A program made the position numbers and the translations under genes. Positions 1 through 61,489 of a stretch of 61,489 bases of DNA are shown one piece after another. Below the pieces are notes generated by a model. The model did no database searches and was not told where the DNA came from. It saw nothing but the letters and a program-made list of their open reading frames with translations. The stretch lies in the NCBI GenBank assembly GCA_017640685.1, contig JAEPQF010000003.1:1-61489 (forward strand). The letters are read 5' to 3'. Positions within the stretch are counted from its first letter, which is position 1. Each line of letters opens with the position of its first letter. Origin of the DNA: Hyphomicrobiales bacterium (GTDB lineage: Bacteria; Pseudomonadota; Alphaproteobacteria; Rhizobiales; HXMU1428-3).

Positions 1-1107
1 ATAATTCTAATTTTACCCTCAGACCATTTAATAGAAGACAAAAATAAATTTACACAGACCGTCATTTCTTCCATTCCATCTGCGCAAAATGATAAAATAG
101 TTCTTTTTGGAATCACACCTAAAGAACCGCATACAGGTTATGGGTATATAGAAGTCACAAAAGAAAAAATTAAATCTGCCTTTAATGTTAAGGGTTTTCA
201 CGAGAAACCAAGTAAAGAGCTAGCCGAAGAGTATGTTTCGAAAGGAACTCATTTTTGGAACTCAGGCATTTTTCTATTTAAGGCAAAGACAATAATCGAA
301 GCTTTCGAAAGTTTAGAGCCGGAAATGGCCAGCGCTTGCAAGGCAGCCCTAAAAAATGCGGAAAAAGATCTAGGGTTTATTCGATTAAGAGAAGCAGATT
401 ATAAAAAGTGTGAAAATATTTCACTCGATTATTCTGTCATTGAAAAAATTACCAATGTTTGCTGTGTGCCATTAGAAGGTGAATGGAATGACCTTGGCGC
501 ATGGAGTTCTGTGAGTGAAGTTACAAAAACAAATGAGCTAGGAAATGCCAAACAGGGTGATGTTGTTTTTGAAGAGAGCACGAATTGCTACGGCTACAGT
601 CAAGATGGTGCAAAGCTTGCCTTGGTTGGCCTAGAGAATGTAATTGCTGTTGCAACAAAAGATGCAATTCTAATCACCTCCAAAGACAAATCAGAAAATG
701 TAAAAGCCATAGTTGAAGGTATAAAAAAGCAAAATTGTAATAGTGCCATCAATCACAAGAGAATATACCGGCCATGGGGTTGGTATGAAAGTCTCGATCA
801 AGATGAACGCTATCAGGTTAAATGTTTAATGGTAAAACCTGGGGCTAAACTATCTCTCCAAAGTCATCATCACAGAGCAGAGCATTGGGTTGTGGTCTCT
901 GGTTCCGTTAATGTGACAGTTGATGGCGCGGTCTCTCTCCTTTCTGAAAATCAATCGACTTACATACCAATAGGCTCAACTCATAGATTAGAAAATCCAG
1001 GGAAAATTCCCGCTCTTTTAATCGAAGTGCAGTCCGGCAGTTATTTGGGTGAAGATGACATTGTCCGTTATGAAGACGTTTATGGGCGGGGCCGAGTTGA
1101 TGCTTAA
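1..1107 (+). CDS. manC: Mannose-1-phosphate guanylyltransferase / mannose-6-phosphate isomerase, 3' part
   Basis: The reading frame is open from the first base, so the gene begins outside the window. The visible part starts inside the nucleotidyltransferase domain at LPSDHLIED (metal and sugar-phosphate site), followed by GYGYIE, a FHEKP sugar-binding motif and WNSGIF. From about residue 250 of the fragment a cupin domain follows (RPWGWYE, HHHRAEHW, the metal-binding histidines of type II phosphomannose isomerases). Such proteins make mannose 6-phosphate and GDP-mannose in the cytoplasm for surface polysaccharides. The stop codon lies inside the start of the ABC permease gene, which implies one transcript. 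Family assignment is firm; the symbol could equally be algA or cpsB. Confidence 0.93.
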   Translation: MILILPSDHLIEDKNKFTQTVISSIPSAQNDKIVLFGITPKEPHTGYGYIEVTKEKIKSAFNVKGFHEKPSKELAEEYVSKGTHFWNSGIFLFKAKTIIEAFESLEPEMASACKAALKNAEKDLGFIRLREADYKKCENISLDYSVIEKITNVCCVPLEGEWNDLGAWSSVSEVTKTNELGNAKQGDVVFEESTNCYGYSQDGAKLALVGLENVIAVATKDAILITSKDKSENVKAIVEGIKKQNCNSAINHKRIYRPWGWYESLDQDERYQVKCLMVKPGAKLSLQSHHHRAEHWVVVSGSVNVTVDGAVSLLSENQSTYIPIGSTHRLENPGKIPALLIEVQSGSYLGEDDIVRYEDVYGRGRVDA

Positions 1108-1948
1108 AGTAATTGGCGAAAAAAAGTTGCTCGAATCCCCTAAAAAATTAATTTCAGCAGAAAACTTACCGCAAATGGCGGCAAGCGATTTAGTAGACGG
1201 GCTGAAAAATTATCAGCTTTGGTGGGTCTTCGCTGCACATGATATTAAGCAAAGATTTCGTCGCTCTTTACTCGGGCCATTTTGGTTGACCTTGAGCATG
1301 GGGATATTTGTTGGTTCACTTGGATTCATTATGAGCCAGCTGTTTAATCAAGAAATAAAAGTTTTCACTCCCTACCTTGCTATAGGTATAATTTTTTGGG
1401 CACTCCTAACCTCAATTATTATGGAGGGATGTACTAGCTTTATCACGGCTGAAGGTTACATAAAAAATGTACCAATGCCTCTTAGTGCGCATTTCTATCA
1501 AGTAGTAGCACGAAACATTATCATATGGGCCCATAATATGGTGATTTACCTAGTGGTATTTATTTTATTTATACATAGCTTCTCGGTGTATAATCTATTA
1601 TTCATTCCAGGATTTTTACTGTTTTTAGCGAATGCAATCTGGATCGGTCTAATGGCTGCTATTTTATCCGCTCGTTACCGTGACATCCCACAGGTCATTA
1701 CAAGTTTTATCCAGGTTGTGTTTTTTGTCACTCCAATTTTCTGGTCGGTTACGAACTTTCCTAAAAGACCTGCGTTTGTTGATTGGAACCCCTGTTATCA
1801 TTTGCTTGAAATTGTAAGAGCGCCATTGTTAGGGCAAGCACCGAATAATCTATCCTGGTTAGCTGCATTGGGTATATTGTGTGTTGGTCTTCCAATAACT
1901 TTATATCTCTATAGACGTGCCTATGCGCGGATTCCATATTGGGTGTAG
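1100..1948 (+). CDS. ABC-2 type polysaccharide export permease (Wzm/KpsM-like)
   Basis: This is an inner-membrane permease of about 282 residues with six hydrophobic segments and the typical N-terminal motif of polysaccharide exporters (DIKQRFRRSLLGPFWLTLSM). It would move a lipid-linked or lipid-capped polysaccharide across the inner membrane with the ATPase encoded next. A start 51 bases further upstream is open, but the ATG at 1100 overlaps the manC stop by only 8 bases and gives the usual N-terminal length, so I chose it. Manc, exporter and glycosyltransferase genes in a row support an O-antigen or capsule role; which polymer is exported cannot be read from sequence. Confidence 0.88.
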   Translation: MLKVIGEKKLLESPKKLISAENLPQMAASDLVDGLKNYQLWWVFAAHDIKQRFRRSLLGPFWLTLSMGIFVGSLGFIMSQLFNQEIKVFTPYLAIGIIFWALLTSIIMEGCTSFITAEGYIKNVPMPLSAHFYQVVARNIIIWAHNMVIYLVVFILFIHSFSVYNLLFIPGFLLFLANAIWIGLMAAILSARYRDIPQVITSFIQVVFFVTPIFWSVTNFPKRPAFVDWNPCYHLLEIVRAPLLGQAPNNLSWLAALGILCVGLPITLYLYRRAYARIPYWV

Positions 1949-1957
1949 GAGATCGTT

Positions 1958-2668
1958 GTGGCGCATATTTCAATTAAAAATCTAACAGTAGAATTTAAGG
2001 TCTATGGCTCGAGCTCAAGGTCATTAAAGAACCAAATTTTATCACAAGCAACAGGCGGGCGAATTGCAGAAAATGCCGACGATGCCGTAACAGTCAAAGC
2101 GCTTGATAATGTCTCTCTAGAGATCAATGACGGTGATCGCATCGGGTTGGTCGGCCATAACGGAGCCGGAAAATCAACTCTCCTTCGCACCTTGGCTGGC
2201 ATCTATAAACCAACAGAAGGTTCAATTGAAATAGAAGGAACCGTTGGAACTTTAATCGATCCGTCAGCAGGAATGGACCCGGAAGCAACCGGAATAGAAA
2301 ATGTCTATTTGCGAGGTTATATTCTCGGCATGTGTAGACACGAAATAGATGAAAAGGTTGATGAAATAGCGGAGTTTACCGAGCTTGGTGACTTCTTGCA
2401 TCTGCCAGTAAAAACTTATTCAGCCGGTATGTTCTCCCGCTTAGGGTTTGCAATCTCAACGGCCATTTCACCTGAAATTCTATTGATAGATGAAGGAGTA
2501 GGGACAGGCGATAATAAATTTATCCAGAAAATATCTGCGCGAATAAAGTCTTATTTTGATAGAGCCAGCATAGTGGTTATCGCCACGCATGATGATGAAA
2601 TTCTTAAGTCAATAGGCGCTACAAATGTTCTGTTTGAGCATGGCGCAAACATATCTCAGGTGAAATGA
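1958..2668 (+). CDS. Polysaccharide ABC exporter ATPase (Wzt/KpsT-like)
   Basis: This cytoplasmic ATPase has a Walker A motif (GHNGAGKST, near residue 67), a signature motif of the YSAGM type usual in polysaccharide exporters, and a Walker B motif (ILLIDEGVG). It starts with GTG, nine bases after the permease stop, behind AGGAGA. At 236 residues it has no C-terminal carbohydrate-binding extension of the kind seen in O-antigen Wzt proteins that recognise a capped glycan, so it resembles the short KpsT/teichoic-acid form. It is inferred to pair with the upstream permease. Confidence 0.9.
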
Positions 2669-2675
2669 GGAGCAT

Positions 2676-4463
2676 ATGATTAACAGTTTCGTATATTTAA
2701 AGAATGATAAGAGGTTGAATTTAAGTGCTCCAAAAGAGTCAATATCGTCTGATGTTTGTGAAAGTCTTGAAGGTTATAAAGTTTTCAGTTTTCGAAAAAT
2801 TAAAGGAGTAAAACCTAGTAGTGTATACAAAATCTATCCGCACACAGATTTGAGACATGAAGTTTCTGATAAAATTGCCTTGATAAATATTGAGACAGAC
2901 TCACCATCTGCCACTGTGATTTTTTGGAGGCTGCTCCATGCATTACCAGTTGGTGGAGAGGTCGCAATAGATTTTTCATCAACAATAATAAATAATATTT
3001 TCACTTTAGAATACTACAAAAATTCCTTTGTTTTAACTGGAAAAACAGTGGGTGGTAAGGTTCTGTTTTATAAAAAAACACAACCCTTAATAGTTGAGAA
3101 TGATAGAGGTTTAAGCGGGTGGACTTTTGGTATACCAGTAGGCCCAGGTGATGCAACATTTTTGAATGCAATTGTGAGTAGAATATTAGAGTTAAAAATA
3201 GAAAACTCTGAAATAATTCTTTGTGGTCGTCCTGGTGAAAATTTCAAATTTTTTGATCATGTCAAAATTGTAGGAGAAGACATCCCAGTCCCACCTGTAA
3301 GAATTAGTCGTAAGAAAAATGAAATTGTTAATCATGCCAACTATAACAATATCTGTATTTTGCATGACAGAGTAATGCTTCCAATAAACTTTGTTGAAGC
3401 TATGGAAAGTTATGGCGATGACTATCCTGTTTTAACTATGCCCTCTTTGCATTTTAGAGATAAATTCAATCTTATTCCTTTGAGGTACAGTGACTATAAC
3501 TTTCTCGAGAATACGGAGGAGCTAAGACATACTAGAAGTGGCTTATCACCAGAAAGAAGAAAATTTATAAATAAGGATGTTTTATCTGAGTATGATGGCA
3601 ATATTGAATTTAATTACAAAAACCCACTCAGATATTCGAGGGGTGCATACAATACAGGTAGTCTGTATATCGTAAAAAAGAATTTATTCCAAAAATTCCC
3701 TTTAGATGAAAATTTGCATTGGGCTGAATTTGAGGATGTAGAATTTGGTTTGCGCCTCTCTACATATGGAGTTCCCACGCTAGTAAACCCCTACGCTATA
3801 ACTCAATCGATTTTTATGAGGTCATTACTGCAGAGCTTTTATTCTGTGTCTGTTGAAAAAATAAATGGCAAGATTGGGGTTTACAAACCATTGACATCAA
3901 TTTTGTCAGGGCTGGTACGGATGAAACCGTTATTGAAGATGAAACGGGTAGATTACGAAAAGCGTTTAAAATTTTTTTGTGATAAATATATTCCGGAAGA
4001 AACAAAGCATTTTGTAGAGCAAATTAATTCTCATAATAACAAGAGAGATTTAATCGAAAAGTTTTTTCTTTTAGTCGACCTTAGTGAATTCCCAAAGGAT
4101 CACGACAGCACATCACAATACATAGATGATCTTGAAAAGTATGTGTTTTGTGAGCAAGTTCCCTATAGCTTTAAACAGAAATTCATTAATGCAATACACC
4201 ACGGTCTGAAAGATAAAAGTGATTTTATAGTTATGAGCCCGATGGTAATGAATCGCTTTGTTTACTCCAAAGATGATGGCTTGTGTGAGGAATACTTAGA
4301 TTTTTTTCTAAAGAAAAGTTTATTGCTGAGGTTGGGGACTTTCTTATCCGCTTTGATGCTTTACATGAGGAGAAGAAATACAGGGATTTATTTGGATGGC
4401 GGTGTCATCAAATATTATCGATCAATCCTAGGGTCAACTCCTTTGTTAAAGAAGGGTTCTTGA
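2676..4463 (+). CDS. Putative two-part glycosyltransferase (degenerate methyltransferase-like N-terminus, GT2-like core)
   Basis: Residues 1-130 resemble the end of a class I methyltransferase (a P-V-G-G-E-V turn followed by a strand and LFYKK) but I see no SAM-binding glycine loop. From about residue 140 a GT-A fold is suggested: a strand ending in ICILHDRV where GT2 enzymes have their DXD, then NTGSLYIVKKNLF and WAEFEDVEFGLRL, the pattern of the GT2 acceptor/base region. The last 200 residues are not recognised. The gene follows the exporter ATPase by seven bases behind GAGGAG, so it belongs to the export operon and probably builds or modifies the exported glycan. Donor and acceptor are unknown. 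Confidence 0.65.
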   Translation: MINSFVYLKNDKRLNLSAPKESISSDVCESLEGYKVFSFRKIKGVKPSSVYKIYPHTDLRHEVSDKIALINIETDSPSATVIFWRLLHALPVGGEVAIDFSSTIINNIFTLEYYKNSFVLTGKTVGGKVLFYKKTQPLIVENDRGLSGWTFGIPVGPGDATFLNAIVSRILELKIENSEIILCGRPGENFKFFDHVKIVGEDIPVPPVRISRKKNEIVNHANYNNICILHDRVMLPINFVEAMESYGDDYPVLTMPSLHFRDKFNLIPLRYSDYNFLENTEELRHTRSGLSPERRKFINKDVLSEYDGNIEFNYKNPLRYSRGAYNTGSLYIVKKNLFQKFPLDENLHWAEFEDVEFGLRLSTYGVPTLVNPYAITQSIFMRSLLQSFYSVSVEKINGKIGVYKPLTSILSGLVRMKPLLKMKRVDYEKRLKFFCDKYIPEETKHFVEQINSHNNKRDLIEKFFLLVDLSEFPKDHDSTSQYIDDLEKYVFCEQVPYSFKQKFINAIHHGLKDKSDFIVMSPMVMNRFVYSKDDGLCEEYLDFFLKKSLLLRLGTFLSALMLYMRRRNTGIYLDGGVIKYYRSILGSTPLLKKGS

Positions 4464-4465
4464 AA

Positions 4466-5056
4466 ATGACAATAAGATACTGCGTCATCAATTACAAAGA
4501 ACACACTAAATACGGTGCCATTTTCAGTCATTTTTCCAGACAAGGAAATTTCAAAGAAAATCGTGTGGTCTACACAATCAACGGCAATGAAGATTTTAGA
4601 AATAAAAAGTCCCTTGAAGAGGCTAATTATGTCGAAGTAAATATATATGAGTACCTAAGTAATACACATATTGAAGACAATATTAGATTGTTCGTACAAA
4701 AAATAATATCAGAGGTGAAAAGCAATAATGTTGTGGTGATGATCCACGACACTGAAATTCAATGGAGAGAAGAATTCATCAAGAAATTAAGCCAAGGGCT
4801 ATTTAAATATAGTTTTGAAGAAAACAGATGGATCGTTTTTGTAACTGACCAAAATCATTTTTCCTTAACAGTGCGTTCGATATCGCAAAACATGTTTATC
4901 AGGCCAAAATTTACAAACAAAACTTCAATGAATAAAAAATGCAATCGAGTTCTTAGGATGGGAAAGGTTGCAACCATAACTCCTACTTGGATGAGACCAG
5001 TTGGAAAGAGACTTTTGAATATGTTCAAGCAAGAGAGGAACGCAAAGAATGCTTAA
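4466..5056 (+). CDS. Hypothetical protein in polysaccharide operon
   Basis: I do not recognise this 196-residue protein. It is soluble, Lys/Asn-rich and has an alpha/beta look, with a hydrophobic strand VVVMIHDTEIQW near the middle that could be the core strand of a Rossmann-like or GT-B-like domain. A TTG at 4460 overlaps the upstream stop, but AAGAAGG at 4449-4455 is better placed for the ATG at 4466, which I chose. Its 3' end overlaps the nucleotidyltransferase gene by eight bases, so it is translationally linked to that gene. No function is assigned. Confidence 0.65.
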   Translation: MTIRYCVINYKEHTKYGAIFSHFSRQGNFKENRVVYTINGNEDFRNKKSLEEANYVEVNIYEYLSNTHIEDNIRLFVQKIISEVKSNNVVVMIHDTEIQWREEFIKKLSQGLFKYSFEENRWIVFVTDQNHFSLTVRSISQNMFIRPKFTNKTSMNKKCNRVLRMGKVATITPTWMRPVGKRLLNMFKQERNAKNA

Positions 5057-5822
5057 CATTGTAATACCGATGGCAGGAGCTGGCAGTCGTTTTTCAAAGG
5101 CAGGCTATAAGGATCCAAAACCACTTATTAAAATAAATAACGTGGAGATGATTAATTTAGTCATTAAAAATTTAAGGCCAAACACTAAACATCGCTTCAT
5201 TTTTATATGCCAGAGAACGCATTCGCAAGAATATGGGCTTGTAGAGAAACTATCTTGTTGGGCGCCAGGTTGTGAAATCGTGCAAATAGACGGAATGACC
5301 GAAGGGGCAGCTTGTACAGTTTTGAAGGCTAGGCATTTAATTGAAAATGATAACCCTTTGATGATCGCCAATAGTGACCAATATGTTGATTGCTCAATAG
5401 ATCAATACATTCAAAAGCTAACAGAAGAAAAGCTGGATGGGTTAATCATGACAATGAAAGCAAATGATCCGAAGTGGTCATTTGTTGGTTTTGATGAAAA
5501 TGGAAATGTGACCAGAGTCATAGAAAAAGAGGTCATATCTGATGAGGCAACCGTTGGTATCTATAATTTCACTAAAGGAGTTGATTTTGTGCAAGCAGCA
5601 GATGAAATGATTGAGCAAGATTTACGAGTAAACAACGAGTTTTATGTGGCCCCTGTTTACAACCAAATGATATCGATGGGAAAAAGAATAGGGGTGTTCA
5701 ACATCGGTGAAGAAGCAAATGGGATGTATGGCCTTGGTATCCCAGATGATCTAGAGAAATTTAAAAAATTGCCCGTTTGTAAAAAAATTTTGGGGAAAAT
5801 AAATGAAAATAATTTCTCATAG
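5049..5822 (+). CDS. Sugar-phosphate-type nucleotidyltransferase
   Basis: The N-terminus carries the nucleotide-binding signature of NTP-transferase enzymes (PMAGAGSRF then PKPLIKI). The expected metal-binding aspartate follows in NSDQYVD near residue 112. Later come an EK pair, ATVGIYNF and FYVAPVYNQMI, as in short pyrophosphorylases. It should join a nucleoside triphosphate to a phosphorylated sugar or polyol in the cytoplasm; the substrate is not evident. At 257 residues it is a single-domain enzyme without the left-handed helix of GlmU-type proteins. It overlaps its neighbours on both sides by 8 and 20 bases. A homologous but degraded copy lies two genes downstream. Confidence 0.82.
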   Translation: MLNIVIPMAGAGSRFSKAGYKDPKPLIKINNVEMINLVIKNLRPNTKHRFIFICQRTHSQEYGLVEKLSCWAPGCEIVQIDGMTEGAACTVLKARHLIENDNPLMIANSDQYVDCSIDQYIQKLTEEKLDGLIMTMKANDPKWSFVGFDENGNVTRVIEKEVISDEATVGIYNFTKGVDFVQAADEMIEQDLRVNNEFYVAPVYNQMISMGKRIGVFNIGEEANGMYGLGIPDDLEKFKKLPVCKKILGKINENNFS

Positions 5823-6423
5823 AGGGGTTTGGAAAACCGTTGAAGAAAAGAACTCTTTAAGGGCTTTCGAAAGATCCTTCAATTTGAATTTTGGAACTGA
5901 AACCGACTTAAGAGACTATGAGGGGGAGGTAATAATTTCTCATGATCCCCCAGTTGATAAAGGCATATCATTGCAGCAGTTTTTATCTCTGTACAAAAAA
6001 ATATCACCATCAGGTAGTTTAACTATGGCCTTAAATATTAAGGCAGATGGCTTGGCCTCGATAGTTTCAAAGGAGTTAAAGAAGTATGAAACATTAAACT
6101 ACTTTGTATTCGATATGTCTGTTCCAGATATGAGAAGCTATCTAAATTTAGGTCTTAGAGTTTTTGCCAGATTGAGTGAACAGGAAAAAAACTTAGCATA
6201 TGAAAGTCAAGTAAGAGGTGTTTGGTTGGATGGATTGGAGAGCGCATGGTTTAGGAAAGGTGATATCGAAGCAATCTTAGCAAAGGACAAAGAGGTGTGC
6301 ATTGTATCACCAGATTTGCATGGAAGGGATCATCTGGACACTTGGCGAATGTTAAAGGAAATTCAAGATATGGATTTCACTCTTTGTACTGACTTACCAG
6401 AAGATGCTCAAAGTTTTTTTTAA
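5803..6423 (+). CDS. Glycerophosphodiester phosphodiesterase-like protein (GDPD fold)
   Basis: The protein opens with the GDPD catalytic pattern: SHRGVWK (catalytic His), then ETDLRD (metal-binding Glu-X-Asp) and ISHDPP (second catalytic His), all near the expected spacing. It is 206 residues, a little shorter than classical GDPDs, and has no signal peptide, so it acts in the cytoplasm. GDPDs cleave glycerophosphodiesters to glycerol 3-phosphate, but its position between a nucleotidyltransferase and a HAD phosphatase inside a polysaccharide operon suggests a biosynthetic substrate. The start overlaps the previous gene by 20 bases. Confidence 0.78.
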   Translation: MKIISHRGVWKTVEEKNSLRAFERSFNLNFGTETDLRDYEGEVIISHDPPVDKGISLQQFLSLYKKISPSGSLTMALNIKADGLASIVSKELKKYETLNYFVFDMSVPDMRSYLNLGLRVFARLSEQEKNLAYESQVRGVWLDGLESAWFRKGDIEAILAKDKEVCIVSPDLHGRDHLDTWRMLKEIQDMDFTLCTDLPEDAQSFF

Positions 6424-6439
6424 GAGGGATAAAAGTAAA

Positions 6440-7090
6440 ATGAGTATAAAAGCTATATTATTTGATATGGATGGTGTTCTAATAGAAGCAAAAGATTGGC
6501 ACTATGAAGCGTTAAATGAAGCTCTTAGATTGTTCGGTTATGAGATCAGCCGGTACGATCATCTAAATGTATTCGATGGGCTTCCGACTAGAAATAAACT
6601 TAAAATGTTAAGTTTAGAAAAAAACCTTCCTGAAGAATTACACGATTTTATCAATGAAATGAAACAGCAGTATACGATGGATATGGTGTATACCCAGTGC
6701 AAGCCAAGGTTTGTGCATGAATATGCATTATCTAAGTTAAAAGCTGATGGGTATCAAATTGCTGTTTGCACAAATTCTATACGCTCTACTCTTGAGACCA
6801 TGATGGAGAAAGCAAAGCTTACAAAATACATAGATGCAATGTTTTCTAATGAAGATGTATCCAAAGGTAAACCGGATCCAGAGATATACCAGTCTGCTAT
6901 GAAACATTTTGGATTAAAACCAGAAGAAACACTAATTGTTGAGGATAATTTTAATGGAATTAAAGCTGCAAAAGCCTCTGGTGGAAATTTGATGGTCGTT
7001 AAAGAAGTTAGTGAGACTAACTACCAAAATATAACGAATAGTATTCAGAAAATAAGCTTTGAAAATGAGGGAATAGAACATGGGCACTAA
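6440..7090 (+). CDS. HAD-superfamily hydrolase (beta-phosphoglucomutase-like)
   Basis: HAD motifs are in order: FDMDGVL near residue 8 (nucleophile and acid aspartates), VCTNS (motif II serine or threonine), KGKPDPEIY (motif III lysine) and IVEDNFNGIKAA (motif IV acid). A helical cap lies between motifs I and II, as in subfamily I. It is likely a cytoplasmic phosphatase or phosphomutase for a small sugar or polyol phosphate. The ORF extends 12 codons upstream, but the ATG at 6440 has GAGGGA about ten bases before it and avoids overlap with the previous gene, so I chose it. Specificity is unknown. Confidence 0.85.
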   Translation: MSIKAILFDMDGVLIEAKDWHYEALNEALRLFGYEISRYDHLNVFDGLPTRNKLKMLSLEKNLPEELHDFINEMKQQYTMDMVYTQCKPRFVHEYALSKLKADGYQIAVCTNSIRSTLETMMEKAKLTKYIDAMFSNEDVSKGKPDPEIYQSAMKHFGLKPEETLIVEDNFNGIKAAKASGGNLMVVKEVSETNYQNITNSIQKISFENEGIEHGH

Positions 7091-7790
7091 CATAATTATT
7101 CTTGCTGCCGGACCAGAAAATTATAAAAAGGATAGTGGAGGTTATCCCCTCGCGTTATTAGAAACAGAAGACGGCTCTTTAATTGAGCAAATTTATTCAA
7201 AAGTAGCACATATAAAAGATGCTACAATTTCTTTTGCTCTTAAAGAAGAAGAAATAGAACGTTTTCATTTGGACAGTATGGTTAAATTAATTTGTAGTGA
7301 TGCAAGAATAACCAGAATAACGGGTGAAACTAATGGTTCTGGATGTACTGCTTTATTAGCTGCATGTGAGCTACCAGAAGAAAATGATCTGATCTTAATT
7401 AGTGCTAACGAAATCATTGATGTTAATTTTCAAGAAGTTATTAATTCGTTTAGAAATAGAGAGCTTGCTGGAGGTGCTATAGGTTTCACTTCTATTCATC
7501 CTCAATACTCTTTTGTTAAATTAGATGAGAAGGGACTGGTTGTGGAGGCAAGTCAGAAAAATCCTATTAGTAAAAATGCAACAACGGGAATGTTTTGGTT
7601 TAGCCAAACAAAAGATTTTGTAAATAAAATGAAGAACGTGATCCGTAAAAAAAATCTAAGTGAAGATAGGTATTATATAGCGCCCGTTTTTAATGAATAT
7701 GTTTTGGATAATAAAAATATAGGGATCTATGAAATTGATTCAAAAAACTACAAGCCATTGAAGACAAGACGCCATTTAGATCAATATTAA
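7080..7790 (+). CDS. Nucleotidyltransferase-like protein with degraded active site
   Basis: The overall pattern matches the enzyme at 5049-5822: a first strand NIIILAAG, a central GSGCTALLAA resembling GAACTVLKA, ATTGMFWF resembling ATVGIYNF, and YYIAPVFNEYV resembling FYVAPVYNQMI. The key residues are missing, however. The glycine-rich loop reads GPENYKKDSGGYP with no GXGXR and no PK pair, and the metal aspartate region reads SANEIID instead of NSDQYVD. It overlaps the HAD gene by 11 bases. I infer a paralogue that has lost standard catalysis and may act as a partner subunit, or that uses a different substrate. Confidence 0.7.
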   Translation: MGTNIIILAAGPENYKKDSGGYPLALLETEDGSLIEQIYSKVAHIKDATISFALKEEEIERFHLDSMVKLICSDARITRITGETNGSGCTALLAACELPEENDLILISANEIIDVNFQEVINSFRNRELAGGAIGFTSIHPQYSFVKLDEKGLVVEASQKNPISKNATTGMFWFSQTKDFVNKMKNVIRKKNLSEDRYYIAPVFNEYVLDNKNIGIYEIDSKNYKPLKTRRHLDQY

Positions 7791-7806
7791 TTTCGGAGAA
7801 AAACTC

Positions 7807-8127
7807 ATGCGTATATTTAGACACAAAGATATGATTAATGGATGGATTGTTGGAGATTTCGACCCAACATGTTTTAAAACAAATGCTTGTGAGGTTGCTG
7901 TGAAAAATTACAAGTCTGGCGAGACTGAAGCTGAGCATTATCATAAAATAGCAACGGAACTTACCATGGTTGTCTCTGGGAAGGTGCGTATGATGAATGA
8001 AACTTGGTCAGCTGGAGATATAATTATAGTTGAGCCTGGTGAGAAAACAAGCTTCGAAGCCTTGACTGACGTTACAAATGTGGTTGTAAAGCTACCGGGA
8101 GTTTTAAATGATAAATACATAGATTGA
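7807..8127 (+). CDS. Small cupin-domain protein
   Basis: This 106-residue protein is a single cupin barrel: motif 1 is visible as EAEHYHKIATELTMVVSGKV (metal-binding His-X-His and Glu), motif 2 as GDIIIVEPGEKTSFEAL, in which the usual second histidine is replaced. It closes the polysaccharide operon, 16 bases after the preceding gene, with GGAG ahead of the start. Small cupins in such loci are often sugar isomerases or epimerase-like proteins, but they can also be sensors, so no reaction is assigned. A weak ACTACT/AGTAGT hairpin at 8147-8161 may end the transcript. Confidence 0.72.
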   Translation: MRIFRHKDMINGWIVGDFDPTCFKTNACEVAVKNYKSGETEAEHYHKIATELTMVVSGKVRMMNETWSAGDIIIVEPGEKTSFEALTDVTNVVVKLPGVLNDKYID

Positions 8128-8176
8128 TGATATAAAATGTTACAAAACTACTTTCAGTAGTATTTCAATTCTACGT

Positions 8177-9198
8177 TTATCCCAACCAGCACCCTCTGAA
8201 GCCGTTCTGTAAGCCAGCATGCGCAATGCCAAATGCTGTGCGGAGCCAAGCTTGATCATTTTCGTTGAGGAATAAAAGTGTTGAACCAGAAAACCCTTCC
8301 CAGGAGTTATCTTGGAATTCTCTACCAATTCGAATGTACAAATTATTATTAACAATCAAATCTACGCTAGATGCAGAGTCTCCTAAGCTTAAAAAAGCCC
8401 AGAAAAGCATATATATTCCACTTCTAGGGGCTGTAAATTTTCCCGAGATGGGGTTAAAGCTATTACCATTATTAAAAATTACATGTGAGTAATTTGCAAT
8501 ATCCTGTCCAGCGAGAGTATCAGGAAAGTCACTTGCAGCAAATGCTGTTCTTTGAGGGAGAGAGACAAGTCCTGTATTTTGATCAATTTTAATAACATCA
8601 TGAAATGTATTTCCATCCCCGCTCACTTTCAAATGAAAATTTTCATCACCCGTCAGTCCCATCTCCGCACGCCCTGAAAAACCAGTTTGAAATAACAGGC
8701 TAGCAGTATCTGTCTCCGTATTTTTGTTGACTTTTAATTGATGGTCACTTCCTTCATGGTTTAAAAGAGTTGCAGGTGAGTTGACGGACAATCTGTTCGT
8801 TAAATCAGCAGTAGCATTTACGCCAACCAAGGAAGTGGGGTTAGTGGTGGCAATGCCTCCGGTACCAGCACTCCCCCAATCATTTCCATTCCAAACTAAC
8901 AAGAGGTTTTCATCTTCAACCCAACACAACCACCCCTCTTGCGGCATGTAAAACATCCAAGAGCCATCCTGCCATGCTGCAATTTGATTGTCCTTTCCCA
9001 GCCACTCATCTGTTCCGTTAACTCCAACGATAAAACGATCTCCTTCATTCAAAGGTGAGGGCGGCAGCGTCTGGATTGACTGATAGCAGATAACTGAATA
9101 AGCGCATCAAGAGCGAGAAGGGCATCATTATGAGTTACATGTTTTTGAGCTTGGCTAGGGGCTATGAAAGGTAGCTGTAAGTTAGATGTTTTGTCCAT
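8177..9198 (-). pseudogene. Frameshifted DUF2793 / C1q-like domain protein
   Basis: The minus-strand ATG at 9198 has a GGAG box and opens a frame with the DUF2793 N-terminus (LPFIAPSQAQKHVTHNDALL), which runs into a stop at 9049. The continuation (QTLPPSPLNEGDRFIVG, then IAAWQDGSWMF) is in another frame that stays open to 8177. The change of frame lies near 9078-9092 and fits one lost base. The C-terminal 130 residues, from RTAFAASDF onward, look like a C1q/TNF-type trimer domain of phage and surface fibres. DUF2793 proteins are common in alphaproteobacterial prophages and gene transfer agents. It could be a sequencing error, phase-variable, or a true pseudogene. Confidence 0.8.
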
Positions 9199-9324
9199 TT
9201 CGGTCTCCAATAAAAGTTAAATCTATTATTGTTGAAGCATTGGTTCGTGGGGACAGATCTCTTTAAATTTGATGCTAGTGGCGCATTCGTAGGAAATTTA
9301 TGCACTATGTATGGCGAAAAAGTT

Positions 9325-10246
9325 CTATCGAACGTTACGTTGTTTTTGTAGATGTTCAGCAACGCAGTGTCTTATTTTTTGTTACCGTTGCAATTAGGGG
9401 GACCATCCATTGGCAGATAATCATGGCTTGTAATCGAGCACCAGCTAAGGGGGGGGATGATGATTTTTCAATAATTTTTCTGTTTCAAGTGAATTGTGGT
9501 TTTTTGCTAAGAGTGCAATCTCATTTTTTTGAGGAATCAAAATAACAGTCAGATTATTATCAGTTCTTTTCAAAACTTTATTGCATCATTGGCTTCAATA
9601 TTTAAAGAGATGGGTGCTGTTTTTTTTTAGGATGGAATGATTAATAAGCCAAAGCAATAAATTTATAACTACAAGAAATATGCATTAAAGCTTCATGCAG
9701 GCGTGTTAATCTAGAGTGATTTTAAAGCGAATTTTAGCACGATCGATTGAGCGTTCAATAATACTATCTCTACTTTCGTTGTTTGATAGTGGGGGCAATA
9801 TTCTGAACCTGAAAAAATATAGTTATTCATACAATCTAACTAATGAGCAGACCAATTGTGTGTCCCTCTTTTAAAATCGTTTGATATTGCAATAATTACG
9901 ATTTTTTTTCAAATTTGATACCTTACGATAAAAGGTGTCGTGTGAGAGTTTTCCATTGAAGCGCACCTAAGTTATTCGTTCTATATTTACAGCTATATTC
10001 AATGCGGTGATTTAAGGAGGGAAATTTAGAAAGTTTTCCTGGAAAGCCATAAGTTGCAAGGGATGTAATCTGGCTATGAGGGTTATAACTCCAAATCCCT
10101 TGAGCGATATTTTTAAAAGCATCTTTAGTCGCAAATAAGTATCTATGTTGCCAATAATAAAGCGGGTCAGAAGTGGCGAGTCGAAGTGAAGTCTCAATAC
10201 CAAAAAAACTTATGATTAGTAAATATAAAAGGTACTTTATCGACAT
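9325..10246 (-). pseudogene. Decayed SGNH/GDSL-type hydrolase
   Basis: Minus-strand fragments in changing frames line up as one SGNH-hydrolase-like protein. The first, 107 residues from 10246, has an N-terminal membrane segment and YRTNNLGALQ. Next, near 9905-9720, comes KIVIIAISNDFKRG with an in-frame TAG and then LDCMNNY. Near 9560-9450 comes NNLTVILIPQKNEIALL, and near 9400-9325 LPMDGPPNCNGNKK and HCVAEHLQKQ, which recall the DGHPN end of the family. At least one internal stop and several frame changes make a single sequencing error unlikely. Functional relatives are exported esterases or acyl-transfer enzymes acting on polysaccharides. Apart from this remnant I see nothing between 9199 and 9922. 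Confidence 0.6.
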
Positions 10247-10255
10247 AATGAATTC

Positions 10256-10831
10256 CTATTGAACAATTCTATTCGGTGCTAATCCCTTGGTCATAAAACT
10301 AATCCGATTTAAACCTATTCCAAGTTTTCTTGCATCAGAGCTCATATGCAAATCTTTAGGTGAGATAGGTTTGGAGATTTTAAAAGTAATCTTCAGTTGG
10401 TTTGATGTAAGTGGTTTGGGTAGTTTAAAATTGAGTTGTTTCAAATGCAGGTTTCTTTTGACAGGATAACTCCAGGTCACTGCGTGATGATTATGGACAT
10501 AGACTTCAATGTTCTGAGGAGAATTTCCCCCATTGAATACTTGCATCATAAAGTCGAAAGAAATTTCTTTAATTGGTGTCTTTTTAATTGGCAGGTGAAT
10601 AATTGCTTCATTTGCATCGCTCCAAACTCCCCAATCTTCTATGTGACTCCAACCCAAGCGAAGGCTATCTTTTGAGACTGCTCCGCGATTAAAAAAATAT
10701 TGATAATTCTCAATTGAGTGATCGATTGATGTATTTGGGCGCTCTATCAAATTATCAATAATCAGAAAACCTGCAAAAAATCCCAAAAAACACAAGGAAA
10801 GTATTTTTGAATTTTTTTTCAATAATATCAT
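10256..10831 (-). CDS. Membrane-anchored hypothetical protein with beta-sandwich-like domain
   Basis: This 191-residue protein has one N-terminal membrane segment (about residues 9-28) and a periplasmic remainder. The motif LGWSHIEDWGVWSDANEAIIHLP resembles the carbohydrate-associated beta-sandwich found at the ends of some bacterial glycosyltransferases, with a tryptophan-rich strand that could contact sugars; this similarity is from memory and tentative. It is directly upstream (nine bases) of the decayed SGNH hydrolase on the same strand, so the two were once probably one operon acting on the surface glycan. It is intact. Confidence 0.55.
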   Translation of the reverse strand: MILLKKNSKILSLCFLGFFAGFLIIDNLIERPNTSIDHSIENYQYFFNRGAVSKDSLRLGWSHIEDWGVWSDANEAIIHLPIKKTPIKEISFDFMMQVFNGGNSPQNIEVYVHNHHAVTWSYPVKRNLHLKQLNFKLPKPLTSNQLKITFKISKPISPKDLHMSSDARKLGIGLNRISFMTKGLAPNRIVQ

Positions 10832-10997
10832 TGTATAATATTCTATAATATAAAGTATAGTTATTTATTTTGTGATTTTATTTGAGTAAGTTCATTAGTT
10901 TTTGTTTATAAATATATTGCATTAACGTGCTATGCAATGATATTTATTGTAAATGATTTTTTTTATGATTTTTTTTATGATTTTAAGAAGTGTTTTT

Positions 10998-12116
10998 ATG
11001 AAAATAGGGATTAATGCGCGTTGTTTATCTTCGAACCAGACGGGTATTGGTCGTTATGTGAATCAATTATGCAAAGTAATAAATAAAAAAGAAAATGATG
11101 TTATTTGTTATTTACCTAAAAAAATTCATAGTACGTTCAATTATATTGATGGTGTAAAGTATCGCGAAGCTAATCATCATAATCTTATTCAGAAACTATA
11201 TTGGGAGAATGTTTTACTTCCATCTAAGGTTAGGAAGGACAATGTTGATGTTTTTTGGGAACCTGCGCACCGCCTCCCAATATCACTTATAAAAAAAGTT
11301 CCTATCGTTTTAACCATACATGATCTTGTGTGGTTAAAAGCTCCAAAAACAATGAAGTTAAAATCATGGCTTGCTGAATGTTTACTTACATCCTATTCGA
11401 TCAAATCAGCAGATATTGTTGTCACAACTTCGCATGCAACAAAAAAAGATTTGGAAGAACATTTTCCTTTTAAACAATCTGTTGTTCAAGTTGTTACGCC
11501 AGGTATAACAAGTTTGTCGCACCAAATTCCCACTTCGAAGGTGAAAAAATCTAAGTTTACTAAACCGTTTTTCTTAATAGTAGGAACAATAGAACCAAGA
11601 AAGAACCATGTAAAACTCCTGGAAGCATATGCAAATTTATCCGATGAAACCAAAGAAAAAGCTCACCTTGTAATTGTTGGTGGTAAAGGTTGGGGGGGGA
11701 TTAACTTAGCAAATCATATTTATAATTTAGGTTTAAATAACTATGTGCATTACCTAGAATATATAGATGATGATAATTTGGCCTCTTTATATCAAGAATG
11801 TCTGTTTTTAGCTATGCCATCTCTCTATGAAGGTTTTGGTATGCCGATAGCAGAAGCAATGTCTTTTGGTAAGCCTATTTTGACATCAAATATTTCCTCA
11901 ATGCCTGAAGTGTCACAAAATGCTGGGCTTCTCATCTCACCAGATAATAAAGATGAAATCAAAGTAGCTTTGGAAAAATTAATAGAATCAGAGCATTTGC
12001 GCTCAAGGTTATCTGTTTATGCAAAAGAGAATGCAAAGCAATTTTGTTGGAGTAAATCTTCTGAAAAACTAATAGAAGCTTTTTCATTGGCCATAAATCA
12101 AGCAAGGACCTCTTAA
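10998..12116 (+). CDS. Glycosyltransferase, GT4 family (GT-B fold)
   Basis: The 372-residue product starts with MKIGINARCLSS and a TGIGRYV loop, typical for GT4 enzymes. The C-terminal donor domain has VGTIEPRKNH, and the conserved E-X7-E pattern is seen in SLYEGFGMPIAEAMSFGKP, followed by the TSNISSMPEV strand. It should transfer a sugar from a nucleotide donor at the cytoplasmic face of the inner membrane. The ORF can be extended by 15 codons of repeated MIFFMIFF sequence; I chose the ATG at 10998 because it begins the fold. Its TAA overlaps the next ATG. Confidence 0.85.
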   Translation: MKIGINARCLSSNQTGIGRYVNQLCKVINKKENDVICYLPKKIHSTFNYIDGVKYREANHHNLIQKLYWENVLLPSKVRKDNVDVFWEPAHRLPISLIKKVPIVLTIHDLVWLKAPKTMKLKSWLAECLLTSYSIKSADIVVTTSHATKKDLEEHFPFKQSVVQVVTPGITSLSHQIPTSKVKKSKFTKPFFLIVGTIEPRKNHVKLLEAYANLSDETKEKAHLVIVGGKGWGGINLANHIYNLGLNNYVHYLEYIDDDNLASLYQECLFLAMPSLYEGFGMPIAEAMSFGKPILTSNISSMPEVSQNAGLLISPDNKDEIKVALEKLIESEHLRSRLSVYAKENAKQFCWSKSSEKLIEAFSLAINQARTS

Positions 12117-13252
12117 TGAAAGTCCTTCATGTGTATAAAGGCTATTATCCCGATTTGCTGGGAGGGGTTTGCGAATTTATTCGTCAACTTACCTATGGCA
12201 CCCAAAAATTGGGAGTTGAAAACAGCTTGCTTGTTCTTACTCATAAAAGAAATGACTTCAAAACAGAAGTTGTTGATGGCCTAAAAATACATTGGTGTCC
12301 AAGTACGTTTGAAGCCGCGTCGACACCTTTCTCCTACAAGGCAATTAAACTGTTTAAGAAGTTGGCAGAAGAGGTAGATGTAATTCACTATCACTATCCT
12401 TATCCATTTGCGGATATCCTAGACAGTTTCTCAGGCACAAATAAAAGAAAAATAGTCACCTATCACACTGATATCATAAAACAAAAATACCTATCGACTT
12501 TGTATGCCCCTATAAGAGACATGTTCTTTAAAAAAGTTGACAAGATTGTTGCAACTTCTCCTAACTATTTTAAAACAAGTGATGTCTTGCAAAACTATAA
12601 ATCGAAAGTTGATGTTATAACCATAGGGCTTTTCAAAGAATTATATTGTAAAGCAAACACTGAAAAATTAAATCATTGGGCGTCGAAGGTAGATCAAAAG
12701 TTTTTTTTATTTATAGGAGCTATGAGATATTACAAAGCTCTGCCGGTTCTAATCAAAGCAGCTAAGTTAAATAATTTACCAGTCCTAATCGGCGGTGGGG
12801 GAAGAGAGCAAGCCAAATATATGGACTTAGCCAAGCAGTTAGGCGCTCAAAATGTAAAGTTTCTCGGTGTGTTGAGAGAAGAAGATAAATTAGCTTTACT
12901 AAAATTATGTTTTGCCGTGATTTTGCCTTCCCATCTTCGCTCTGAGGCCTTAGGCATTTCATTAATCGAGGGCGCAATGTTTGGAAAACCATTGATTTCA
13001 TGCGAAATGGGAACGGGCACAACTTATATAAACTTGCATAAAAAAACAGGTCTGACATGTGCCCCAAAAGACCCTGATGCCTTAAGTAATGCAATGGTAG
13101 AAATGTGGAATAATCCTGAAGAGGCCAAACAAATGGCAGCCAATTCTTTTGAAAGGTACGAGAAAGTTTTTACAGGAAAGCAAATGTCTCAAGCCTATAC
13201 CAATTTGTACAAAGAAGTTCTGTCAAAAAATAAAGCAGTTGTTAATGGTTAA
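12116..13252 (+). CDS. Glycosyltransferase, GT4 family
   Basis: This 378-residue GT-B enzyme begins MKVLHVYKGYYPDLLGGV, a common opening for GT4 proteins with a glycine loop for the acceptor side. The donor domain includes FLFIGAMRYYKALPVLI, GGGGREQ and SEALGISLIEGAMFGKP, the E-X7-E motif. TAATG overlap with the preceding GT4 gene implies translational coupling and consecutive steps on the same glycan. It ends three bases before the converging LysR gene, and I see no hairpin terminator between them. The sugar is unknown. Confidence 0.86.
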   Translation: MKVLHVYKGYYPDLLGGVCEFIRQLTYGTQKLGVENSLLVLTHKRNDFKTEVVDGLKIHWCPSTFEAASTPFSYKAIKLFKKLAEEVDVIHYHYPYPFADILDSFSGTNKRKIVTYHTDIIKQKYLSTLYAPIRDMFFKKVDKIVATSPNYFKTSDVLQNYKSKVDVITIGLFKELYCKANTEKLNHWASKVDQKFFLFIGAMRYYKALPVLIKAAKLNNLPVLIGGGGREQAKYMDLAKQLGAQNVKFLGVLREEDKLALLKLCFAVILPSHLRSEALGISLIEGAMFGKPLISCEMGTGTTYINLHKKTGLTCAPKDPDALSNAMVEMWNNPEEAKQMAANSFERYEKVFTGKQMSQAYTNLYKEVLSKNKAVVNG

Positions 13253-13255
13253 ATT

Positions 13256-14152
13256 TTATCGTCCCTCATTTTTCAAATACTCGCTTAACAAATCAAATAC
13301 CAAACGAATGCGCCTGCTGCTATGTAGCTCCCGGTGAGCGGTAAGCCAAATGGGAAATTTTATCGCCTCCATCTCCGGCAAGACTTGTTCCATGGAATTG
13401 TCGGATGCCCCCATTTGATGAGACATAGGAATAATACCTAGATCATGTTTTGCCATTTCCCAGGCAACAATTCCATTTTCAGAGCTAAAGCGAAAATTAT
13501 CTTCACTTAAAAAAATATCATGAGGCTGTAAATAACTAATCATGCGAGCATTGTCACCAAGTCCTATGAAAGCATGGTTCTTAAGCTCTTCCTTTGTCTC
13601 TGGCCGGCCAGTTTGATTCAGATAGGTTTTCGACGCATAAAAATATCCCTCGGCTTGGCGAATGAGTTTTGAAATAAGCTCTGGCTGTTCTGGGCGGACG
13701 TGACGAATGGCAATGTCTGCTTCTCTAAGTTGTAAATCTCTAATTTCATTAGAAGCAACGATCTCAATTTGCAGTCGAGGAGCAACCTCTCTTATTTTTT
13801 GAAGGGCTTTAGGGAGAGTAAAGGCAGACATTATATCACCTGCAGTAATGCGCACTCGCCCCTCAATGGCTTGTGATTGCCCTGATGCTGAAAGCGAAAC
13901 CTGATTGGCCGCCTCATACATCTTCTTCATATGCTCGAGAAGTTCAAGGCCTGTATCGGTTAAAACAAGGTTTTTACCGATACGTTCAAACAAAATCACA
14001 TCAAGTTCTTGTTCCAAAGCAGAAACTTGCCGGCCAAGGGTCGGCTGCGTGAGACCAAGTGCACGCGCAGCTGCGGAAAGAGAGCCTTCTTCAGCCGTCA
14101 CTAAAAACGCACGCGCGTGATTCCAATCAAATGATACAACATCCCAATTCAT
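13256..14152 (-). CDS. LysR-family transcriptional regulator
   Basis: The protein is 298 residues, normal for the family. The helix-turn-helix is at residues 10-65 (FLVTAEEGSLSAAARALGLTQ, PTLGRQVSALEQEL), followed by the linker helix and a periplasmic-binding-like effector domain from about residue 95 (GRVRITAGDIMSAFTLP). It is transcribed away from the methyltransferase gene at 14238, with 85 bases between the starts, the usual arrangement for LysR regulators and their target. The inducer is not evident. Confidence 0.9.
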   Translation of the reverse strand: MNWDVVSFDWNHARAFLVTAEEGSLSAAARALGLTQPTLGRQVSALEQELDVILFERIGKNLVLTDTGLELLEHMKKMYEAANQVSLSASGQSQAIEGRVRITAGDIMSAFTLPKALQKIREVAPRLQIEIVASNEIRDLQLREADIAIRHVRPEQPELISKLIRQAEGYFYASKTYLNQTGRPETKEELKNHAFIGLGDNARMISYLQPHDIFLSEDNFRFSSENGIVAWEMAKHDLGIIPMSHQMGASDNSMEQVLPEMEAIKFPIWLTAHRELHSSRRIRLVFDLLSEYLKNEGR

Positions 14153-14237
14153 ACATATTTGTATATATGATCGACAAATATAAGCAATTGATATTCTTTT
14201 TTTGCATAGTTATCTCTGTTCTAAAAGGAGAGTGCAG

Positions 14238-14894
14238 ATGCAAAAAGAAGCGAAATTTTGGAATAGCGTTGCAGAAAAATACGCGAAATCAAAAATTGCC
14301 AATGAAGACGCGTATAATTACACCTTAGAGCGAACCAGATCATATCTCACAAAAAATGATGAAGTGCTTGAAATCGGGTGTGGCACAGGGTCAACAGCAC
14401 TTCTGCTTGCAAATAGTGTGAAAGAGTTAACCGCATCCGATGTTTCAGGCGAGATGATACGCATAGGTAAAGAAAAAGCTAAAAAAGAAGGAATAGATAA
14501 TATTCGTTTTATAGAAGCTGAGGTCCTAGACAAATCTCTTGATGCAACCCAACAGGGCACAGCCCAATTTGATGCAGTTCTAGCCTATAACATTCTTCAC
14601 TTACTAAAGGAGTTACCTAAAAGCTTAGAGCAGATCAATAAAAGAGTAAAACCAGGTGGCTACTTCATTTCTAAAACTGTATGCAAGCCATCGAAAAAAA
14701 TGTCTCTGAAATTTTTAGCCATGATGCTTATTTTGCCAGTGATGCAATTGGTTGGTAAAGCCCCTTATGTGAAGATAAGAAAAAGTGAAGAGTTTGATGA
14801 GCTCATAAAAAACGCTGGGTTTAAGGTTATAGAAAGCGGTAATCATCCCGATAATCCACCCCATAGATTTATCATAGCGCAAAAAATAAAATAA
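14238..14894 (+). CDS. Class I SAM-dependent methyltransferase
   Basis: The SAM-binding motif VLEIGCGTGSTALLLA is near residue 50, followed by the acidic strand end (LTASDVSGEM) and a motif IV-like FDAVLAYNILHLL. The 218-residue length fits small-molecule methyltransferases. The ATG at 14238 lies eight bases after AAGGAG; a further-upstream ATG at 14202 has no such site. It faces away from the LysR gene and may be under its control. The substrate is unknown; the HLL-X-ELP stretch resembles methyltransferases of the UbiE/Methyltransf_11 type. Confidence 0.85.
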   Translation: MQKEAKFWNSVAEKYAKSKIANEDAYNYTLERTRSYLTKNDEVLEIGCGTGSTALLLANSVKELTASDVSGEMIRIGKEKAKKEGIDNIRFIEAEVLDKSLDATQQGTAQFDAVLAYNILHLLKELPKSLEQINKRVKPGGYFISKTVCKPSKKMSLKFLAMMLILPVMQLVGKAPYVKIRKSEEFDELIKNAGFKVIESGNHPDNPPHRFIIAQKIK

Positions 14895-14967
14895 ATTTCA
14901 GTTTTTAATGAATATATTTTTACCTGAGGTGTTTCTCTTTCATAAATCATTTTCATGGGAGTTAAAC

Positions 14968-15570
14968 ATGCTGAAAATAAAAACACTAATCGCTGCATTT
15001 CTAATGGGGGTCGTCTCGTTAAGCACTGCAAATGCAGCACATCACGAAGCTGGTAAATGGACATTATCTGGCGATGAGTCAAAAGTTGCTTACGGCTCAA
15101 TCAAGAAAAGTAAAATTGGTGAGGTCAATCATTTTACTGAATTGAAAGGAAATGTCGCCCCAGATGGAACTGTAATGGTATCTATCGATTTAGCCAGTGT
15201 CGAAACGTGGATCGATATTCGCAATGAAAGAATGGTGAAATTTGTCTTTGATGATGCAAAAACCGCCGCAACTTTAAAAACAAAAATTAACCCCGAAGAA
15301 ATCAACAAATTAAAACCAGGCGGAACCACAACTGTCTCTGTTAAAGGCACGCTATCTTTCAAAGGAAAAGATATCAAAATTGAAGCTGATATGTTTGTTG
15401 CCAAATTAACAGAGAAAAAGATCATGGTCACAACAGATGAAATGATCATGCTTTCAATGGAAGATGCCGGCATTGATGATAGCATCACAAAATTGATGGA
15501 GCTTGCCAAATTGCCATCTATTACGCGAACAGCACCGGTAACCTTACGGTTTGTTTTTGTAAAAGAATAA
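14968..15570 (+). CDS. YceI-family periplasmic protein
   Basis: Residues 1-24 form a signal peptide ending in ANAA. The mature part has the YceI layout: opening W-T-L with an SKVAYGSIK strand, a central V-S-I-D-L-A-S-V-E-T and RNERMVKFVF, then repeated V-K-G-T-L-S-F-K-G strands and a closing APVTLRFVFVKE. YceI proteins are lipocalin-like barrels that bind isoprenoid-type molecules. The ATG at 14968 follows GGGAG; the ORF is open 20 codons upstream but that part is not signal-like. The 3' flank carries a large hairpin. Confidence 0.85.
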   Translation: MLKIKTLIAAFLMGVVSLSTANAAHHEAGKWTLSGDESKVAYGSIKKSKIGEVNHFTELKGNVAPDGTVMVSIDLASVETWIDIRNERMVKFVFDDAKTAATLKTKINPEEINKLKPGGTTTVSVKGTLSFKGKDIKIEADMFVAKLTEKKIMVTTDEMIMLSMEDAGIDDSITKLMELAKLPSITRTAPVTLRFVFVKE

Positions 15571-15579
15571 GCGCGTCTG

Positions 15580-15668
15580 ATTTGCTTCATTCTGAACTTG
15601 TAAATTGTGAGCTGGAATGGGGGAGTGCCAAACATGCACTTCCCAATCCATCCGAAGCAAATTTTTTT
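15580..15668 (+). terminator. Nested hairpin with T-run after yceI
   Basis: An outer stem ATTTGCTTC (15580-15588) pairs with GAAGCAAAT (15654-15662), which is followed at once by a run of T. Inside lies a second stem, GGGGAGTGC (15620-15628) with GCACTTCCC (15636-15644), extended by TGGA/TCCA. The outer stem plus T-run is a plausible Rho-independent terminator for yceI; the inner stem is more than a terminator needs. Confidence 0.55.
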
Positions 15669-15673
15669 GTAAG

Positions 15674-17152
15674 CTAAGTGCCGCAAAAAGTGCGGCGTAC
15701 AACTTCTTCAGATGTGGGTGCCAATTCATAATTTTCTAAACCGGCTTTATCTTCAAATGGTTTAGAGTTGACCTCAACCAGTTCGTGAAATAAATCAAAA
15801 TCACCATTTAAACCAGCCTGAATGGCTTGTTCAACACGGTGATTGCGAGGAATATAAATGGGGTTGATTTGCTTCATTCCTGCAAGGCGATCTGTGCTAG
15901 AAGAGGAGGCCTTGTTGAAACGCTCACTCCAATCATCAAGCCATTTTTGCCCCGCGTCCTTATCTTCAAATAGATCTAATAGTCCAGTCGAGCTAGCTCC
16001 ATCGGCTGCCTGGGTTAAGCGACGGAAAAATAATGTAAAATCAACTTTATTTTTGGCCATTTCGATGAATGTCGATTGCATAAAACCATCCATCTCACTG
16101 TCATTTGGTAAGCCAATTTTCTGTGAAAAAATCTCTAGCAAGCGGCGATGGAATGTCGGCATAAACTCCCCAGCTATCGCCTCAGCAATTTTAATCGCTT
16201 CACTTTCTTCTTCATCTAAGAGCGGCAATAAAGCTTCTGCCAAACGGGCGAGATTCCACAGTCCCATATTTGGCTGATTATTCCACGCATAGCGACCCTG
16301 GCGATCAATCGAACTAAACTTTTTATCAGGGTGAAACTCATCTATAAAAGCGCAAGGACCATAATCAATGGTCTCTCCCGCAATTTGCATATTGTCGGTA
16401 TTCATCACACCGTGAATGAAGCCCAACCCCATCCATTGCGCGATTAAATGCGCTTGGCGTTGAATGATCGAGCGTAGTAAAAATTGGTATGGAGTCTCTG
16501 TGTCCAGCGCTTCAGGGTAGTGACGGTCAATCACATAATCAGCCAATGTTTTGACCAAATTCTTACCCGGTTCCGAATGGTCAATAGCAGCGCAATATTG
16601 AAAGGTTCCAACCCGCACATGGCTCTCGGCCACACGAGTGAATATGGCGCCTGGTATAGGTGTCTCCCGCATGATTATCTCACCCGTTGTCACCGCTGCC
16701 AGCGCCCTTGTCGTTGGCACATGAAGCGCAGCCATCGCTTCAGAGAGAATATATTCTCGAAGAACGGGACCAAGACCAGCCTTGCCATCACCGCCCCGAG
16801 AATAAGGCGTGCGCCCAGATCCTTTAAGATGAACGTCACGTCTGATGCCATCTTTATCGACGAGTTCACCAAGCAATAAAGCACGCCCATCCCCCAGCTG
16901 AGGAACCCAACCTCCAAATTGATGCCCCGCATAAGCCAGTGCAATAGGATTGGCATTAAAATCTAATTTATTACCAGAAAAAAAATCAGCAAGCTCTGAG
17001 GACTTTAAAAATGAAGGATCAAATCCAAGGTCAGTCGCGAGTTGCTCATTCACCTTGATTAGTTTGGGCGAAGGCGCGATCGTTGGTTCACTAGCACTAT
17101 AAAAACGCTTAGGTAAACGCGCATAACTGTGATCAAAGGAAAAATCTGTCAT
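15674..17152 (-). CDS. selO: Protein adenylyltransferase SelO (YdiU family)
   Basis: At 492 residues it has the usual SelO length. Recognisable blocks are YARLPKRFYSA near the N-terminus, YAGHQFGGWVPQLGDGRA, the glycine-rich LHLKGSGRTPYSRGGDGKA nucleotide loop, GFIHGVMNTDNM (catalytic-loop like) and the IDYGPCAFIDEF metal-binding segment. SelO is a pseudokinase-fold enzyme that transfers AMP to protein side chains under oxidative stress; bacterial forms are cytoplasmic. The C-terminus ends RRTFCGT, so the conserved penultimate-region cysteine (selenocysteine in some animals) is present. It is transcribed toward yceI and seems to be a single-gene unit. Confidence 0.94.
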   Translation of the reverse strand: MTDFSFDHSYARLPKRFYSASEPTIAPSPKLIKVNEQLATDLGFDPSFLKSSELADFFSGNKLDFNANPIALAYAGHQFGGWVPQLGDGRALLLGELVDKDGIRRDVHLKGSGRTPYSRGGDGKAGLGPVLREYILSEAMAALHVPTTRALAAVTTGEIIMRETPIPGAIFTRVAESHVRVGTFQYCAAIDHSEPGKNLVKTLADYVIDRHYPEALDTETPYQFLLRSIIQRQAHLIAQWMGLGFIHGVMNTDNMQIAGETIDYGPCAFIDEFHPDKKFSSIDRQGRYAWNNQPNMGLWNLARLAEALLPLLDEEESEAIKIAEAIAGEFMPTFHRRLLEIFSQKIGLPNDSEMDGFMQSTFIEMAKNKVDFTLFFRRLTQAADGASSTGLLDLFEDKDAGQKWLDDWSERFNKASSSSTDRLAGMKQINPIYIPRNHRVEQAIQAGLNGDFDLFHELVEVNSKPFEDKAGLENYELAPTSEEVVRRTFCGT

Positions 17153-17348
17153 TTGAATTTAGGTCTCATAAAAGAGTGAGCCAGAACTATGTTAAAAATG
17201 GCTCAGCTGAACTAAAGGGCAATGTGGCATTTCATTAAGGTAGAGTTTCAATAACAACACCGCCACGTTGCTGTGCAATATGGGAAGTTAGTTAGACCAA
17301 GTCAATGGATGGAGGGATTGAAAGACGGCTAGATACCAATATTGGCAA

Positions 17349-18386
17349 TTATTGCCTTTCTAAATCTAATAACCATTCTTTGCGGGCCAAACCACCCGCA
17401 TAACCCGTTAATTTTCCATCAGAGCCAATCACTCTATGGCAGGGGATGATAATCGCAAGCTGGTTCATACCATTAGCACGCGCAACCGCGCGAACGGCCT
17501 TCGGGTTGCCTATTCTTTTAGCCTGTTCCCCATAAGAACGGGTTGTGCCATAAGGAATAGTGAGCAATTCATTCCAAACTGATTTCTGAAAATCTGAGCC
17601 ATTCATTATAATGGGGGTCGTAAACTTTTGCAGCTCTCCTTTGAAATAGGCAGCTAAATCATCTTCAATCATTTCAGTAATGGGAGTGCGTCCGGGAACT
17701 ATTGCAACTTTTAAAGATTTGCGCATTTTTTCAATCTCACGCTCTAAACCGCGACGATCAGTAAACTCGAGCAAGTGAAGGTGTGTGTCATCAAAAATCG
17801 CAATCATACTACCTAGCGGCGTATCAATCCATTCAGCTTTGAGAATTTGATGGTTCTTTTCATTGGGTGCAGACCCCATTATACTTGAAAACGCATCACG
17901 AAACCCGCTGCCAGATGAATAACCAGCATCAAGTTGAGCATTAATTATCTTGTCACCTTCACGAATAGTTTTCAAAGCCATTCCCATTCTCCGCGCCCTT
18001 GAATAGGCTGTAAACGTCATGCCATATCTTTTTTTAAATTGCCGCCGAACCGTAGAAGGTGTGTAGCCAAGGGCTTGAACATCCTTGTCTGTCCAACGCC
18101 TTGCCGGCTCTGTCTCTACCACCTCTGTTAAATGCTTAATCATATCAGAAGGCTCACTTGGGTTCAAAAGCGGGCGACACCTTTTACACGGGCGAAATCC
18201 GGCCAAGAGAGATTCTTGGGCCGTTTTAAAAAATAAGCAATTTTCTTTCTTTGGTTTGCGAGCTGAGCAGGTTGGTCTGCAAAATATACCCGTGCTCGTT
18301 ATAGCCGCAAAAAACACCCCCTCATAAGCACTGTCCCGGTTAATAAAGGCACGGAAATATTCATCGATTTGCTGCTTAGTAAACAT
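17349..18386 (-). CDS. ada: Ada: methylphosphotriester-DNA / O6-methylguanine methyltransferase and regulator
   Basis: All three Ada parts are present in 345 residues. The N-terminal zinc domain has Cys36, Cys40, Cys67 and Cys70 (FCRPTC and PCKRC), of which one is the methyl acceptor. An AraC-type helix-turn-helix spans about residues 85-185 (GYTPSTVRRQFKKRYG). The C-terminal MGMT domain has IIPCHRVIG with acceptor Cys316 and GYAGGLARKEWLL. It repairs alkylated DNA and, once methylated, activates its own regulon. It begins six bases after the SDR gene, so the two are co-transcribed. Confidence 0.95.
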   Translation of the reverse strand: MFTKQQIDEYFRAFINRDSAYEGVFFAAITSTGIFCRPTCSARKPKKENCLFFKTAQESLLAGFRPCKRCRPLLNPSEPSDMIKHLTEVVETEPARRWTDKDVQALGYTPSTVRRQFKKRYGMTFTAYSRARRMGMALKTIREGDKIINAQLDAGYSSGSGFRDAFSSIMGSAPNEKNHQILKAEWIDTPLGSMIAIFDDTHLHLLEFTDRRGLEREIEKMRKSLKVAIVPGRTPITEMIEDDLAAYFKGELQKFTTPIIMNGSDFQKSVWNELLTIPYGTTRSYGEQAKRIGNPKAVRAVARANGMNQLAIIIPCHRVIGSDGKLTGYAGGLARKEWLLDLERQ

Positions 18387-18392
18387 AAGAGC

Positions 18393-19139
18393 TTATGCCC
18401 CTTTCGACATATCAGTTGACTTGGTCATATCAGCAGAAATGGCTTCAAGCTCTTTATAATCTCTTTGCCAAGTTTCAAACATGTGCTGTCCGGTTGGGTC
18501 CGGGAAAATATCAATAATATCATCTTCCAAATCATCCAGAATTTTTTGTGCGGTGTCAAAAGGAGATGCCTTCTCCATTTCAATATCTTTCGTCATGTCA
18601 GTGTCTATTGGTCCAGGGTTCACACTATGAACGGCAATGCCTTTAGGTGCCCACTCAATTCGCGCGCCTTGCGTGAGAGAAAAGGCAGCCGCTTTTGCCG
18701 CGCAATACCCACCATGGAGGGGCACATTCACAAAAGCTGCAATCGAGACAATGTTAACAAGGGCAGCGTTTTTCTTGTTCTCTAAAACGGGGAGAAATCC
18801 GCGCATCATATTTAAAAGGCCAAAATAATTCACAATCATTTCATTGGTCACTTGGTCTAGCGGGCCTGTAAAAGCGCTGATTAATTCTAAAGAACCTGCA
18901 TTATTAATTAAAACATCTACATCTGAAGCAATCTCCGTAGCATCCGAAATTTGCTCAGGCTTCGTAATATCAAGCGTTAGAGGTACCACGCGCTCATCTT
19001 GGTACTCTGGCAGCGACGCAATATTGCGAGAGCCGGCATAAATTTTGGCCACGTCTCTTTGGAGCAAGGAAACAACCAATGCTTTACCAATCCCTCTGTT
19101 CGCACCAGTCACTAAGATCACTTTGTTTTTAAAATCCAT
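18393..19139 (-). CDS. SDR-family oxidoreductase
   Basis: This 248-residue classical short-chain dehydrogenase has the cofactor loop VTGANRGIGKAL, the NNAG strand, and the catalytic YCAAKAA, with serine in VNIVSIAAF. YAGSRN after strand two suggests NADP preference. PGPIDTDMT is the usual post-catalytic loop. It is the first gene of a pair with ada and may reduce a carbonyl compound, but the substrate cannot be read. No SD of note was used to decide the start, which is the family-consistent ATG. Confidence 0.88.
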   Translation of the reverse strand: MDFKNKVILVTGANRGIGKALVVSLLQRDVAKIYAGSRNIASLPEYQDERVVPLTLDITKPEQISDATEIASDVDVLINNAGSLELISAFTGPLDQVTNEMIVNYFGLLNMMRGFLPVLENKKNAALVNIVSIAAFVNVPLHGGYCAAKAAAFSLTQGARIEWAPKGIAVHSVNPGPIDTDMTKDIEMEKASPFDTAQKILDDLEDDIIDIFPDPTGQHMFETWQRDYKELEAISADMTKSTDMSKGA

Positions 19140-19383
19140 AATATTAGTCCTAAAATATGAAGATTGCGAAATTTAGGGATTAGCTATAAAGAAAAGGCAA
19201 AACGCGTGACGCCGAAAAACGCGCACGGAATTGTATATTTAAAGAATTTTTATATTTAAAAAAGTCTCGAGAAAGCCTATGCAGTAGGTTGAAAGCAAGA
19301 AAAACGCGTCGATTTGTCACTCAATAATCGGGTGAAAAGGTGGAAAGCATCGAGCGACCACTTATGAAATAGGAAGTACCATC

Positions 19384-20166
19384 ATGAAATTAAAGAATAA
19401 AGTTGCTATCATTACGGGCTCTACAAGTGGCATTGGTCTAGGAATGGCCAAAGGGCTTGCAGCTGAAGGGGCGACCATCGTTTTAAACGGCTTTGGTGAT
19501 AGTCAAGAGATTGAAAACAATAGAAAATCGATTGAAGAAATGGGCGTCGAGTGCATCTATAATGGTGCAGATATGACCAAACCCGATGAAATTCGCGCGA
19601 TGGTAACAGAGGCAAAAGAAAAATTCGGTCACGTTGATATTGTTGTGAATAATGCGGGCATTCAAACGGTCTCACCTGTAGAAGATTTTCCTGAAGAAAA
19701 GTGGGAAGCGATCATTGCGATTAATCTCTCCAGCGCATTTTACACCAGCCGTGCTGTTGTCCCCATGATGAAAGAGCAGGGTTGGGGCCGAATTATTAAT
19801 TTAGCGTCCGCGCATGGCCTAGTTGCATCTCCATTTAAAAGTGCTTATGTGGCCGCAAAGCACGGTATGGTTGGTTTCACCAAATCCATAGCTCTAGAAT
19901 TAGCTGAAGAAAACATCACAGTAAATGCCATTTGCCCTGGTTATGTACACACACCTCTAGTAGATGGCCAAATTGCTGACACTGCAAAAGCGCGTGGCAT
20001 CTCAGAAGATGCAGTTGTGAAAGATGTTTTGCTAAAATTACAAGCAACCAAAAAATTCGTAACCGTTGAGCAATTAGCTGAAATGGCAGTGTTTCTTTGC
20101 AGTGATGCCGCTGAAAACATCACAGGCACGTCTCTGGCTGTTGATGGCGGCTGGACAGCCCAGTAA
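19384..20166 (+). CDS. bdhA: 3-hydroxybutyrate dehydrogenase
   Basis: The protein closely follows the known 260-residue bacterial family: ITGSTSGIGLGMAKGLA cofactor loop, ADMTKPDEI, NNAGIQTVSPVEDFPEEKW, then NLASAHGLVASPFKSAYVAAKHG with catalytic Ser, Tyr near residue 155 and Lys. CPGYVHTPLV and the end VDGGWTAQ are also typical. It interconverts 3-hydroxybutyrate and acetoacetate with NAD, usually linked to polyhydroxybutyrate use. It stands alone between divergent and convergent neighbours and is followed by a perfect hairpin. Confidence 0.95.
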   Translation: MKLKNKVAIITGSTSGIGLGMAKGLAAEGATIVLNGFGDSQEIENNRKSIEEMGVECIYNGADMTKPDEIRAMVTEAKEKFGHVDIVVNNAGIQTVSPVEDFPEEKWEAIIAINLSSAFYTSRAVVPMMKEQGWGRIINLASAHGLVASPFKSAYVAAKHGMVGFTKSIALELAEENITVNAICPGYVHTPLVDGQIADTAKARGISEDAVVKDVLLKLQATKKFVTVEQLAEMAVFLCSDAAENITGTSLAVDGGWTAQ

Positions 20167-20180
20167 TGTAACAAAATAAA

Positions 20181-20222
20181 GAGATCTCACCTCATGAAGT
20201 GGGGACTTTTAGGTGAGATCTC
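20181..20222 (+). terminator. Perfect inverted repeat after bdhA
   Basis: GAGATCTCACCT (20181-20192) and AGGTGAGATCTC (20211-20222) are exact reverse complements around an 18-base loop, followed by AATTTTAA. It lies between converging genes, 15 bases after the bdhA stop, so it probably terminates transcription, perhaps in both directions. The T-run is short. Confidence 0.65.
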
Positions 20223-20255
20223 AATTTTAAAAACTTCAATTTATTAGCAATGTCT

Positions 20256-21023
20256 TTATGAAGTGATTTCTAGAGGCTTGCCTGTTTCTAGCAATGTCTT
20301 GAGGCCCGAGAGAACGGTTGGCCAACCACCACCTGTATTTTTATAAGTCTCAGTTTCACCGTCAAATTCATCATGAACAAGGGTGAGCTTGCACGCCTTT
20401 CCCAAATTTTCGATTTCATAAGTTACACGAGAGGGCGCATCATTTTCTTGCCCTGGCGTACAAACTCCTTTGAATGTATGCGCTAATTTTGTCATTGGAA
20501 CAACCTCAAGCACCTTGCCGATGATTTCATTATCGCCATTCTCTTTGACAAAGCGGATCTCGCTATCTTTTTTCCAATCAGTTTTAAGATTCAAGCCAAA
20601 GAAATATTTTTGAATTTCTGAGGGCTCAGTAAGAGCAGACCAAAGATCTTCAACAGAGCTTTGGATAATTGTTGTAAAGACATGCTTTGGTTTCGTTTGC
20701 GCATCCATAATCGTTACTCTCTCTAAATTATTTTTCAAATCCACCATTCCTTCACTAAAGGGAGCCGCAAACCGAGAAATCCATCGGTCTGAAATTTCCT
20801 GTAAAGGTACTGTATTTAGGTAATGATATTTAAACCGCCCGACCTTGCGGGTTTGAATAAGCAAAGCCTCTTCAAGAACCTTTAAGTGTTTCATAACCCC
20901 AAATCGAGTGAGGTGAGGTAACACGGTTTCCAATTCTCCAAGGCTTTGGCCATCTTCCTCTTTCAAGGCATCGAGTAGCTGCAAGCGGTGCTTATCACTA
21001 AGCGCTTTAAAAATATCTTCCAT
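20256..21023 (-). CDS. ArsR-type HTH fused to SRPBCC (AHSA1) domain
   Basis: Residues 1-90 form an ArsR winged helix (MEDIFKALSDKHRLQLLDAL, then LTRFGVMKHLKVLEEA recognition helix, wing TRKVGRFKYHYLN). Residues 110-255 form an AHSA1/SRPBCC ligand-binding barrel (VFTTIIQSSVEDLWSALTEP, GGGWPTVLSGLKTLLETG). No ArsR metal-binding cysteines are visible. In such fusions the barrel is presumed to bind a small hydrophobic ligand that changes DNA binding, though this is inference. It converges on bdhA. Regulated targets are unknown; the downstream VOC gene is upstream on the same strand. Confidence 0.85.
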   Translation of the reverse strand: MEDIFKALSDKHRLQLLDALKEEDGQSLGELETVLPHLTRFGVMKHLKVLEEALLIQTRKVGRFKYHYLNTVPLQEISDRWISRFAAPFSEGMVDLKNNLERVTIMDAQTKPKHVFTTIIQSSVEDLWSALTEPSEIQKYFFGLNLKTDWKKDSEIRFVKENGDNEIIGKVLEVVPMTKLAHTFKGVCTPGQENDAPSRVTYEIENLGKACKLTLVHDEFDGETETYKNTGGGWPTVLSGLKTLLETGKPLEITS

Positions 21024-21164
21024 AGATAAAACGATAGGTGATTAATTAGTCACGTGTCAATATGGTAACGTAATAATTTTTAAATAAAGAAGTGTCAAAA
21101 AACAAAAAAATCCGCCCTTAAAGTTTTAAGAGCAGATTAAAGATAAATAAAAACAATATGTTGA

Positions 21165-21563
21165 CTAGTTTTTGTTTTCACCAAATATCAGTAAACAACC
21201 ATCAGAATCTTTCACGTGAAATTCTCTCATACCATAAGGTTGATCAAATGGAGCGCGAACGTGCCCCCGAGGAAGAGGAGAAAGTTTTGGCTCTAACGAG
21301 GCATAAAGCCTATCAACTTCTTTACTCCAAAGATAAATGGAGATGTGATTACTAGTGGCTTTAAGAGCATCTTCATCACCAGCTTTAATAAAATGAAGTG
21401 CAGCCTCACCATGACAAACAGTTGCAAAGGATAAATCCTCAGAGACAAACCTTTTTTCAAATCCAAGAACCTGTTCATAAAAGTCTAGAGTTTGTCCCAT
21501 ATCCGAAACAGGAATAATCGCAACAGCATCTTCAATAGATGGATTGGTATGCTCAATGGTCAT
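21165..21563 (-). CDS. VOC-superfamily (glyoxalase/bleomycin-resistance-like) protein
   Basis: At 132 residues it has the paired beta-alpha-beta-beta-beta layout: IIPVSDMGQTLDFYEQVLGF at the front, and YGMREFHVKDSDGCLLIFGE at the end, where the metal-binding Glu of VOC folds lies. LSFATVCHGEAALHF gives the second strand set. Metal ligands are partly present. It may be a small-molecule binding or modifying protein (for example antibiotic binding); no substrate is assigned. It lies between the OmpA-like gene and the ArsR fusion on the same strand. Confidence 0.8.
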   Translation of the reverse strand: MTIEHTNPSIEDAVAIIPVSDMGQTLDFYEQVLGFEKRFVSEDLSFATVCHGEAALHFIKAGDEDALKATSNHISIYLWSKEVDRLYASLEPKLSPLPRGHVRAPFDQPYGMREFHVKDSDGCLLIFGENKN

Positions 21564-21610
21564 GATTCAATTCCTCCAAAATTCATATGAACAGGTCGTT
21601 TTATTCAAAG

Positions 21611-22648
21611 TTACTTATTCAATACAAGTTCAACCCGCCTATTTTTAGAGCGGCCCTCCTCATGAAGATTGCTAGAAAGAGGGCTAACAGGGCCAACGCC
21701 AAAGGGCTGAAGACGAGAAGGTTTAATACCATGCTTTTCAACCAGGTGCCGAACAACAGTGCGCGCACGCTCAGTACTAAGTGTTCGGTTGTATGTTATA
21801 GCTCCCTTATTATCTGTATGGCCAACGACAAAGAAATTCTTGCTCTTATGTTTTTTCAAATAACCAGCAATAATGGCAAGCGTCTTATTTGAAGTGGGCT
21901 TTAAACTTGCTTTATCAAAATCAAAAAAGATGCCATCCAAAACAACCTTACCTGTGTTTTGTATATCATCTTTCATAGAGTCTAAATTAATACCAATTTT
22001 ATCTTCATTAAGTTTTTCGGGGCTGTTCACATCAAGAATAATTTTCACAGGGCGTGTCGCCGCAGCATTTTGTGCAACAAGTAAAGACACAACATAGTTT
22101 TTACCCTGCACCTTTGCTGTGCCACTCCAGTAATAATAAACCTGGCGTTTGCCATGAAGATTAGGCGCATCTAAATAGCGATAGCGTCCCTGTCGTTTTG
22201 GGTCTCCATACCAATAAACCTGCTTGGCAAACCATGCACCGCACTCATCATCATTTTTACATTTGAAAATGGTTTTAAAATTATGTTTGGCAAAAGCTTT
22301 TTCATAGTTTCTATAAACAGCAAGTGCTGAGATTTTCGTGTTATTGCCTTTGTAATTAATAGAGGTGGTTTTTCCTTCATACTTAATCACCGGCGGTAAA
22401 GCTGAGTTCCCTTGGCTTTCAAAACTTTCATTTGTGATAGGCCCTTTGGCGATCATAAACTCTTCAAAGTCTGAAGTGTGATAAGAGACAATTGAGGTGT
22501 CAGGATAGCGAGAAATCAATGGATGGTCTTGTGAGCCGTGGGCATCTTTAGCAAAAGCCCCGACAGTTAAAAAGCTACTATTAATGAAGAAACTCATCAC
22601 CAATGCACCCCTCAACAATGAAAATGAGAAAAAACGTAATAAAAACAT
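21611..22648 (-). CDS. OmpA-family envelope protein with DUF4892-like N-terminal domain
   Basis: A signal peptide covers about residues 1-34. The middle (HPLISRYPDTSIVSYHTSDF, YRNYEKAF, CKNDDECGAWF, YYYWSGTAKV) resembles DUF4892. From about residue 235 an OmpA/MotB peptidoglycan-binding domain follows: FFDFDKASL, VVGHTDNKGAITYNRTLSTERA and GRSKNRRVELVL, with the diaminopimelate-binding Asp and Arg present. It should tie the outer membrane or periplasm to the cell wall. The ATG at 22648 follows a GGGGG stretch and starts the signal peptide, so I prefer it to the upstream ATG at 22687. Confidence 0.85.
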   Translation of the reverse strand: MFLLRFFSFSLLRGALVMSFFINSSFLTVGAFAKDAHGSQDHPLISRYPDTSIVSYHTSDFEEFMIAKGPITNESFESQGNSALPPVIKYEGKTTSINYKGNNTKISALAVYRNYEKAFAKHNFKTIFKCKNDDECGAWFAKQVYWYGDPKRQGRYRYLDAPNLHGKRQVYYYWSGTAKVQGKNYVVSLLVAQNAAATRPVKIILDVNSPEKLNEDKIGINLDSMKDDIQNTGKVVLDGIFFDFDKASLKPTSNKTLAIIAGYLKKHKSKNFFVVGHTDNKGAITYNRTLSTERARTVVRHLVEKHGIKPSRLQPFGVGPVSPLSSNLHEEGRSKNRRVELVLNK

Positions 22649-22808
22649 GGTATAGCCCCCGAATAAAACTAGATAGTTTAATTTCATCTAAACAATTAGG
22701 ACTACTAAAAGCTCATTCGTGGCAATAATAAGTAATAGGGCAAACTTTACATGAATTTTTAAGTTACCAAATGGTAACTACCTCATGAATTTCATAGTAT
22801 TCACGGCG

Positions 22809-23261
22809 TTATGAACTAACGCCATTCCATTGAAATTCCCCATTAGGCCCAAGCTTGGCAAAGGGGTTAAAGGCAATTTCCCAAATATGCCCGTCAGGGT
22901 CAGCAAAACACCCAGAAAACCCACCCCAAAACGCTTTTGTAGCCGGCTTTAAAATGGTACCACCAGCTGAAGGAATTTTAGAAAGTAGCTCGCTAACTTC
23001 TTCCTCTGAGTTGAGGTTATGCGCGATAGTAAATGCGGAATACCCCGACCGCTCAACAGGCACATTCGCATCAGCTGCCAATTTCTCCCATGGATAAAGC
23101 GCCAGTGCTATAGACTGAAGGTCGTAAGCAACAATCTCTTCAACACTTTCATCAGAGGCCTTTTTCCAACCAAGCGCATCATAAAACTCTTTAGAAGCTT
23201 TAAGGTCCTTAACGCCCAAAGTGATGATGCTTATTCTTTGTTGCATAATTGGCTGTTCCAT
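22809..23261 (-). CDS. VOC-family protein
   Basis: This 150-residue protein has the VOC pattern ISIITLGVKDLKASKEFYDALGW at the start and FADPDGHIWEIAFNP at the end, where the final Glu is a usual metal ligand. It resembles the glyoxalase-like proteins annotated as lactoylglutathione lyase relatives, but the full set of metal ligands is not evident. The ATG at 23261 lies a few bases after GGAGAG; the ORF can be extended 13 codons upstream but without such a site. Substrate unknown. Confidence 0.82.
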   Translation of the reverse strand: MEQPIMQQRISIITLGVKDLKASKEFYDALGWKKASDESVEEIVAYDLQSIALALYPWEKLAADANVPVERSGYSAFTIAHNLNSEEEVSELLSKIPSAGGTILKPATKAFWGGFSGCFADPDGHIWEIAFNPFAKLGPNGEFQWNGVSS

Positions 23262-23287
23262 AAATTCTCTCCGAAAAATCCATAAAA

Positions 23288-23316
23288 AAGAGCGCTCCAA
23301 AAAATGAAACGCTCTT
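23288..23316 (-). terminator. Terminator after lysK
   Basis: On the minus strand AAGAGCG and CGCTCTT (plus-strand 23310-23316 and 23288-23294) form a 7-bp stem, followed by a run of T (plus-strand A run at 23283-23289). It lies 39 bases beyond the lysK stop and fits a Rho-independent terminator. Confidence 0.6.
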
Positions 23317-23355
23317 AAATGTTTAAAATCTAATCATGCTCAAATGATGTTTTCA

Positions 23356-24954
23356 TCACCCAAGTTTTTCTTTAATGAGCGCAACAGTCTCCTTCACACC
23401 ATAAAGCTCAACAAAAGAGCCAAAGCGTGGTCCTTGCGATTGTCCAAGTAACACCTCGTAAAGCGCCGTAAACCATGAGCGAAGTGGATCAAATTCATGA
23501 GCCTTGCCAACATCAAACACAATCTGCTGTAAGCCTTGAGCATCTAAGTGCCCATCTAGTCCGGCCTCAGCCTCATCAAACCGTTTGGCCAAATCCTCAA
23601 TTGCAGCACGCTCCGTGTCTGTTGGCGCGCGGAACTCTTTCGTAGGCGCCACAAATTCATGGAAGTAATTTATCGCGTAACCAACCATACGATCAAGCTC
23701 AGGGTGAGTTTCAGCCGTTGCATCCGGTGCGTAGCGCTTAATAAAGCCCCAAAGAACTTCCGGCTCAGATGCATTCGAGGCCGAGACTAGGTTGAGTAAC
23801 AGATTATAACTAATCGGCAATTGGCCAGAAGGCACGTCACCAGCGTGAATGTGCCAAGCCGGGTTAACCAGCTGATCTTTAGGCTCTTGGCCAGGGAATT
23901 TGGTTGAAAATGTCAGATATTCATCAACATTTTTCGGGATTACATCAAAATAAAGCCGTTTGGCTGTCTTTGGTTTTTGAAACATAAAGAGAGATAAACT
24001 CTCAGGGCTGGCATAGGTCAGCCATTCCTCAATCGTAAGACCATTGCCCTTAGATTTTGAAATTTTCTCACCCTTTTCATCCAAAAAGAGTTCATAATTA
24101 AACCCTTCAGGCGGGCGGCCATTAAGAGCTTTAGCAATACGGCTCGACAAATGCACACTGTCAATCAAGTCTTTACCTGCCATTTCATAAGAAACGCCAA
24201 GAGCAACCCAACGCATCGCCCAGTCAGCTTTCCATTGGCATTTCACGTTACCGCCAGTAACAGGTGTTGTCATTTCATCACCAGTTTCTGGGTCTTTGTA
24301 AGTTACCGTTCCAGCATCGACATCCCGTGCAATCATCGGCACTTGCAAAACTTTGCCGCTGTTCGGACAAACGGGCAAAAAGGGCGAGTAAGTCGCTTGG
24401 CGCTCCCCACCTAGAGTTGGCAAAATAATGTCCATCACCTTGTCATAGTTGGAAAGCATGGTCAGCAAGGTCTCATCAAATTGCCCAGCCTTATAGCACT
24501 CTGTTGCTGAGAAAAATTCATATTCAAAACCAAATTGGTCAAGAAAGCTTTGTAACCTTGCATTATTATGATGCGCAAAACTCTCATGTGTTTCAAATGG
24601 ATCTGGCACAGAAGTCAAGGGCTTGTCTAAATGCTCTGAGAGCATATCAGCATTCGGCACGTTCGTTGGCACCTTGCGAAAACCATCCATATCATCAGAA
24701 AAACAAATTAGACGTGTTTGAATTTTATCCTCAGTGAGAACCCGAAAGGCATGGCGAACCATAGATGTCCGTGCCACTTCACCAAAGGTCCCAATGTGCG
24801 GAAGGCCAGAAGGGCCATAGCCTGTTTCAAAAATAACGGGCTGAGTGGGATCTGCATCCTTTTGTTTTGACAAACGTTTGACGAGCTTGCGGGCCTCTTC
24901 AAATGGCCAGGCCTTACTATCTTCAGCGAATGTTTTTAGCGCACCGTCACTCAT
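23356..24954 (-). CDS. lysK: Class I lysyl-tRNA synthetase
   Basis: The 532-residue protein has a HIGH-type motif in [11 protein letters not shown] near residue 52 and a KMSKS-type motif in [10 protein letters not shown], the signs of a class I synthetase. LysRS in most bacteria is class II; the class I form is standard in alphaproteobacteria, archaea and some others. It charges tRNA-Lys in the cytoplasm. [15 protein letters not shown] is the conserved active-site region after the HIGH motif. It is monocistronic, ends at a hairpin and faces away from the TerB-like gene. Confidence 0.95.
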
Positions 24955-25218
24955 GATTATTTCTATAACCCTTTAAAATCTATCGTTAATTCTTATATCT
25001 ATGAAAAGTGAAACTGCTCAAAAGAGCAATGAAAATTTCAATAATATTAAACAGGAAAAATGAGGCTGTTTAAATTAACAGCAAATCAAAACCCCGCTAC
25101 AAAATCTGGACCCTATTTGAGTGTACATATTTCGTCAATAATAGATATTTTATAATACTCGACGTGGGTAAAGAGTTTAGCTAAAAGAAAAGTCAAAATC
25201 TAATATAAGGAGAGACAC

Positions 25219-25632
25219 GTGTCCCTTAATTTATCAATCCATGAAGCTTTAATCTATACAATGCTGACCATGTCAGGCGTTGATCGGGATATCTCGGACG
25301 CAGAATTAGGACGCATTGGAGCGGTTGTAAAAAATTCTCCAGTTTTTGAAGATTTTGACATTGAGCAGCTCACAAAAGTCTCGGTTAAATGCGGTGAAGA
25401 CCTCGGCAAAGAAAATGGCTTAAACGATGTTCTCTCAGCCATTGCCACTGCAATTCCGGAAAAATTACGAGAAACAGCTTATGCCTTTGCTGTTGAGATT
25501 GCGATCATTGACCGAAAAGTTGAAAGAGAAGAAATTCGTTTTCTTCAAATGCTCCGCGATAGTCTGCACCTAGACAAACTGGTGACAGCAGCAATAGAGC
25601 GTGGTGCTCGCGCAAGACACAGAAAAATCTAA
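25219..25632 (+). CDS. TerB-like protein
   Basis: This all-helical 137-residue protein matches the TerB/DjlA N-terminal fold: a first pair of helices with DRDISDAELGRIGAVV, an acidic metal-binding-like pair, and a second half with IAIIDRKVEREEIRFLQML that mirrors the first. TerB-type proteins occur in tellurite resistance and phage-defence loci but also alone, as here, where no other ter gene is seen. Translation starts at GTG behind AAGGAGAG. Its role is not evident. Confidence 0.75.
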   Translation: MSLNLSIHEALIYTMLTMSGVDRDISDAELGRIGAVVKNSPVFEDFDIEQLTKVSVKCGEDLGKENGLNDVLSAIATAIPEKLRETAYAFAVEIAIIDRKVEREEIRFLQMLRDSLHLDKLVTAAIERGARARHRKI

Positions 25633-25648
25633 ACAAAAGAATTCCATT

Positions 25649-26143
25649 CTAAGAAACAAATTCAGAAACGATCTGGTCGGCAAGTTCCAAGCGCTCAGAG
25701 CCGACTTGATCTGCTGTCACTTGGCGAAGTTGCGCAAGTTGAACTTGTGCTTCGGCTGAGGAGTGACCTTTGAAGCGCAAAAGAATATAAACAAAAAAAC
25801 CTGTTCTATGAATGCCGGCAGAACAATGAAAATAAAGTCTTGGGGTTTCAGTGTCTTTAATTGCATCAGCTAATTTGATGATGAGCGAAGAAATATCTGA
25901 TTGCCGAAGAACTTCCAAATTCCCACCATCAATCGGCAACCAAACCCACTCACAAATCTGATTTTCAGTAGAAAGCTTTTTGCAAATTTTAGCAATGAGA
26001 GCCGCATCTTCACGCGCACTTAAAAGAGTGCAGCATTGAGTAAGCTTAAGATCTTGCAGTCGTTGTAATGATTTCTTCCCCGGCCGAGGACCGAGAAAAA
26101 ACTTTATCTGCGGATTGGATAATATTTTAATCGCGTCTTTAAT
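25649..26143 (-). CDS. Tyrosine/dual-specificity phosphatase-like protein, non-canonical start
   Basis: The catalytic loop YFHCSAGIHRTGFF shows the C-X5-R-T signature, and the general-acid region is probably WLPIDGG. Reading upstream in frame gives well-formed protein (FFLGPRPGKKSLQRL, TLLSAREDAALIAKI) back to a stop at 26165, but this part has no ATG, GTG or TTG. The first ordinary start is TTG at 25939, inside the fold. ATT at 26143 follows GGAG by seven bases and would give a 164-residue protein, so I give that extent. Alternatives are loss of the 5' end or a frame error. A repeat element lies upstream. Confidence 0.6.
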   Translation of the reverse strand: MKDAIKILSNPQIKFFLGPRPGKKSLQRLQDLKLTQCCTLLSAREDAALIAKICKKLSTENQICEWVWLPIDGGNLEVLRQSDISSLIIKLADAIKDTETPRLYFHCSAGIHRTGFFVYILLRFKGHSSAEAQVQLAQLRQVTADQVGSERLELADQIVSEFVS

Positions 26144-26278
26144 AGGAAGGCTCCGAAAAAGTCGTTAATGTAATTCAAAAAAAGTAAAGTCGCAAAACGG
26201 CAAATGTTTGAAAAGTTAATTAAAATTCATCGCAAACATAAAAGCGTTAGCTGAGAGAGAAAACAAAAACCTCACATT

Positions 26279-26473
26279 ACGACGAAGGAGCATTGCCCGT
26301 TAAGGGCAATGGGACATGGCGAAGCGTCAGCGTAGCCTGGAGTTTATGCGGTTGCTGCTGGGCAATCTAAAGCACAAAAATACATCGTCCAACGGAGGGC
26401 CTGCCGCTTTAGCAGCACGGATGCTTTGTCGGCATCTGAAGTGCTGCTATAAAGCATTAGCCCGTGAGCTAAA
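26279..26473. repeat. Mosaic hairpin repeat, copy A
   Basis: This copy has the module-1 flanks GAAGGAG and GGACATGGCGAAGCGTCAGC around the stem CATTGCCC (26291-26298) / GGGCAATG (26304-26311), then GCGGTTGC...GGGCAATC, and a closing TAGCCCGTGAG. It runs directly up to the stop codon of the TIGR03808 gene. The stem bases differ from those of other copies but pairing is kept. Confidence 0.8.
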
Positions 26474-27826
26474 TTAGATACTCACATTTCCATAAACGGC
26501 CAAATTCAAATACGCCTCAGAACTTGATTTTGAAAGATCAGGACCAATTGGCTTTTCTAAATCCATGGCACGCACAGCTCCTTTTTTCGCACCCGTAATC
26601 ATGTTGGTAGCAATAAAGGCATAACCAGCTTCAGGGTGGGTCGAAACACCAATCCCAACTTCTGCATCTCTAACCAGATTATTGTTCACTGTGACCTGAC
26701 GCATATATTTACCATAGCCAAGTGAAATTCCTTGCCCAGGAACATTTTCAACCACATTGCCAGAGACCATCGTATCAGCTTCAACGGCTATACCTATGGC
26801 AGCATTGCCTTGATATTTTTTAAGGTTCCGAATGAGGTTGCCAGTTGCTGTTGCCAGCCTGCCACCTTCATTAAAGTTGGTAATTGAAATACCAACATGC
26901 GCATCATCAACCATATTGTTAGAAATAATCGCTCCCTCAAAACCAAATTCAGAATAAAGCGCAACTTCGCCAAGTTTCGAGCAACTATTATTGAGAATTT
27001 GAATATTGTCAGCGCCATTGCCACGAACAGCTGAAAACGCACAATCGCTGATGACATTATTGGAAACAATCACATTACCGGCACGGTAAACATTCACACC
27101 ATTGCCATTTTGGCCAGTACCACCATCTTTTGTTTGGATGCGGTGAATATGGTTTTGCGAAACAATGGTACCATCAGTTCCTTTTGTTGAGCGCCAAACA
27201 AGAATGCCATTATTGCTGCAATCTGTAACGTGGTTATGAGAAATTTCTAACTGTGCTGAGTCATTGGCAAAAATGCCAGCTGAACCGCAAAGACTAATTT
27301 TATTCGAATGAATATGCCCGCCACACCCTTGCAAACTCATGCCATTTAACAATCCATCTTTGATAAAACAATGCTCGATTAAAAGATTGGGAATGTTATC
27401 AAAACTAAGGAGACCATCAACTGACTGGTCAATGTACCCTCTTGACGCCCCATCAAAAACCAAATGTTCTAAGGTGATGGTTGAGATGTTTTTCGCTGAA
27501 ACAAAAGAAGACCCTTTTGTAAACTGAAGAACAGTCTCTCCATAAACACCCTCAATATGTGTGCCTGCCCGCAAGGTGAGAGGGCCTGTTTTATAAAGTC
27601 CTCCTGGTAAGGTGAGTTTCATTTTTTCTTTTGCAGCTAAATCGATTGCAGCTTGTAGTTTTGCGGTTTGATCAGTTTTCGCATTTGGAACAAGGCCAGT
27701 AGCTGAAAAAGAGAGAGAAGCAAGTTTTAGAGGCTTTGCAGCTTTTGCTTCCTCACCATTTGCCAAGCTCGCACCAGCCGCGAGAGGAAGAGAGCCAAGA
27801 AGAAGGTCACGTCGATTTACACTCAT
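26474..27826 (-). CDS. TAT-exported right-handed beta-helix protein (TIGR03808-type)
   Basis: The N-terminus has a twin-arginine signal (NRRDLLLGSLPLAAGASLA) ending near residue 30. The remainder is rich in short repeated N-N/G-I-V/S-N-N turns such as IVSNNVISDC and ISNNMVDDAHVGI, the pattern of a parallel beta-helix like pectate lyases, from about residue 50 to 430. I recognise the layout of the TIGR03808 family of alphaproteobacteria, whose function is undefined. It probably folds before export and acts in the periplasm, possibly binding polysaccharide. The gene is alone, with repeat copy A at its 3' end. Confidence 0.85.
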   Translation of the reverse strand: MSVNRRDLLLGSLPLAAGASLANGEEAKAAKPLKLASLSFSATGLVPNAKTDQTAKLQAAIDLAAKEKMKLTLPGGLYKTGPLTLRAGTHIEGVYGETVLQFTKGSSFVSAKNISTITLEHLVFDGASRGYIDQSVDGLLSFDNIPNLLIEHCFIKDGLLNGMSLQGCGGHIHSNKISLCGSAGIFANDSAQLEISHNHVTDCSNNGILVWRSTKGTDGTIVSQNHIHRIQTKDGGTGQNGNGVNVYRAGNVIVSNNVISDCAFSAVRGNGADNIQILNNSCSKLGEVALYSEFGFEGAIISNNMVDDAHVGISITNFNEGGRLATATGNLIRNLKKYQGNAAIGIAVEADTMVSGNVVENVPGQGISLGYGKYMRQVTVNNNLVRDAEVGIGVSTHPEAGYAFIATNMITGAKKGAVRAMDLEKPIGPDLSKSSSEAYLNLAVYGNVSI

Positions 27827-28024
27827 AAATTTATGAACCTTTGGTAAACGGGGTGATTAATGACAGTATTATTACAATTAATAAACTTTGTTAACCATAA
27901 TAAAACGATTTAGTGCCTAGCCTTAATAAGTTTACTTATTGAGGGAAGAGCATAAACAAAGGCATGATCGTCCGTATACGGCTAAAAAATGCCTGTTATG
28001 TCATTTTAAGTACGGTAGAGACTG

Positions 28025-29218
28025 ATGACAGTTGAGATCAACCAAACTCAACAATTAAAAAAGAAGGTGAAGCTATTCGAAGCCATAGTCAATCGAACGC
28101 AAGATGGCATCATAGTTTTCAACCATCTTTTTCAGGTTGTTTATAGCAACAAAAATGCTGGCCAGCTTCTTGGCGCGGCACCAGAAGAGTTGCGCGGCAA
28201 GCATCTTTCAACTTTCATACCAAAAGAGAGTCATAAAAAACACGATAAATTAGTCGCAATGTTTTCAGAGTCAGAAGATGTAAGATTAGAGCTCGATGAT
28301 AAAAATAGCGTCAAATGTATGCGGTTAAACGGAGACATATTTCCAGCTAAAATCTCTATCAATAAATATACCATGACAGGTCAAGAAGCTTATATAGTTT
28401 CGTTAAGAGATGTGTCAGATATAAATACTGCAGAAGAAGAAACGAAAATTGCTGAACTTGGTCAATTTAGAGAGCAGCAGCAAAAAAAATGCTCAGCCAA
28501 AACATTACAAGTCAGCATGGAAAAAGCAGTAACTCAGATCGCAAAAATCGCTCAAGCTGTCAAAGATACTTGCGGTAACCGCTATGTTGAAGAGCAAATG
28601 GCGCAAATTTTACAAAACTCTTTTACTGCAATGAGTGTCAGTCAAAAAGCAGCATTTTATTCTGATGCTGGCCAAAAAACAGATCAATTTACTCTGGTTG
28701 ATCAATCTCTTCATGGCGCACTCGAGCGAATAAAAGCAATCGTTGAAGATGAAATTCAAAAAAAGGATATTGCAATAGCGTGGGACATTCCAACTTCAGC
28801 TAAAAAGTTTAAGCTCATGGATTGTCAAAGAGTTGAGCAAATTTTTTATAATGTTGTAGAGCACGCAACTCGTAATTTAAAACGCGGACAAATAACGTTT
28901 CAACTGGATCAATTGATGTTAGATGGTGAGAATAATCTCACTATGAATTTTGAATGCCGCAATCCGCAATTTGGCATCGCTCAACAAACTATGAACCTTG
29001 TGCTAAATGCAACTTCATCAAAAGCTGTCCCAGAAATAGAAGAACTGAAAAATGGTGGTAAATGTTTAAGGTTGGCCAAACTCATGGCTGAAGAAAATGG
29101 AGGGAGCTTAAGAGTTGTCACTCATCCAATTAATGGTACTCATATTTACCTTCAATTAAAAGAACCGCTTGTACAAGCATCGGAAGAAAAAGTCACAAAT
29201 TTAGAAGCCAGCAATTAA
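28025..29218 (+). CDS. PAS-domain protein with degraded histidine-kinase C-terminus
   Basis: Residues 15-135 form a PAS domain (EAIVNRTQDGIIVFNHLFQVVYSN, LLGAAPEELRGKHLSTFIP). A helical linker with a QQQKK stretch follows. Residues 215-390 resemble a HATPase domain (VEQIFYNVVEHATRNL in the N-box position, LRLAKLMAEENGGSLRVVT in the G2 position). I see no H-box histidine, no DXGXG G1 box, and the N-box asparagine context is altered. It is therefore probably a sensor without kinase activity, acting as a scaffold or partner. No response regulator is adjacent. Confidence 0.72.
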   Translation: MTVEINQTQQLKKKVKLFEAIVNRTQDGIIVFNHLFQVVYSNKNAGQLLGAAPEELRGKHLSTFIPKESHKKHDKLVAMFSESEDVRLELDDKNSVKCMRLNGDIFPAKISINKYTMTGQEAYIVSLRDVSDINTAEEETKIAELGQFREQQQKKCSAKTLQVSMEKAVTQIAKIAQAVKDTCGNRYVEEQMAQILQNSFTAMSVSQKAAFYSDAGQKTDQFTLVDQSLHGALERIKAIVEDEIQKKDIAIAWDIPTSAKKFKLMDCQRVEQIFYNVVEHATRNLKRGQITFQLDQLMLDGENNLTMNFECRNPQFGIAQQTMNLVLNATSSKAVPEIEELKNGGKCLRLAKLMAEENGGSLRVVTHPINGTHIYLQLKEPLVQASEEKVTNLEASN

Positions 29219-29243
29219 GAATGTGAGATAACCAAATTTTTAA

Positions 29244-30233
29244 TTACATCTCTTGCAAGGCATCATATATCCGATCAGCAGCAAGAGCAGCAGTTAATTG
29301 ACCAGTTCTTACATCCGTTTCGCAATTATTGATCAATTCGATAATCTGGTCATTTTCACTTAACCGAGAAAGAAGCCGCGCTTCTACCATTTCATGCATC
29401 CAGGTAACAGCTTGCTTGTTGCGCTTTTCTTCAAATTCACCACTTTTTGAGAGGGCCTCTTTATTCGTTTCAATATTTTCCCACAAATGATCTAGCCCTT
29501 GTCCAGTTAAACCAGAAATGGTGATAACCGGCGGTGACCAATTTTTGCTTTGTGGCGTGAGAATATGTAAGGCTGCCCGATATTCACTAGCGGCTCGTTT
29601 GGCACGCATTTCATTTTCACCATCAGCTTTATTAACGGCAATCATATCCGCAATTTCTAAAACGCCCTTCTTAATGCCTTGCAGCTCATCACCGGCACCT
29701 GGCAACATAAGACAAAGAAAAAAATCAACCATTTCTGAGACAGCTGTTTCAGATTGACCAACACCCACAGTCTCAATCAAAATAACATCAAAACCAGCCG
29801 CTTCACAAAGCGCCATTGTTTCTCTGGTTTTCTTTGTTACACCGCCAAGCGTACCCGAAGTGGGAGAGGGACGAATAAAAGCGTTGGGCTCGACACTCAA
29901 ATTTTGCATGCGCGTTTTATCACCAAGAATAGACCCACCAGTAACAGATGAACTGGGGTCAACGGCGAGCACAGCAACTTTCTTACCAATGCTTGTCAGA
30001 TACAAACCAAGCGCTTCAATTGTGGTTGATTTTCCAACCCCAGGAACACCAGTAATTCCAACTCTGAGAGCCTTTCCTGTATGAGGGAGAAGTTTGAGTA
30101 AGAGGTCTTGCGCTAGTTTTTGGTGTTCACTTTTTTGGCTTTCAACTAATGTAATGGCTCTGGCAAGAACAGTTCGATTACCGTCTAGAATACCAGTTTC
30201 AAAATCTTCAACTGTTTGCGGTCGTTTTGTCAT
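29244..30233 (-). CDS. meaB: MeaB: GTPase chaperone of methylmalonyl-CoA mutase
   Basis: The 329-residue G3E-type GTPase has GITGVPGVGKSTTIEAL (Walker A, about residues 58-75), LAVDPSS, LIETVGVGQSE (switch/Walker B) and NKADGE (G4). MeaB loads and protects adenosylcobalamin on methylmalonyl-CoA mutase; older annotations call it ArgK. No mutase gene is in the window. It faces away from the YqaA-like gene. The start ATG at 30233 precedes MTKRPQTVEDF, consistent with the family. Confidence 0.92.
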   Translation of the reverse strand: MTKRPQTVEDFETGILDGNRTVLARAITLVESQKSEHQKLAQDLLLKLLPHTGKALRVGITGVPGVGKSTTIEALGLYLTSIGKKVAVLAVDPSSSVTGGSILGDKTRMQNLSVEPNAFIRPSPTSGTLGGVTKKTRETMALCEAAGFDVILIETVGVGQSETAVSEMVDFFLCLMLPGAGDELQGIKKGVLEIADMIAVNKADGENEMRAKRAASEYRAALHILTPQSKNWSPPVITISGLTGQGLDHLWENIETNKEALSKSGEFEEKRNKQAVTWMHEMVEARLLSRLSENDQIIELINNCETDVRTGQLTAALAADRIYDALQEM

Positions 30234-30548
30234 GGTGTCAAAGGAGCTAATTTAAGGGTTGATATAGAAAAGCTGTGAGAAATTTCAACAATATATACAT
30301 AAATCACCCATTGAAAGAAACAGGCGAATGAATAACCTAAAAATCCACATTTAGACTTGGAAAAGCAAAAAAAATCGAAGGTTTAGGGCCTAGTTTAGTG
30401 AAAATTACCGACCAGAATGAAGGTTTCTCAGTGAAATAATGTTTATGTATAGTCTTTCAAGAAATAAATCATATAAGAGGCTTTAATTTCTGTCATATTC
30501 CACATACATAAAGAACAGCAATTTTAAATCATAGCCAGGTAGACCTAA
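30234..30548. other. Intergenic region between meaB and yqaA-like gene
   Basis: This 315-base AT-rich stretch separates two divergent genes and must hold both promoters. I see no convincing small ORF, repeat copy, operator or riboswitch in it. Confidence 0.5.
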
Positions 30549-31136
30549 ATGATCACTTTGGATGAAGAAAAAATACGTAAAGGTGCAACATCCCGTCGTG
30601 CTTATGGCATTTTGTCAGCGGTCTCATTCTCAGAAAGCGCAATTCTTCCACTTCCTGTTGATGCTGTTTCCATTCCGATGATGTTAGGGGCGCCATCCAA
30701 AGCATTTAGAGTGGCTCACGTCGCCCTTATTACATCAGTTTTGGGAGGCCTGCTTGGTTATTTAATCGGCTATCTTTTCTTTGAAGGTTTTGGTGATAAA
30801 ATCATCACTTATTATGGTTTTACGGAGCAATTTGAAGAATTTAAGCAAACAACAAAAGATGATTGGTGGAAAGCGGCCATCGCAATTTTCGGTGCAGCAA
30901 TTACCCCCATTCCTTTTAAACTAGTGTGCATTGGTTCTGGTGTTATGGGCGTGAACTTGCCATTGTTCATCGGAGCGGCCATGTTGGGCAGAGCCATCCG
31001 CTTTTATTTTTTCGCTATAGCGTTTAAATATCTGGGCCGACCAGTAAGGGATTTTGCTTTAAGGAATTTAAAACTAGTCGGCACTTTGACTATGATCGTA
31101 ATGATCTTAGGTTTCTTAAGTATCTATTGGCTTTAA
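30549..31136 (+). CDS. YqaA/DedA-like membrane protein (VTT domain)
   Basis: This 195-residue integral membrane protein has the amphipathic motif SFSESAILPLPVDAVSIPMML (E and P residues typical of DedA-like half-entrance), then G-X-G-X-L-GYLIGYLF, and GAAITPIPFKLVCIGSGVMGVNLPLF, the second re-entrant segment with the G-X3-P motif. DedA/VTT proteins flip lipids or maintain membrane potential. Its N-terminus KIRKGATSRRAYGI differs from large DedA proteins and fits the YqaA branch. It is monocistronic. Confidence 0.82.
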   Translation: MITLDEEKIRKGATSRRAYGILSAVSFSESAILPLPVDAVSIPMMLGAPSKAFRVAHVALITSVLGGLLGYLIGYLFFEGFGDKIITYYGFTEQFEEFKQTTKDDWWKAAIAIFGAAITPIPFKLVCIGSGVMGVNLPLFIGAAMLGRAIRFYFFAIAFKYLGRPVRDFALRNLKLVGTLTMIVMILGFLSIYWL

Positions 31137-31159
31137 TGTTTATATTAGTTTTTTAGCAA

Positions 31160-31275
31160 GTAGCTTGCGCCGGTTGCTTATTGTGGATGCCGCGACGGTT
31201 GCTGGTAGGCAACTGAAGGAGCGCCAAGAGAGTGCACATCTGAAGCAAAAAAGGGACGCTAAAAGAGGATGCAAG
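31160..31275. repeat. Mosaic hairpin repeat, copy B (partial)
   Basis: This copy contains only later modules: CGGTTGCTTATTGTGGATGCCG, CGGTTGCTGGTAGGCAACTGAAGGAGCG and GGATGCAAGTGGGCATCTCAAG. The GTTGC/GCAAC and GATGC/GCATC stems are intact. The module-1 hairpin is missing. It lies between converging genes. Confidence 0.7.
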
Positions 31276-31293
31276 TGGGCATCTCAAGTAAAA

Positions 31294-31318
31294 AAAGGAA
31301 CGCTAAAAGCGTTCCTTT
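31294..31318. terminator. Bidirectional terminator between yqaA and isochorismatase genes
   Basis: AAAGGAACGCT (31294-31304) and AGCGTTCCTTT (31308-31318) are exact reverse complements with a 3-base loop. A and T runs flank it on the two sides, fitting termination from both converging genes. Confidence 0.75.
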
Positions 31319-31340
31319 AATCTCATCAAAGCATAAAGCT

Positions 31341-31895
31341 CTAAACAATTAATTCCCGCAAAGCTTTAAAAGCCTTGCAATCATAGCGTTCGATCCATTC
31401 AAACAACACCATTTCTGTTGTGACCAAATGAATGCCCGCATCACTCATGCGAGTACACGCAGTTTCCGCAGATTTAGGATCTCGGCTGCCCACACTATCA
31501 GTAACAATAAAGACTTGATGTCCAGCCGCTTTAATTTCTAAAGCTGTTTGCAACACGCAAACATGCGCCTCACAACCGGCTAAAATAAATGAGTGTCGAC
31601 CAAGTTTGGAAAGCTCTGAAATGTAATCTTTAAAAGTCTCATCTTTCATTGCTGAAAAACTTGTCTTATCAATTATTTGAGCTGAGCCGTGCGTGGCATC
31701 ACTTACATCACTTACCGTTAGTCCAAGACCTGGAGAATATTGTTCAGTGATGACGATAGGAACAGAAAGGTGATCAGCAGCTTTAATGAGACGAATAGAA
31801 TTATCAATAACCTGATCTCGATTAGAGATAGCTGGCATCAATTTTTCTTGCTCATCTATGATTATCAAAGATGAAGATAATGCGTTTAATATCAT
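31341..31895 (-). CDS. Isochorismatase-family hydrolase
   Basis: The 184-residue protein has the cysteine-hydrolase triad pattern: LIIIDEQEKL (Asp), IDKTSFSAM (Lys) and LAGCEAHVCVLQTAL (nucleophile Cys near residue 118). It resembles the YcaC/nicotinamidase-like subgroup, with GSRDPKSAETA after the nucleophile. It likely hydrolyses a small amide or is an orphan hydrolase of unknown substrate. It is a single gene between terminator and the dapE region. Confidence 0.85.
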   Translation of the reverse strand: MILNALSSSLIIIDEQEKLMPAISNRDQVIDNSIRLIKAADHLSVPIVITEQYSPGLGLTVSDVSDATHGSAQIIDKTSFSAMKDETFKDYISELSKLGRHSFILAGCEAHVCVLQTALEIKAAGHQVFIVTDSVGSRDPKSAETACTRMSDAGIHLVTTEMVLFEWIERYDCKAFKALRELIV

Positions 31896-31948
31896 AATAA
31901 TTTTTTCTCAAAATAAAATCATTGCTCTTGAAAAATAAGGAGCAAATT

Positions 31949-32047
31949 ATGAATGGTAAAAAGGCAACTGCCTTTAGATTGAATAAAAATTGTGCTGTTA
32001 AATATTCAGCAAAAATAGACCGATTAAAAAATATTAATCAGTCATAA
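31949..32047 (+). CDS. Candidate small protein, 32 residues
   Basis: This short ORF starts with ATG after AAGGAG at a good distance (six bases) and encodes a basic, Lys/Asn-rich peptide ending RLKNINQS. A GGCAACTGCC mini-palindrome lies near its start. It fills the gap between the isochorismatase and dapE genes. There is no homology I recognise, so it could be chance in AT-rich sequence. Confidence 0.3.
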   Translation: MNGKKATAFRLNKNCAVKYSAKIDRLKNINQS

Positions 32048-32133
32048 ACTAACAAAAGTTAATCAAGAAATCAAAGGGCTAAGTCTTAGAACGTCTTTAA
32101 GTTTACTAGTTAAAAAAATAAAAATATAAAAAT

Positions 32134-33285
32134 TTAAGCAAAGTAGTATGTGAGAAATTTTTCATATATCTCTGTAAGTTGTGTCATATCTTTAAGAGAT
32201 ACGTTCTCATTTATTTGATGAATGGTCGCATTTGAAAGCCCTAGCTCTACAACCGGGCATATGTTTTTAATAAAGCGAGCATCTGATGTGCCACCTGAAG
32301 TTGAAAGGCTAGGTTGTATATTTGTAACTTCAAAAATAGAACGTGTGAGCGTTTCAACCCAAGGGCCAGGCTCTGTTACAAAACAATCCGCACTTCGCTG
32401 AAACCTCAGAGAAAACTCAAGGTCTTTGCCAATGAGGGCCGTTGTGATTTGCCGTTGTATGAGGGTTTCAAGCTCAGGAGCTGTGAACGTGTCATTATAG
32501 CGGATGTTAAAATGGCAACGCGCTTCGGAAGGAATAACATTCACAGTCTTATTGCCAACATCAACAGACGTAATCTCTAAATGAGAAGGCAGAAAGTGAG
32601 AAGTTCCTCCATCCAACTCTTCTTTTTTCAACTCAACAAGGGCAAGGGCTATTCCATCAATCGGGTTCGAGGCAAGGTGGGGATAGGCTACATGTCCTTG
32701 TTTACCCGTCACGGTTAACCAGCCATTTAAAGAACCACGACGGCCGATTTTAATCGCCTCTCCTACGAAACTCGGGTTGGTAGGCTCACCAACAATGGCA
32801 TGAGTAGGTTGAATGTTTTTTTCTTTCAGCCACTCGAGCATTTTAACAGTGCCATTAATCGCAGGCCCTTCTTCATCGCCGGTTATCAGAAACGAAATCG
32901 TGCCCGAAAAATCAGGAGATTTAACTTGGCGTAGAGCAGCTGCAAGAAAGCAAGCAATGCCACCTTTCATGTCTGCTGCACCACGGCCATATAATTTTCC
33001 GTTATGAATTTCCCCAGCAAAAGGCGGGTATTTCCAAAGAGATAAATCACCAGGATCAACGACATCTGTGTGTCCGGCAAACATCAAATGAGGGTGACCA
33101 GAACCAAATTGTGCATAAAGATTATCAACATCAGCTGTTCCTTCTTCTGAAAAAGGAAGGCGCGTGCATTCAAAACCAGCTTTGTTGAGAACATCTTGCA
33201 AATAATCAAGTGCCCCCCCTTCAATGGGGGTAACGCTTTCACATGCAATAAGGTCTTGAGCAAATTTGATGGCGGTATCAGACAT
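32134..33285 (-). CDS. dapE: Succinyl-diaminopimelate desuccinylase
   Basis: This M20 metallopeptidase-family enzyme of 383 residues has MFAGHTDVVDPGD (first zinc His and catalytic Asp), YGRGAADMKGGIA (bridging Asp), FLITGDEEGPAINGT (Glu pair) and STSGGTSDARFI near the end, specific to DapE. It removes succinate to give LL-diaminopimelate for lysine and peptidoglycan, in the cytoplasm. It is the last gene of the dapD-DUF805-DUF805-dapE run. The start ATG lies 53 bases after the DUF805 gene. Confidence 0.94.
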   Translation of the reverse strand: MSDTAIKFAQDLIACESVTPIEGGALDYLQDVLNKAGFECTRLPFSEEGTADVDNLYAQFGSGHPHLMFAGHTDVVDPGDLSLWKYPPFAGEIHNGKLYGRGAADMKGGIACFLAAALRQVKSPDFSGTISFLITGDEEGPAINGTVKMLEWLKEKNIQPTHAIVGEPTNPSFVGEAIKIGRRGSLNGWLTVTGKQGHVAYPHLASNPIDGIALALVELKKEELDGGTSHFLPSHLEITSVDVGNKTVNVIPSEARCHFNIRYNDTFTAPELETLIQRQITTALIGKDLEFSLRFQRSADCFVTEPGPWVETLTRSIFEVTNIQPSLSTSGGTSDARFIKNICPVVELGLSNATIHQINENVSLKDMTQLTEIYEKFLTYYFA

Positions 33286-33338
33286 GGATTTTATTCTTCT
33301 TGTTTGTTGATTTAATTATTTCCGAGAGATTAAGTCGT

Positions 33339-33803
33339 TCAATCATCTCGAGGATCAGGACCATATTTATTCGGGTCAACAGGGCCGTAAAGACCAAGCT
33401 CAATAAGAAACCAAATGCCAACAGCGCCAAGTTCTAACCCAATCAACCATCCCCAATCTTGCACCCAGGTAAGCGCTCCTCCCCCAAATTCAAGACCAGT
33501 ATAAAATTGTACAGCTTTTAAAAGTGCGGGACCATAGAAAAGAAACGCATAAAGCCCTGTTTTATTGCGATCGTGCAGGCGCTTTGTCAAAAGGGCAGCT
33601 AAAGAAAATATCAAAACAACAGACCAGATAAGACCAACAATCCCTAATTTCTGGGCTGTTTGAACCAATTCACCAAAAGGGTCTGCTGAAATAATGGTAG
33701 AAAAAGCAAACGGGCTGGCAAAAGCTAAAACAATCAAGCCCACCCAAAAAGTACGGCGCGTAATCCGGCCTTGAAAACTTACAAACGGCGAAATGATTGG
33801 CAT
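33339..33803 (-). CDS. DUF805 membrane protein
   Basis: A 154-residue protein with about four membrane segments. FQGRITRRTFWVGLIVL is the DUF805 opening and LTKRLHDRNKTGLYAFLF the conserved KRLHDR motif between helices. Function is unknown for the family. The ATG at 33803 follows a GAGAG; a 14-codon extension upstream is open but rich in Cys and unlike the family. A second DUF805 gene follows on the same strand, suggesting duplication between dapD and dapE. Confidence 0.85.
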   Translation of the reverse strand: MPIISPFVSFQGRITRRTFWVGLIVLAFASPFAFSTIISADPFGELVQTAQKLGIVGLIWSVVLIFSLAALLTKRLHDRNKTGLYAFLFYGPALLKAVQFYTGLEFGGGALTWVQDWGWLIGLELGAVGIWFLIELGLYGPVDPNKYGPDPRDD

Positions 33804-33893
33804 GAAATTTAACTCTCTAGATTGTGAAAAGCCACAGCAACACAATAAGCATAAATTGGAAAACTGCCAAATGGAAGATGAGAGGACCGATGC

Positions 33894-34364
33894 CTAATAA
33901 GCATCAGTCATATCAGCACCATATGAGTTTGGCCCCTTAGTGCCACGCACAAAAACAAGCGCTAAAAACACAACAGTAAAAACCAAATTCAAAACATTAC
34001 TAAAGCCAACAAAGCTTTTGTTTTCAATAGGGTTTTCTGAAAACTGCCCAAATGCTGCAAAGACATAAAGCAATAAAATGGCTAAATTTAAAAAGCCATA
34101 AAACTTCCCTGAATAGCCAAGGTCGTGCATGCGTTTATAACCAAGGGCTATTGTTGGCCAAAAGAAAAGAGCATTGACCATCATGCTAAGGGTAAGGAGT
34201 TTTAAAGTAGGTGCTCCCTTAAAATCTTCAATTGTAAGCCCAAATGCAGGTATTAAAAATAGAGAAAGTCCCCCTCCAAGAAAGAGAAGAAACAGCGAGC
34301 TTAAAATAAAAAGTTTGCGTGAAATCCGGCCATCAAATTCCCAAAAAAGCTGAGACATGGTCAT
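33894..34364 (-). CDS. DUF805 membrane protein
   Basis: At 156 residues it has the same layout as its neighbour: FDGRISRKLFILSSLFLLF, then LGYKRMHDLGYSGKFYGFL (the RMHD motif) and further membrane helices, ending RGTKGPNSYGADM. It lies between dapD and the other DUF805 gene. Two close DUF805 genes inside a lysine/peptidoglycan precursor run are consistent with an envelope-related role but prove none. Confidence 0.85.
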   Translation of the reverse strand: MTMSQLFWEFDGRISRKLFILSSLFLLFLGGGLSLFLIPAFGLTIEDFKGAPTLKLLTLSMMVNALFFWPTIALGYKRMHDLGYSGKFYGFLNLAILLLYVFAAFGQFSENPIENKSFVGFSNVLNLVFTVVFLALVFVRGTKGPNSYGADMTDAY

Positions 34365-34402
34365 ATGGAAGAGCCCTTAAACAAAAATAACGAGTGTAAC
34401 GA

Positions 34403-34434
34403 GTGAGGATAAACTTATATCAGCCTATCCTCAC
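34403..34434 (-). terminator. Hairpin between dapD and DUF805 gene
   Basis: GTGAGGATA (34403-34411) pairs with TATCCTCAC (34426-34434). On the minus strand it follows the dapD stop within ten bases, but no T-run follows immediately, so it may reduce downstream transcription or protect the dapD message rather than end it. Confidence 0.4.
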
Positions 34435-34443
34435 CCAAATTTA

Positions 34444-35289
34444 TTAGCTGCGCAACAATTCATTGATAGAAGTTTTAGAGCGCGTTTTTTCGTCAACACG
34501 TTTAACAATCACCGCGCAATAAAGGTTCGGTCCAGGCTCTCCAGAAGGAAGCGGCTTACCAGGCATTGTACCAGAAACCACAACAGAATAGGGAGGCACT
34601 TCACCATAGAAAACTTCACCGGTCGCCCGGTCCACAATTTTAGTCGAAGCCCCAATGTAAACACCCATGGATAGCACAGAGCCTTCACGAACAATCACGC
34701 CTTCTGCAACTTCAGCACGCGCCCCAATAAAGCAATTATCTTCAATAATCACAGGACCAGCTTGCAATGGCTCTAATACACCACCAATACCAGCACCACC
34801 TGAAAGGTGCACATTCTTGCCAATTTGCGCGCATGAGCCAACAGTTGCCCATGTGTCAATCATCGCGCCAGAGGCAACGTGAGCACCAAGGTTAAGAAAA
34901 GATGGCATAAGAACCACACCAGGGGCCACATAAGCAGATTTACGAACCACACAGTTTGGCACAGCTCTAAACCCGGCTTTGCTAAACTCTTCGGCGCCCC
35001 AGCCTTTAAATTTGCTGTCTACTTTATCCCACCAGGTAGAGCCATCAGGCCCACCTGAGATAACAGACATGTCATTAAGGCGGAAAGATAGAAGCACAGC
35101 CTTCTTCAACCATTGATGCACAGTCCAGTTGCCATCATCAGAAGGAGATGCAACCCGGCATTCACCGCTATCAAGGAGGTTAAGGGCAGTTTCCACAGCA
35201 TCGCGAATTTCGCCGGTGGTTTCGCTATTGACGTCATCACGATTATCAAAAGCAGTGTTAATTGTAGCTTCTAAACTAGCATGGCTCAT
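34444..35289 (-). CDS. dapD: Tetrahydrodipicolinate N-succinyltransferase
   Basis: The 281-residue protein has a helical N-terminus and, from about residue 105, a left-handed beta-helix of hexapeptide repeats ([40 protein letters not shown]). [21 protein letters not shown] is the usual DapD loop near the end. It adds succinate from succinyl-CoA to tetrahydrodipicolinate in the lysine/diaminopimelate pathway. With dapE downstream on the same strand the succinylase branch is complete at this locus. The gene faces away from the LOG-like gene. Confidence 0.95.
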
Positions 35290-35470
35290 AGTGTTGCTCT
35301 CTTAATATTTTGAATTATTATTTTTGATAGACCATATTCATCATGTCACTCAAGTCAATAGGGCATAATAGAGTCAATAGGGCAAAAAATAACCTTTGTT
35401 AATGAATATCGATTTACCCTATAAGAATAGACGTTAGACAAAACAAAACATTTTTGATGCGGAGAGCAAT

Positions 35471-36376
35471 TTGAGTAAGAAAGCAAAAACCACTTCTAAT
35501 GCCAAAAAACCGATAAAAGACATTAAAAAACCAACTCAAATCCCCCATCATTCCCGCAGAATTGGCCAGTTTCGTTCATCTAAAGAAGATATGAAACTCG
35601 TTCAGCAAGTGCCTGAGACCCCGCAAACAACCTCAAAAGCCTATAGTTTGGCCTTTGATGACCGTGAATTTATGACAAGAGAAGAGCTGCGACCGGTTAG
35701 ATTGCAATTAGAGCTCTTAAAACCAGAAATGCTCATGCAAGAAGAAGGCATAGAATCAACGGTTGTATTGTTTGGCGGTGCTCGCATTCCAGCACCAGGT
35801 GAAGAACCAGGGGGTAAAAATGAAAAGCAAAATGAAAATTTAAGAAAATATGCCAAATTTTATCAAGTGGCGCATGATTTCGCAAAACTATGTTCAGAAC
35901 AAGCTGCCAAAACAGATTATTCAGAATTCATTGTTTGCTCTGGCGGTGGACCAGGTGTTATGGAAGCGGCAAACAAAGGCGCCAGTGATGCAGGAGCTCC
36001 GTCCATCGGTCTTAATATCGTTCTGCCTCATGAGCAAGCGCCTAATATTTATGTCACCCCTGAGCTGAGTTTCCAGTTTCACTATTTTGCCATAAGAAAA
36101 ATGCATTTTCTCATGCGCGCCAAAGCCATCACAGCATTTCCAGGCGGCTATGGCACAATGGACGAATTGTTTGAAACTCTAACCCTCATTCAAACCAAAC
36201 GCGTGGCACCAATGCCGGTGATTTTATTTGCAGAAGAATTTTGGCGCAGCATTATTAATTTTGAAAATTTGGCGGATGCCGGCACAATCAGCCCAGAAGA
36301 TTTGGATTTATTTAAATTTGCAGAAACAGCTGAAGAAGGCTGGAAAATCATTGCAGATTGGTGGAAGATAAAATGA
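35471..36376 (+). CDS. LOG-family / TIGR00730 Rossmann-fold protein
   Basis: The protein has a basic, disordered N-terminus (about 45 residues, KKAKTTSNAKKPIK) and then a LOG-like Rossmann domain: VVLFGGARIP, VCSGGGPGVMEAANKGA and FPGGYGTMDELFETLTLIQTK, the PGGXGTXXE motif of cytokinin-nucleoside monophosphate phosphoribohydrolases. At 301 residues it is longer than plant LOG and belongs to the larger bacterial group. It likely hydrolyses nucleoside monophosphates. Translation starts at TTG behind GGAGAG. Its stop overlaps the next ATG. Confidence 0.88.
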   Translation: MSKKAKTTSNAKKPIKDIKKPTQIPHHSRRIGQFRSSKEDMKLVQQVPETPQTTSKAYSLAFDDREFMTREELRPVRLQLELLKPEMLMQEEGIESTVVLFGGARIPAPGEEPGGKNEKQNENLRKYAKFYQVAHDFAKLCSEQAAKTDYSEFIVCSGGGPGVMEAANKGASDAGAPSIGLNIVLPHEQAPNIYVTPELSFQFHYFAIRKMHFLMRAKAITAFPGGYGTMDELFETLTLIQTKRVAPMPVILFAEEFWRSIINFENLADAGTISPEDLDLFKFAETAEEGWKIIADWWKIK

Positions 36377-37104
36377 ACTTTGCAGATATGACGGCAGCTG
36401 AAATTGTGATCTTAGTTCTGCAATGGGGAATTCCTCTCATTTTGGCAATCACACTCCATGAAGCAGGGCACGCCTATGCTGCAAAAAGATTAGGAGATCC
36501 AACAGCAGATAGAGAAGGAAGGGTAAGTTTAAACCCGGTCAAGCATATTGACCCAGTAGGCACCATCCTCATACCATCGCTCTTGTTCATCATGAAAGCA
36601 CCGTTCCTTTTTGGATATGCCAAACCGGTGCCAGTGTCTTATAACCGCTTAAATACTCTACCAAGAGATATTGCTCTTGTTGCGTTCGCAGGGCCGTTAG
36701 CAAACGGTATTTTAATCGTGCTCTCTGCACTGGCCTTTAATTTGGTGCCAATAGCACCTGATGCTATACAAGAGCCTTTAGCTAAAATGCTGGCTATATC
36801 AATTGGTGTGAATACAGTGCTTGGCTGTTTCAACCTCATTCCAATCCCGCCCTTAGATGGTTCAAAAATTCTTATGGTCGTAGCCCCAAGACCAATTGGC
36901 AAATTGATTTATGAGCTTGAGCGGTATGGCATGTTGCTTATAATTGGGTTGCTCTTGTTAATGCCTTATATTTCACAAGTGCTTGGTTATAATCCTCTTG
37001 CTGTTTTCTTTGCATCTGCGATAGACAACGTCCTTCACGTAGTGGAACCTCTTATGAAACTTCATTGTATTTCTATTCGGTCGGAAGCCTGCGGAAATTT
37101 GTAG
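36373..37104 (+). CDS. Site-2-protease-like M50 metalloprotease
   Basis: The zinc motif HEAGHAYAAKRLGDPTA is at residues 26-42 and the second ligand region reads NLIPIPPLDGSKIL, as in the short membrane M50B peptidases. Four to six membrane segments fit the 243-residue protein. Members cleave transmembrane segments, often to release regulators. ATGA overlap with the upstream LOG gene indicates translational coupling; I chose the ATG at 36373 over the earlier TTG. No RseP PDZ domain is present, so it is a housekeeping-type homologue of unknown substrate. Confidence 0.9.
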   Translation: MNFADMTAAEIVILVLQWGIPLILAITLHEAGHAYAAKRLGDPTADREGRVSLNPVKHIDPVGTILIPSLLFIMKAPFLFGYAKPVPVSYNRLNTLPRDIALVAFAGPLANGILIVLSALAFNLVPIAPDAIQEPLAKMLAISIGVNTVLGCFNLIPIPPLDGSKILMVVAPRPIGKLIYELERYGMLLIIGLLLLMPYISQVLGYNPLAVFFASAIDNVLHVVEPLMKLHCISIRSEACGNL

Positions 37105-37159
37105 AAGTAACCATCATAGCACCTCAATCAAAAGATAGTTTTATTTGGAATTAAATATC

Positions 37160-38470
37160 ATGTTTAAAAAGAAAACAGATGTTGAACTCGCTGATATTGC
37201 AGCTGAGCTAATCAAGGAAATATCTCAAAAGCTAGATGTTGATATGAGCATCAAATTATGGGATGGCCGCGTCTTACCTTTGGGGCCAAATGTAACAAGT
37301 GATCTCAAACTAATTATTGCCCATCCAGGCGTTATCGCATCCCTTTTAAAAGGGCCAAGCTTAGATAAAATCATTCGCCACTATATCCATAAAAACTTAG
37401 ATTTCGAAGGCGGCACGTTATTTGATATTGGCGAGCAAATTGTTTTCAATAAATCACGCAAGCGCATTAAAGAAATTAGCAAAAGCACATTCCTCAAAAA
37501 ACTCGCTCCCTTCTTACTCGTGCCTTCCTTAAAACCAGAGGACAGCAGAGCCTATGAGGGTGATGAATCAGGCAGCACAGTTGAGAAAAAAGATGCGAAA
37601 AAATTCATCGAATTTCACTATGATGTCTCTAACGATTTTTACAAGCTCTTCCTTGATGAGCGAATGATCTACACCTGCGCATATTTCACAGATTGGACCA
37701 ACAGTTTAGATCAAGCCCAGTTTGATAAGCTAGATATGATTTGTAAAAAACTGCGCTTAAAAGAAGGCGAGACAATGCTTGATATTGGCTGTGGTTGGGG
37801 AGGCTTACTCATCCACGCAGCAGAGAATTACGGCGTAAAAAGGCACGGCGTAACACTCGCAACTGAACAATATGAATATGCAAAAAAAGCTATAAAAGAA
37901 AAAGGCTTAGAAGATCAAATCACGATTGAATTAAAAGATTATCGAGATCTACAAGGCCAGTTTGATAAAATTTCTTCTATCGGAATGTATGAAGCGATTG
38001 GCATAGCTCAAGTGCCGGAATATTTAAGAAAAGTGCGCTCGCTTCTTAAACCAGATGGCATCTTTCTTAATCACGGTATCACCCGTAAGGGTAAGAAGAA
38101 ACAGACCAAATTCTCCTCGCGCCCCGAGCAAAAAGCATTGCAGAAATATATTTTCCCAGGCGGCGAGTTGGACGATCTTGGCAATACCATTAACAAGATG
38201 GAACAGGCCGGTTTTGACATCCAAGATGTTGAAGGCTGGCGCATGCACTACCAACTCACAACCAAATTATGGTGTGATCGCCTAACTGCAAACAAACAAG
38301 CCGCAATAGATATTATTGGTGAAGAAACCTACCGCATTTGGGTGGTGTATTTAGCCGGTTGCTCACTTGCCTTTTTAAAAGGTTCTGCAAGACTCTATCA
38401 AACAGTTGCAACACAAAACCCGAAAGGCATGCCAGTAACCCCGCAAACAAGAGAAGACCTTTATCAATAG
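37160..38470 (+). CDS. cfa: Cyclopropane-fatty-acyl-phospholipid synthase-family methyltransferase
   Basis: The C-terminal two thirds match the Cfa family: FHYDVSNDFYKLFLDERMIYTCAYF, LDIGCGWGGLLIHAA (SAM loop), and the signature KYIFPGGELDDL. The N-terminal domain of about 130 residues resembles the lipid-binding part of Cfa. It would add a methylene bridge to unsaturated phospholipid chains at the membrane surface. Start ATG at 37160 rather than TTG at 37145. Alphaproteobacteria often carry several homologues, so the exact lipid product is not certain. Confidence 0.88.
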   Translation: MFKKKTDVELADIAAELIKEISQKLDVDMSIKLWDGRVLPLGPNVTSDLKLIIAHPGVIASLLKGPSLDKIIRHYIHKNLDFEGGTLFDIGEQIVFNKSRKRIKEISKSTFLKKLAPFLLVPSLKPEDSRAYEGDESGSTVEKKDAKKFIEFHYDVSNDFYKLFLDERMIYTCAYFTDWTNSLDQAQFDKLDMICKKLRLKEGETMLDIGCGWGGLLIHAAENYGVKRHGVTLATEQYEYAKKAIKEKGLEDQITIELKDYRDLQGQFDKISSIGMYEAIGIAQVPEYLRKVRSLLKPDGIFLNHGITRKGKKKQTKFSSRPEQKALQKYIFPGGELDDLGNTINKMEQAGFDIQDVEGWRMHYQLTTKLWCDRLTANKQAAIDIIGEETYRIWVVYLAGCSLAFLKGSARLYQTVATQNPKGMPVTPQTREDLYQ

Positions 38471-38480
38471 AGATAAGTTT

Positions 38481-40007
38481 TTATTTTCCTGGTTTTGGAT
38501 AGCCTGTAGCTTGCGGGCGAAATGAAGCAGGAACATCTGTTTGAACATCTTTTTGAACGGAGGCTGGAGCAGTTTCAATTTGTGCAGCGACTGTTTCAAG
38601 CGCTTGTGAAGAGATAAAGGGAACATAACCTATTTCTTCATACCGCTGGCGTTTCATCTTTTCAAAATGACGATTATATTGTTCTAAATTTTGCTGCTCT
38701 AAATTTAAAAGAGAGGCAACTTGCTCTGGTGTTTGCGGACGTGACTCTGGCGCTGGGTAAGACGTCATAATATCAAATCCGCGTTTTCCCCATTGATAAG
38801 TCGGCATGCTCACATGGGTCTGGAAAGTTCGTCTTGTGTGAACACCCGCAAGTTTAAACTTGCGGTAAAACTGCAAAAGTCCATCTGCAAAAGCAAAGCG
38901 CTGTGTCAATAATGGTGCTTCAATCGTGTGCCATGAGAGAACTGCAAAAGTAAGTGTCAATGGTAAGACAATGGTTAAAAGATCACCATAACTAATGTTT
39001 GGGTTTGTTTGTAAAACCAATTGAGCAATCGGCCAATGAAAAACAAAAATCCCATATGAGTAATCACCAAACCGATTATAGAAACCTAATAAATATGATT
39101 TTTGCGATCCAAACCAAACGGCAGTGTAGGTAAGAGCAACAATTCGAAACGGCTCCATATAAGGGCCAGAGTTTGTGTAAGCCGCAAAACCAATAACTAA
39201 GAAAACACCAATGATATTTAAAGGGATTTGATGGCGGTAGGTGTAAAGCAAAACGCCAATAAGAAATGCGAAACCAAAGCGAAAGCTATGCATTAAAAAA
39301 GGTATTTCGGCCCTGAGCGTCGTGAAATAGCTAACATATAAAAAAACAGCAATGGCAAGAGTAGACCAAACCCAAACAACCCTTTTTTCAAGCATCCCAA
39401 TTGAGCAAAGAAACGCAAGGACGAAATACGCCATAATCTCATATTTCAAAGTCCAGATAGAAACGTTTACTTCGCCGCCAGCTGGGGCAGATTCAAAGAG
39501 ACCTGGTAAAGTCATATCAGAATAAGAAAGAGCGGTAACGGGCACATAAGCCCAAAGTCGCCAGTCATTATAATAGTCAGAAAACGAAGCGGTGGTGAAA
39601 AAGGGGCCAAAAACAAAAGCAATTAAGAGGGATGAAAAAATTAATAAGGGACAAAGACGAATAATCCGCGACACAGTAAAACGCAGGAAAATCGGTCGCT
39701 CTGTTAGTGAACAAGTAATTAAGTAGCCACTTAAGCCAAAGAAAATACAAATACCACAATGAGACGCTTGAATAAGTATGCCAAGGGTTCCCTCGGTCGA
39801 AGGATTAAATCCATAGATGATCCAAAGGCAATGGGTAGCAGCGACTATAAGCGCCGTTAGAAAGCGCAATAACCGAAAGTTGTTTTGGCGCAAGTCCTTA
39901 TCCACGCCTGAAAAAGCATGTCTGTCATTCGCACCATAAAACGAATGGCATTTCTTATTGGTGGAAGAATACTGCACCAAAGAACCCCGATTACTAAATA
40001 CTAACAA
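38481..40007 (-). CDS. Acyltransferase-3-family membrane protein with C-terminal extension
   Basis: Ten or so membrane segments occupy residues 45-370. NFRLLRFLTALIVAATHCLW contains the catalytic histidine region of OafA/YrhL-type enzymes and RPIFLRFTVSRIIRLCPLL the conserved R-X10-R-X-R-L-P element. These proteins acylate sugars of LPS, capsule or Nod-like products. The last 130 residues are soluble, proline/glutamine-rich and not recognised; they may be disordered. The gene stands alone and converges on cfa. It could decorate the polysaccharide made by the first region, but that is conjecture. Confidence 0.85.
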   Translation of the reverse strand: MLVFSNRGSLVQYSSTNKKCHSFYGANDRHAFSGVDKDLRQNNFRLLRFLTALIVAATHCLWIIYGFNPSTEGTLGILIQASHCGICIFFGLSGYLITCSLTERPIFLRFTVSRIIRLCPLLIFSSLLIAFVFGPFFTTASFSDYYNDWRLWAYVPVTALSYSDMTLPGLFESAPAGGEVNVSIWTLKYEIMAYFVLAFLCSIGMLEKRVVWVWSTLAIAVFLYVSYFTTLRAEIPFLMHSFRFGFAFLIGVLLYTYRHQIPLNIIGVFLVIGFAAYTNSGPYMEPFRIVALTYTAVWFGSQKSYLLGFYNRFGDYSYGIFVFHWPIAQLVLQTNPNISYGDLLTIVLPLTLTFAVLSWHTIEAPLLTQRFAFADGLLQFYRKFKLAGVHTRRTFQTHVSMPTYQWGKRGFDIMTSYPAPESRPQTPEQVASLLNLEQQNLEQYNRHFEKMKRQRYEEIGYVPFISSQALETVAAQIETAPASVQKDVQTDVPASFRPQATGYPKPGK

Positions 40008-40152
40008 CGGCCACTAACAAGCCGTAAACGTTCCCAGTTTCGAGTAGTACCTGAAAAACCTTTATATTTCGTTTGCCTAGAGAGAGCGGGCACTTTCAGT
40101 GTAAAGGCAGTGAACAAAATGAAAGGAATAACTATAAGAATAAAGATACACA

Positions 40153-40306
40153 AAGAAGGAGTGACGCCCCTTCGGCGTCAGGACATGGCGTAGCGTCAGC
40201 GTAGCCCGTCGCGTTGCGACGCACCTCGTAGGCTCAAACGCCTTAGCGTTTGAAATAGCCGTGAGAGAATAATAACGACGGTTGCTAGTGGGCAACTGAA
40301 GGAGCG
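40153..40306. repeat. Mosaic hairpin repeat, copy C
   Basis: Four paired stems are visible in order: TGACGCC/GGCGTCA (40162-40180), CGTCGC/GCGACG (40207-40221), CAAACGC/GCGTTTG (40235-40252) and GTTGC/GCAAC (40281-40296). The flanks AGAAGGAG, GGACATGGCG, CACCTCGTAGGC and ATAGCCGTGAGAG are shared with other copies. The region 40008-40152 before it shows no gene. Confidence 0.85.
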
Positions 40307-40321
40307 TTAAAAAACAAAAAA

Positions 40322-40347
40322 ACAGCCGGCCAAAATTGGCCAGCTGT
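40322..40347 (-). terminator. Terminator of the small two-ORF unit
   Basis: ACAGC-C-GGCC pairs with GGCC-A-GCTGT with one mismatch and a small AAAATT loop. On the minus strand it is followed by a T-rich tract (plus-strand A runs at 40308-40321). It lies 25 bases beyond the last of the two small ORFs. Confidence 0.65.
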
Positions 40348-40371
40348 AAATGTAAAATTAAATGAGTAAGC

Positions 40372-40515
40372 CTATCTCCTTCGAGGAGGCCGGAGGAGTT
40401 GAGGCTGTAATTCAGGTTGAATGTAGAAGAGGTATCGTTCGTTAAGTGAGGAGAGGAAAGAGCTAAAGCACCTAAGTAAAGCTAAAAATGTTTGAGGTAA
40501 AAGGTGCTGTATCAT
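40372..40515 (-). CDS. Small protein, 47 residues
   Basis: This ORF starts with ATG just after GGAGTGATACC, five bases beyond the stop of the preceding small ORF. It encodes MIQHLLPQTFLALLRCF-type sequence: an amphipathic or membrane-binding N-terminal helix and a basic end PPRRR. No family is recognised. The good ribosome site, tandem arrangement and terminator argue that it is real. Confidence 0.5.
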   Translation of the reverse strand: MIQHLLPQTFLALLRCFSSFLSSLNERYLFYIQPELQPQLLRPPRRR

Positions 40516-40519
40516 GGTA

Positions 40520-40726
40520 TCACTCCATTTTATTGGATAATCTATCGCTGATACGAGACGAAACTTCACGATGGTTGAGAGCTAACGCCCGCATCATTGA
40601 AGGACGAAGGATTGATTTGGCACCGGACAACCCGGTCGGAAATTGAGAAAAATGAGGCTTGAACGATTGTCTTGTCTTTTGTCTAACAACCGGCTCTGAA
40701 ATATGTATCAAAGCATTTCTCACCAT
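40520..40726 (-). CDS. Small protein, 68 residues
   Basis: The ATG at 40726 lies nine bases after AAGGAG. The product is basic (VRQKTRQSFKPHFSQ, ALALNHREVSSRISDRL) with a likely C-terminal helix, and is not recognised. Its TGA lies four bases before the start of the 47-residue ORF, so translation is coupled. A longer TTG-started version (71 residues) is possible but less well placed. Between 40727 and 41026 I see no other gene. Confidence 0.5.
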   Translation of the reverse strand: MVRNALIHISEPVVRQKTRQSFKPHFSQFPTGLSGAKSILRPSMMRALALNHREVSSRISDRLSNKME

Positions 40727-41026
40727 TTTTTCCAACTCCTTGATTTAGAAAAGCTTAAGCAATCAAAAGATCACTTATCTAAAATGGACTGGCCGGTGAA
40801 GCCTATTAAACGCGGTACAAGTGCGAAACGCCATCGCCACATCCGGCATCCGGCGCAGTCAGGTCACATGATCGAACCTGCATACAAGGGTGGGCTGATT
40901 TCGTTAAGAAAGGTTTAATAGGTGCGGATTATCAAAAAACTGTAATAATAGAAAAGCACTTATCCACATCTAGAATGAGCTCAGCAGAAGTAACCGCCAA
41001 AGAAAACACAAATAAGATTTTGAGGT

Positions 41027-41196
41027 CCGAAGAAGGAGCTCAGCCCACTTCGGGCTGAGGGACATGACGAAACGCTGTTGTTACTTGCGGATGCCAAGTG
41101 GGCATCTGAAGCACACACAAGGCCACCTAAAGCGCAATTAAAAAACGCCGCACCTCGTAGGGCCTTGCCGCTTTAGCGGCAGAATAGCCCGTGAGA
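41027..41196. repeat. Mosaic hairpin repeat, copy D
   Basis: Stems are CTCAGCCC/GGGCTGAG (41039-41059), GATGCC/GGCATC (41090-41106) and GCCGCT/AGCGGC (41167-41180). Flanks GAAGAAGGAG, GGACATGACGAA, GCACCTCGTAGG and AATAGCCCGTGAGA match the other copies. It is in the same gap as copy E, 35 bases away. Confidence 0.85.
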
Positions 41197-41230
41197 AAAA
41201 ATTAATCAGGAACCCCAACAAGATCTCGAA

Positions 41231-41393
41231 TTACGAAGAAGGAGTGACGCCTTTTCGGTGTCAGGACATGGCGAAGAGTCAGCGTAGACCGGCGCAGCGC
41301 GGTTGCTAGTGGGCAACCTAAAGCGCAATAAAAAAGAGCCGCACCTCGTAGGCCGGTGAGCTTCAGCTCACCGAATAGCAGTGAGAGAGAAAA
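41231..41393. repeat. Mosaic hairpin repeat, copy E
   Basis: Stems are TGACGCC/GGTGTCA (41245-41263, one G-T pair), GGTTGC/GCAACC (41301-41318) and CGGTGAGC/GCTCACCG (41354-41373). The flanks ACGAAGAAGGAG, GGACATGGCGAAG, GCACCTCGTAGG and TAGCAGTGAGAG are as in the family. It ends 15 bases before the rpoH stop. Confidence 0.85.
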
Positions 41394-41408
41394 ACTAACC
41401 CGTGAGAA

Positions 41409-42272
41409 TTAATTAGCCGCTGCAACCACAGCTTCTTGCACTTTTTCAAACGCACGAACTTCAATCTGGCGAATGCGCTCGCGGCTCACACCATGTTCTT
41501 GGCTAAGCTCTTCAAGGGTCTGCGGTGTTTCACTTAATCGGCGCGCCTCAAAAATCTTGGCTTCACGTTCATTAAGAACACCCATAGCATCTTTCAAAAG
41601 ATCAAGACGATGATCAAGCTCTTGGCTATCACCTAGGGCGGTTTCCTGGTCAATTTCATCATCAACCAACCAGTCTTGCCACTCGCCACTTTCGCTTTCT
41701 TTGCTCAACGGAGCGTTTAATGAAGCGTCACCCTGCATGCGTTGGTTCATAGAAACCACATCATCTTCAGGCACACCGAGGCGATTGGCAATTTCAGAAA
41801 TTTGCTCGGGTTTTAGGTCACCATCTTCATAAGCGTTAAGCTGAGATTTAACTTTGCGTAAGTTAAAAAACAGCTTTTTTTGAGATGAAGTCGTGCCAAG
41901 TTTCACAAGGCTCCATGAGCGAAGGACATATTCTTGAATAGAGGCTCTAATCCACCACATAGCATAGGTCGCCAAACGAAAGCCTTTTTCTGGGTCAAAC
42001 TTTTTCACAGCCTGCATTAAGCCGACATTACCCTCAGAAACAACTTCTCCAATAGGCAAGCCATAGCCACGATAACCCATAGCAATTTTGGCAACCAATC
42101 TAAGGTGTGATGTAACCAGTTTTTGAGCGGCGTTCCGGTCATTATGCTCGCGCCAGCATTTAGCCAGCATATATTCCTCTTGTGGTTCTAACATAGGAAA
42201 TTTGCGCACTTCAGAAAGATACTTCTGTAAGCCGCCTTGACCTGTAGTAACTGTAGGTAGATTTGTAGTCAT
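41409..42272 (-). CDS. rpoH: RNA polymerase heat-shock sigma factor RpoH
   Basis: The 287-residue sigma-70-type factor has region 2 with YRGYGLPIGEVVSEGNVGLMQA and YAMWWIRASIQEYVLRSWSLVK, including the RpoH-type QEYVLRSW core, and region 4 with EHGVSRERIRQIEVRAF. It directs transcription of chaperone and protease genes. It lies directly after rluD on the same strand, a pairing often seen in alphaproteobacteria. Two repeat elements occupy its 3' flank. Many alphaproteobacteria carry more than one rpoH. Confidence 0.95.
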   Translation of the reverse strand: MTTNLPTVTTGQGGLQKYLSEVRKFPMLEPQEEYMLAKCWREHNDRNAAQKLVTSHLRLVAKIAMGYRGYGLPIGEVVSEGNVGLMQAVKKFDPEKGFRLATYAMWWIRASIQEYVLRSWSLVKLGTTSSQKKLFFNLRKVKSQLNAYEDGDLKPEQISEIANRLGVPEDDVVSMNQRMQGDASLNAPLSKESESGEWQDWLVDDEIDQETALGDSQELDHRLDLLKDAMGVLNEREAKIFEARRLSETPQTLEELSQEHGVSRERIRQIEVRAFEKVQEAVVAAAN

Positions 42273-42379
42273 AGCCTGACCCCTAACCCTAAATAATTAA
42301 AACCTAAAAAATAATACGCGCTAGAACATAATAGGAACTTTGTTTCAGCCTTACTATATATAGGCATAAAATTACGGCA

Positions 42380-43474
42380 TTAAAGGGTTTGAAATAAATT
42401 TTCTAATTTTTCCATATCTTTGGGCAAATTACTTGAAAATTCAAGGTATTCGCCCGTTACTGGGTGGCTAAAACCAAGCACTGAGGCATGCAAAGCCTGC
42501 CTTTTTAGCTTTTCTACTGCATGTTGCAGTTTTTGAGGTAAAATATCAGCTTTTGTCTTAAAACCTGTCCCATAAAGCGGGTCTGAGAGAAGAGGGTGCC
42601 CAATATGCGTCATATGAACCCGAATTTGATGAGTTCGCCCTGTCTCGAGCCGGCATGTAATTTTAGAAACAGCGGCGTTATTTTGCCCCAATTTCATAGC
42701 CGAGCGGTTGGAAATCTCTTGAACACCATAGGTCTCAATCGTTTCATAATGGGTGATGGCAAATTTCCCGCCCTCCTTTAGAACATCCATTTTAAGAGGG
42801 TTCTTGGGTGAACGGCCAATTTGGCTCTTAATAGTGCCATTTTTCGGAGTAATTTCCCCCCAAACAAGGGCTGTGTACGTCCGAGTTAAAGGGCCTTGCC
42901 GCCCATGATCTGCAAATTGCTCAGAAAGGCCAAGATGAGCGGTGTCATTTTTAGCAACTACCATTAATCCAGATGTATATCGATCAAGGCGGTGAACAAT
43001 CCCTGGTCGTTTCACGCCGCCAACACCAGATAAACTATCACCACAATGATAAAGCAAAGCATTGACTAATGTGCCGCGCCAATGCCCAGTTGCCGGGTGA
43101 ACAACCAACCCGGCAGGCTTGTCGATAACGATTAAATGCTCATCTTCATAAGCAATGTCCAAAGGAATATCTTCAGCTAAGGGAACGGCAGCAGCTGCTG
43201 GGGGAAGTTCAACATCATAAATATCACCCGGTTTTATCCGGCAATTAGGCTCAAGGATTATTTTTTCACCGCGCTTAATGTGACCTTTTTTAATTAATTC
43301 TTTCACACGCGACCTTGTGTAATGCTCTAAAGATGAGCTAATAAAACGGTCAAGCCGTTCACCCTCATGCTCAGCAACAACTTCAAGCTGAACATGGGTT
43401 GAAGCTTCAGTTTGTTCCTCTGCCGGAACATCATGAAGGGGCGTCGGAGAAGCGTTTTGAATGTCATTCGTCAT
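42380..43474 (-). CDS. rluD: RluA-family 23S rRNA pseudouridine synthase
   Basis: An S4 RNA-binding domain covers about residues 30-100 (RLDRFISSSLEHYTRSRVKELIKKG). The catalytic domain follows: LIVIDKPAGLVVHPA, then GIVHRLDRYTSGLMVVAK with the active-site aspartate, and RTHQIRVHMTHIGHPLLSDPLYG. RluD modifies helix 69 of 23S rRNA. At 364 residues the N-terminus is slightly long, with an acidic first 28 residues. It precedes rpoH with 107 bases between. The symbol rests on the S4-containing RluD type and context. Confidence 0.9.
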   Translation of the reverse strand: MTNDIQNASPTPLHDVPAEEQTEASTHVQLEVVAEHEGERLDRFISSSLEHYTRSRVKELIKKGHIKRGEKIILEPNCRIKPGDIYDVELPPAAAAVPLAEDIPLDIAYEDEHLIVIDKPAGLVVHPATGHWRGTLVNALLYHCGDSLSGVGGVKRPGIVHRLDRYTSGLMVVAKNDTAHLGLSEQFADHGRQGPLTRTYTALVWGEITPKNGTIKSQIGRSPKNPLKMDVLKEGGKFAITHYETIETYGVQEISNRSAMKLGQNNAAVSKITCRLETGRTHQIRVHMTHIGHPLLSDPLYGTGFKTKADILPQKLQHAVEKLKRQALHASVLGFSHPVTGEYLEFSSNLPKDMEKLENLFQTL

Positions 43475-43489
43475 ATGGACTAAAATCTT

Positions 43490-43900
43490 ATGTTAGAGCC
43501 AAATAATAAAAAAGAACAAGCTGAAAACCAAAATGAGCTCGAAGTGAGCGAAAATAGTTTTTGGACACCTATGAAGATTAAAGCACTCATTGGGCTTATC
43601 ATCTTCATGTCTGTTGCTCTTGCTGTTGGCTTTGGCTTTTTTATTTACAAATTAGTGAACACGGTCCTTTCTAAAACAGAGACACGTGAAATCACAGCCA
43701 AAGAGCAATTAATAGAAAAAACTCAATCAACTCATAAGGCAATTCAAAGTGGTATAAAGCTTGATGGCTTCAAAATCCAGCATTTAGCAGCAACGGAGAT
43801 GGAAATAATCCTTCACGTTAAAAAAGAAGCTCTTTCTGAAATCTGGGTAATAGAGAAGAAAACCAAGCGAATTACGTCTAAAATCATTCTTCAAAAGTGA
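43490..43900 (+). CDS. Small single-pass membrane protein
   Basis: This 136-residue protein has an acidic N-terminus, one membrane segment (about residues 31-56, IKALIGLIIFMSVALAVGFGFF) and a periplasmic domain ending EIWVIEKKTKRITSKIIL. It starts 15 bases from the divergent rluD gene. A DUF6476-type protein is often found beside this pseudouridine synthase in alphaproteobacteria; I consider that match possible but not proven. No function is known. Confidence 0.65.
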   Translation: MLEPNNKKEQAENQNELEVSENSFWTPMKIKALIGLIIFMSVALAVGFGFFIYKLVNTVLSKTETREITAKEQLIEKTQSTHKAIQSGIKLDGFKIQHLAATEMEIILHVKKEALSEIWVIEKKTKRITSKIILQK

Positions 43901-43947
43901 GGAAAACGTCAAGGCAGTTGAAAAAAGCAATATACCGCACAAAATTC

Positions 43948-44928
43948 TTACTTCTGTTTCAGTAAAGTTTCTAATCGTGCAGTTAAGCTATTTTCAGGTG
44001 CATCTCCCTCTTTGTCAGATGAAGGAGAGGTTGGGTTGATTTCCTCAGCCCGTTCTTTCTCAGCCTTTTTGATGAAAACAGGTTTCTTATCATCAAACTC
44101 AAAATCAAGCGGCAATTGACTTTCTTCATCATCCTCAAGGGGATGAGAATGCGGGATATTATGAAACTGACTACGATAAACAGCTGTTTGTTCTTGCATA
44201 AGAGTGAGAGCAATATTTTGCATTTCAGACCGCAAGAGATCTGTTTCATTTTTCTCACGTTTTTGAATTTCAATAAGGCGTGCTTTCAGTTTTGCCGTTT
44301 CATTTAAAAGGTCAAGGTTCTCTTCATGAATGCTCTCGGCATTTTCAATGATGGTGCGTCTTGGCGCTTCAGTTGCCTGAACTTCTTGCCCCAAATCTTG
44401 CCTCATCTGCTCAATGTCTTCTTGGTAATGATAAAGCCCCTCATCACCATCATCATGATAACCATGCACCCCATGAAGTTTAAGCGCCTGAATTTCACGT
44501 TCGCGCTCAACCAGAACTGTCATTAGGCGGTTTGCACGATCTTCTAAGAGAGGCACTTTGCGATCAATATTTTGCAATAAGACAATATTCTGGCTGGTCT
44601 TTTCAGCAAGTTCTTGTTTGAGGTTTACAATTTGATTGTTTAACTCGTGAATATTGAGCTCGCGGCGGTTAATCTCAATGAGCTGCCGGGCATTTATCTG
44701 TTCAGCTTGTTCAAGTTTACTTTCAAGCCGGTGAGCTTTAATGGCATGTTCCGCCCGCAATTGATCACGCGACGCTTTAATTTCAAACTCATTTAATGGC
44801 AAAGTCGCGATTAACTGTTGTTTCGTTACAATTGAAGAACGCGCCCAAATGAGAGGCGCGACAGCAATTCCAACTAGGGCAGTAAAAAATATGCCCAATG
44901 AAAAAAACATAATGCCTTCGATAAGCAT
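43948..44928 (-). CDS. Membrane-anchored coiled-coil protein
   Basis: An N-terminal membrane segment (residues 4-28) is followed by long coiled-coil stretches (about residues 55-150 and 195-250), a His/Asp-rich insert VHGYHDDGDEGLYHYQ, and a disordered acidic tail ending ARLETLLKQK. Proteins of this form appear in many Rhizobiales without an assigned role. The cytoplasmic coiled coil could scaffold envelope or division proteins. It converges on the small membrane-protein gene. Confidence 0.65.
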   Translation of the reverse strand: MLIEGIMFFSLGIFFTALVGIAVAPLIWARSSIVTKQQLIATLPLNEFEIKASRDQLRAEHAIKAHRLESKLEQAEQINARQLIEINRRELNIHELNNQIVNLKQELAEKTSQNIVLLQNIDRKVPLLEDRANRLMTVLVEREREIQALKLHGVHGYHDDGDEGLYHYQEDIEQMRQDLGQEVQATEAPRRTIIENAESIHEENLDLLNETAKLKARLIEIQKREKNETDLLRSEMQNIALTLMQEQTAVYRSQFHNIPHSHPLEDDEESQLPLDFEFDDKKPVFIKKAEKERAEEINPTSPSSDKEGDAPENSLTARLETLLKQK

Positions 44929-45153
44929 GTTTGATTAATCGCCCAGCTCAGATGTGAAAGAAATGCTAGAAAAGTACCCTAAAGCGATAATTTCCAGATT
45001 ATTCTTAAACAAGATTTACAAAACTAAATGTGATGAATAACGCAATTCACCTATGAGCGTCTATCATATTGGTTCCACCAATAGCTACGCAACAAGAATT
45101 TAACTAAAAAAGAGACTTATAGCCATCTTTTGCCAGTCAATAGATAGCTCTAA

Positions 45154-45194
45154 AGAGCCATATAAATTTCTTTAAAGAACAGAAATATGGCTCT
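45154..45194 (-). terminator. Hairpin after eipA
   Basis: AGAGCCATA...ATTTCT (45154-45171) pairs with AGAAATATGGCTCT (45181-45194), leaving a small bulge. It lies 18 bases beyond the eipA stop on the minus strand. The T-run is poor, so termination is only likely. Confidence 0.4.
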
Positions 45195-45212
45195 GAGATG
45201 AAGTATACGGAA

Positions 45213-46043
45213 TTAAAATGGATTCCATGTTGGCCGGCGGGTGAATTTTAAATACCCAACATTAGCGCCAAGGCGTAAACCAACACCAGCCACAATTGGT
45301 GCCATAGTCACATGATCTCGCTTAAGAACAGTCATGCCAACACCACCAACAAAGTAAGCTGAACCTGAAATACCACCAAAACGAGAATAAACATCACGTG
45401 GTGCATAAAGGTTGTAAACAAGGATCATAGTTTTAGCGCCTGAAGCCCCAAGGTCATAACCAACCGATGGACCCTGCCAGTAAACTCTGTGCCGACCAGC
45501 GCTTTTGGTGTGTAAAATACCTTCACCATATCGAAGACCAGCAACAAAAGCACCACCAGCCTCTTCTCCTAAGATGTAACCATTCGGACGCCCTTGGCTT
45601 TTAAAGGCGTGTTCAATTACTTTGGCAAGGCCAACGGAAACAGAGCCAAAAAATTCATGACCAGCACGGCTAATTTCATTTGAAGAATATTCACTGTCAG
45701 TGACATGTCCCTGCTGTCTTTGTTGATCATAGCTGCGAGGTTGATCGCCATAATGATCTGATGGACGACGATTATAAGTACGGGGCGCATAATCACGAGG
45801 CGGTGTATAGTCTCTCGGCGGCGTATAATCACGAGGTGGCGTATAATCTCTTGGAGCGTCCGGCGTTATACGACGCGGACTTTCAACTGATTGATCAGGA
45901 ATGTAACCACGATCTGATTGGGCAAGGATAAAAGGTTTGGTCAGTGGTTTAAAATTGTCTTTAGCAACCGCTATAGCTGGTGATACCCCCAACAAACCAC
46001 CTAAAATAAGAGCAAATAAAGCTGAATGACGAATGACGTGCAT
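45213..46043 (-). CDS. eipA: EipA-like envelope protein (DUF1134)
   Basis: A signal peptide covers about residues 1-27. It is followed by a low-complexity linker with four near-identical PRDYTP units (about residues 65-90), a Pro/Arg/Tyr-rich stretch, and a DUF1134 domain from about residue 125 (FFGSVSVGLAKVIEHAF, YILGEEAGGAFVAGLRYGEG, GYDLGASGAKTMILVYNL). The Brucella member, EipA, is a small periplasmic beta-barrel needed for envelope integrity. The DUF1134 match is clear; use of the symbol assumes orthology. The divergent YHS-like gene shares its upstream region. Confidence 0.88.
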   Translation of the reverse strand: MHVIRHSALFALILGGLLGVSPAIAVAKDNFKPLTKPFILAQSDRGYIPDQSVESPRRITPDAPRDYTPPRDYTPPRDYTPPRDYAPRTYNRRPSDHYGDQPRSYDQQRQQGHVTDSEYSSNEISRAGHEFFGSVSVGLAKVIEHAFKSQGRPNGYILGEEAGGAFVAGLRYGEGILHTKSAGRHRVYWQGPSVGYDLGASGAKTMILVYNLYAPRDVYSRFGGISGSAYFVGGVGMTVLKRDHVTMAPIVAGVGLRLGANVGYLKFTRRPTWNPF

Positions 46044-46344
46044 AAGTTCTAACCTTTTAACAAGTGCGCATTTCTCGACGAAAATAAAATGATTGAATGA
46101 TTAACTATCTATCGAATCAAACGAACAAATCATTAAAGCGAAACAAATATTTCAATAAAAAATGGCAATTCTGGGCTCAAAGCAATGATTTAGTACAAGC
46201 TTGAGAATTAATGTGGCCACAGGAGGGGGGGAAGTGAAAGTTCAAAAGAATGGCATTAGATTTATTGAAGCACTCTCTTTAGAGGAAATAGTAAGTTTTT
46301 AGCGTTAAGCTACTCTCTTAAGGTTTTAATAGAGAGACTGTTAA
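46044..46344. promoter_or_regulatory. Divergent promoter region of eipA and YHS-like gene
   Basis: This 301-base AT-rich gap separates two envelope genes. It has TTAA half-sites (for example TTAAGCTACTCTCTTAA at spacing nine) but no exact CtrA box. A GGAGGGGGGG run at 46222 precedes only a short ORF. I see no gene or repeat copy here. Confidence 0.4.
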
Positions 46345-46986
46345 ATGTTGTTTGCTTTAAAGTTCAAAAAAATCATAGTCTTGGTGAGTTCTTTGATCGT
46401 TTCTTCTTTTTTGTTTTCCGGAGGAGCTTTTGCTCAATCTGCCAAAAAGGCAGAAGAAAAACCACAAGAAAAGTCTGAGCCAAAAGGTGAAAATAAAAAG
46501 AAAGAAAAATCACCCAACATCACTAAAAAGCAAAAACAATCTGACCTTGAAAAAAAATTAAGTGAACTAGATAATCTCTATGTCCCAATTCATTGGTCTG
46601 ATTATGCAACAGGCTTAGCCATTGGTGGCTATGACCCTCTTTCTTATTTTATCAGTGAAAAAAGCGAAGCGGGAGATGAACGGTTTCAATATCTCTGGCA
46701 TGGCGTGACATGGCAATTCACTTCAAATGCAAACTTGCTTGCCTTTAAGAGAACACCATCCGTTTATGCCCCGCGCTATGCAGGCTATGATGCTTATGCA
46801 ATATCAAAAGGCATTTTATCCCAAGGGCTTCCTTCAATTTGGGTGATAAAACAAGGGAAGTTATATTTGTTTCACAATCAGGTAAACAGGTATCTCTGGC
46901 AGGAAAACAGAAGTGCGCTAAATAAAAAAATAGAAGAAAACTGGCAGGAACTATCACTCGAAATCCCAAGATTCAAAGTGTTTTAA
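46345..46986 (+). CDS. Secreted YHS-domain-like protein lacking the cysteine
   Basis: A signal peptide (residues 1-30) precedes a Lys/Glu/Gln-rich linker to about residue 80. The rest follows the YHS pattern: AIGGYDPLSYFISEKSEAGD, YLWHGVTWQFTSNANLLAF and YAPRYAGYDAYAISKG. The YHS proteins of this type usually have Cys where this one has Asp (GYDAYA in place of GYCAYA), so metal binding is doubtful. It is exported; periplasmic function is unknown. It is divergent from eipA. Confidence 0.75.
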   Translation: MLFALKFKKIIVLVSSLIVSSFLFSGGAFAQSAKKAEEKPQEKSEPKGENKKKEKSPNITKKQKQSDLEKKLSELDNLYVPIHWSDYATGLAIGGYDPLSYFISEKSEAGDERFQYLWHGVTWQFTSNANLLAFKRTPSVYAPRYAGYDAYAISKGILSQGLPSIWVIKQGKLYLFHNQVNRYLWQENRSALNKKIEENWQELSLEIPRFKVF

Positions 46987-47033
46987 AGAAACTGCCAATT
47001 GTTTTTACAGCTCAAAAACTCTAGCGGAAAATA

Positions 47034-47876
47034 TTAGAATTTTATCCGACTAAAAGCTGTTTTTGAACTAGCAATAAAATGCCCATTCAAATAGTTCTGA
47101 TCATATTTCCCATAAAGAAAAGGCGCACCATTCTCTTTAACAAGTATCCCACCTGCAGAGCTAAGCACGGCGTGCCCGGCCGCTGTATCCCACTCCATAG
47201 TAGGACCAAAACGCGGATAAATGTCGGCAAGCCCCCGCGCAAGTTGACAAAACTTCAAACTTGAACCAGCTGCAATTTGATCGACGACATTGTTTTTCTT
47301 TAAAAAGTCAGCAGTGGTTTCATCCGGATGCGAACGACTGACAACGCCAACAGCCCCATTTTTCGGCCAGTCTCTTACGGTAATTTCAGTAAAACGAGCT
47401 GGATCAAAAGTCTTCTCATCTAGTTTGAGCTGATCAAGTTGATTGGAAAATTTCAGATACCCTGCTTTTTCCTTAGATAAAGTGATGAAGAGTTCACCAA
47501 GCGCAGGGGTCAGAACTAAGCCATAATAGGGCTGATTATTGACGATCAATGCAATATTAACAGTAAACTCATCTCTCTTATTGATAAATTCTTTTGTGCC
47601 ATCTAACGGGTCAACAAGAAAAAACATCTCATCAGCTTCAGGAATATGCCCCGCCGCACACATCTCTTCCGCCACAATCGTAATATGTGGCCAACAAGAT
47701 GTTAATTTCTCAATTATAAGTTTTTCTGCAGCCTGGTCGGCTAAAGTCACAGGGCTGTCGTCTTTTTTTGTCTCAACTTCTAAATCAGAGCGGTAATAGG
47801 TCAAAATAAGTTCACCAACCTCAATTCCTAGCGGAACAAGTATTGAATTTAAGTCATTATAACTTGGAGGAGACAT
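47034..47876 (-). CDS. cysQ: 3'(2'),5'-bisphosphate nucleotidase CysQ
   Basis: This inositol-monophosphatase-fold enzyme has the DSPVTLADQAAE motif, VAEEM, FFLVDPLDGTKEFI (the metal-binding D-P-L-D-G-T) and EWDTAAGHAVL. It removes a phosphate from PAP formed during sulfate assimilation, and in many bacteria also handles other substrates. The ORF continues 40 codons upstream through a hydrophobic stretch, but the ATG at 47876 fits the family start (MSPPSYNDLNSILVP). The gene stands alone. Confidence 0.9.
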   Translation of the reverse strand: MSPPSYNDLNSILVPLGIEVGELILTYYRSDLEVETKKDDSPVTLADQAAEKLIIEKLTSCWPHITIVAEEMCAAGHIPEADEMFFLVDPLDGTKEFINKRDEFTVNIALIVNNQPYYGLVLTPALGELFITLSKEKAGYLKFSNQLDQLKLDEKTFDPARFTEITVRDWPKNGAVGVVSRSHPDETTADFLKKNNVVDQIAAGSSLKFCQLARGLADIYPRFGPTMEWDTAAGHAVLSSAGGILVKENGAPFLYGKYDQNYLNGHFIASSKTAFSRIKF

Positions 47877-48233
47877 AGTATTAGCGACCGATATTAAATT
47901 GTAGTGCGTTACGCATGGTTTAACTGCAACAAAGCAGAGAAAAACAGCAGTGAACATAAGCTTATTAATCTGAAAAACAAGACATATTCCAATCAAAAGG
48001 AAAACTCATAGAAAAAAAGCACTTGAGTGCCCTTAAGACCCTTAAACAAGTAACTTTCATCATTCTTAAATGAATTACATGGACAAAAAAATCTAGCCCC
48101 TAGAACATCTTCAGCCAAACCGGTATTCTTCAAACAAAGAAATGATTCGCTAAAAGCTTAGACGCTTGAACAGCGAATTTCAGTCAAATCAGGTGTTTTT
48201 GTAAATTATTGATATTCAGACAGTTTAATTTAG

Positions 48234-48248
48234 TTAACGGGGACTTAA
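48234..48248 (+). promoter_or_regulatory. CtrA box (TTAA-N7-TTAA) at chpT start
   Basis: TTAACGGGGACTTAA matches the consensus exactly with a 7-base spacer. It lies 4-18 bases before the chpT ATG and covers the GGGGAC that would act as ribosome site. A second TTAA (48226-48229) precedes it. Confidence 0.55.
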
Positions 48249-48251
48249 AAA

Positions 48252-48884
48252 ATGAGTGTAGACAAAGAAATTACAGATCTGGAATTAGCTGCGTTGGTTT
48301 CAAGTCGGATTTGCCACGATGTGGTCGGCCCCGTTGGCGCTATTTTTAACGGACTTGAAGTTTTAGAAGACGATGATGACGAACAAGTTAAACAATATGC
48401 AATGGATGTCATCCGCCGTAATACCAAAAACGCCTGGGCACGTCTTGAATTTGCAAGATTAGCATTTGGCGCAGCTGGGTCAGCTGGAACTGATATCCCT
48501 TTTAATAAAATCCAAGACTTGGCAAATGCAATTCTTGAAGAAAAACATAGTGTTGAATGGAGTAGTGAGCATGATTTTATGCCAAAAGGCTATGCCAAAC
48601 TAATCCTCAACCTAGTTGTTGTAGCAGTTGCTGCCATTCCAAGAGGCGGTGTAATCGAGTTTAATGTGTCTGGAGATGTTGAAAAGCCTGTTATTAAAAT
48701 TTCTGCCAAAGGTGATGGGGCAAGATTACCAGAACGGGTGCCAGGGATTTTGAATGGCGAATCAAATGACCCTATCGATGCCTTGGTAATTCAGCCCTAC
48801 TATACATATAGACTGCTCAAAAACGGTAATTTATCAATAAATATAGATTTCAGTGAAAATGAAGTGAGTTTTTTAGTCTCATAA
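48252..48884 (+). CDS. chpT: Histidine phosphotransferase ChpT
   Basis: The dimerising helix carries SSRICHDVVGPVGAIFNGLEVL with the phosphorylated histidine at residue 22; the second half is a HATPase-like fold that does not bind ATP, ending FSENEVSFLVS. At 210 residues it matches the ChpT family, which passes phosphate from CckA to CtrA and CpdR. It is the first gene of the block with che genes and ctrA in the window. An exact CtrA box at its start suggests feedback. Confidence 0.9.
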   Translation: MSVDKEITDLELAALVSSRICHDVVGPVGAIFNGLEVLEDDDDEQVKQYAMDVIRRNTKNAWARLEFARLAFGAAGSAGTDIPFNKIQDLANAILEEKHSVEWSSEHDFMPKGYAKLILNLVVVAVAAIPRGGVIEFNVSGDVEKPVIKISAKGDGARLPERVPGILNGESNDPIDALVIQPYYTYRLLKNGNLSINIDFSENEVSFLVS

Positions 48885-49043
48885 ATAGATAAAAATGAAA
48901 TTATCTTCAAAAACATGAGCGGTTCACGGCATTTCTTTCAGTTAAATTTAACTCTTTCTCTCCAATATTAACTTTAGGGCCAGTGATTCTCTCGGCCAAG
49001 GGGTAATATAGCTAGCAGGGCTTTGGGGAAAAGGATACAAGCG

Positions 49044-51842
49044 ATGGACGATCTCCTAAGCGAATTTCTAACGGAAACAGCTGAAAGTTTAGATGTCGTT
49101 GACGTAGAACTCGTTAAATTTGAACAAGAACCAACAAACAGCGGAATTTTAGATAATATCTTTCGTCTGGTGCACACCATTAAAGGAACATGCGGGTTCC
49201 TTGGGTTACCAAGACTGGAAGCATTAGCTCATTCAGCTGAAACGCTAATGGGGAAATATAGAGATGGCGCGACCCCAACTTCTGAAGGCGTGTCGCTTAT
49301 TCTCGAAACTATTGATCGTCTTAAAGAAATTCTCGAGCAATTAGAACAAGAAGGCGCAGAACCAGATGGCGCTGATCAAGATCTAATTGAACAGCTTGAC
49401 GCTATGTCAGCCATAGCAATGAACGCTATGAACGGCGAAGGTGGTGAAACACCAGCTGAAGCTCCAGCTCCCGTTTCCCACGAATTAGAGCGTGAGTTAA
49501 AACCAGGTGAAGTCTCTCTAGATGAATTAGAAGCAGCTTTCCAAAATGCTCCGGGTCCAGATGATATGGGCGCTGAGAGCGCATCACTTGATGAAGCGCC
49601 AGCAGTTAGTGTTGAAGCTGAAGCGCCAGTTCAAGCTGAAACACCAACACCAGCTGAACCCCCAGCCCCAGCCGCGAAAGTTCCAGCTGCTCCAGCCGCA
49701 AAACCAGCCGCTGCTCAAAAAGAAGATGCAAAACCAAAAGAAGGCGCCGCGGTTAAAGCGCAAACAATTCGCGTAAATGTTGAGACTTTAGAACAGCTTA
49801 TGACGATGGTGTCCGAGTTGGTGCTAACAAGAAACCAACTACTTGAAATGGTGCGCCGTCTTGATGATAGTGAATTTAAAGTTCCCCTACAGCGCCTGTC
49901 TAACGTAACAGCTGAGTTGCAAGAAGGGGTGATGAAAACTCGCATGCAACCAATTGGGAATGCATGGCAAAAATTACCACGTATCATTCGAGATCTATCC
50001 AAAGAATTGGATAAGAAAATTAATCTAGAGATGATCGGTGCTGAAACCGAACTTGATCGCCAAGTTTTAGAGCAAATCAAAGATCCTCTTACCCACATGG
50101 TACGTAACTCTGCTGACCACGGTTTGGAAACAACAGAAGGTCGCCTTGCTGCTGGTAAATCGGAAGTCGGTAACGTAACCCTAAGCGCGTATCATGAAGG
50201 TGGTCACATCATCATCAAAATTGCTGATGATGGACAAGGTCTGCCAACTGATAAGATTAAATCAAAAGTCATCGCCAATGGTATCGCGACAGAAGCTGAA
50301 TTAGAAGAAATGTCAGAAAATCAAATTCACAAATTGATTTTCCATGCAGGCCTTTCAACAGCTGAAAAAGTGACAAACGTATCAGGCCGCGGTGTTGGAA
50401 TGGATGTAGTGCGCACCAATATTGAACTGATTGGCGGCACCGTTGATTTAACATCCGTTGCAGGCGAAGGCACAACATTTATCATTAAAATCCCGCTAAC
50501 ACTTGCAATCGTATCTGCTTTGATTGTTGAAGCGAGCGGACAGCGCTTTGCTATTCCTCAATTGGCAGTTCTTGAACTTGTTAAATCAAACGCAAATGCA
50601 GAACATCGCATTGAAATGATTAATGATTCACCTGTTTTAAGGTTGCGCAATAAATTACTACCCGTAATCAGTATGAGCAAGCTTCTCGGCCATTCTTCTG
50701 GAATAAAAACAGAAGAAGGTGAGGGGGAAGAAAATAATGGTGTTGACCAAAATGTCTTTGTAGTTGTCGTGCAAGTTGGCGGGCAAACATTCGGTATTGT
50801 TGTTGACGCCGTCTTCCACACTGAAGAAATTGTGGTGAAACCAATGTCATCTATGCTGAGAGAAATCACAATGTTCTCCGGTAATACCATTCTTGGTGAT
50901 GGTAGTGTGATCCTAATTGTTGATCCAAATGGCATAGCGCAAGCTGTTGCAAGAGATCATGGTGGTGCTCAGGAGAGCAACCATGTGGACGCAGCCGACG
51001 CAGCCGATTTAATTGGCAATGAAGAAAAAACAGCATTGCTGGTCTTTAAATCAGGCTCTGATGATCTCAAAGCCGTACCTCTCTCATTGGTCACAAGACT
51101 TGAAGAAGTTGATGTTGCTAATATTGAGAAATCAAACAACAGAGATCTGGTACAATATCGTGGCAAACTAATGCCGCTGATCTACATCGAGGATCATCTC
51201 ACACACAAAGATGAGGGCTTGCAGCCAATCTTGGTGTTTGCTGATGAAAGTCACTCTATGGGATTGGTTGTTGATGAAATTGTCGACATTGTTGAAGATC
51301 GTCTTACAATTGAAATCTCCTCAGAAAAAGACGGAATAGTTGGCTCTGCAGTGATTAAAGGTAAGGCCACAGAAGTCATCGATGTTGGTTACTACTTACC
51401 AAAAGCTTTTGATGATTGGCTAGAAAAACGAGACATTCCAAACCCTGTTCAAAGAGAATTAAAACTTCTCCTCGTTGATGATAGTGCCTTCTTCCGCAAT
51501 CTATTGTCACCATTATTGGCCTCAGCTGGCTACCGGGTAACTATGGTTGAATCAGCCACAGACGCTCTACAGCTGAAAGAAAATGGTGAAGTCTTTGATG
51601 TGATTGTCTCCGATATTGAAATGCCTGAAATGGATGGCATCACATTCGCTAGCACCCTTAAGGATGATAGCCAATGGGGACAAACACCAATCATTGCACT
51701 TTCATCGCACACAAATCCTGAAGTCATCGCCAGAGGGCGTGCAGCTGGCTTTAGAGATTATGTCGCAAAATTCGACCGTGAAGGTTTAATTGAATCAATC
51801 CGTGAATGTAAGCCAGTAAGTGAAAATGAGGCCGCAGCATGA
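49044..51842 (+). CDS. cheA: Hybrid chemotaxis histidine kinase CheA with two CheW-like domains and REC
   Basis: The domain order is HPt P1 (residues 1-105, FRLVHTIKGTCGFL with His44), a Pro/Ala-rich linker to about 235, P3 dimerisation and P4 ATPase (NSADHGLE, DDGQGL, GRGVGMDVV, TTFIIKIPLTLAI), two CheW-like domains (about 500-640 and 660-790), and a C-terminal receiver (LLVDDSAFFRN, VIVSDIEMPEMDG). It phosphorylates CheY/CheB and probably its own receiver. The ATG at 49044 follows AAAGGA; the longer ORF start at 49023 adds only seven residues. The stop overlaps cheW. Confidence 0.95.
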   Translation: MDDLLSEFLTETAESLDVVDVELVKFEQEPTNSGILDNIFRLVHTIKGTCGFLGLPRLEALAHSAETLMGKYRDGATPTSEGVSLILETIDRLKEILEQLEQEGAEPDGADQDLIEQLDAMSAIAMNAMNGEGGETPAEAPAPVSHELERELKPGEVSLDELEAAFQNAPGPDDMGAESASLDEAPAVSVEAEAPVQAETPTPAEPPAPAAKVPAAPAAKPAAAQKEDAKPKEGAAVKAQTIRVNVETLEQLMTMVSELVLTRNQLLEMVRRLDDSEFKVPLQRLSNVTAELQEGVMKTRMQPIGNAWQKLPRIIRDLSKELDKKINLEMIGAETELDRQVLEQIKDPLTHMVRNSADHGLETTEGRLAAGKSEVGNVTLSAYHEGGHIIIKIADDGQGLPTDKIKSKVIANGIATEAELEEMSENQIHKLIFHAGLSTAEKVTNVSGRGVGMDVVRTNIELIGGTVDLTSVAGEGTTFIIKIPLTLAIVSALIVEASGQRFAIPQLAVLELVKSNANAEHRIEMINDSPVLRLRNKLLPVISMSKLLGHSSGIKTEEGEGEENNGVDQNVFVVVVQVGGQTFGIVVDAVFHTEEIVVKPMSSMLREITMFSGNTILGDGSVILIVDPNGIAQAVARDHGGAQESNHVDAADAADLIGNEEKTALLVFKSGSDDLKAVPLSLVTRLEEVDVANIEKSNNRDLVQYRGKLMPLIYIEDHLTHKDEGLQPILVFADESHSMGLVVDEIVDIVEDRLTIEISSEKDGIVGSAVIKGKATEVIDVGYYLPKAFDDWLEKRDIPNPVQRELKLLLVDDSAFFRNLLSPLLASAGYRVTMVESATDALQLKENGEVFDVIVSDIEMPEMDGITFASTLKDDSQWGQTPIIALSSHTNPEVIARGRAAGFRDYVAKFDREGLIESIRECKPVSENEAAA

Positions 51843-52318
51843 CTGAAGTGAGTAACGAAAACAAAGAAGTTGGTGCAACAAAAGAATTTGTTACCGTCCA
51901 TATTGACGGTCAACTTTTCGGTCTACCAATAGAACAGGTTGAAGATGTTTTTATGCCTGACGCTATTACAGAAGTCCCTCTTTCAAATCCTCAAGTTGCT
52001 GGTGTTTTAAATCTACGCGGACGGATCGTGACAGCAATTGACATGCGAAAAAGACTAGGTCTACCTCCTCGTAGTGATGGTGGCACACCAATGGCTGTTG
52101 GCATCGAGCATCAACAAGAATCATACGGTCTCATCATTGACCGCGTTGGTGAAGTTCTACGCTTAGGCCGCAGAACATTTGAAAAAAATCCGGCAAATTT
52201 GGATGTGCGCTGGAGTTCAATCTCAGCTGGTGTTCATCGTCTGGATGGGCAATTGCTCGTTCTATTAGATGTTGAACGAATTTTGGACATAACAGGTGAA
52301 AAATCAAATGCAGCTTAA
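51839..52318 (+). CDS. cheW: Chemotaxis coupling protein CheW
   Basis: This 159-residue protein has the CheW beta-barrel pattern: FVTVHIDGQLFGLPIEQVEDVF, VAGVLNLRGRIVTAIDMRKRLGL and YGLIIDRVGEVLRL. It couples receptors to CheA. ATGA overlap with cheA gives translational coupling. No receptor (MCP) gene is in the window, so the receptors are encoded elsewhere. Confidence 0.95.
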   Translation: MTEVSNENKEVGATKEFVTVHIDGQLFGLPIEQVEDVFMPDAITEVPLSNPQVAGVLNLRGRIVTAIDMRKRLGLPPRSDGGTPMAVGIEHQQESYGLIIDRVGEVLRLGRRTFEKNPANLDVRWSSISAGVHRLDGQLLVLLDVERILDITGEKSNAA

Positions 52319-52368
52319 CTCATTCTTGGGAATGAACTGAGCTAAGGGCAAATAAAGGATAGAAAATA

Positions 52369-52740
52369 ATGAAGCAGTGCTTAGTAGTAGATGATTCAAG
52401 TGTGATCCGCAAAGTAGCACGTAGAATCATGGAAGAAGTGAATTTTGAAGTAGCTGAGGCTGAGAATGGCCAAGAAGCACTTGATAAATGCCGTCAAAAT
52501 TTACCAGATGTAATTCTGCTTGATTGGAATATGCCAGTTATGGATGGTTTGGAATTCTTAAAAGAGCTAAGAAAAGATCCATGCGGTGAAGCACCAAAAG
52601 TAATTTTCTGCACAACTGAAAATGATATGGACCATATCACGCAAGCCATTTCAGCTGGCGCCAATGAATACATTATGAAGCCTTTTGATAAGGAAATAAT
52701 TCTCTCTAAATTAAAAGAAGTTTCGTTGCTAGACGCTTAA
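52369..52740 (+). CDS. cheY: Single-domain response regulator CheY
   Basis: The 123-residue receiver has the acidic pair VVDDSSVIRKV, the phosphorylated aspartate in VILLDWNMPVMDG, the Thr in FCTTEND and the Lys in IMKPFDKE. It probably binds the flagellar switch. It follows cheW by 50 bases with AAAGGA ahead of the ATG. It could alternatively be a phosphate sink, since the cluster also has the CheA receiver. Confidence 0.93.
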   Translation: MKQCLVVDDSSVIRKVARRIMEEVNFEVAEAENGQEALDKCRQNLPDVILLDWNMPVMDGLEFLKELRKDPCGEAPKVIFCTTENDMDHITQAISAGANEYIMKPFDKEIILSKLKEVSLLDA

Positions 52741-52759
52741 ATTTGGATTGAGGCTTAAT

Positions 52760-53947
52760 ATGACTGCTATCGCGCAAAAAACTCTTGTTGGGAATAGCTC
52801 AATCGCTTCAGCTCCTAATACAATCAGGGTTATGGTTGTTGATGACAGCGTTGTGGTAAGAGGGCTTGTTTCCAAATGGGTTGATGAAGAAACAGGTATG
52901 GAAGCTGTTGGTAAATGTTCCAATGGTGCAAAAGCAGTTGATGAGGTAAAAGCTTTAAACCCGGATGTGATCGTACTAGATATCGAGATGCCGGTTATGG
53001 ATGGCCTGGAAGCACTGCCCAAAATCCTGAAATTATGCCCTGGTGTAAAAGTCATTATGGCGTCAACCTTAACGCAACGTAATGCCGAAATCAGTCTAAA
53101 AGCTTTATCACTAGGTGCGTCTGATTATGTACCAAAACCTGTGAGCAATAGTGGTGTCACGACTTCATCAGCGTTTAAAATTGATTTGATTAATAAGATC
53201 AAAGCTCTTGGCTCGACCCTTTTAAAGCAAAAAGCAAGGGGGGCACCAGCCCGACCATCAATTGCTCCTAAAAAAGTGGCCCCTGCTGCAGTTGCTCCAG
53301 CTGTGAAATCTACAACAGATAGTTCCTCAGACGGGATAAAACTTAGAGAATATTCAAAAAGCAAACCTAAAATTTTGGTCGTGGGTAGCTCAACAGGTGG
53401 CCCACCTGCTTTAATCTCTGTTCTAGAAGAGTTGGCACCTGCCTTAAAACATGTACCAATTTTAGTAACACAGCATATGCCAGCAACATTTACGAAAATT
53501 TTCGCAGAGCATTTAGGAAGAGCCGCAGGTATACCATCCGCAGAAGGGGTGGATGGAGAGCAAATCCATTCAGGGAAAATTTATGTAGCTCCTGGTGGTA
53601 GGCATATGATTTTGGAGCGTAAAGGTGCGTTTCCAATTATCAGATTGACAGATGGCCCAGAAGTGAACTTTTGCAAACCAGCTGTTGATCCATTATTTGA
53701 CTCAGTCGCTAAATGTTATGGCGCCTCAACACTTTCCATCGTTTTAACGGGGATGGGCTCAGATGGTGCCAAAGGGGCATTAAATATTGCAAATACTGGC
53801 GGAACGGTGATTGCGCAAGATGAGGCAACCAGTGTTGTCTGGGGAATGCCAGGCGAAACCGCTAAAATTGGTGCGTGCAGTGATGTGTTGCCATTAAAAC
53901 AAATCGCACCGAAGTTAAAACAATTAATTACAGGGCAAGCAAGATGA
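52760..53947 (+). CDS. cheB: Chemotaxis methylesterase CheB
   Basis: An N-terminal receiver (MVVDDSVVVRGL, VIVLDIEMPVMDGL) is joined by a Pro/Ala/Lys-rich linker (about residues 145-190) to a methylesterase domain with the triad GSSTGGPPAL (Ser), TQHMPATFT (His) and GMGSDGAKG (Asp). It demethylates or deamidates receptor glutamates. I chose the ATG at 52760, seven bases after GAGG; an extended TTG start at 52748 is possible. The stop overlaps cheR by four bases. Confidence 0.95.
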   Translation: MTAIAQKTLVGNSSIASAPNTIRVMVVDDSVVVRGLVSKWVDEETGMEAVGKCSNGAKAVDEVKALNPDVIVLDIEMPVMDGLEALPKILKLCPGVKVIMASTLTQRNAEISLKALSLGASDYVPKPVSNSGVTTSSAFKIDLINKIKALGSTLLKQKARGAPARPSIAPKKVAPAAVAPAVKSTTDSSSDGIKLREYSKSKPKILVVGSSTGGPPALISVLEELAPALKHVPILVTQHMPATFTKIFAEHLGRAAGIPSAEGVDGEQIHSGKIYVAPGGRHMILERKGAFPIIRLTDGPEVNFCKPAVDPLFDSVAKCYGASTLSIVLTGMGSDGAKGALNIANTGGTVIAQDEATSVVWGMPGETAKIGACSDVLPLKQIAPKLKQLITGQAR

Positions 53948-54849
53948 CACCAAGAGATTTTGATTATTTACGTACATTGCTGAAAAGTGCTTCCGGCTTA
54001 GTTCTGACAGATGACAAACAATATTTGATAGAATCGCGTTTGTTGCCGGTGGCTAAAAAGCTGAAATTTGAAACCATTGATGCAATGGTGGCTGAGCTGC
54101 GTCGCTCAGAAGCAACTTCACTCAAAAATCAAATTGTTGAAGCGATGACCATTAACGAGTCATTCTTCTTTAGAGATAAAACACCGTTTGATAATTTTGA
54201 GAACATCATGTTGCCTGACCTTTTAGAGGCAAAAAAATCTCAAAAACATCTTCGAATTTGGAGTGCTGCAGCTTCAACTGGCCAAGAAGCTTATTCATTG
54301 AGTATGATCTTAAAGGAATACGCAACAGAATTAGAAGGTTGGCGTGTGGAGATTATTGGCACTGATCTTTGTTCGGAAGCTTTGGAAAAAGCTAAAGCTG
54401 GCCTCTATAGCCAATTTGAAGTTCAACGTGGCATGCCTGTTAAATATTTAGTGAAAAACTTTAAGCAAGTTGGCAGCATGTGGCAGGTAAATTCTAATAT
54501 CAGATCATCTGTTCAGTACCGTCAATTCAATTTGCTGAATAGCTTTAACCTACTTGGTCGCTTCGATATTATTTTCTGTCGAAATGTGTTGATTTATTTT
54601 GATAAAGAAACGAAGTCAGACATCATTTCAAGAATGGCCAAACAAACAAACCCAAATTGTTACCTTGTGCTAGGTGCATCTGAAACTTTGGTCGGGTTAA
54701 ATGATAGCTTTGGCACAGTTTCGAATGCGAGAGGTTTATATCAAATTAAAGAGCAAGCTGGCAACAAGCAGGCTAGCTCTTTTACAAAACCAATTGGTAC
54801 AACACCGCTGGCCAAAACCGGAACAACAGGCAGAACTCTCACACGCTAG
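53944..54849 (+). CDS. cheR: Chemotaxis methyltransferase CheR
   Basis: The protein has a helical N-terminal domain, then INESFFFRDKTPF, IWSAAASTGQEAYSLSM (SAM loop), IIGTDLCSEAL and FDIIFCRNVLIYFD, all standard for CheR. It methylates receptor glutamates opposite to CheB. At 301 residues the C-terminal 35 are Thr/Gly-rich and likely disordered. It is the last gene of the che operon, followed by a perfect terminator hairpin. Confidence 0.95.
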   Translation: MTPRDFDYLRTLLKSASGLVLTDDKQYLIESRLLPVAKKLKFETIDAMVAELRRSEATSLKNQIVEAMTINESFFFRDKTPFDNFENIMLPDLLEAKKSQKHLRIWSAAASTGQEAYSLSMILKEYATELEGWRVEIIGTDLCSEALEKAKAGLYSQFEVQRGMPVKYLVKNFKQVGSMWQVNSNIRSSVQYRQFNLLNSFNLLGRFDIIFCRNVLIYFDKETKSDIISRMAKQTNPNCYLVLGASETLVGLNDSFGTVSNARGLYQIKEQAGNKQASSFTKPIGTTPLAKTGTTGRTLTR

Positions 54850-54877
54850 GTGAAAAATCTCTGTAAAAAATGTAATT

Positions 54878-54905
54878 AAATGGCGCTGAAATTTCAGCGC
54901 CATTT
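54878..54905 (+). terminator. Terminator of the che operon
   Basis: The 28-base palindrome centred at 54891 has arms AAATGGCGCTGAAA and TTTCAGCGCCATTT with no loop mismatch, followed by further T. It lies 29 bases after cheR. Confidence 0.85.
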
Positions 54906-54929
54906 TTATTTGTAAACTTAATAATTTAT

Positions 54930-55115
54930 CAGCGCTTTAGCGCGGTTGCTTTGCGGATGCTAGTGGGCATCTTAAGTACAGAAAAGGCAACCTGAAGCGC
55001 AAATAAAAGCGCGGTTGCATATTGCGGATGCCGTGTGGGCATCTGAAGCACAGAAAAGCCAACTGAAGCACGTATAAAATGCAGCCCCGAGCAAAGCAAA
55101 AAATAGCCGTGAGAA
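54930..55115. repeat. Mosaic hairpin repeat, copy F
   Basis: Two successive GCGGATGC...GGGCATC modules (54953-54971 and 55025-55044) are preceded by GCGCGGTTGC and separated by ...GAAGCGCAAATAAAA. The module-1 hairpin is missing. A closing AATAGCCGTGAGAAA is present. It directly follows the che terminator. Confidence 0.8.
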
Positions 55116-55135
55116 AAATAATTTAAAAACTTCCT

Positions 55136-55345
55136 AAACGAAGAAGGAGTTCAGTCCTTTTCGGACTGAAGGACATGATGAAGCGCCAGCGCGGTTGCGA
55201 GTGGGCAATCTAAAGCGCAGAGAAAAAAGCAGCCTGGCGCAAGCGCCGCCCACACGGAGGCATTCAGGCTTTGCCTGAATTTGCCGTGAGACAAAACAGC
55301 GCGGTTGCTAGTGGGCAACTAAAGCGCAAATAAAAAAGAGCAGTC
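55136..55345. repeat. Mosaic hairpin repeat, copy G
   Basis: Stems are TTCAGTCC/GGACTGAA (55150-55170) and ATTCAGGC/GCCTGAAT (55262-55280), plus a GTTGC/GCAAC unit near its end. Flanks ACGAAGAAGGAG, GGACATGATGAAGCG and TTGCCGTGAGA match. It ends about 50 bases before the ctrA stop, so copies F and G fill the gap between cheR and ctrA. Confidence 0.85.
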
Positions 55346-55395
55346 AATTAAGAGTGCTCTTTTAAATCAATTGTCGATTTTGGAAGTGAAAAGAT

Positions 55396-56121
55396 TTAAG
55401 CAGCTTCGTGCTCACCTTCATGTTCCAATTGTAACGGACTATCATCATCCGCATCACGCAACACATAACCCCGTCCCCAAACAGTCTCAATATAGTTCTT
55501 ACCTTCACATGCTGAAGAAAGCTTTTTACGAAGCTTACAAATAAACACATCAATAATCTTCAACTCAGGCTCATCCATACCGCCATAAAGATGGTTTAAG
55601 AACATTTCTTTCGTCAAAGTTGTACCTTTGCGAAGAGAAAGAAGTTCAAGCATTTGATATTCTTTGGAAGTAAGGTGAACACGTTGGCCATCAACTTCAA
55701 CAGTTTTAGCGTCAAGGTTCACTTTAAGGTCACCTGTTGTAATAACAGATTGTGCATGGCCTTTCGAACGACGAACAATTGCATGAATACGTGCAACAAG
55801 CTCATCCTTATGGAAAGGTTTAGTCATGTAGTCATCAGCCCCAAAGCCAAGACCACGAACTTTATCATCAATTCCAGCCAAGCCAGATAGAATCAAGATA
55901 GGTGTTTGAACTTTACTAACACGTAAAGTTTTCAAAACTTCATACCCGCTCATGTCAGGTAAGTTAATGTCGAGAAGGATAATATCATAATCATAGATCT
56001 TACCAAGATCCGCGCCTTCTTCTCCAAGATCAGTCGTGTAGACGTTAAAACCTTCAGACTGAAGCATCAGATCGATGCTTTGCGCTGTAGCGCTATCATC
56101 CTCAATGAGTAGTACCCTCAT
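55396..56121 (-). CDS. ctrA: Cell-cycle response regulator CtrA
   Basis: The 241-residue OmpR-type regulator has [20 protein letters not shown] at its start, the phosphorylated Asp51 in [18 protein letters not shown], and a winged-helix DNA-binding domain from about residue 125 ([24 protein letters not shown], then [14 protein letters not shown]). It ends in Ala-Ala, the residues recognised by ClpXP in Caulobacter CtrA. It controls cell-cycle and motility genes and faces away from fliI. I prefer the ATG at 56121 over the ORF start 26 codons upstream because it begins the canonical receiver and follows an AGAGGGG. Confidence 0.95.
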
Positions 56122-56758
56122 TATATGCCCCTCTTTATTAGCCGTTAACCGGCGACTGCCCATAAATTTAAAATTTAATCCAAGTGTCCAGAATACCACT
56201 CGATTTAAATCTTCTCTTTACAAAGTTACGGGCAAGAAGTTAACAAATCCTAATTTGTATTGAAAAAACAATAACATCACTCGGTTTTTCTAATAAAAAC
56301 GGCACTTTTCTTAAGAATTGAGTTATATTCTCTTAAGAAAAACGACATCTTCATAAAAAAACTTTAAACAAAATGTCTCTTCGTAAAGCCACATCACAAG
56401 AGACAGACGAGTTACTTTGGATGATAATGAGGTACGCTAAATATATTTTTATTAGGTGCTCTTTAATTTATTACCAAAACGTTACCTGATTTGCCCGAAT
56501 CAACGCAACCAAAAATGGCAAAAATTAGTTTATTTTTTTTAACCTAAAGAATTCACTTATAAAATTTATCTATCGCCGTCACATAAATCTAAATACGAGT
56601 GTGTAAAACCACTGCAAAGACGTTACGTAACAATGCCCCCCATTATACTCATGACTGTTAAACTGATAAAATCACCTTCATCAAAATTGGGAATGAAACA
56701 CAAGGTAACCAATTCATTAACGAATGCTTAATAACGTGAGTGCCATTGTCGAACTGAT
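56122..56758. promoter_or_regulatory. ctrA-fliI divergent regulatory region
   Basis: This 637-base gap is long for such a region and holds no gene I can support. It contains a near-CtrA box TTAACAAATCCTAAT at 56240-56254, an imperfect inverted repeat built on CTTAAGAA at 56306-56342, a GANTC methylation site (GAATC near 56496) and an exact CtrA box before fliI. It likely carries more than one ctrA promoter. Confidence 0.6.
56717..56731 (+). promoter_or_regulatory. CtrA box (TTAA-N7-TTAA) upstream of fliI
   Basis: TTAACGAATGCTTAA is an exact match to the consensus. It ends 27 bases before the fliI start codon, so it could overlap a -35 region with a short leader, in keeping with CtrA activation of flagellar genes in alphaproteobacteria. 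Confidence 0.65.
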
Positions 56759-58150
56759 TTGTCAAAGCCATTGATTGATTCTCCCACAACCAACAAAAGA
56801 GGTCACTTTTTGAAAGCCTTTAAACAAGAATTAGCAAACATCCAGACCAAGAAAATCTATGGTCGAGTGAAAGCTGTTCAAGGTGTGATGATAGAAATCG
56901 CTGGACCACTGGCAGCCTTCGGCATTGGCGCTCGCTTAAAAATAGAGCGCGAAAAAGCGCAACCGATTATGGTCGAGGTGGTAGGGTTTAAAGAAGGTGT
57001 TGCCTTAGCTATGCCTTATGGCAGTTTGGATGGCATAAGCATGGGCGCAAAAGCGCACCTGCACTCGAACAATAATGATGTGGCTCCAACTGAAGGTTGG
57101 TTGGGCCGTGTGGTGAATGCACTGGGTGAGCCAATTGACGGGAAAGGCCCCTTAGAAACAGGTCACAATCCAGTACCCCTCCGTAATTCACCGCCTCCAG
57201 CTAATCAGAGAAATAGAGTAGGCGAGCCGCTCGATCTTGGTGTAAAAGCCCTCAACTGCTTTGCGACTTGTTGTATCGGCCAACGGTTGGGTATTTTCGC
57301 AGGCTCCGGTGTTGGTAAATCTGTTCTTATGTCTATGCTGACGAAAAACGCCTCTGCTGATGTTTTTATCATTGGGTTAATCGGTGAAAGAGGCCGCGAA
57401 GTGCAAGAGTTCATCGAAGATAATCTGGGTGAAGAAGGCTTGAAACGCTCTGTTGTTATTGTAGCAACATCAGATGAAGCAGCGCTAATGCGGCGACAAG
57501 CCGCTTACATGACTATGAGCCTTGCAGAATTTTTCAGAGACAAAGGACGAAGCGTCCTTTGCATGATTGATAGTATCACTCGTTTTGCTATGGCAGGGCG
57601 TGAAATTGGCCTCTCCGTTGGCGAACCTCCCGCCACCAAAGGTTACACACCAACGGTATTTGCAGAATTACCAAGACTTTTAGAGCGCGCCGGACCTGGA
57701 ACAAATCAGGGCGCAATAACAGGGCTTTTCACAGTCTTGGTTGAGGGAGACGACCATAATGAGCCCGTTGCTGATGCTGTTCGCGGAATTTTGGATGGTC
57801 ACATTGTAATGGAGCGTGCCATTGCGGAACGCGGGCGTTATCCAGCTATTAACGTTCTCAAATCGGTATCCCGAACAATGCCAGAATGTGTGCCAGAACA
57901 ATACAGACCAGCCATTTATAAAGCCCGACAATATATGAGCACATTCTATGATATGGAGGAAATCATCCGTATGGGCGTCTACAGGCAGGGTTCTAACCCC
58001 GAAACAGACGCTGCAATAGATTATACAGAACGGCTGGAACAGTTTTTGCAGCAAGGTAAATCAGAAGCGACCTCCCTAAATGAGGGCTATAAAGAATTAG
58101 CTCAGATTTTGGGTGAAAATTGTCAAAATGTTAATGATGAATCAGTATGA
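56759..58150 (+). CDS. fliI: Flagellum-specific ATPase FliI
   Basis: The 463-residue F1-beta-like ATPase has Walker A in [15 protein letters not shown] near residue 180, [15 protein letters not shown] after it, [17 protein letters not shown] (Walker B region) and a C-terminal [11 protein letters not shown] stretch. It powers the flagellar type III export gate. Translation seems to begin at TTG without a clear ribosome site; I found no better in-frame start because a stop lies five codons upstream. The CtrA box is just before it. fliJ follows by 42 bases. Confidence 0.93.
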
Positions 58151-58192
58151 TAAATTTTTATATTGGTTCGAATTGTGTAAAGGGTATCGAAC

Positions 58193-58609
58193 ATGAAATC
58201 TCGCGAAACTCTTATTCGTTTGCGCAAATTTGACGTGGACGAAAAGCGTCAAAAAGTAGCTGCCATTGAGGCAATGATAAACGACTTTAAATCTATGGCT
58301 GATGATCTGGATAATCAGGTGAAGTCAGAGCAACAGCGCGCTGGCGTTGATGATGTCAATCACTATGCTTATCCAACATTTGCAAAAGCAGCTGTTCAAA
58401 GACGTGATAACCTCATGATCTCTATTGCTGACTTAGAAGCAAAAATGGATGCGGCTAATGAAGAGCTACAAGATGCGATGAAAGCATTAAAAAACGTAGA
58501 AATTCTTGAAGAGCGCGATATGGCACGCACGCGTGTTAAAGCGGCAAGAAATGAGCAAAATGCGTTGGATGAATTTGCTCAAAACATGTCACGTCTAGTT
58601 GTGCGCTAA
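58193..58609 (+). CDS. fliJ: Flagellar export chaperone/stalk FliJ
   Basis: The 138-residue protein is almost all helix with heptads (LIRLRKFDVDEKRQKVAAIEA, and LEAKMDAANEELQDAM), the form of FliJ that inserts into the FliI hexamer. Position directly after fliI gives the identification; sequence alone shows only a coiled coil. AAAGGG precedes the ATG. A clear terminator follows about 55 bases downstream. Confidence 0.85.
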   Translation: MKSRETLIRLRKFDVDEKRQKVAAIEAMINDFKSMADDLDNQVKSEQQRAGVDDVNHYAYPTFAKAAVQRRDNLMISIADLEAKMDAANEELQDAMKALKNVEILEERDMARTRVKAARNEQNALDEFAQNMSRLVVR

Positions 58610-58663
58610 GTTTATAGCGCCTCAACTTAGTCTGCAAAGACATCATAGAAATTTCAAATTTAC

Positions 58664-58690
58664 AAAACGCAGCTTAAAAGCTGCGTTTTT
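58664..58690 (+). terminator. Terminator after fliJ
   Basis: AAACGCAGCTT (58665-58675) and AAGCTGCGTTT pair exactly with a 2-base loop and a T-run follows. It ends the fliIJ unit. Confidence 0.85.
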
Positions 58691-58873
58691 GCTTTGATGG
58701 TCAGATGAGCATCAAGAATGAATATCTATTGAAATTTTACCATTCTAAATACGTTGCTTTATAATGACGTCAGAAGAAATACCTTTGAAAATGAGCAAAA
58801 CAAGACGCATACACCTTGTTAATTTTCAGATCTAATGCAAAATAAGACCTTAAATTGAGTTTTGAGGTTTTTT

Positions 58874-59494
58874 ATGCATATGCGTTGGTTACAGTTCTGG
58901 TCAGTTAAGGCCCAATTTCTTATGAGCCGACCTATTAAAACACTCCTCAAGTTTGGGGCGTGTTTGAGCATTTTACTGTGCCTTTCCGCCTGCGCTCAAA
59001 ACCCAATTGAAATTCCTAAAGTCAATCTTTCATCCGTTAAAGTTCCACTTACAGATGTCGATGTGACATCATCTCTAAGTGGTGAAATTGTTGAAGGTGA
59101 TTATATCAGGGCGTATAGCCGCATCGCTTTAGGCCTTCGTCAATGTTGGTTGGTTGAAGGCTCGCCTTTGGAAAAAGCTCAGTTCTTTGCAAGAAATAAA
59201 GCTGACGGCTCTGAGAAAAAAGCAGATATTTTCATTCATAAACCAGCCATTCATCCAAAGCGCGGCCCGCGCATTTTCTCCATTCACCTAAAACCACGCT
59301 CGAACGGCACCGAAGTGAGATTAGACAATCGCCATCTCACACCACAAAATGAAACAAATGTCACCAAAGACATTCGAAATTGGATTAAAGGCGAAAAAAG
59401 CTGCACGGACCACGCCGCCCAAAAACAAAAAGAACAACATCAAACAAGTGCAACTGAAAAAACAGCAAAAATCACATTACCGGTTAGAAAATAG
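58874..59494 (+). CDS. Putative lipoprotein
   Basis: A lipobox LCLSACAQ places the lipidated cysteine near residue 40 of this start, which suggests a long n-region; the ATG at 58922 would give a more typical signal peptide, but the ATG at 58874 has GAGG six bases ahead. The mature part has a folded core (YSRIALGLRQCWLVEGSPL, IFSIHLKPRSNGTEVRLDN) and a disordered Lys/Gln-rich tail. No family is recognised; the core is reminiscent of small envelope-binding domains. It is a single gene after the fliIJ terminator. Confidence 0.65.
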   Translation: MHMRWLQFWSVKAQFLMSRPIKTLLKFGACLSILLCLSACAQNPIEIPKVNLSSVKVPLTDVDVTSSLSGEIVEGDYIRAYSRIALGLRQCWLVEGSPLEKAQFFARNKADGSEKKADIFIHKPAIHPKRGPRIFSIHLKPRSNGTEVRLDNRHLTPQNETNVTKDIRNWIKGEKSCTDHAAQKQKEQHQTSATEKTAKITLPVRK

Positions 59495-59664
59495 CATTGT
59501 AAAAATTGAGGTCTTTGCCTATGCCCCGGGATTGCAAAATCGTCTGGGATGACGAAGTCAGATAGGGGGGAGCGGGCGAATAATATTTTTTTAAAGAGCG
59601 GCAAGATTAAGTCTTGAAATTGTCAAAAGCTCCTGTCAGTCTTCTTGTATCAAGGGGGGTGTCT

Positions 59665-61230
59665 ATGACACTGCAGCGGCAAGCGGTTTTTATCAGCTCA
59701 ACTTCTAAAGACCTCGAAGAAGTTAGAGGGGCAGTCCATGAGGCCATACGAGAGACAAGCTATCTTGAGCCTGTTAGCATGGAATATTTTTTAGCGGATC
59801 CACGCACGCCACAGCAATTATGCGAAGAAAAGGTGCAGGCATGCGCGTTATTTCTTGGCATCATTGGCGACCGCCGCGGTTGGGAGCCAGAGGGAGACAG
59901 AGGCCAGCGCTCCATCACCCAAATTGAATATGAAACAGCGATTGCTGAAAAGATCCCACCTTATATGGCTATTCTGCCAAAGGGGGCCCTTGCACCACAC
60001 ACTGATGACAAAGAACAAGATGAGCAAAAACAAGCCCGCCATCAGGCTTTTCGGACAAAGCTGCTAAGCAGTCACGGCTGCATTGATAAATTTGAAAACA
60101 AAGACAAGCTGGCAAGACAATTGGTGCAATCAATCACCAACCAGCTCATGGCAGAGAGTTTTAAACAACAGGAGCAGCAAACAGCCACCGAACCATTGTC
60201 TGCTGATATTGAAGCCAGTCAACGCAAAGCGGTGGAAGAAGCCATTGAAGAGCATATGCTCGACCCGGAGCAGATTTTAGCTGAAGGAGCTGAAATTGAC
60301 ACCGCAACACTCATTGATCAATTTGCTGAAAAGGCTGAGCAAACTCAGGCCAAAGCGCTTGCTTATTACAAATATATGGGCGCTTTAGCCTTTCAAAACC
60401 ACACCGAAAAGGCCCTCACAGCCTATACCCGCGCCGTCACCTTGGACCCGGATGATGCCGAGAGCTGGAACCAGCTGGGTATTATTCAAAAGAGGCTTGG
60501 GCAATTGCAGGCTGCAAAACAAAGCTATAAAAAAGTCCTGGCCCTTGGCAATCAGCTTGCAGACAAAACACTCATTGCCATTGCCACCGGCAATTTGGGT
60601 CTGATCTACCAGATCCAAGGCGACCTGACCCGTGCCGAAGAGCATCACCGCCGCGCCCTGGTCTTGGAGGAAGAGCTGGGCCGGAAAGAGGGAATGGCCA
60701 ATCAGTTGGGTAATTTGGGTCTGATCTACCGGACCCAAGGCGACCTGCCCCGTGCCGAAGAGCACCACCGCCGTGCGCTTGCCTTGGAGGAAGAGCTGGG
60801 CCGGAAAGAGGGAATGGCCAGTGAGTTGGGCAATTTGGGTCTGATCTACCGGACCCAAGGCAACCTGCCCCGCGCCGAAGAGCATTTTCGTCGCACACTG
60901 GTCTTGGAGGAAGAGCTGGGCCGAAAAGAGGGAATTGCCAGAGCTTTGGGCAATTTGGGTGGGGTCTACCAGACCCAAGGCGATTTGCCCCGTGCCGAAG
61001 AACATCACCACCGCGCGCTGGCCTTGAATGAAGAGCTGGGCCGGAAAGAGGGAATGGCCAACCAGTTGGGCAATTTGGGTCTGATCTACAAGGCCCATGG
61101 CGACTTGCCGTGTGCTTGCCAACATTGGCATCAGGCCCTCACTTTATTCAAAGAAGTGGGCATGCAGCCTCAAATTGAGCTGGTGCAAAGTTGTTTAGAT
61201 GAAGCGGGCTGCTCGGAACAAGCATCATAA
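59665..61230 (+). CDS. DUF4062-TPR protein
   Basis: Residues 1-165 form a DUF4062 domain (AVFISSTSKDLEEVRGAVHEAI, CALFLGIIGDRRGW, SITQIEYETAIAEK), a Rossmann-like fold related to TIR/nucleoside-processing domains and common at the N-terminus of STAND-type proteins. After a helical linker, a TPR array begins near residue 235, ending in almost identical 40-residue units (NLGLIYRTQGDLPRAEEHHR). There is no NB-ARC or NTPase domain between them. Start ATG at 59665 follows GGGGGG. Base composition is richer in GC than the neighbours. Role unproven; a sensing or defence function is plausible. Confidence 0.85.
   Translation: MTLQRQAVFISSTSKDLEEVRGAVHEAIRETSYLEPVSMEYFLADPRTPQQLCEEKVQACALFLGIIGDRRGWEPEGDRGQRSITQIEYETAIAEKIPPYMAILPKGALAPHTDDKEQDEQKQARHQAFRTKLLSSHGCIDKFENKDKLARQLVQSITNQLMAESFKQQEQQTATEPLSADIEASQRKAVEEAIEEHMLDPEQILAEGAEIDTATLIDQFAEKAEQTQAKALAYYKYMGALAFQNHTEKALTAYTRAVTLDPDDAESWNQLGIIQKRLGQLQAAKQSYKKVLALGNQLADKTLIAIATGNLGLIYQIQGDLTRAEEHHRRALVLEEELGRKEGMANQLGNLGLIYRTQGDLPRAEEHHRRALALEEELGRKEGMASELGNLGLIYRTQGNLPRAEEHFRRTLVLEEELGRKEGIARALGNLGGVYQTQGDLPRAEEHHHRALALNEELGRKEGMANQLGNLGLIYKAHGDLPCACQHWHQALTLFKEVGMQPQIELVQSCLDEAGCSEQAS
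60589..61108 (+). repeat. 120-bp tandem repeat inside DUF4062-TPR gene
   Basis: Four full units and a partial fifth begin at 60589, 60709, 60829, 60949 and 61069 with an exact 120-base period. Each unit starts GGCAATTTGGGT and contains GAAGAGCTGGGCCG. Most differences are single bases, so the units are much closer in DNA than unrelated TPRs usually are. Confidence 0.9.
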
Positions 61231-61275
61231 ATCAATTTCTCTTGCCTCACCCTAGTGCATGTCGCACAAAAGTGG

Positions 61276-61297
61276 ATCCCGGCTTGGAGGCCGGGAT
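61276..61297. repeat. Short dispersed palindrome
   Basis: ATCCCGGC (61276-61283) and GCCGGGAT (61290-61297) pair around a TTGGAG loop and are followed by GACAAAGGTGAG. Hairpins with these words are widely scattered in alphaproteobacterial intergenic regions; a degraded relative (CCCGGGATTGC...TGGGATGACGAAG) is at 59523-59557. Confidence 0.6.
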
Positions 61298-61333
61298 GAC
61301 AAAGGTGAGATCCTGCCTCAAACTCGATCCTGA

Positions 61334-61489
61334 TGCATGAAGAAGGAGTTTAGCCCTTTTCGGGCTGAGGACATGGCGAAGCGTCAGTGCAGCCTGGTGC
61401 TTAACACGGTTGCTTATTGCGGATGCCTTGTGGGCATCTGAAGCACAGAAATGCGGATGCCTTGTGGGCATCTGAAGCACATCAAAAAT
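61334..61489. repeat. Mosaic hairpin repeat, copy H (continues beyond window)
   Basis: The module-1 stem is TTAGCCC/GGGCTGA (61350-61368, one T-G pair) within GAAGAAGGAG and GGACATGGCGAAGCGTCAG. Two tandem GCGGATGCC...GGGCATCTGAAGCACA modules follow and reach the window end. Confidence 0.85.

What the first reader, a model, noticed from the sequence alone, without database searches (positions are those of the whole stretch)
26279..61489. Dispersed mosaic element with covarying hairpin stems
Eight copies (A-H, at 26.3, 31.2, 40.2, 41.0, 41.2, 54.9, 55.1 and 61.3 kb) share flanks such as GAAGAAGGAG, GGACATGGCGAAGCGTCAGC, CACCTCGTAGGC and TAGCCCGTGAGA. Three types of hairpin sit between the flanks. 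In the first type the stems read CATTGCCC/GGGCAATG, TGACGCC/GGCGTCA, CTCAGCCC/GGGCTGAG, TGACGCC/GGTGTCA, TTCAGTCC/GGACTGAA and TTAGCCC/GGGCTGA: both arms change together, with G-T pairs tolerated. The second type alternates GTTGC/GCAAC and GATGCC/GGCATC. The third has stems of unrelated sequence in the same frame. Compensated stems imply selection on, or a copying mechanism that preserves, the folded form. All copies are intergenic, several next to stop codons. This may be a REP/MITE-like family or a structured RNA.
Basis: seen in the sequence. Interest (0 to 1): 0.78.

Follow-up and report, generated by a model that had tools for sequence, protein, structure and literature searches.

The report
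Replication-oriented four-hairpin bacterial repeat
Scattered through this alphaproteobacterial genome are well over a hundred copies of a short non-coding DNA element that folds into four hairpins and nearly always points the same way relative to DNA replication, while in some distant relatives the same core sits just behind transfer-RNA genes; what spreads it or keeps it pointed that way is unknown.

Summary
The own genome has 137 matches at E<=0.001 (capped search). Fold: P1-ACATG-P2-P3-CCTCGGAGGC-P4-AATAGCCGTGAGAGAAAA. Compensation is overwhelming: 29 of 32 pairs have two-sided changes; 95.6% of cells pair, against 78% shuffled. New facts: (1) orientation follows replication, not transcription: 149 of the 150 listed (best) copies in two congeners, and 183 of 191 in sampled stretches, lie on the lagging-strand side; 6 of the 8 exceptions stand in 5'-to-5' pairs. 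(2) 42 of 42 inserts of 12 nt or more lie in hairpin loops. (3) G.T outnumbers A.C mismatches 118:44. (4) Close pairs: 50 tandem, 13 5'-to-5', 0 3'-to-3'. (5) In other alphaproteobacteria 13 of 129 core hits lie within 60 nt of a tRNA gene, all antisense, 12 of them 7-9 nt from its 3' end. It fails the REP, CIR and Rfam tests that I could run; neither Y1 transposase nor reverse transcriptase tracks it. Best reading: a non-autonomous structured repeat whose spread is coupled to replication forks; mover unknown.

The parts
26279..26469 (+). type-1 copy A, with type-2-like inserts in the P3/P4 part (read by eye); ends TAGCCCGTGAGC
   Evidence: R1 hit 26279-26431, 66 bits; sequence
40150..40266 (+). 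type-1 copy C, compact full element: P1 40162-40180, P2 40187-40206, P3 40207-40221, P4 40225-40265
   Evidence: R1 hit 128.8 bits; folding and alignment
41027..41196 (+). type-1 copy D, with a type-2 insert that the model places in the P3 loop
   Evidence: R1 hit 75.8 bits; insert
41233..41386 (+). type-1 copy E, with a type-2 insert in the P3 loop
   Evidence: R1 hit 85 bits; insert
55138..55291 (+). type-1 copy G, with a type-2 insert in the P2 loop
   Evidence: R1 hit 73.8 bits; insert
61337..61489 (+). type-1 copy H, cut by the contig end; two type-2 hairpins follow its P1/P2 part
   Evidence: R1 hit 61337-61449, 57.7 bits; sequence
   Evidence: sequence; pattern starts at 31197 and 31267
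   Evidence: sequence; pattern starts at 54955 and 55026
40276..40304 (+). type-2 hairpin downstream of copy C
   Evidence: sequence; pattern start 40280
55297..55325 (+). type-2 hairpin downstream of copy G
   Evidence: sequence; pattern start 55303

Best explanation
The element is a non-coding, non-autonomous interspersed repeat of about 119 nt that works as a folded single strand. Its conserved unpaired segments (GAAGAAGGAG, GGACATG, CCTCGGAGGC, AATAGCCGTGAGAGAAAA) hold four hairpins whose stem sequences are free to change as long as they pair. SHOWN: the four-hairpin fold; orientation tied to replication and not to transcription; nesting of other repeats in hairpin loops; tandem and 5'-to-5' pairing; location at tRNA 3' ends for some copies in other lineages. 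INFERRED: copies are gained when a folded single strand is joined at or behind the replication fork, in one orientation; the same route carries the smaller type-2 repeat, which obeys the same strand rule. The ancestral landing place was probably the 3' end of tRNA genes, on the opposite strand, and one genus in or near Rhodomicrobium (Hyphomicrobiales) later filled ordinary intergenic gaps with it. The moving enzyme is unknown and is probably neither a RAYT/IS200 Y1 transposase nor a reverse transcriptase.
For: Copies: 137 matches at E<=0.001 in the own genome; 150 and 146 in G002 and G004, 150 candidates scored in each; 30 of 101 relatives positive. Fold: A3, 148 distinct rows, 29 of 32 pairs with two-sided change, covariation score 0.453 against 0.148 shuffled and at most 0.056 slid. 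Polarity: 149 of the 150 listed copies on the contig's majority strand; in all copies of the sampled stretches 183 of 191 (G002 103 of 108, G004 80 of 83), 6 of the 8 exceptions in 5'-to-5' pairs; AT-skew sign agrees in 40 of 40 stretches; the one 16S gene found in each of G002 and G004 lies on the strand opposite to the copies of its contig; own genome 104 of 106, type 2 54 of 54, type 2 on type 1's strand 71 of 72; G032, another family, 27 of 27, GC-skew sign agreeing in 7 of 7 stretches. Not transcription: same/same 27 against opposite/opposite 26 neighbours. Loop nesting 42 of 42. Close pairs 50 tandem, 13 divergent, 0 convergent. tRNA ends: 13 of 129 pattern hits within 60 nt of a tRNA, 13 of 13 in one geometry. 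Differences between sister species: 17 of 67 and 6 of 64 syntenic copies have no partner copy in the matched interval.
Against: No near-identical dispersed copies: the best paralog in a sample of 148 is 93%, the median of the best hits 84%, so no recent burst is seen. No clean empty site with a target duplication was found; several 'empty' sites are tandem copy-number changes or rearranged. In 10 clean orthologous pairs joints and stems change a little less than the flanks (22 of 1006 against 44 of 1159, p 0.03; with loop and insert sites 28 of 1160, p 0.056), which suits function as well as a selfish repeat; an earlier looser set of 5 pairs showed no difference. RNA-parameter folding energies do not differ between strands. 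In G032 the AT skew agrees in only 4 of 7 stretches. Families G018 and G065 show weak polarity, 19 of 28 and 2 of 4. No mover was identified. In G002 and G004 no copy was found close to the tRNAs of the sampled stretches (one search read).
Confidence: 0.5

Rival explanations
1. A host-functional polar signal: the folded strand is read by a replication, segregation or repair factor, as other polar chromosome signs are (KOPS- or Chi-like in logic, recalled), and wrong-way copies are selected out.
For: Orientation 96-99% kept across diverged genomes of the genus; orthologous differences mostly keep pairing, 9 of 12; joints and stems change less than flanks, p 0.03, or 0.056 with loops; dense clusters in some regions, 9 listed copies in G002:C2 347-413 kb.
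Against: 71 of 101 relatives show no hit and 379 of 385 genomes of the class show none at E<=1e-4 in a coarse search that scored 12 candidates per genome; wrong-way copies exist, mostly in 5'-to-5' pairs; copy number and composition drift between sister species; tRNA-adjacent copies in other lineages.
Confidence: 0.25
2. An RNA-level retroposon: a structured RNA with a 3' A-rich tail is reverse transcribed at the fork and inserted (a bacterial SINE).
For: All three repeat types end in A-rich 3' tails, types 2 and 3 mostly on the same strand as type 1; G.T favoured over A.C on the top strand, 118 to 44; location at tRNA 3' ends in other lineages.
Against: RVT_1 was not found in G001-G004, G006, G007 and G032, which hold copies; the own genome and G005 have one match each; no transcript evidence; A-rich intergenic DNA could give such tails anyway.
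Confidence: 0.1
3. Classical REP/RAYT or IS200/IS605-derived MITE moved by a Y1 HUH transposase in single-stranded DNA.
For: Folded single strand, purine foot GGAG before P1, polarity to replication, 5'-to-5' dimers; some element-bearing genomes do hold PF01797, 7 of the 30 R2-positive against 10 of the 71 others.
Against: PF01797 found in only 1 (G004) of the 8 genomes of the genus, and not in G032; foot is not GT[AG]G; by my recollection of IS608 the active strand lies on the lagging template, whereas here the strand that seems to fold has the lagging-nascent sequence.
Confidence: 0.08
4. No selection: palindromes are kept perfect by template switching between arms during replication, and the rest is shared descent.
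For: Strand-specific replication context; wholesale stem replacement.
Against: G.T excess over A.C on one strand after correcting by unpaired sites, p about 9e-6 without correction for relatedness; one-sided G.T differences stand at orthologous sites; joint sequences near-invariant.
Confidence: 0.07

Closest known systems
REP / BIME / REPIN families with RAYT (GTAG-tagged REPs; PMC6006769 and PMC3733652, passages seen)
   Same: intergenic, high copy, hairpin with a conserved foot, dimers, likely single-strand processing
   Different: four hairpins and ~119 nt instead of one hairpin of 21-65 nt; foot GGAG; Y1 transposase not found in 7 of 8 genomes of the genus; strong replication polarity; nested repeats in loops
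CGTC-tagged REPs of Alphaproteobacteria (PMC3733652; sections 6 and 14 read, other passages seen)
   Same: same class of bacteria, stems with changed sequences, head-to-head dimers with conserved spacers
   Different: no CGTC foot before P1, no CCA tail, four-hairpin architecture
CIR, Caulobacter CcrM-associated intergenic repeats (Chen and Shapiro 2003, known here only through PMC2229807, section 7 read)
   Same: ~110 bp, intergenic, structured arms joined by a linker, Alphaproteobacteria
   Different: CIRs carry GANTC; here 1 of 148 copies does, against about 52 expected in shuffled copies; four arms, not two
RIME, Rhizobium-specific intergenic mosaic elements (Osteras 1995; paper not held; seen only in the reference list of PMC2873474, otherwise recalled)
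   Same: intergenic mosaic with palindromes in rhizobia (recalled)
   Different: sequence could not be compared; blastn of one copy against plasmids gave no match
IS200/IS605-type elements (PMC6006769, passages seen)
   Same: folded single strand and replication polarity
   Different: no transposase linked; apparent folding strand opposite to the lagging template

Membership tests
GTAG-REP / RAYT | 5' GT[AG]G tetranucleotide at the foot of the hairpin | tested here: not met
   Foot before P1 is GGAG: G 0.98, G 0.98, A 0.93, G 0.89 over 148 distinct rows (columns 9, 11-13)
GTAG-REP / RAYT | a RAYT/TnpA-REP (Y1) gene in the genome | tested here: not met
   PF01797 in 1 of 8 genomes of the genus (G004), none in the own genome, 96.7% complete; over all 101 genomes 7 of 30 R2-positive and 10 of 71 others
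CGTC-REP | CGTC foot (or TGTC/CCTC), 8-9 bp stem, CCA tail | tested here: not met
   Foot of P1 is GGAG; 3' end GTGAGAGAAAA; definition from PMC3733652 section 6. P2-P4 were not scanned for such tags
CIR | conserved GANTC in a hairpin loop | tested here: not met
   1 of 148 copies has any GANTC
CIR | two long arms with a linker | tested here: not met
   four hairpins
RIME | sequence identity to RIME1/RIME2 | not testable with these tools
   paper not held; the only indirect test is no blastn match in plasmids
Any Rfam 15 family | covariance-model match | tested here: not met
   0 matches at gathering score in the window; in 8 loci at E<=1 one match only, sR28 at L050:1240-1293 (E 0.033, below its gathering score), outside the element matches of that locus
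DNA-transposon MITE | terminal inverted repeats and target-site duplication | tested here: inconclusive
   No end-to-end inverted repeat seen in the consensus by eye; no clean empty site to read a duplication
Retroelement | reverse transcriptase in the genome | tested here: not met
   RVT_1 in 2 of 8 genomes of the genus, G000 and G005; not in G002, G004 or G032

The most novel reading that the evidence does not exclude
A class of replication-polar mobile hairpin arrays, born at the 3' ends of tRNA genes, spread by a still unknown fork-coupled machinery that also moves unrelated small hairpins and drops them into the loops of folded strands.
Probability: 0.3. Interest if true: 0.85.

Novelty: new variant of a known kind. 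Interest (0 to 1): 0.68.

Why it matters
I know of no bacterial intergenic repeat described with so strict a tie to replication (recalled; the searches made are named in the report). Here 96-99% polarity holds in one genus for the four-hairpin element, and in the own genome for a second, unrelated repeat type as well; the element also keeps it in a second family. How such repeats spread then becomes directly testable: a mover that acts on one strand at the fork, or a host factor that reads the folded strand. The tRNA 3'-end placement in other orders gives a possible origin, and the loop nesting gives a target rule that can be assayed.

Tried and rejected
Y1 transposase as mover: not supported, found in 1 of 8 genomes of the genus; 7 of 30 element-positive and 10 of 71 other genomes hold it. 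Reverse transcriptase: not supported, 2 of 8. Transcription-coupled orientation or one-way terminator: rejected, because neighbours both on the element's strand and both on the other strand are equally common (27 and 26) and the avoidance of gene starts is symmetric. Known RNA family: none. Phage, plasmid or virus origin: no match, weak tests with one copy or one strict pattern. Coding element: GAAGGAG and ACATG look like a ribosome site and start codon, but copies of other families have ACAAG. Recent burst: no near-identical dispersed copies in the sample. Folding-energy difference between strands: none with RNA parameters, small with DNA parameters, 69 of 111, so the strand call rests on the mismatch counts. 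Literature: 9 of 10 searches used; words of the core sequence gave 7 papers (6 listed), none looked relevant in the listing, though one Caulobacter paper (PMC5182065) holds one of the words and was not opened; Osteras 1995, Chen and Shapiro 2003 and the 2001 S. meliloti chromosome paper are not held.
Full report
WHAT IS THERE. The window is contig C164 of a 3.5-Mb, 230-contig genome. G005, a congener, has contigs of 752,317 and 434,460 bp, the lengths of two contigs of the MAG named Rhodomicrobium sp. DHS20C08, so the host is an alphaproteobacterium in or near that group. The window carries six type-1 copies, all on +. Model R1 (7 sequences, 119 positions) finds 141 places in the own genome at E<=1, 137 of them at E<=0.001 (150 of 529 candidates scored). 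In 100 relatives plus the own genome, R1 hits 21 of 101 and the core model R2 (P2-P3-P4) 30 of 101; both include all seven congeners, with 18 or more R1 matches each although only 36 candidates were scored per genome. In a draw of the class R2 hits 6 of 385 at E<=1e-4 with 12 candidates scored per genome.

ANATOMY. Consensus, 5' to 3': a weak CTATAC, GAAGAAGGAG, P1 (7-8 bp, loop about 5), GGACATG, P2 (GGC..GCC, also GAC..GTC, or a 6-bp hairpin), P3 (CGGCGC..GCGCCG type), a joint such as CCCCTCGGAGGC, P4 (7-8 bp with the GGC/GCC foot and an AATA bulge), GCCGTGAGAGAAAA. On A3 (the best 150 of 156 matches, 148 distinct) 95.6% of cells pair, 29 of 32 pairs have two-sided changes, 806 cells against 235 shuffled, and slid structures drop to 30-43% paired. 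The alignment was fitted to the structure, which leans the count in its favour; the size of the effect is far beyond that.

WHICH STRAND FOLDS. Leaving out one conserved G.T pair and one misaligned pair, mismatches are G.T 118 and A.C 44, with 110 others. At conserved unpaired sites C-to-T is 24 of 443 and G-to-A 50 of 1183, so mutation alone predicts near equality (binomial p 9e-6, not corrected for relatedness). This says that the top strand as written is the one that folds. Against it: RNA-parameter energies do not differ between strands (mean -48.4 and -48.3, top lower in 49 of 111 copies), and DNA-parameter energies favour the top strand only slightly (69 of 111).

POLARITY. Of 296 copies found in G002 and G004, the best 150 were listed; 149 lie on the majority strand of their contig. 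Among all copies in the stretches that I fetched or that came as loci from these two genomes, merged where stretches overlap, 183 of 191 do (103 of 108 and 80 of 83); of the 8 wrong-way copies 6 are half of a 5'-to-5' pair and 2 stand alone. In 40 of 40 sampled stretches of up to 20 kb the element strand is the A-rich one; the GC3 skew has the expected sign in 39 (one is zero), while whole-sequence GC skew is weak or contrary in many low-skew stretches (copies were not masked). In the window, copies masked, GC3 skew is -0.035 and AT3 skew +0.123, as expected for + copies, though the overall GC skew is +0.018. The one 16S gene found in each of G002 and G004 lies opposite to the copies of its contig; none was found in G005, G032 or G018. 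By the general rule that leading strands are G- and T-rich (abstract of PMC3174206 as shown in the listing), the element has the lagging-nascent sequence. In the own genome 104 of 106 type-1 matches on contigs with two or more agree; type 2 agrees 54 of 54, and sits on type 1's strand in 71 of 72 (type-2 list cut at 100 of 143). G005 gives 34 of 35, G007 17 of 18, G032 of another family 27 of 27, G068 4 of 4; G018 19 of 28 and G065 2 of 4, both of family f12, where many copies stand in divergent pairs (listed matches only). In the 20 stretches of G005 and G032 the GC-skew sign agrees in 19 (not L281); the AT skew agrees in 13 of 13 for G005 but only 4 of 7 for G032. Transcription does not explain it: for 85 copies with ORFs on both sides, 27 have both neighbours on the element's strand and 26 both on the other; 28 lie in convergent and 4 in divergent gaps, where all gaps over 60 nt number 58 convergent, 83 divergent and 245 tandem (of 110 copies 9 were inside ORFs and 16 lacked a neighbour).

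ARRANGEMENT. Among 283 distinct matches in the alignments A2, A3 and A5 (some weak ones in other families included), pairs within 400 nt are 50 tandem, 13 divergent and 0 convergent (a first count with overlapping loci gave 40, 11 and 0). In the listed R2 hits of G018 and G065, pairs with starts less than 500 nt apart are 4 tandem and 9 divergent, 0 convergent; two of the nine are among the thirteen. Five of the eleven divergent spacers printed share a TTATGAATTCATAA-like core. Inserts of 12 nt or more number 42 in the 148 rows, and the model places all 42 in apical loops: P3 24, P1 7, P4 7, P2 4, although apical loops make up 30 of 119 model positions. They are mostly type-2 hairpins or a type-3 unit (AAGATCAG...GCTGATCGCAAAAA); of the seven in P1, three are in reverse orientation. 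Type 2, type 3 and type 1 end in A-rich tails.

CHANGE IN PLACE. G002 and G004 are syntenic over blocks of about 80-97% identity. Of 67 syntenic G002 copies 17, and of 64 G004 copies 6, have no partner copy in the matched interval (98 and 81 tried, overlapping stretches not merged). Several absences are tandem copy-number changes and the junctions are rarely clean. Of 26 one-to-one pairs, 10 had both flanks alike: unpaired joints differ at 7 of 386 sites, stems 15 of 620, loop and insert sites 6 of 154, flanks 44 of 1159; joints plus stems against flank gives p 0.03, with loops p 0.056. Of 12 one-sided differences with a standard pair in at least one species, 9 are standard in both. L105:11655 with L081:1841 shows an A-T/C-G compensation in P4 at one locus. 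These numbers are small, and a looser earlier set gave no difference between element and flank (5 pairs).

tRNA LINK. Of 129 matches in them, 13 have a tRNA within 60 nt, and all 13 have the tRNA on the other strand just past the element's 3' end: 12 at 7-9 nt and one at 28 (21 matches had any tRNA in their locus). In 15 genomes of other lineages 20 copies, largely the same ones, were checked: 11 are 7-9 nt from a tRNA and one at 28; five more (L354, L360, L361, L366, L370) are followed at 9 nt by TGG without a called tRNA there; three (L346, L349, L351) are not. In 2 of 13 such places (L137, L172) the far side of the element repeats the first 14 nt of the tRNA end, in what I read as the P1 hairpin. 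In the genus: none of 10 loci of G002 and G005 is next to a tRNA, but L177 of G005 is 7 nt from a tRNA-Arg and the weak match G005:C1:1176999-1177078 ends 26 nt from a tRNA-Leu in the same geometry (positions).

HOW IT PROBABLY WORKS. I favour a non-autonomous repeat whose copies enter in one orientation because the joining step sees a folded single strand at the fork. The loop nesting fits insertion into exposed loops, or loss of copies that break stems. The mover is not the obvious one: Y1 in 1 of 8 and reverse transcriptase in 2 of 8 genomes of the genus. A host-read polar sign is the strongest rival.

KNOWN OR NEW. It works like REPs in general terms but fails their defining foot and enzyme; it is not a CIR by the GANTC test and matches no Rfam family. 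RIME could not be compared. A prior description under another name is possible: the papers most likely to hold one are not in the library, and the searches made were.

Noticed in passing
L103:4694-4865, L090:16405-16576, L010 and others: A third repeat, about 54 nt with outer stem GATCAGC/GCTGATC and an A-tail, sits in P3 loops of several copies.
   Followed up: partly
L030, L044, L087, L090, L094 spacers of divergent pairs: Divergent pairs share a palindromic TTATGAATTCATAA-like centre, as if the pair were a composite unit.
   Followed up: partly
148 distinct copies of alignment A3: GANTC, the CcrM methylation site, is nearly absent: 1 of 148 copies against about 52 in mononucleotide shuffles.
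   Followed up: partly
G002:C2 347-413 kb, G004:C14: Copy density looks higher where GC skew is weak, perhaps a terminus region or an acquired segment.
   Followed up: partly
L049, L056, L059, L116: In some families the core sits between TAGAGC..GGAGTGATTCCG-like palindromes that recall (from memory) common Rhizobiales intergenic repeats, so the core may nest in RIME/CIR-like elements.
   Followed up: no
L066, L308, L339: Tandem arrays with a unit of about 134-138 nt; between sister species (L308, L339) the copy number differs.
   Followed up: partly
window 60454-61173: 120-nt tandem repeats are coding: TPR repeats of a DUF4062-TPR protein (59614-61230).
   Followed up: partly
window 41409-42272 and 55396-56199: A sigma-70-type factor (RpoH-like by recollection) and a response regulator (CtrA-like by recollection) lie next to copies E and G.
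   Followed up: no
type-1 consensus, GAAGGAG before P1 and ACATG after it: Looks like a ribosome-binding site and start codon separated by a hairpin; copies of other families have ACAAG, so probably coincidence.
   Followed up: partly
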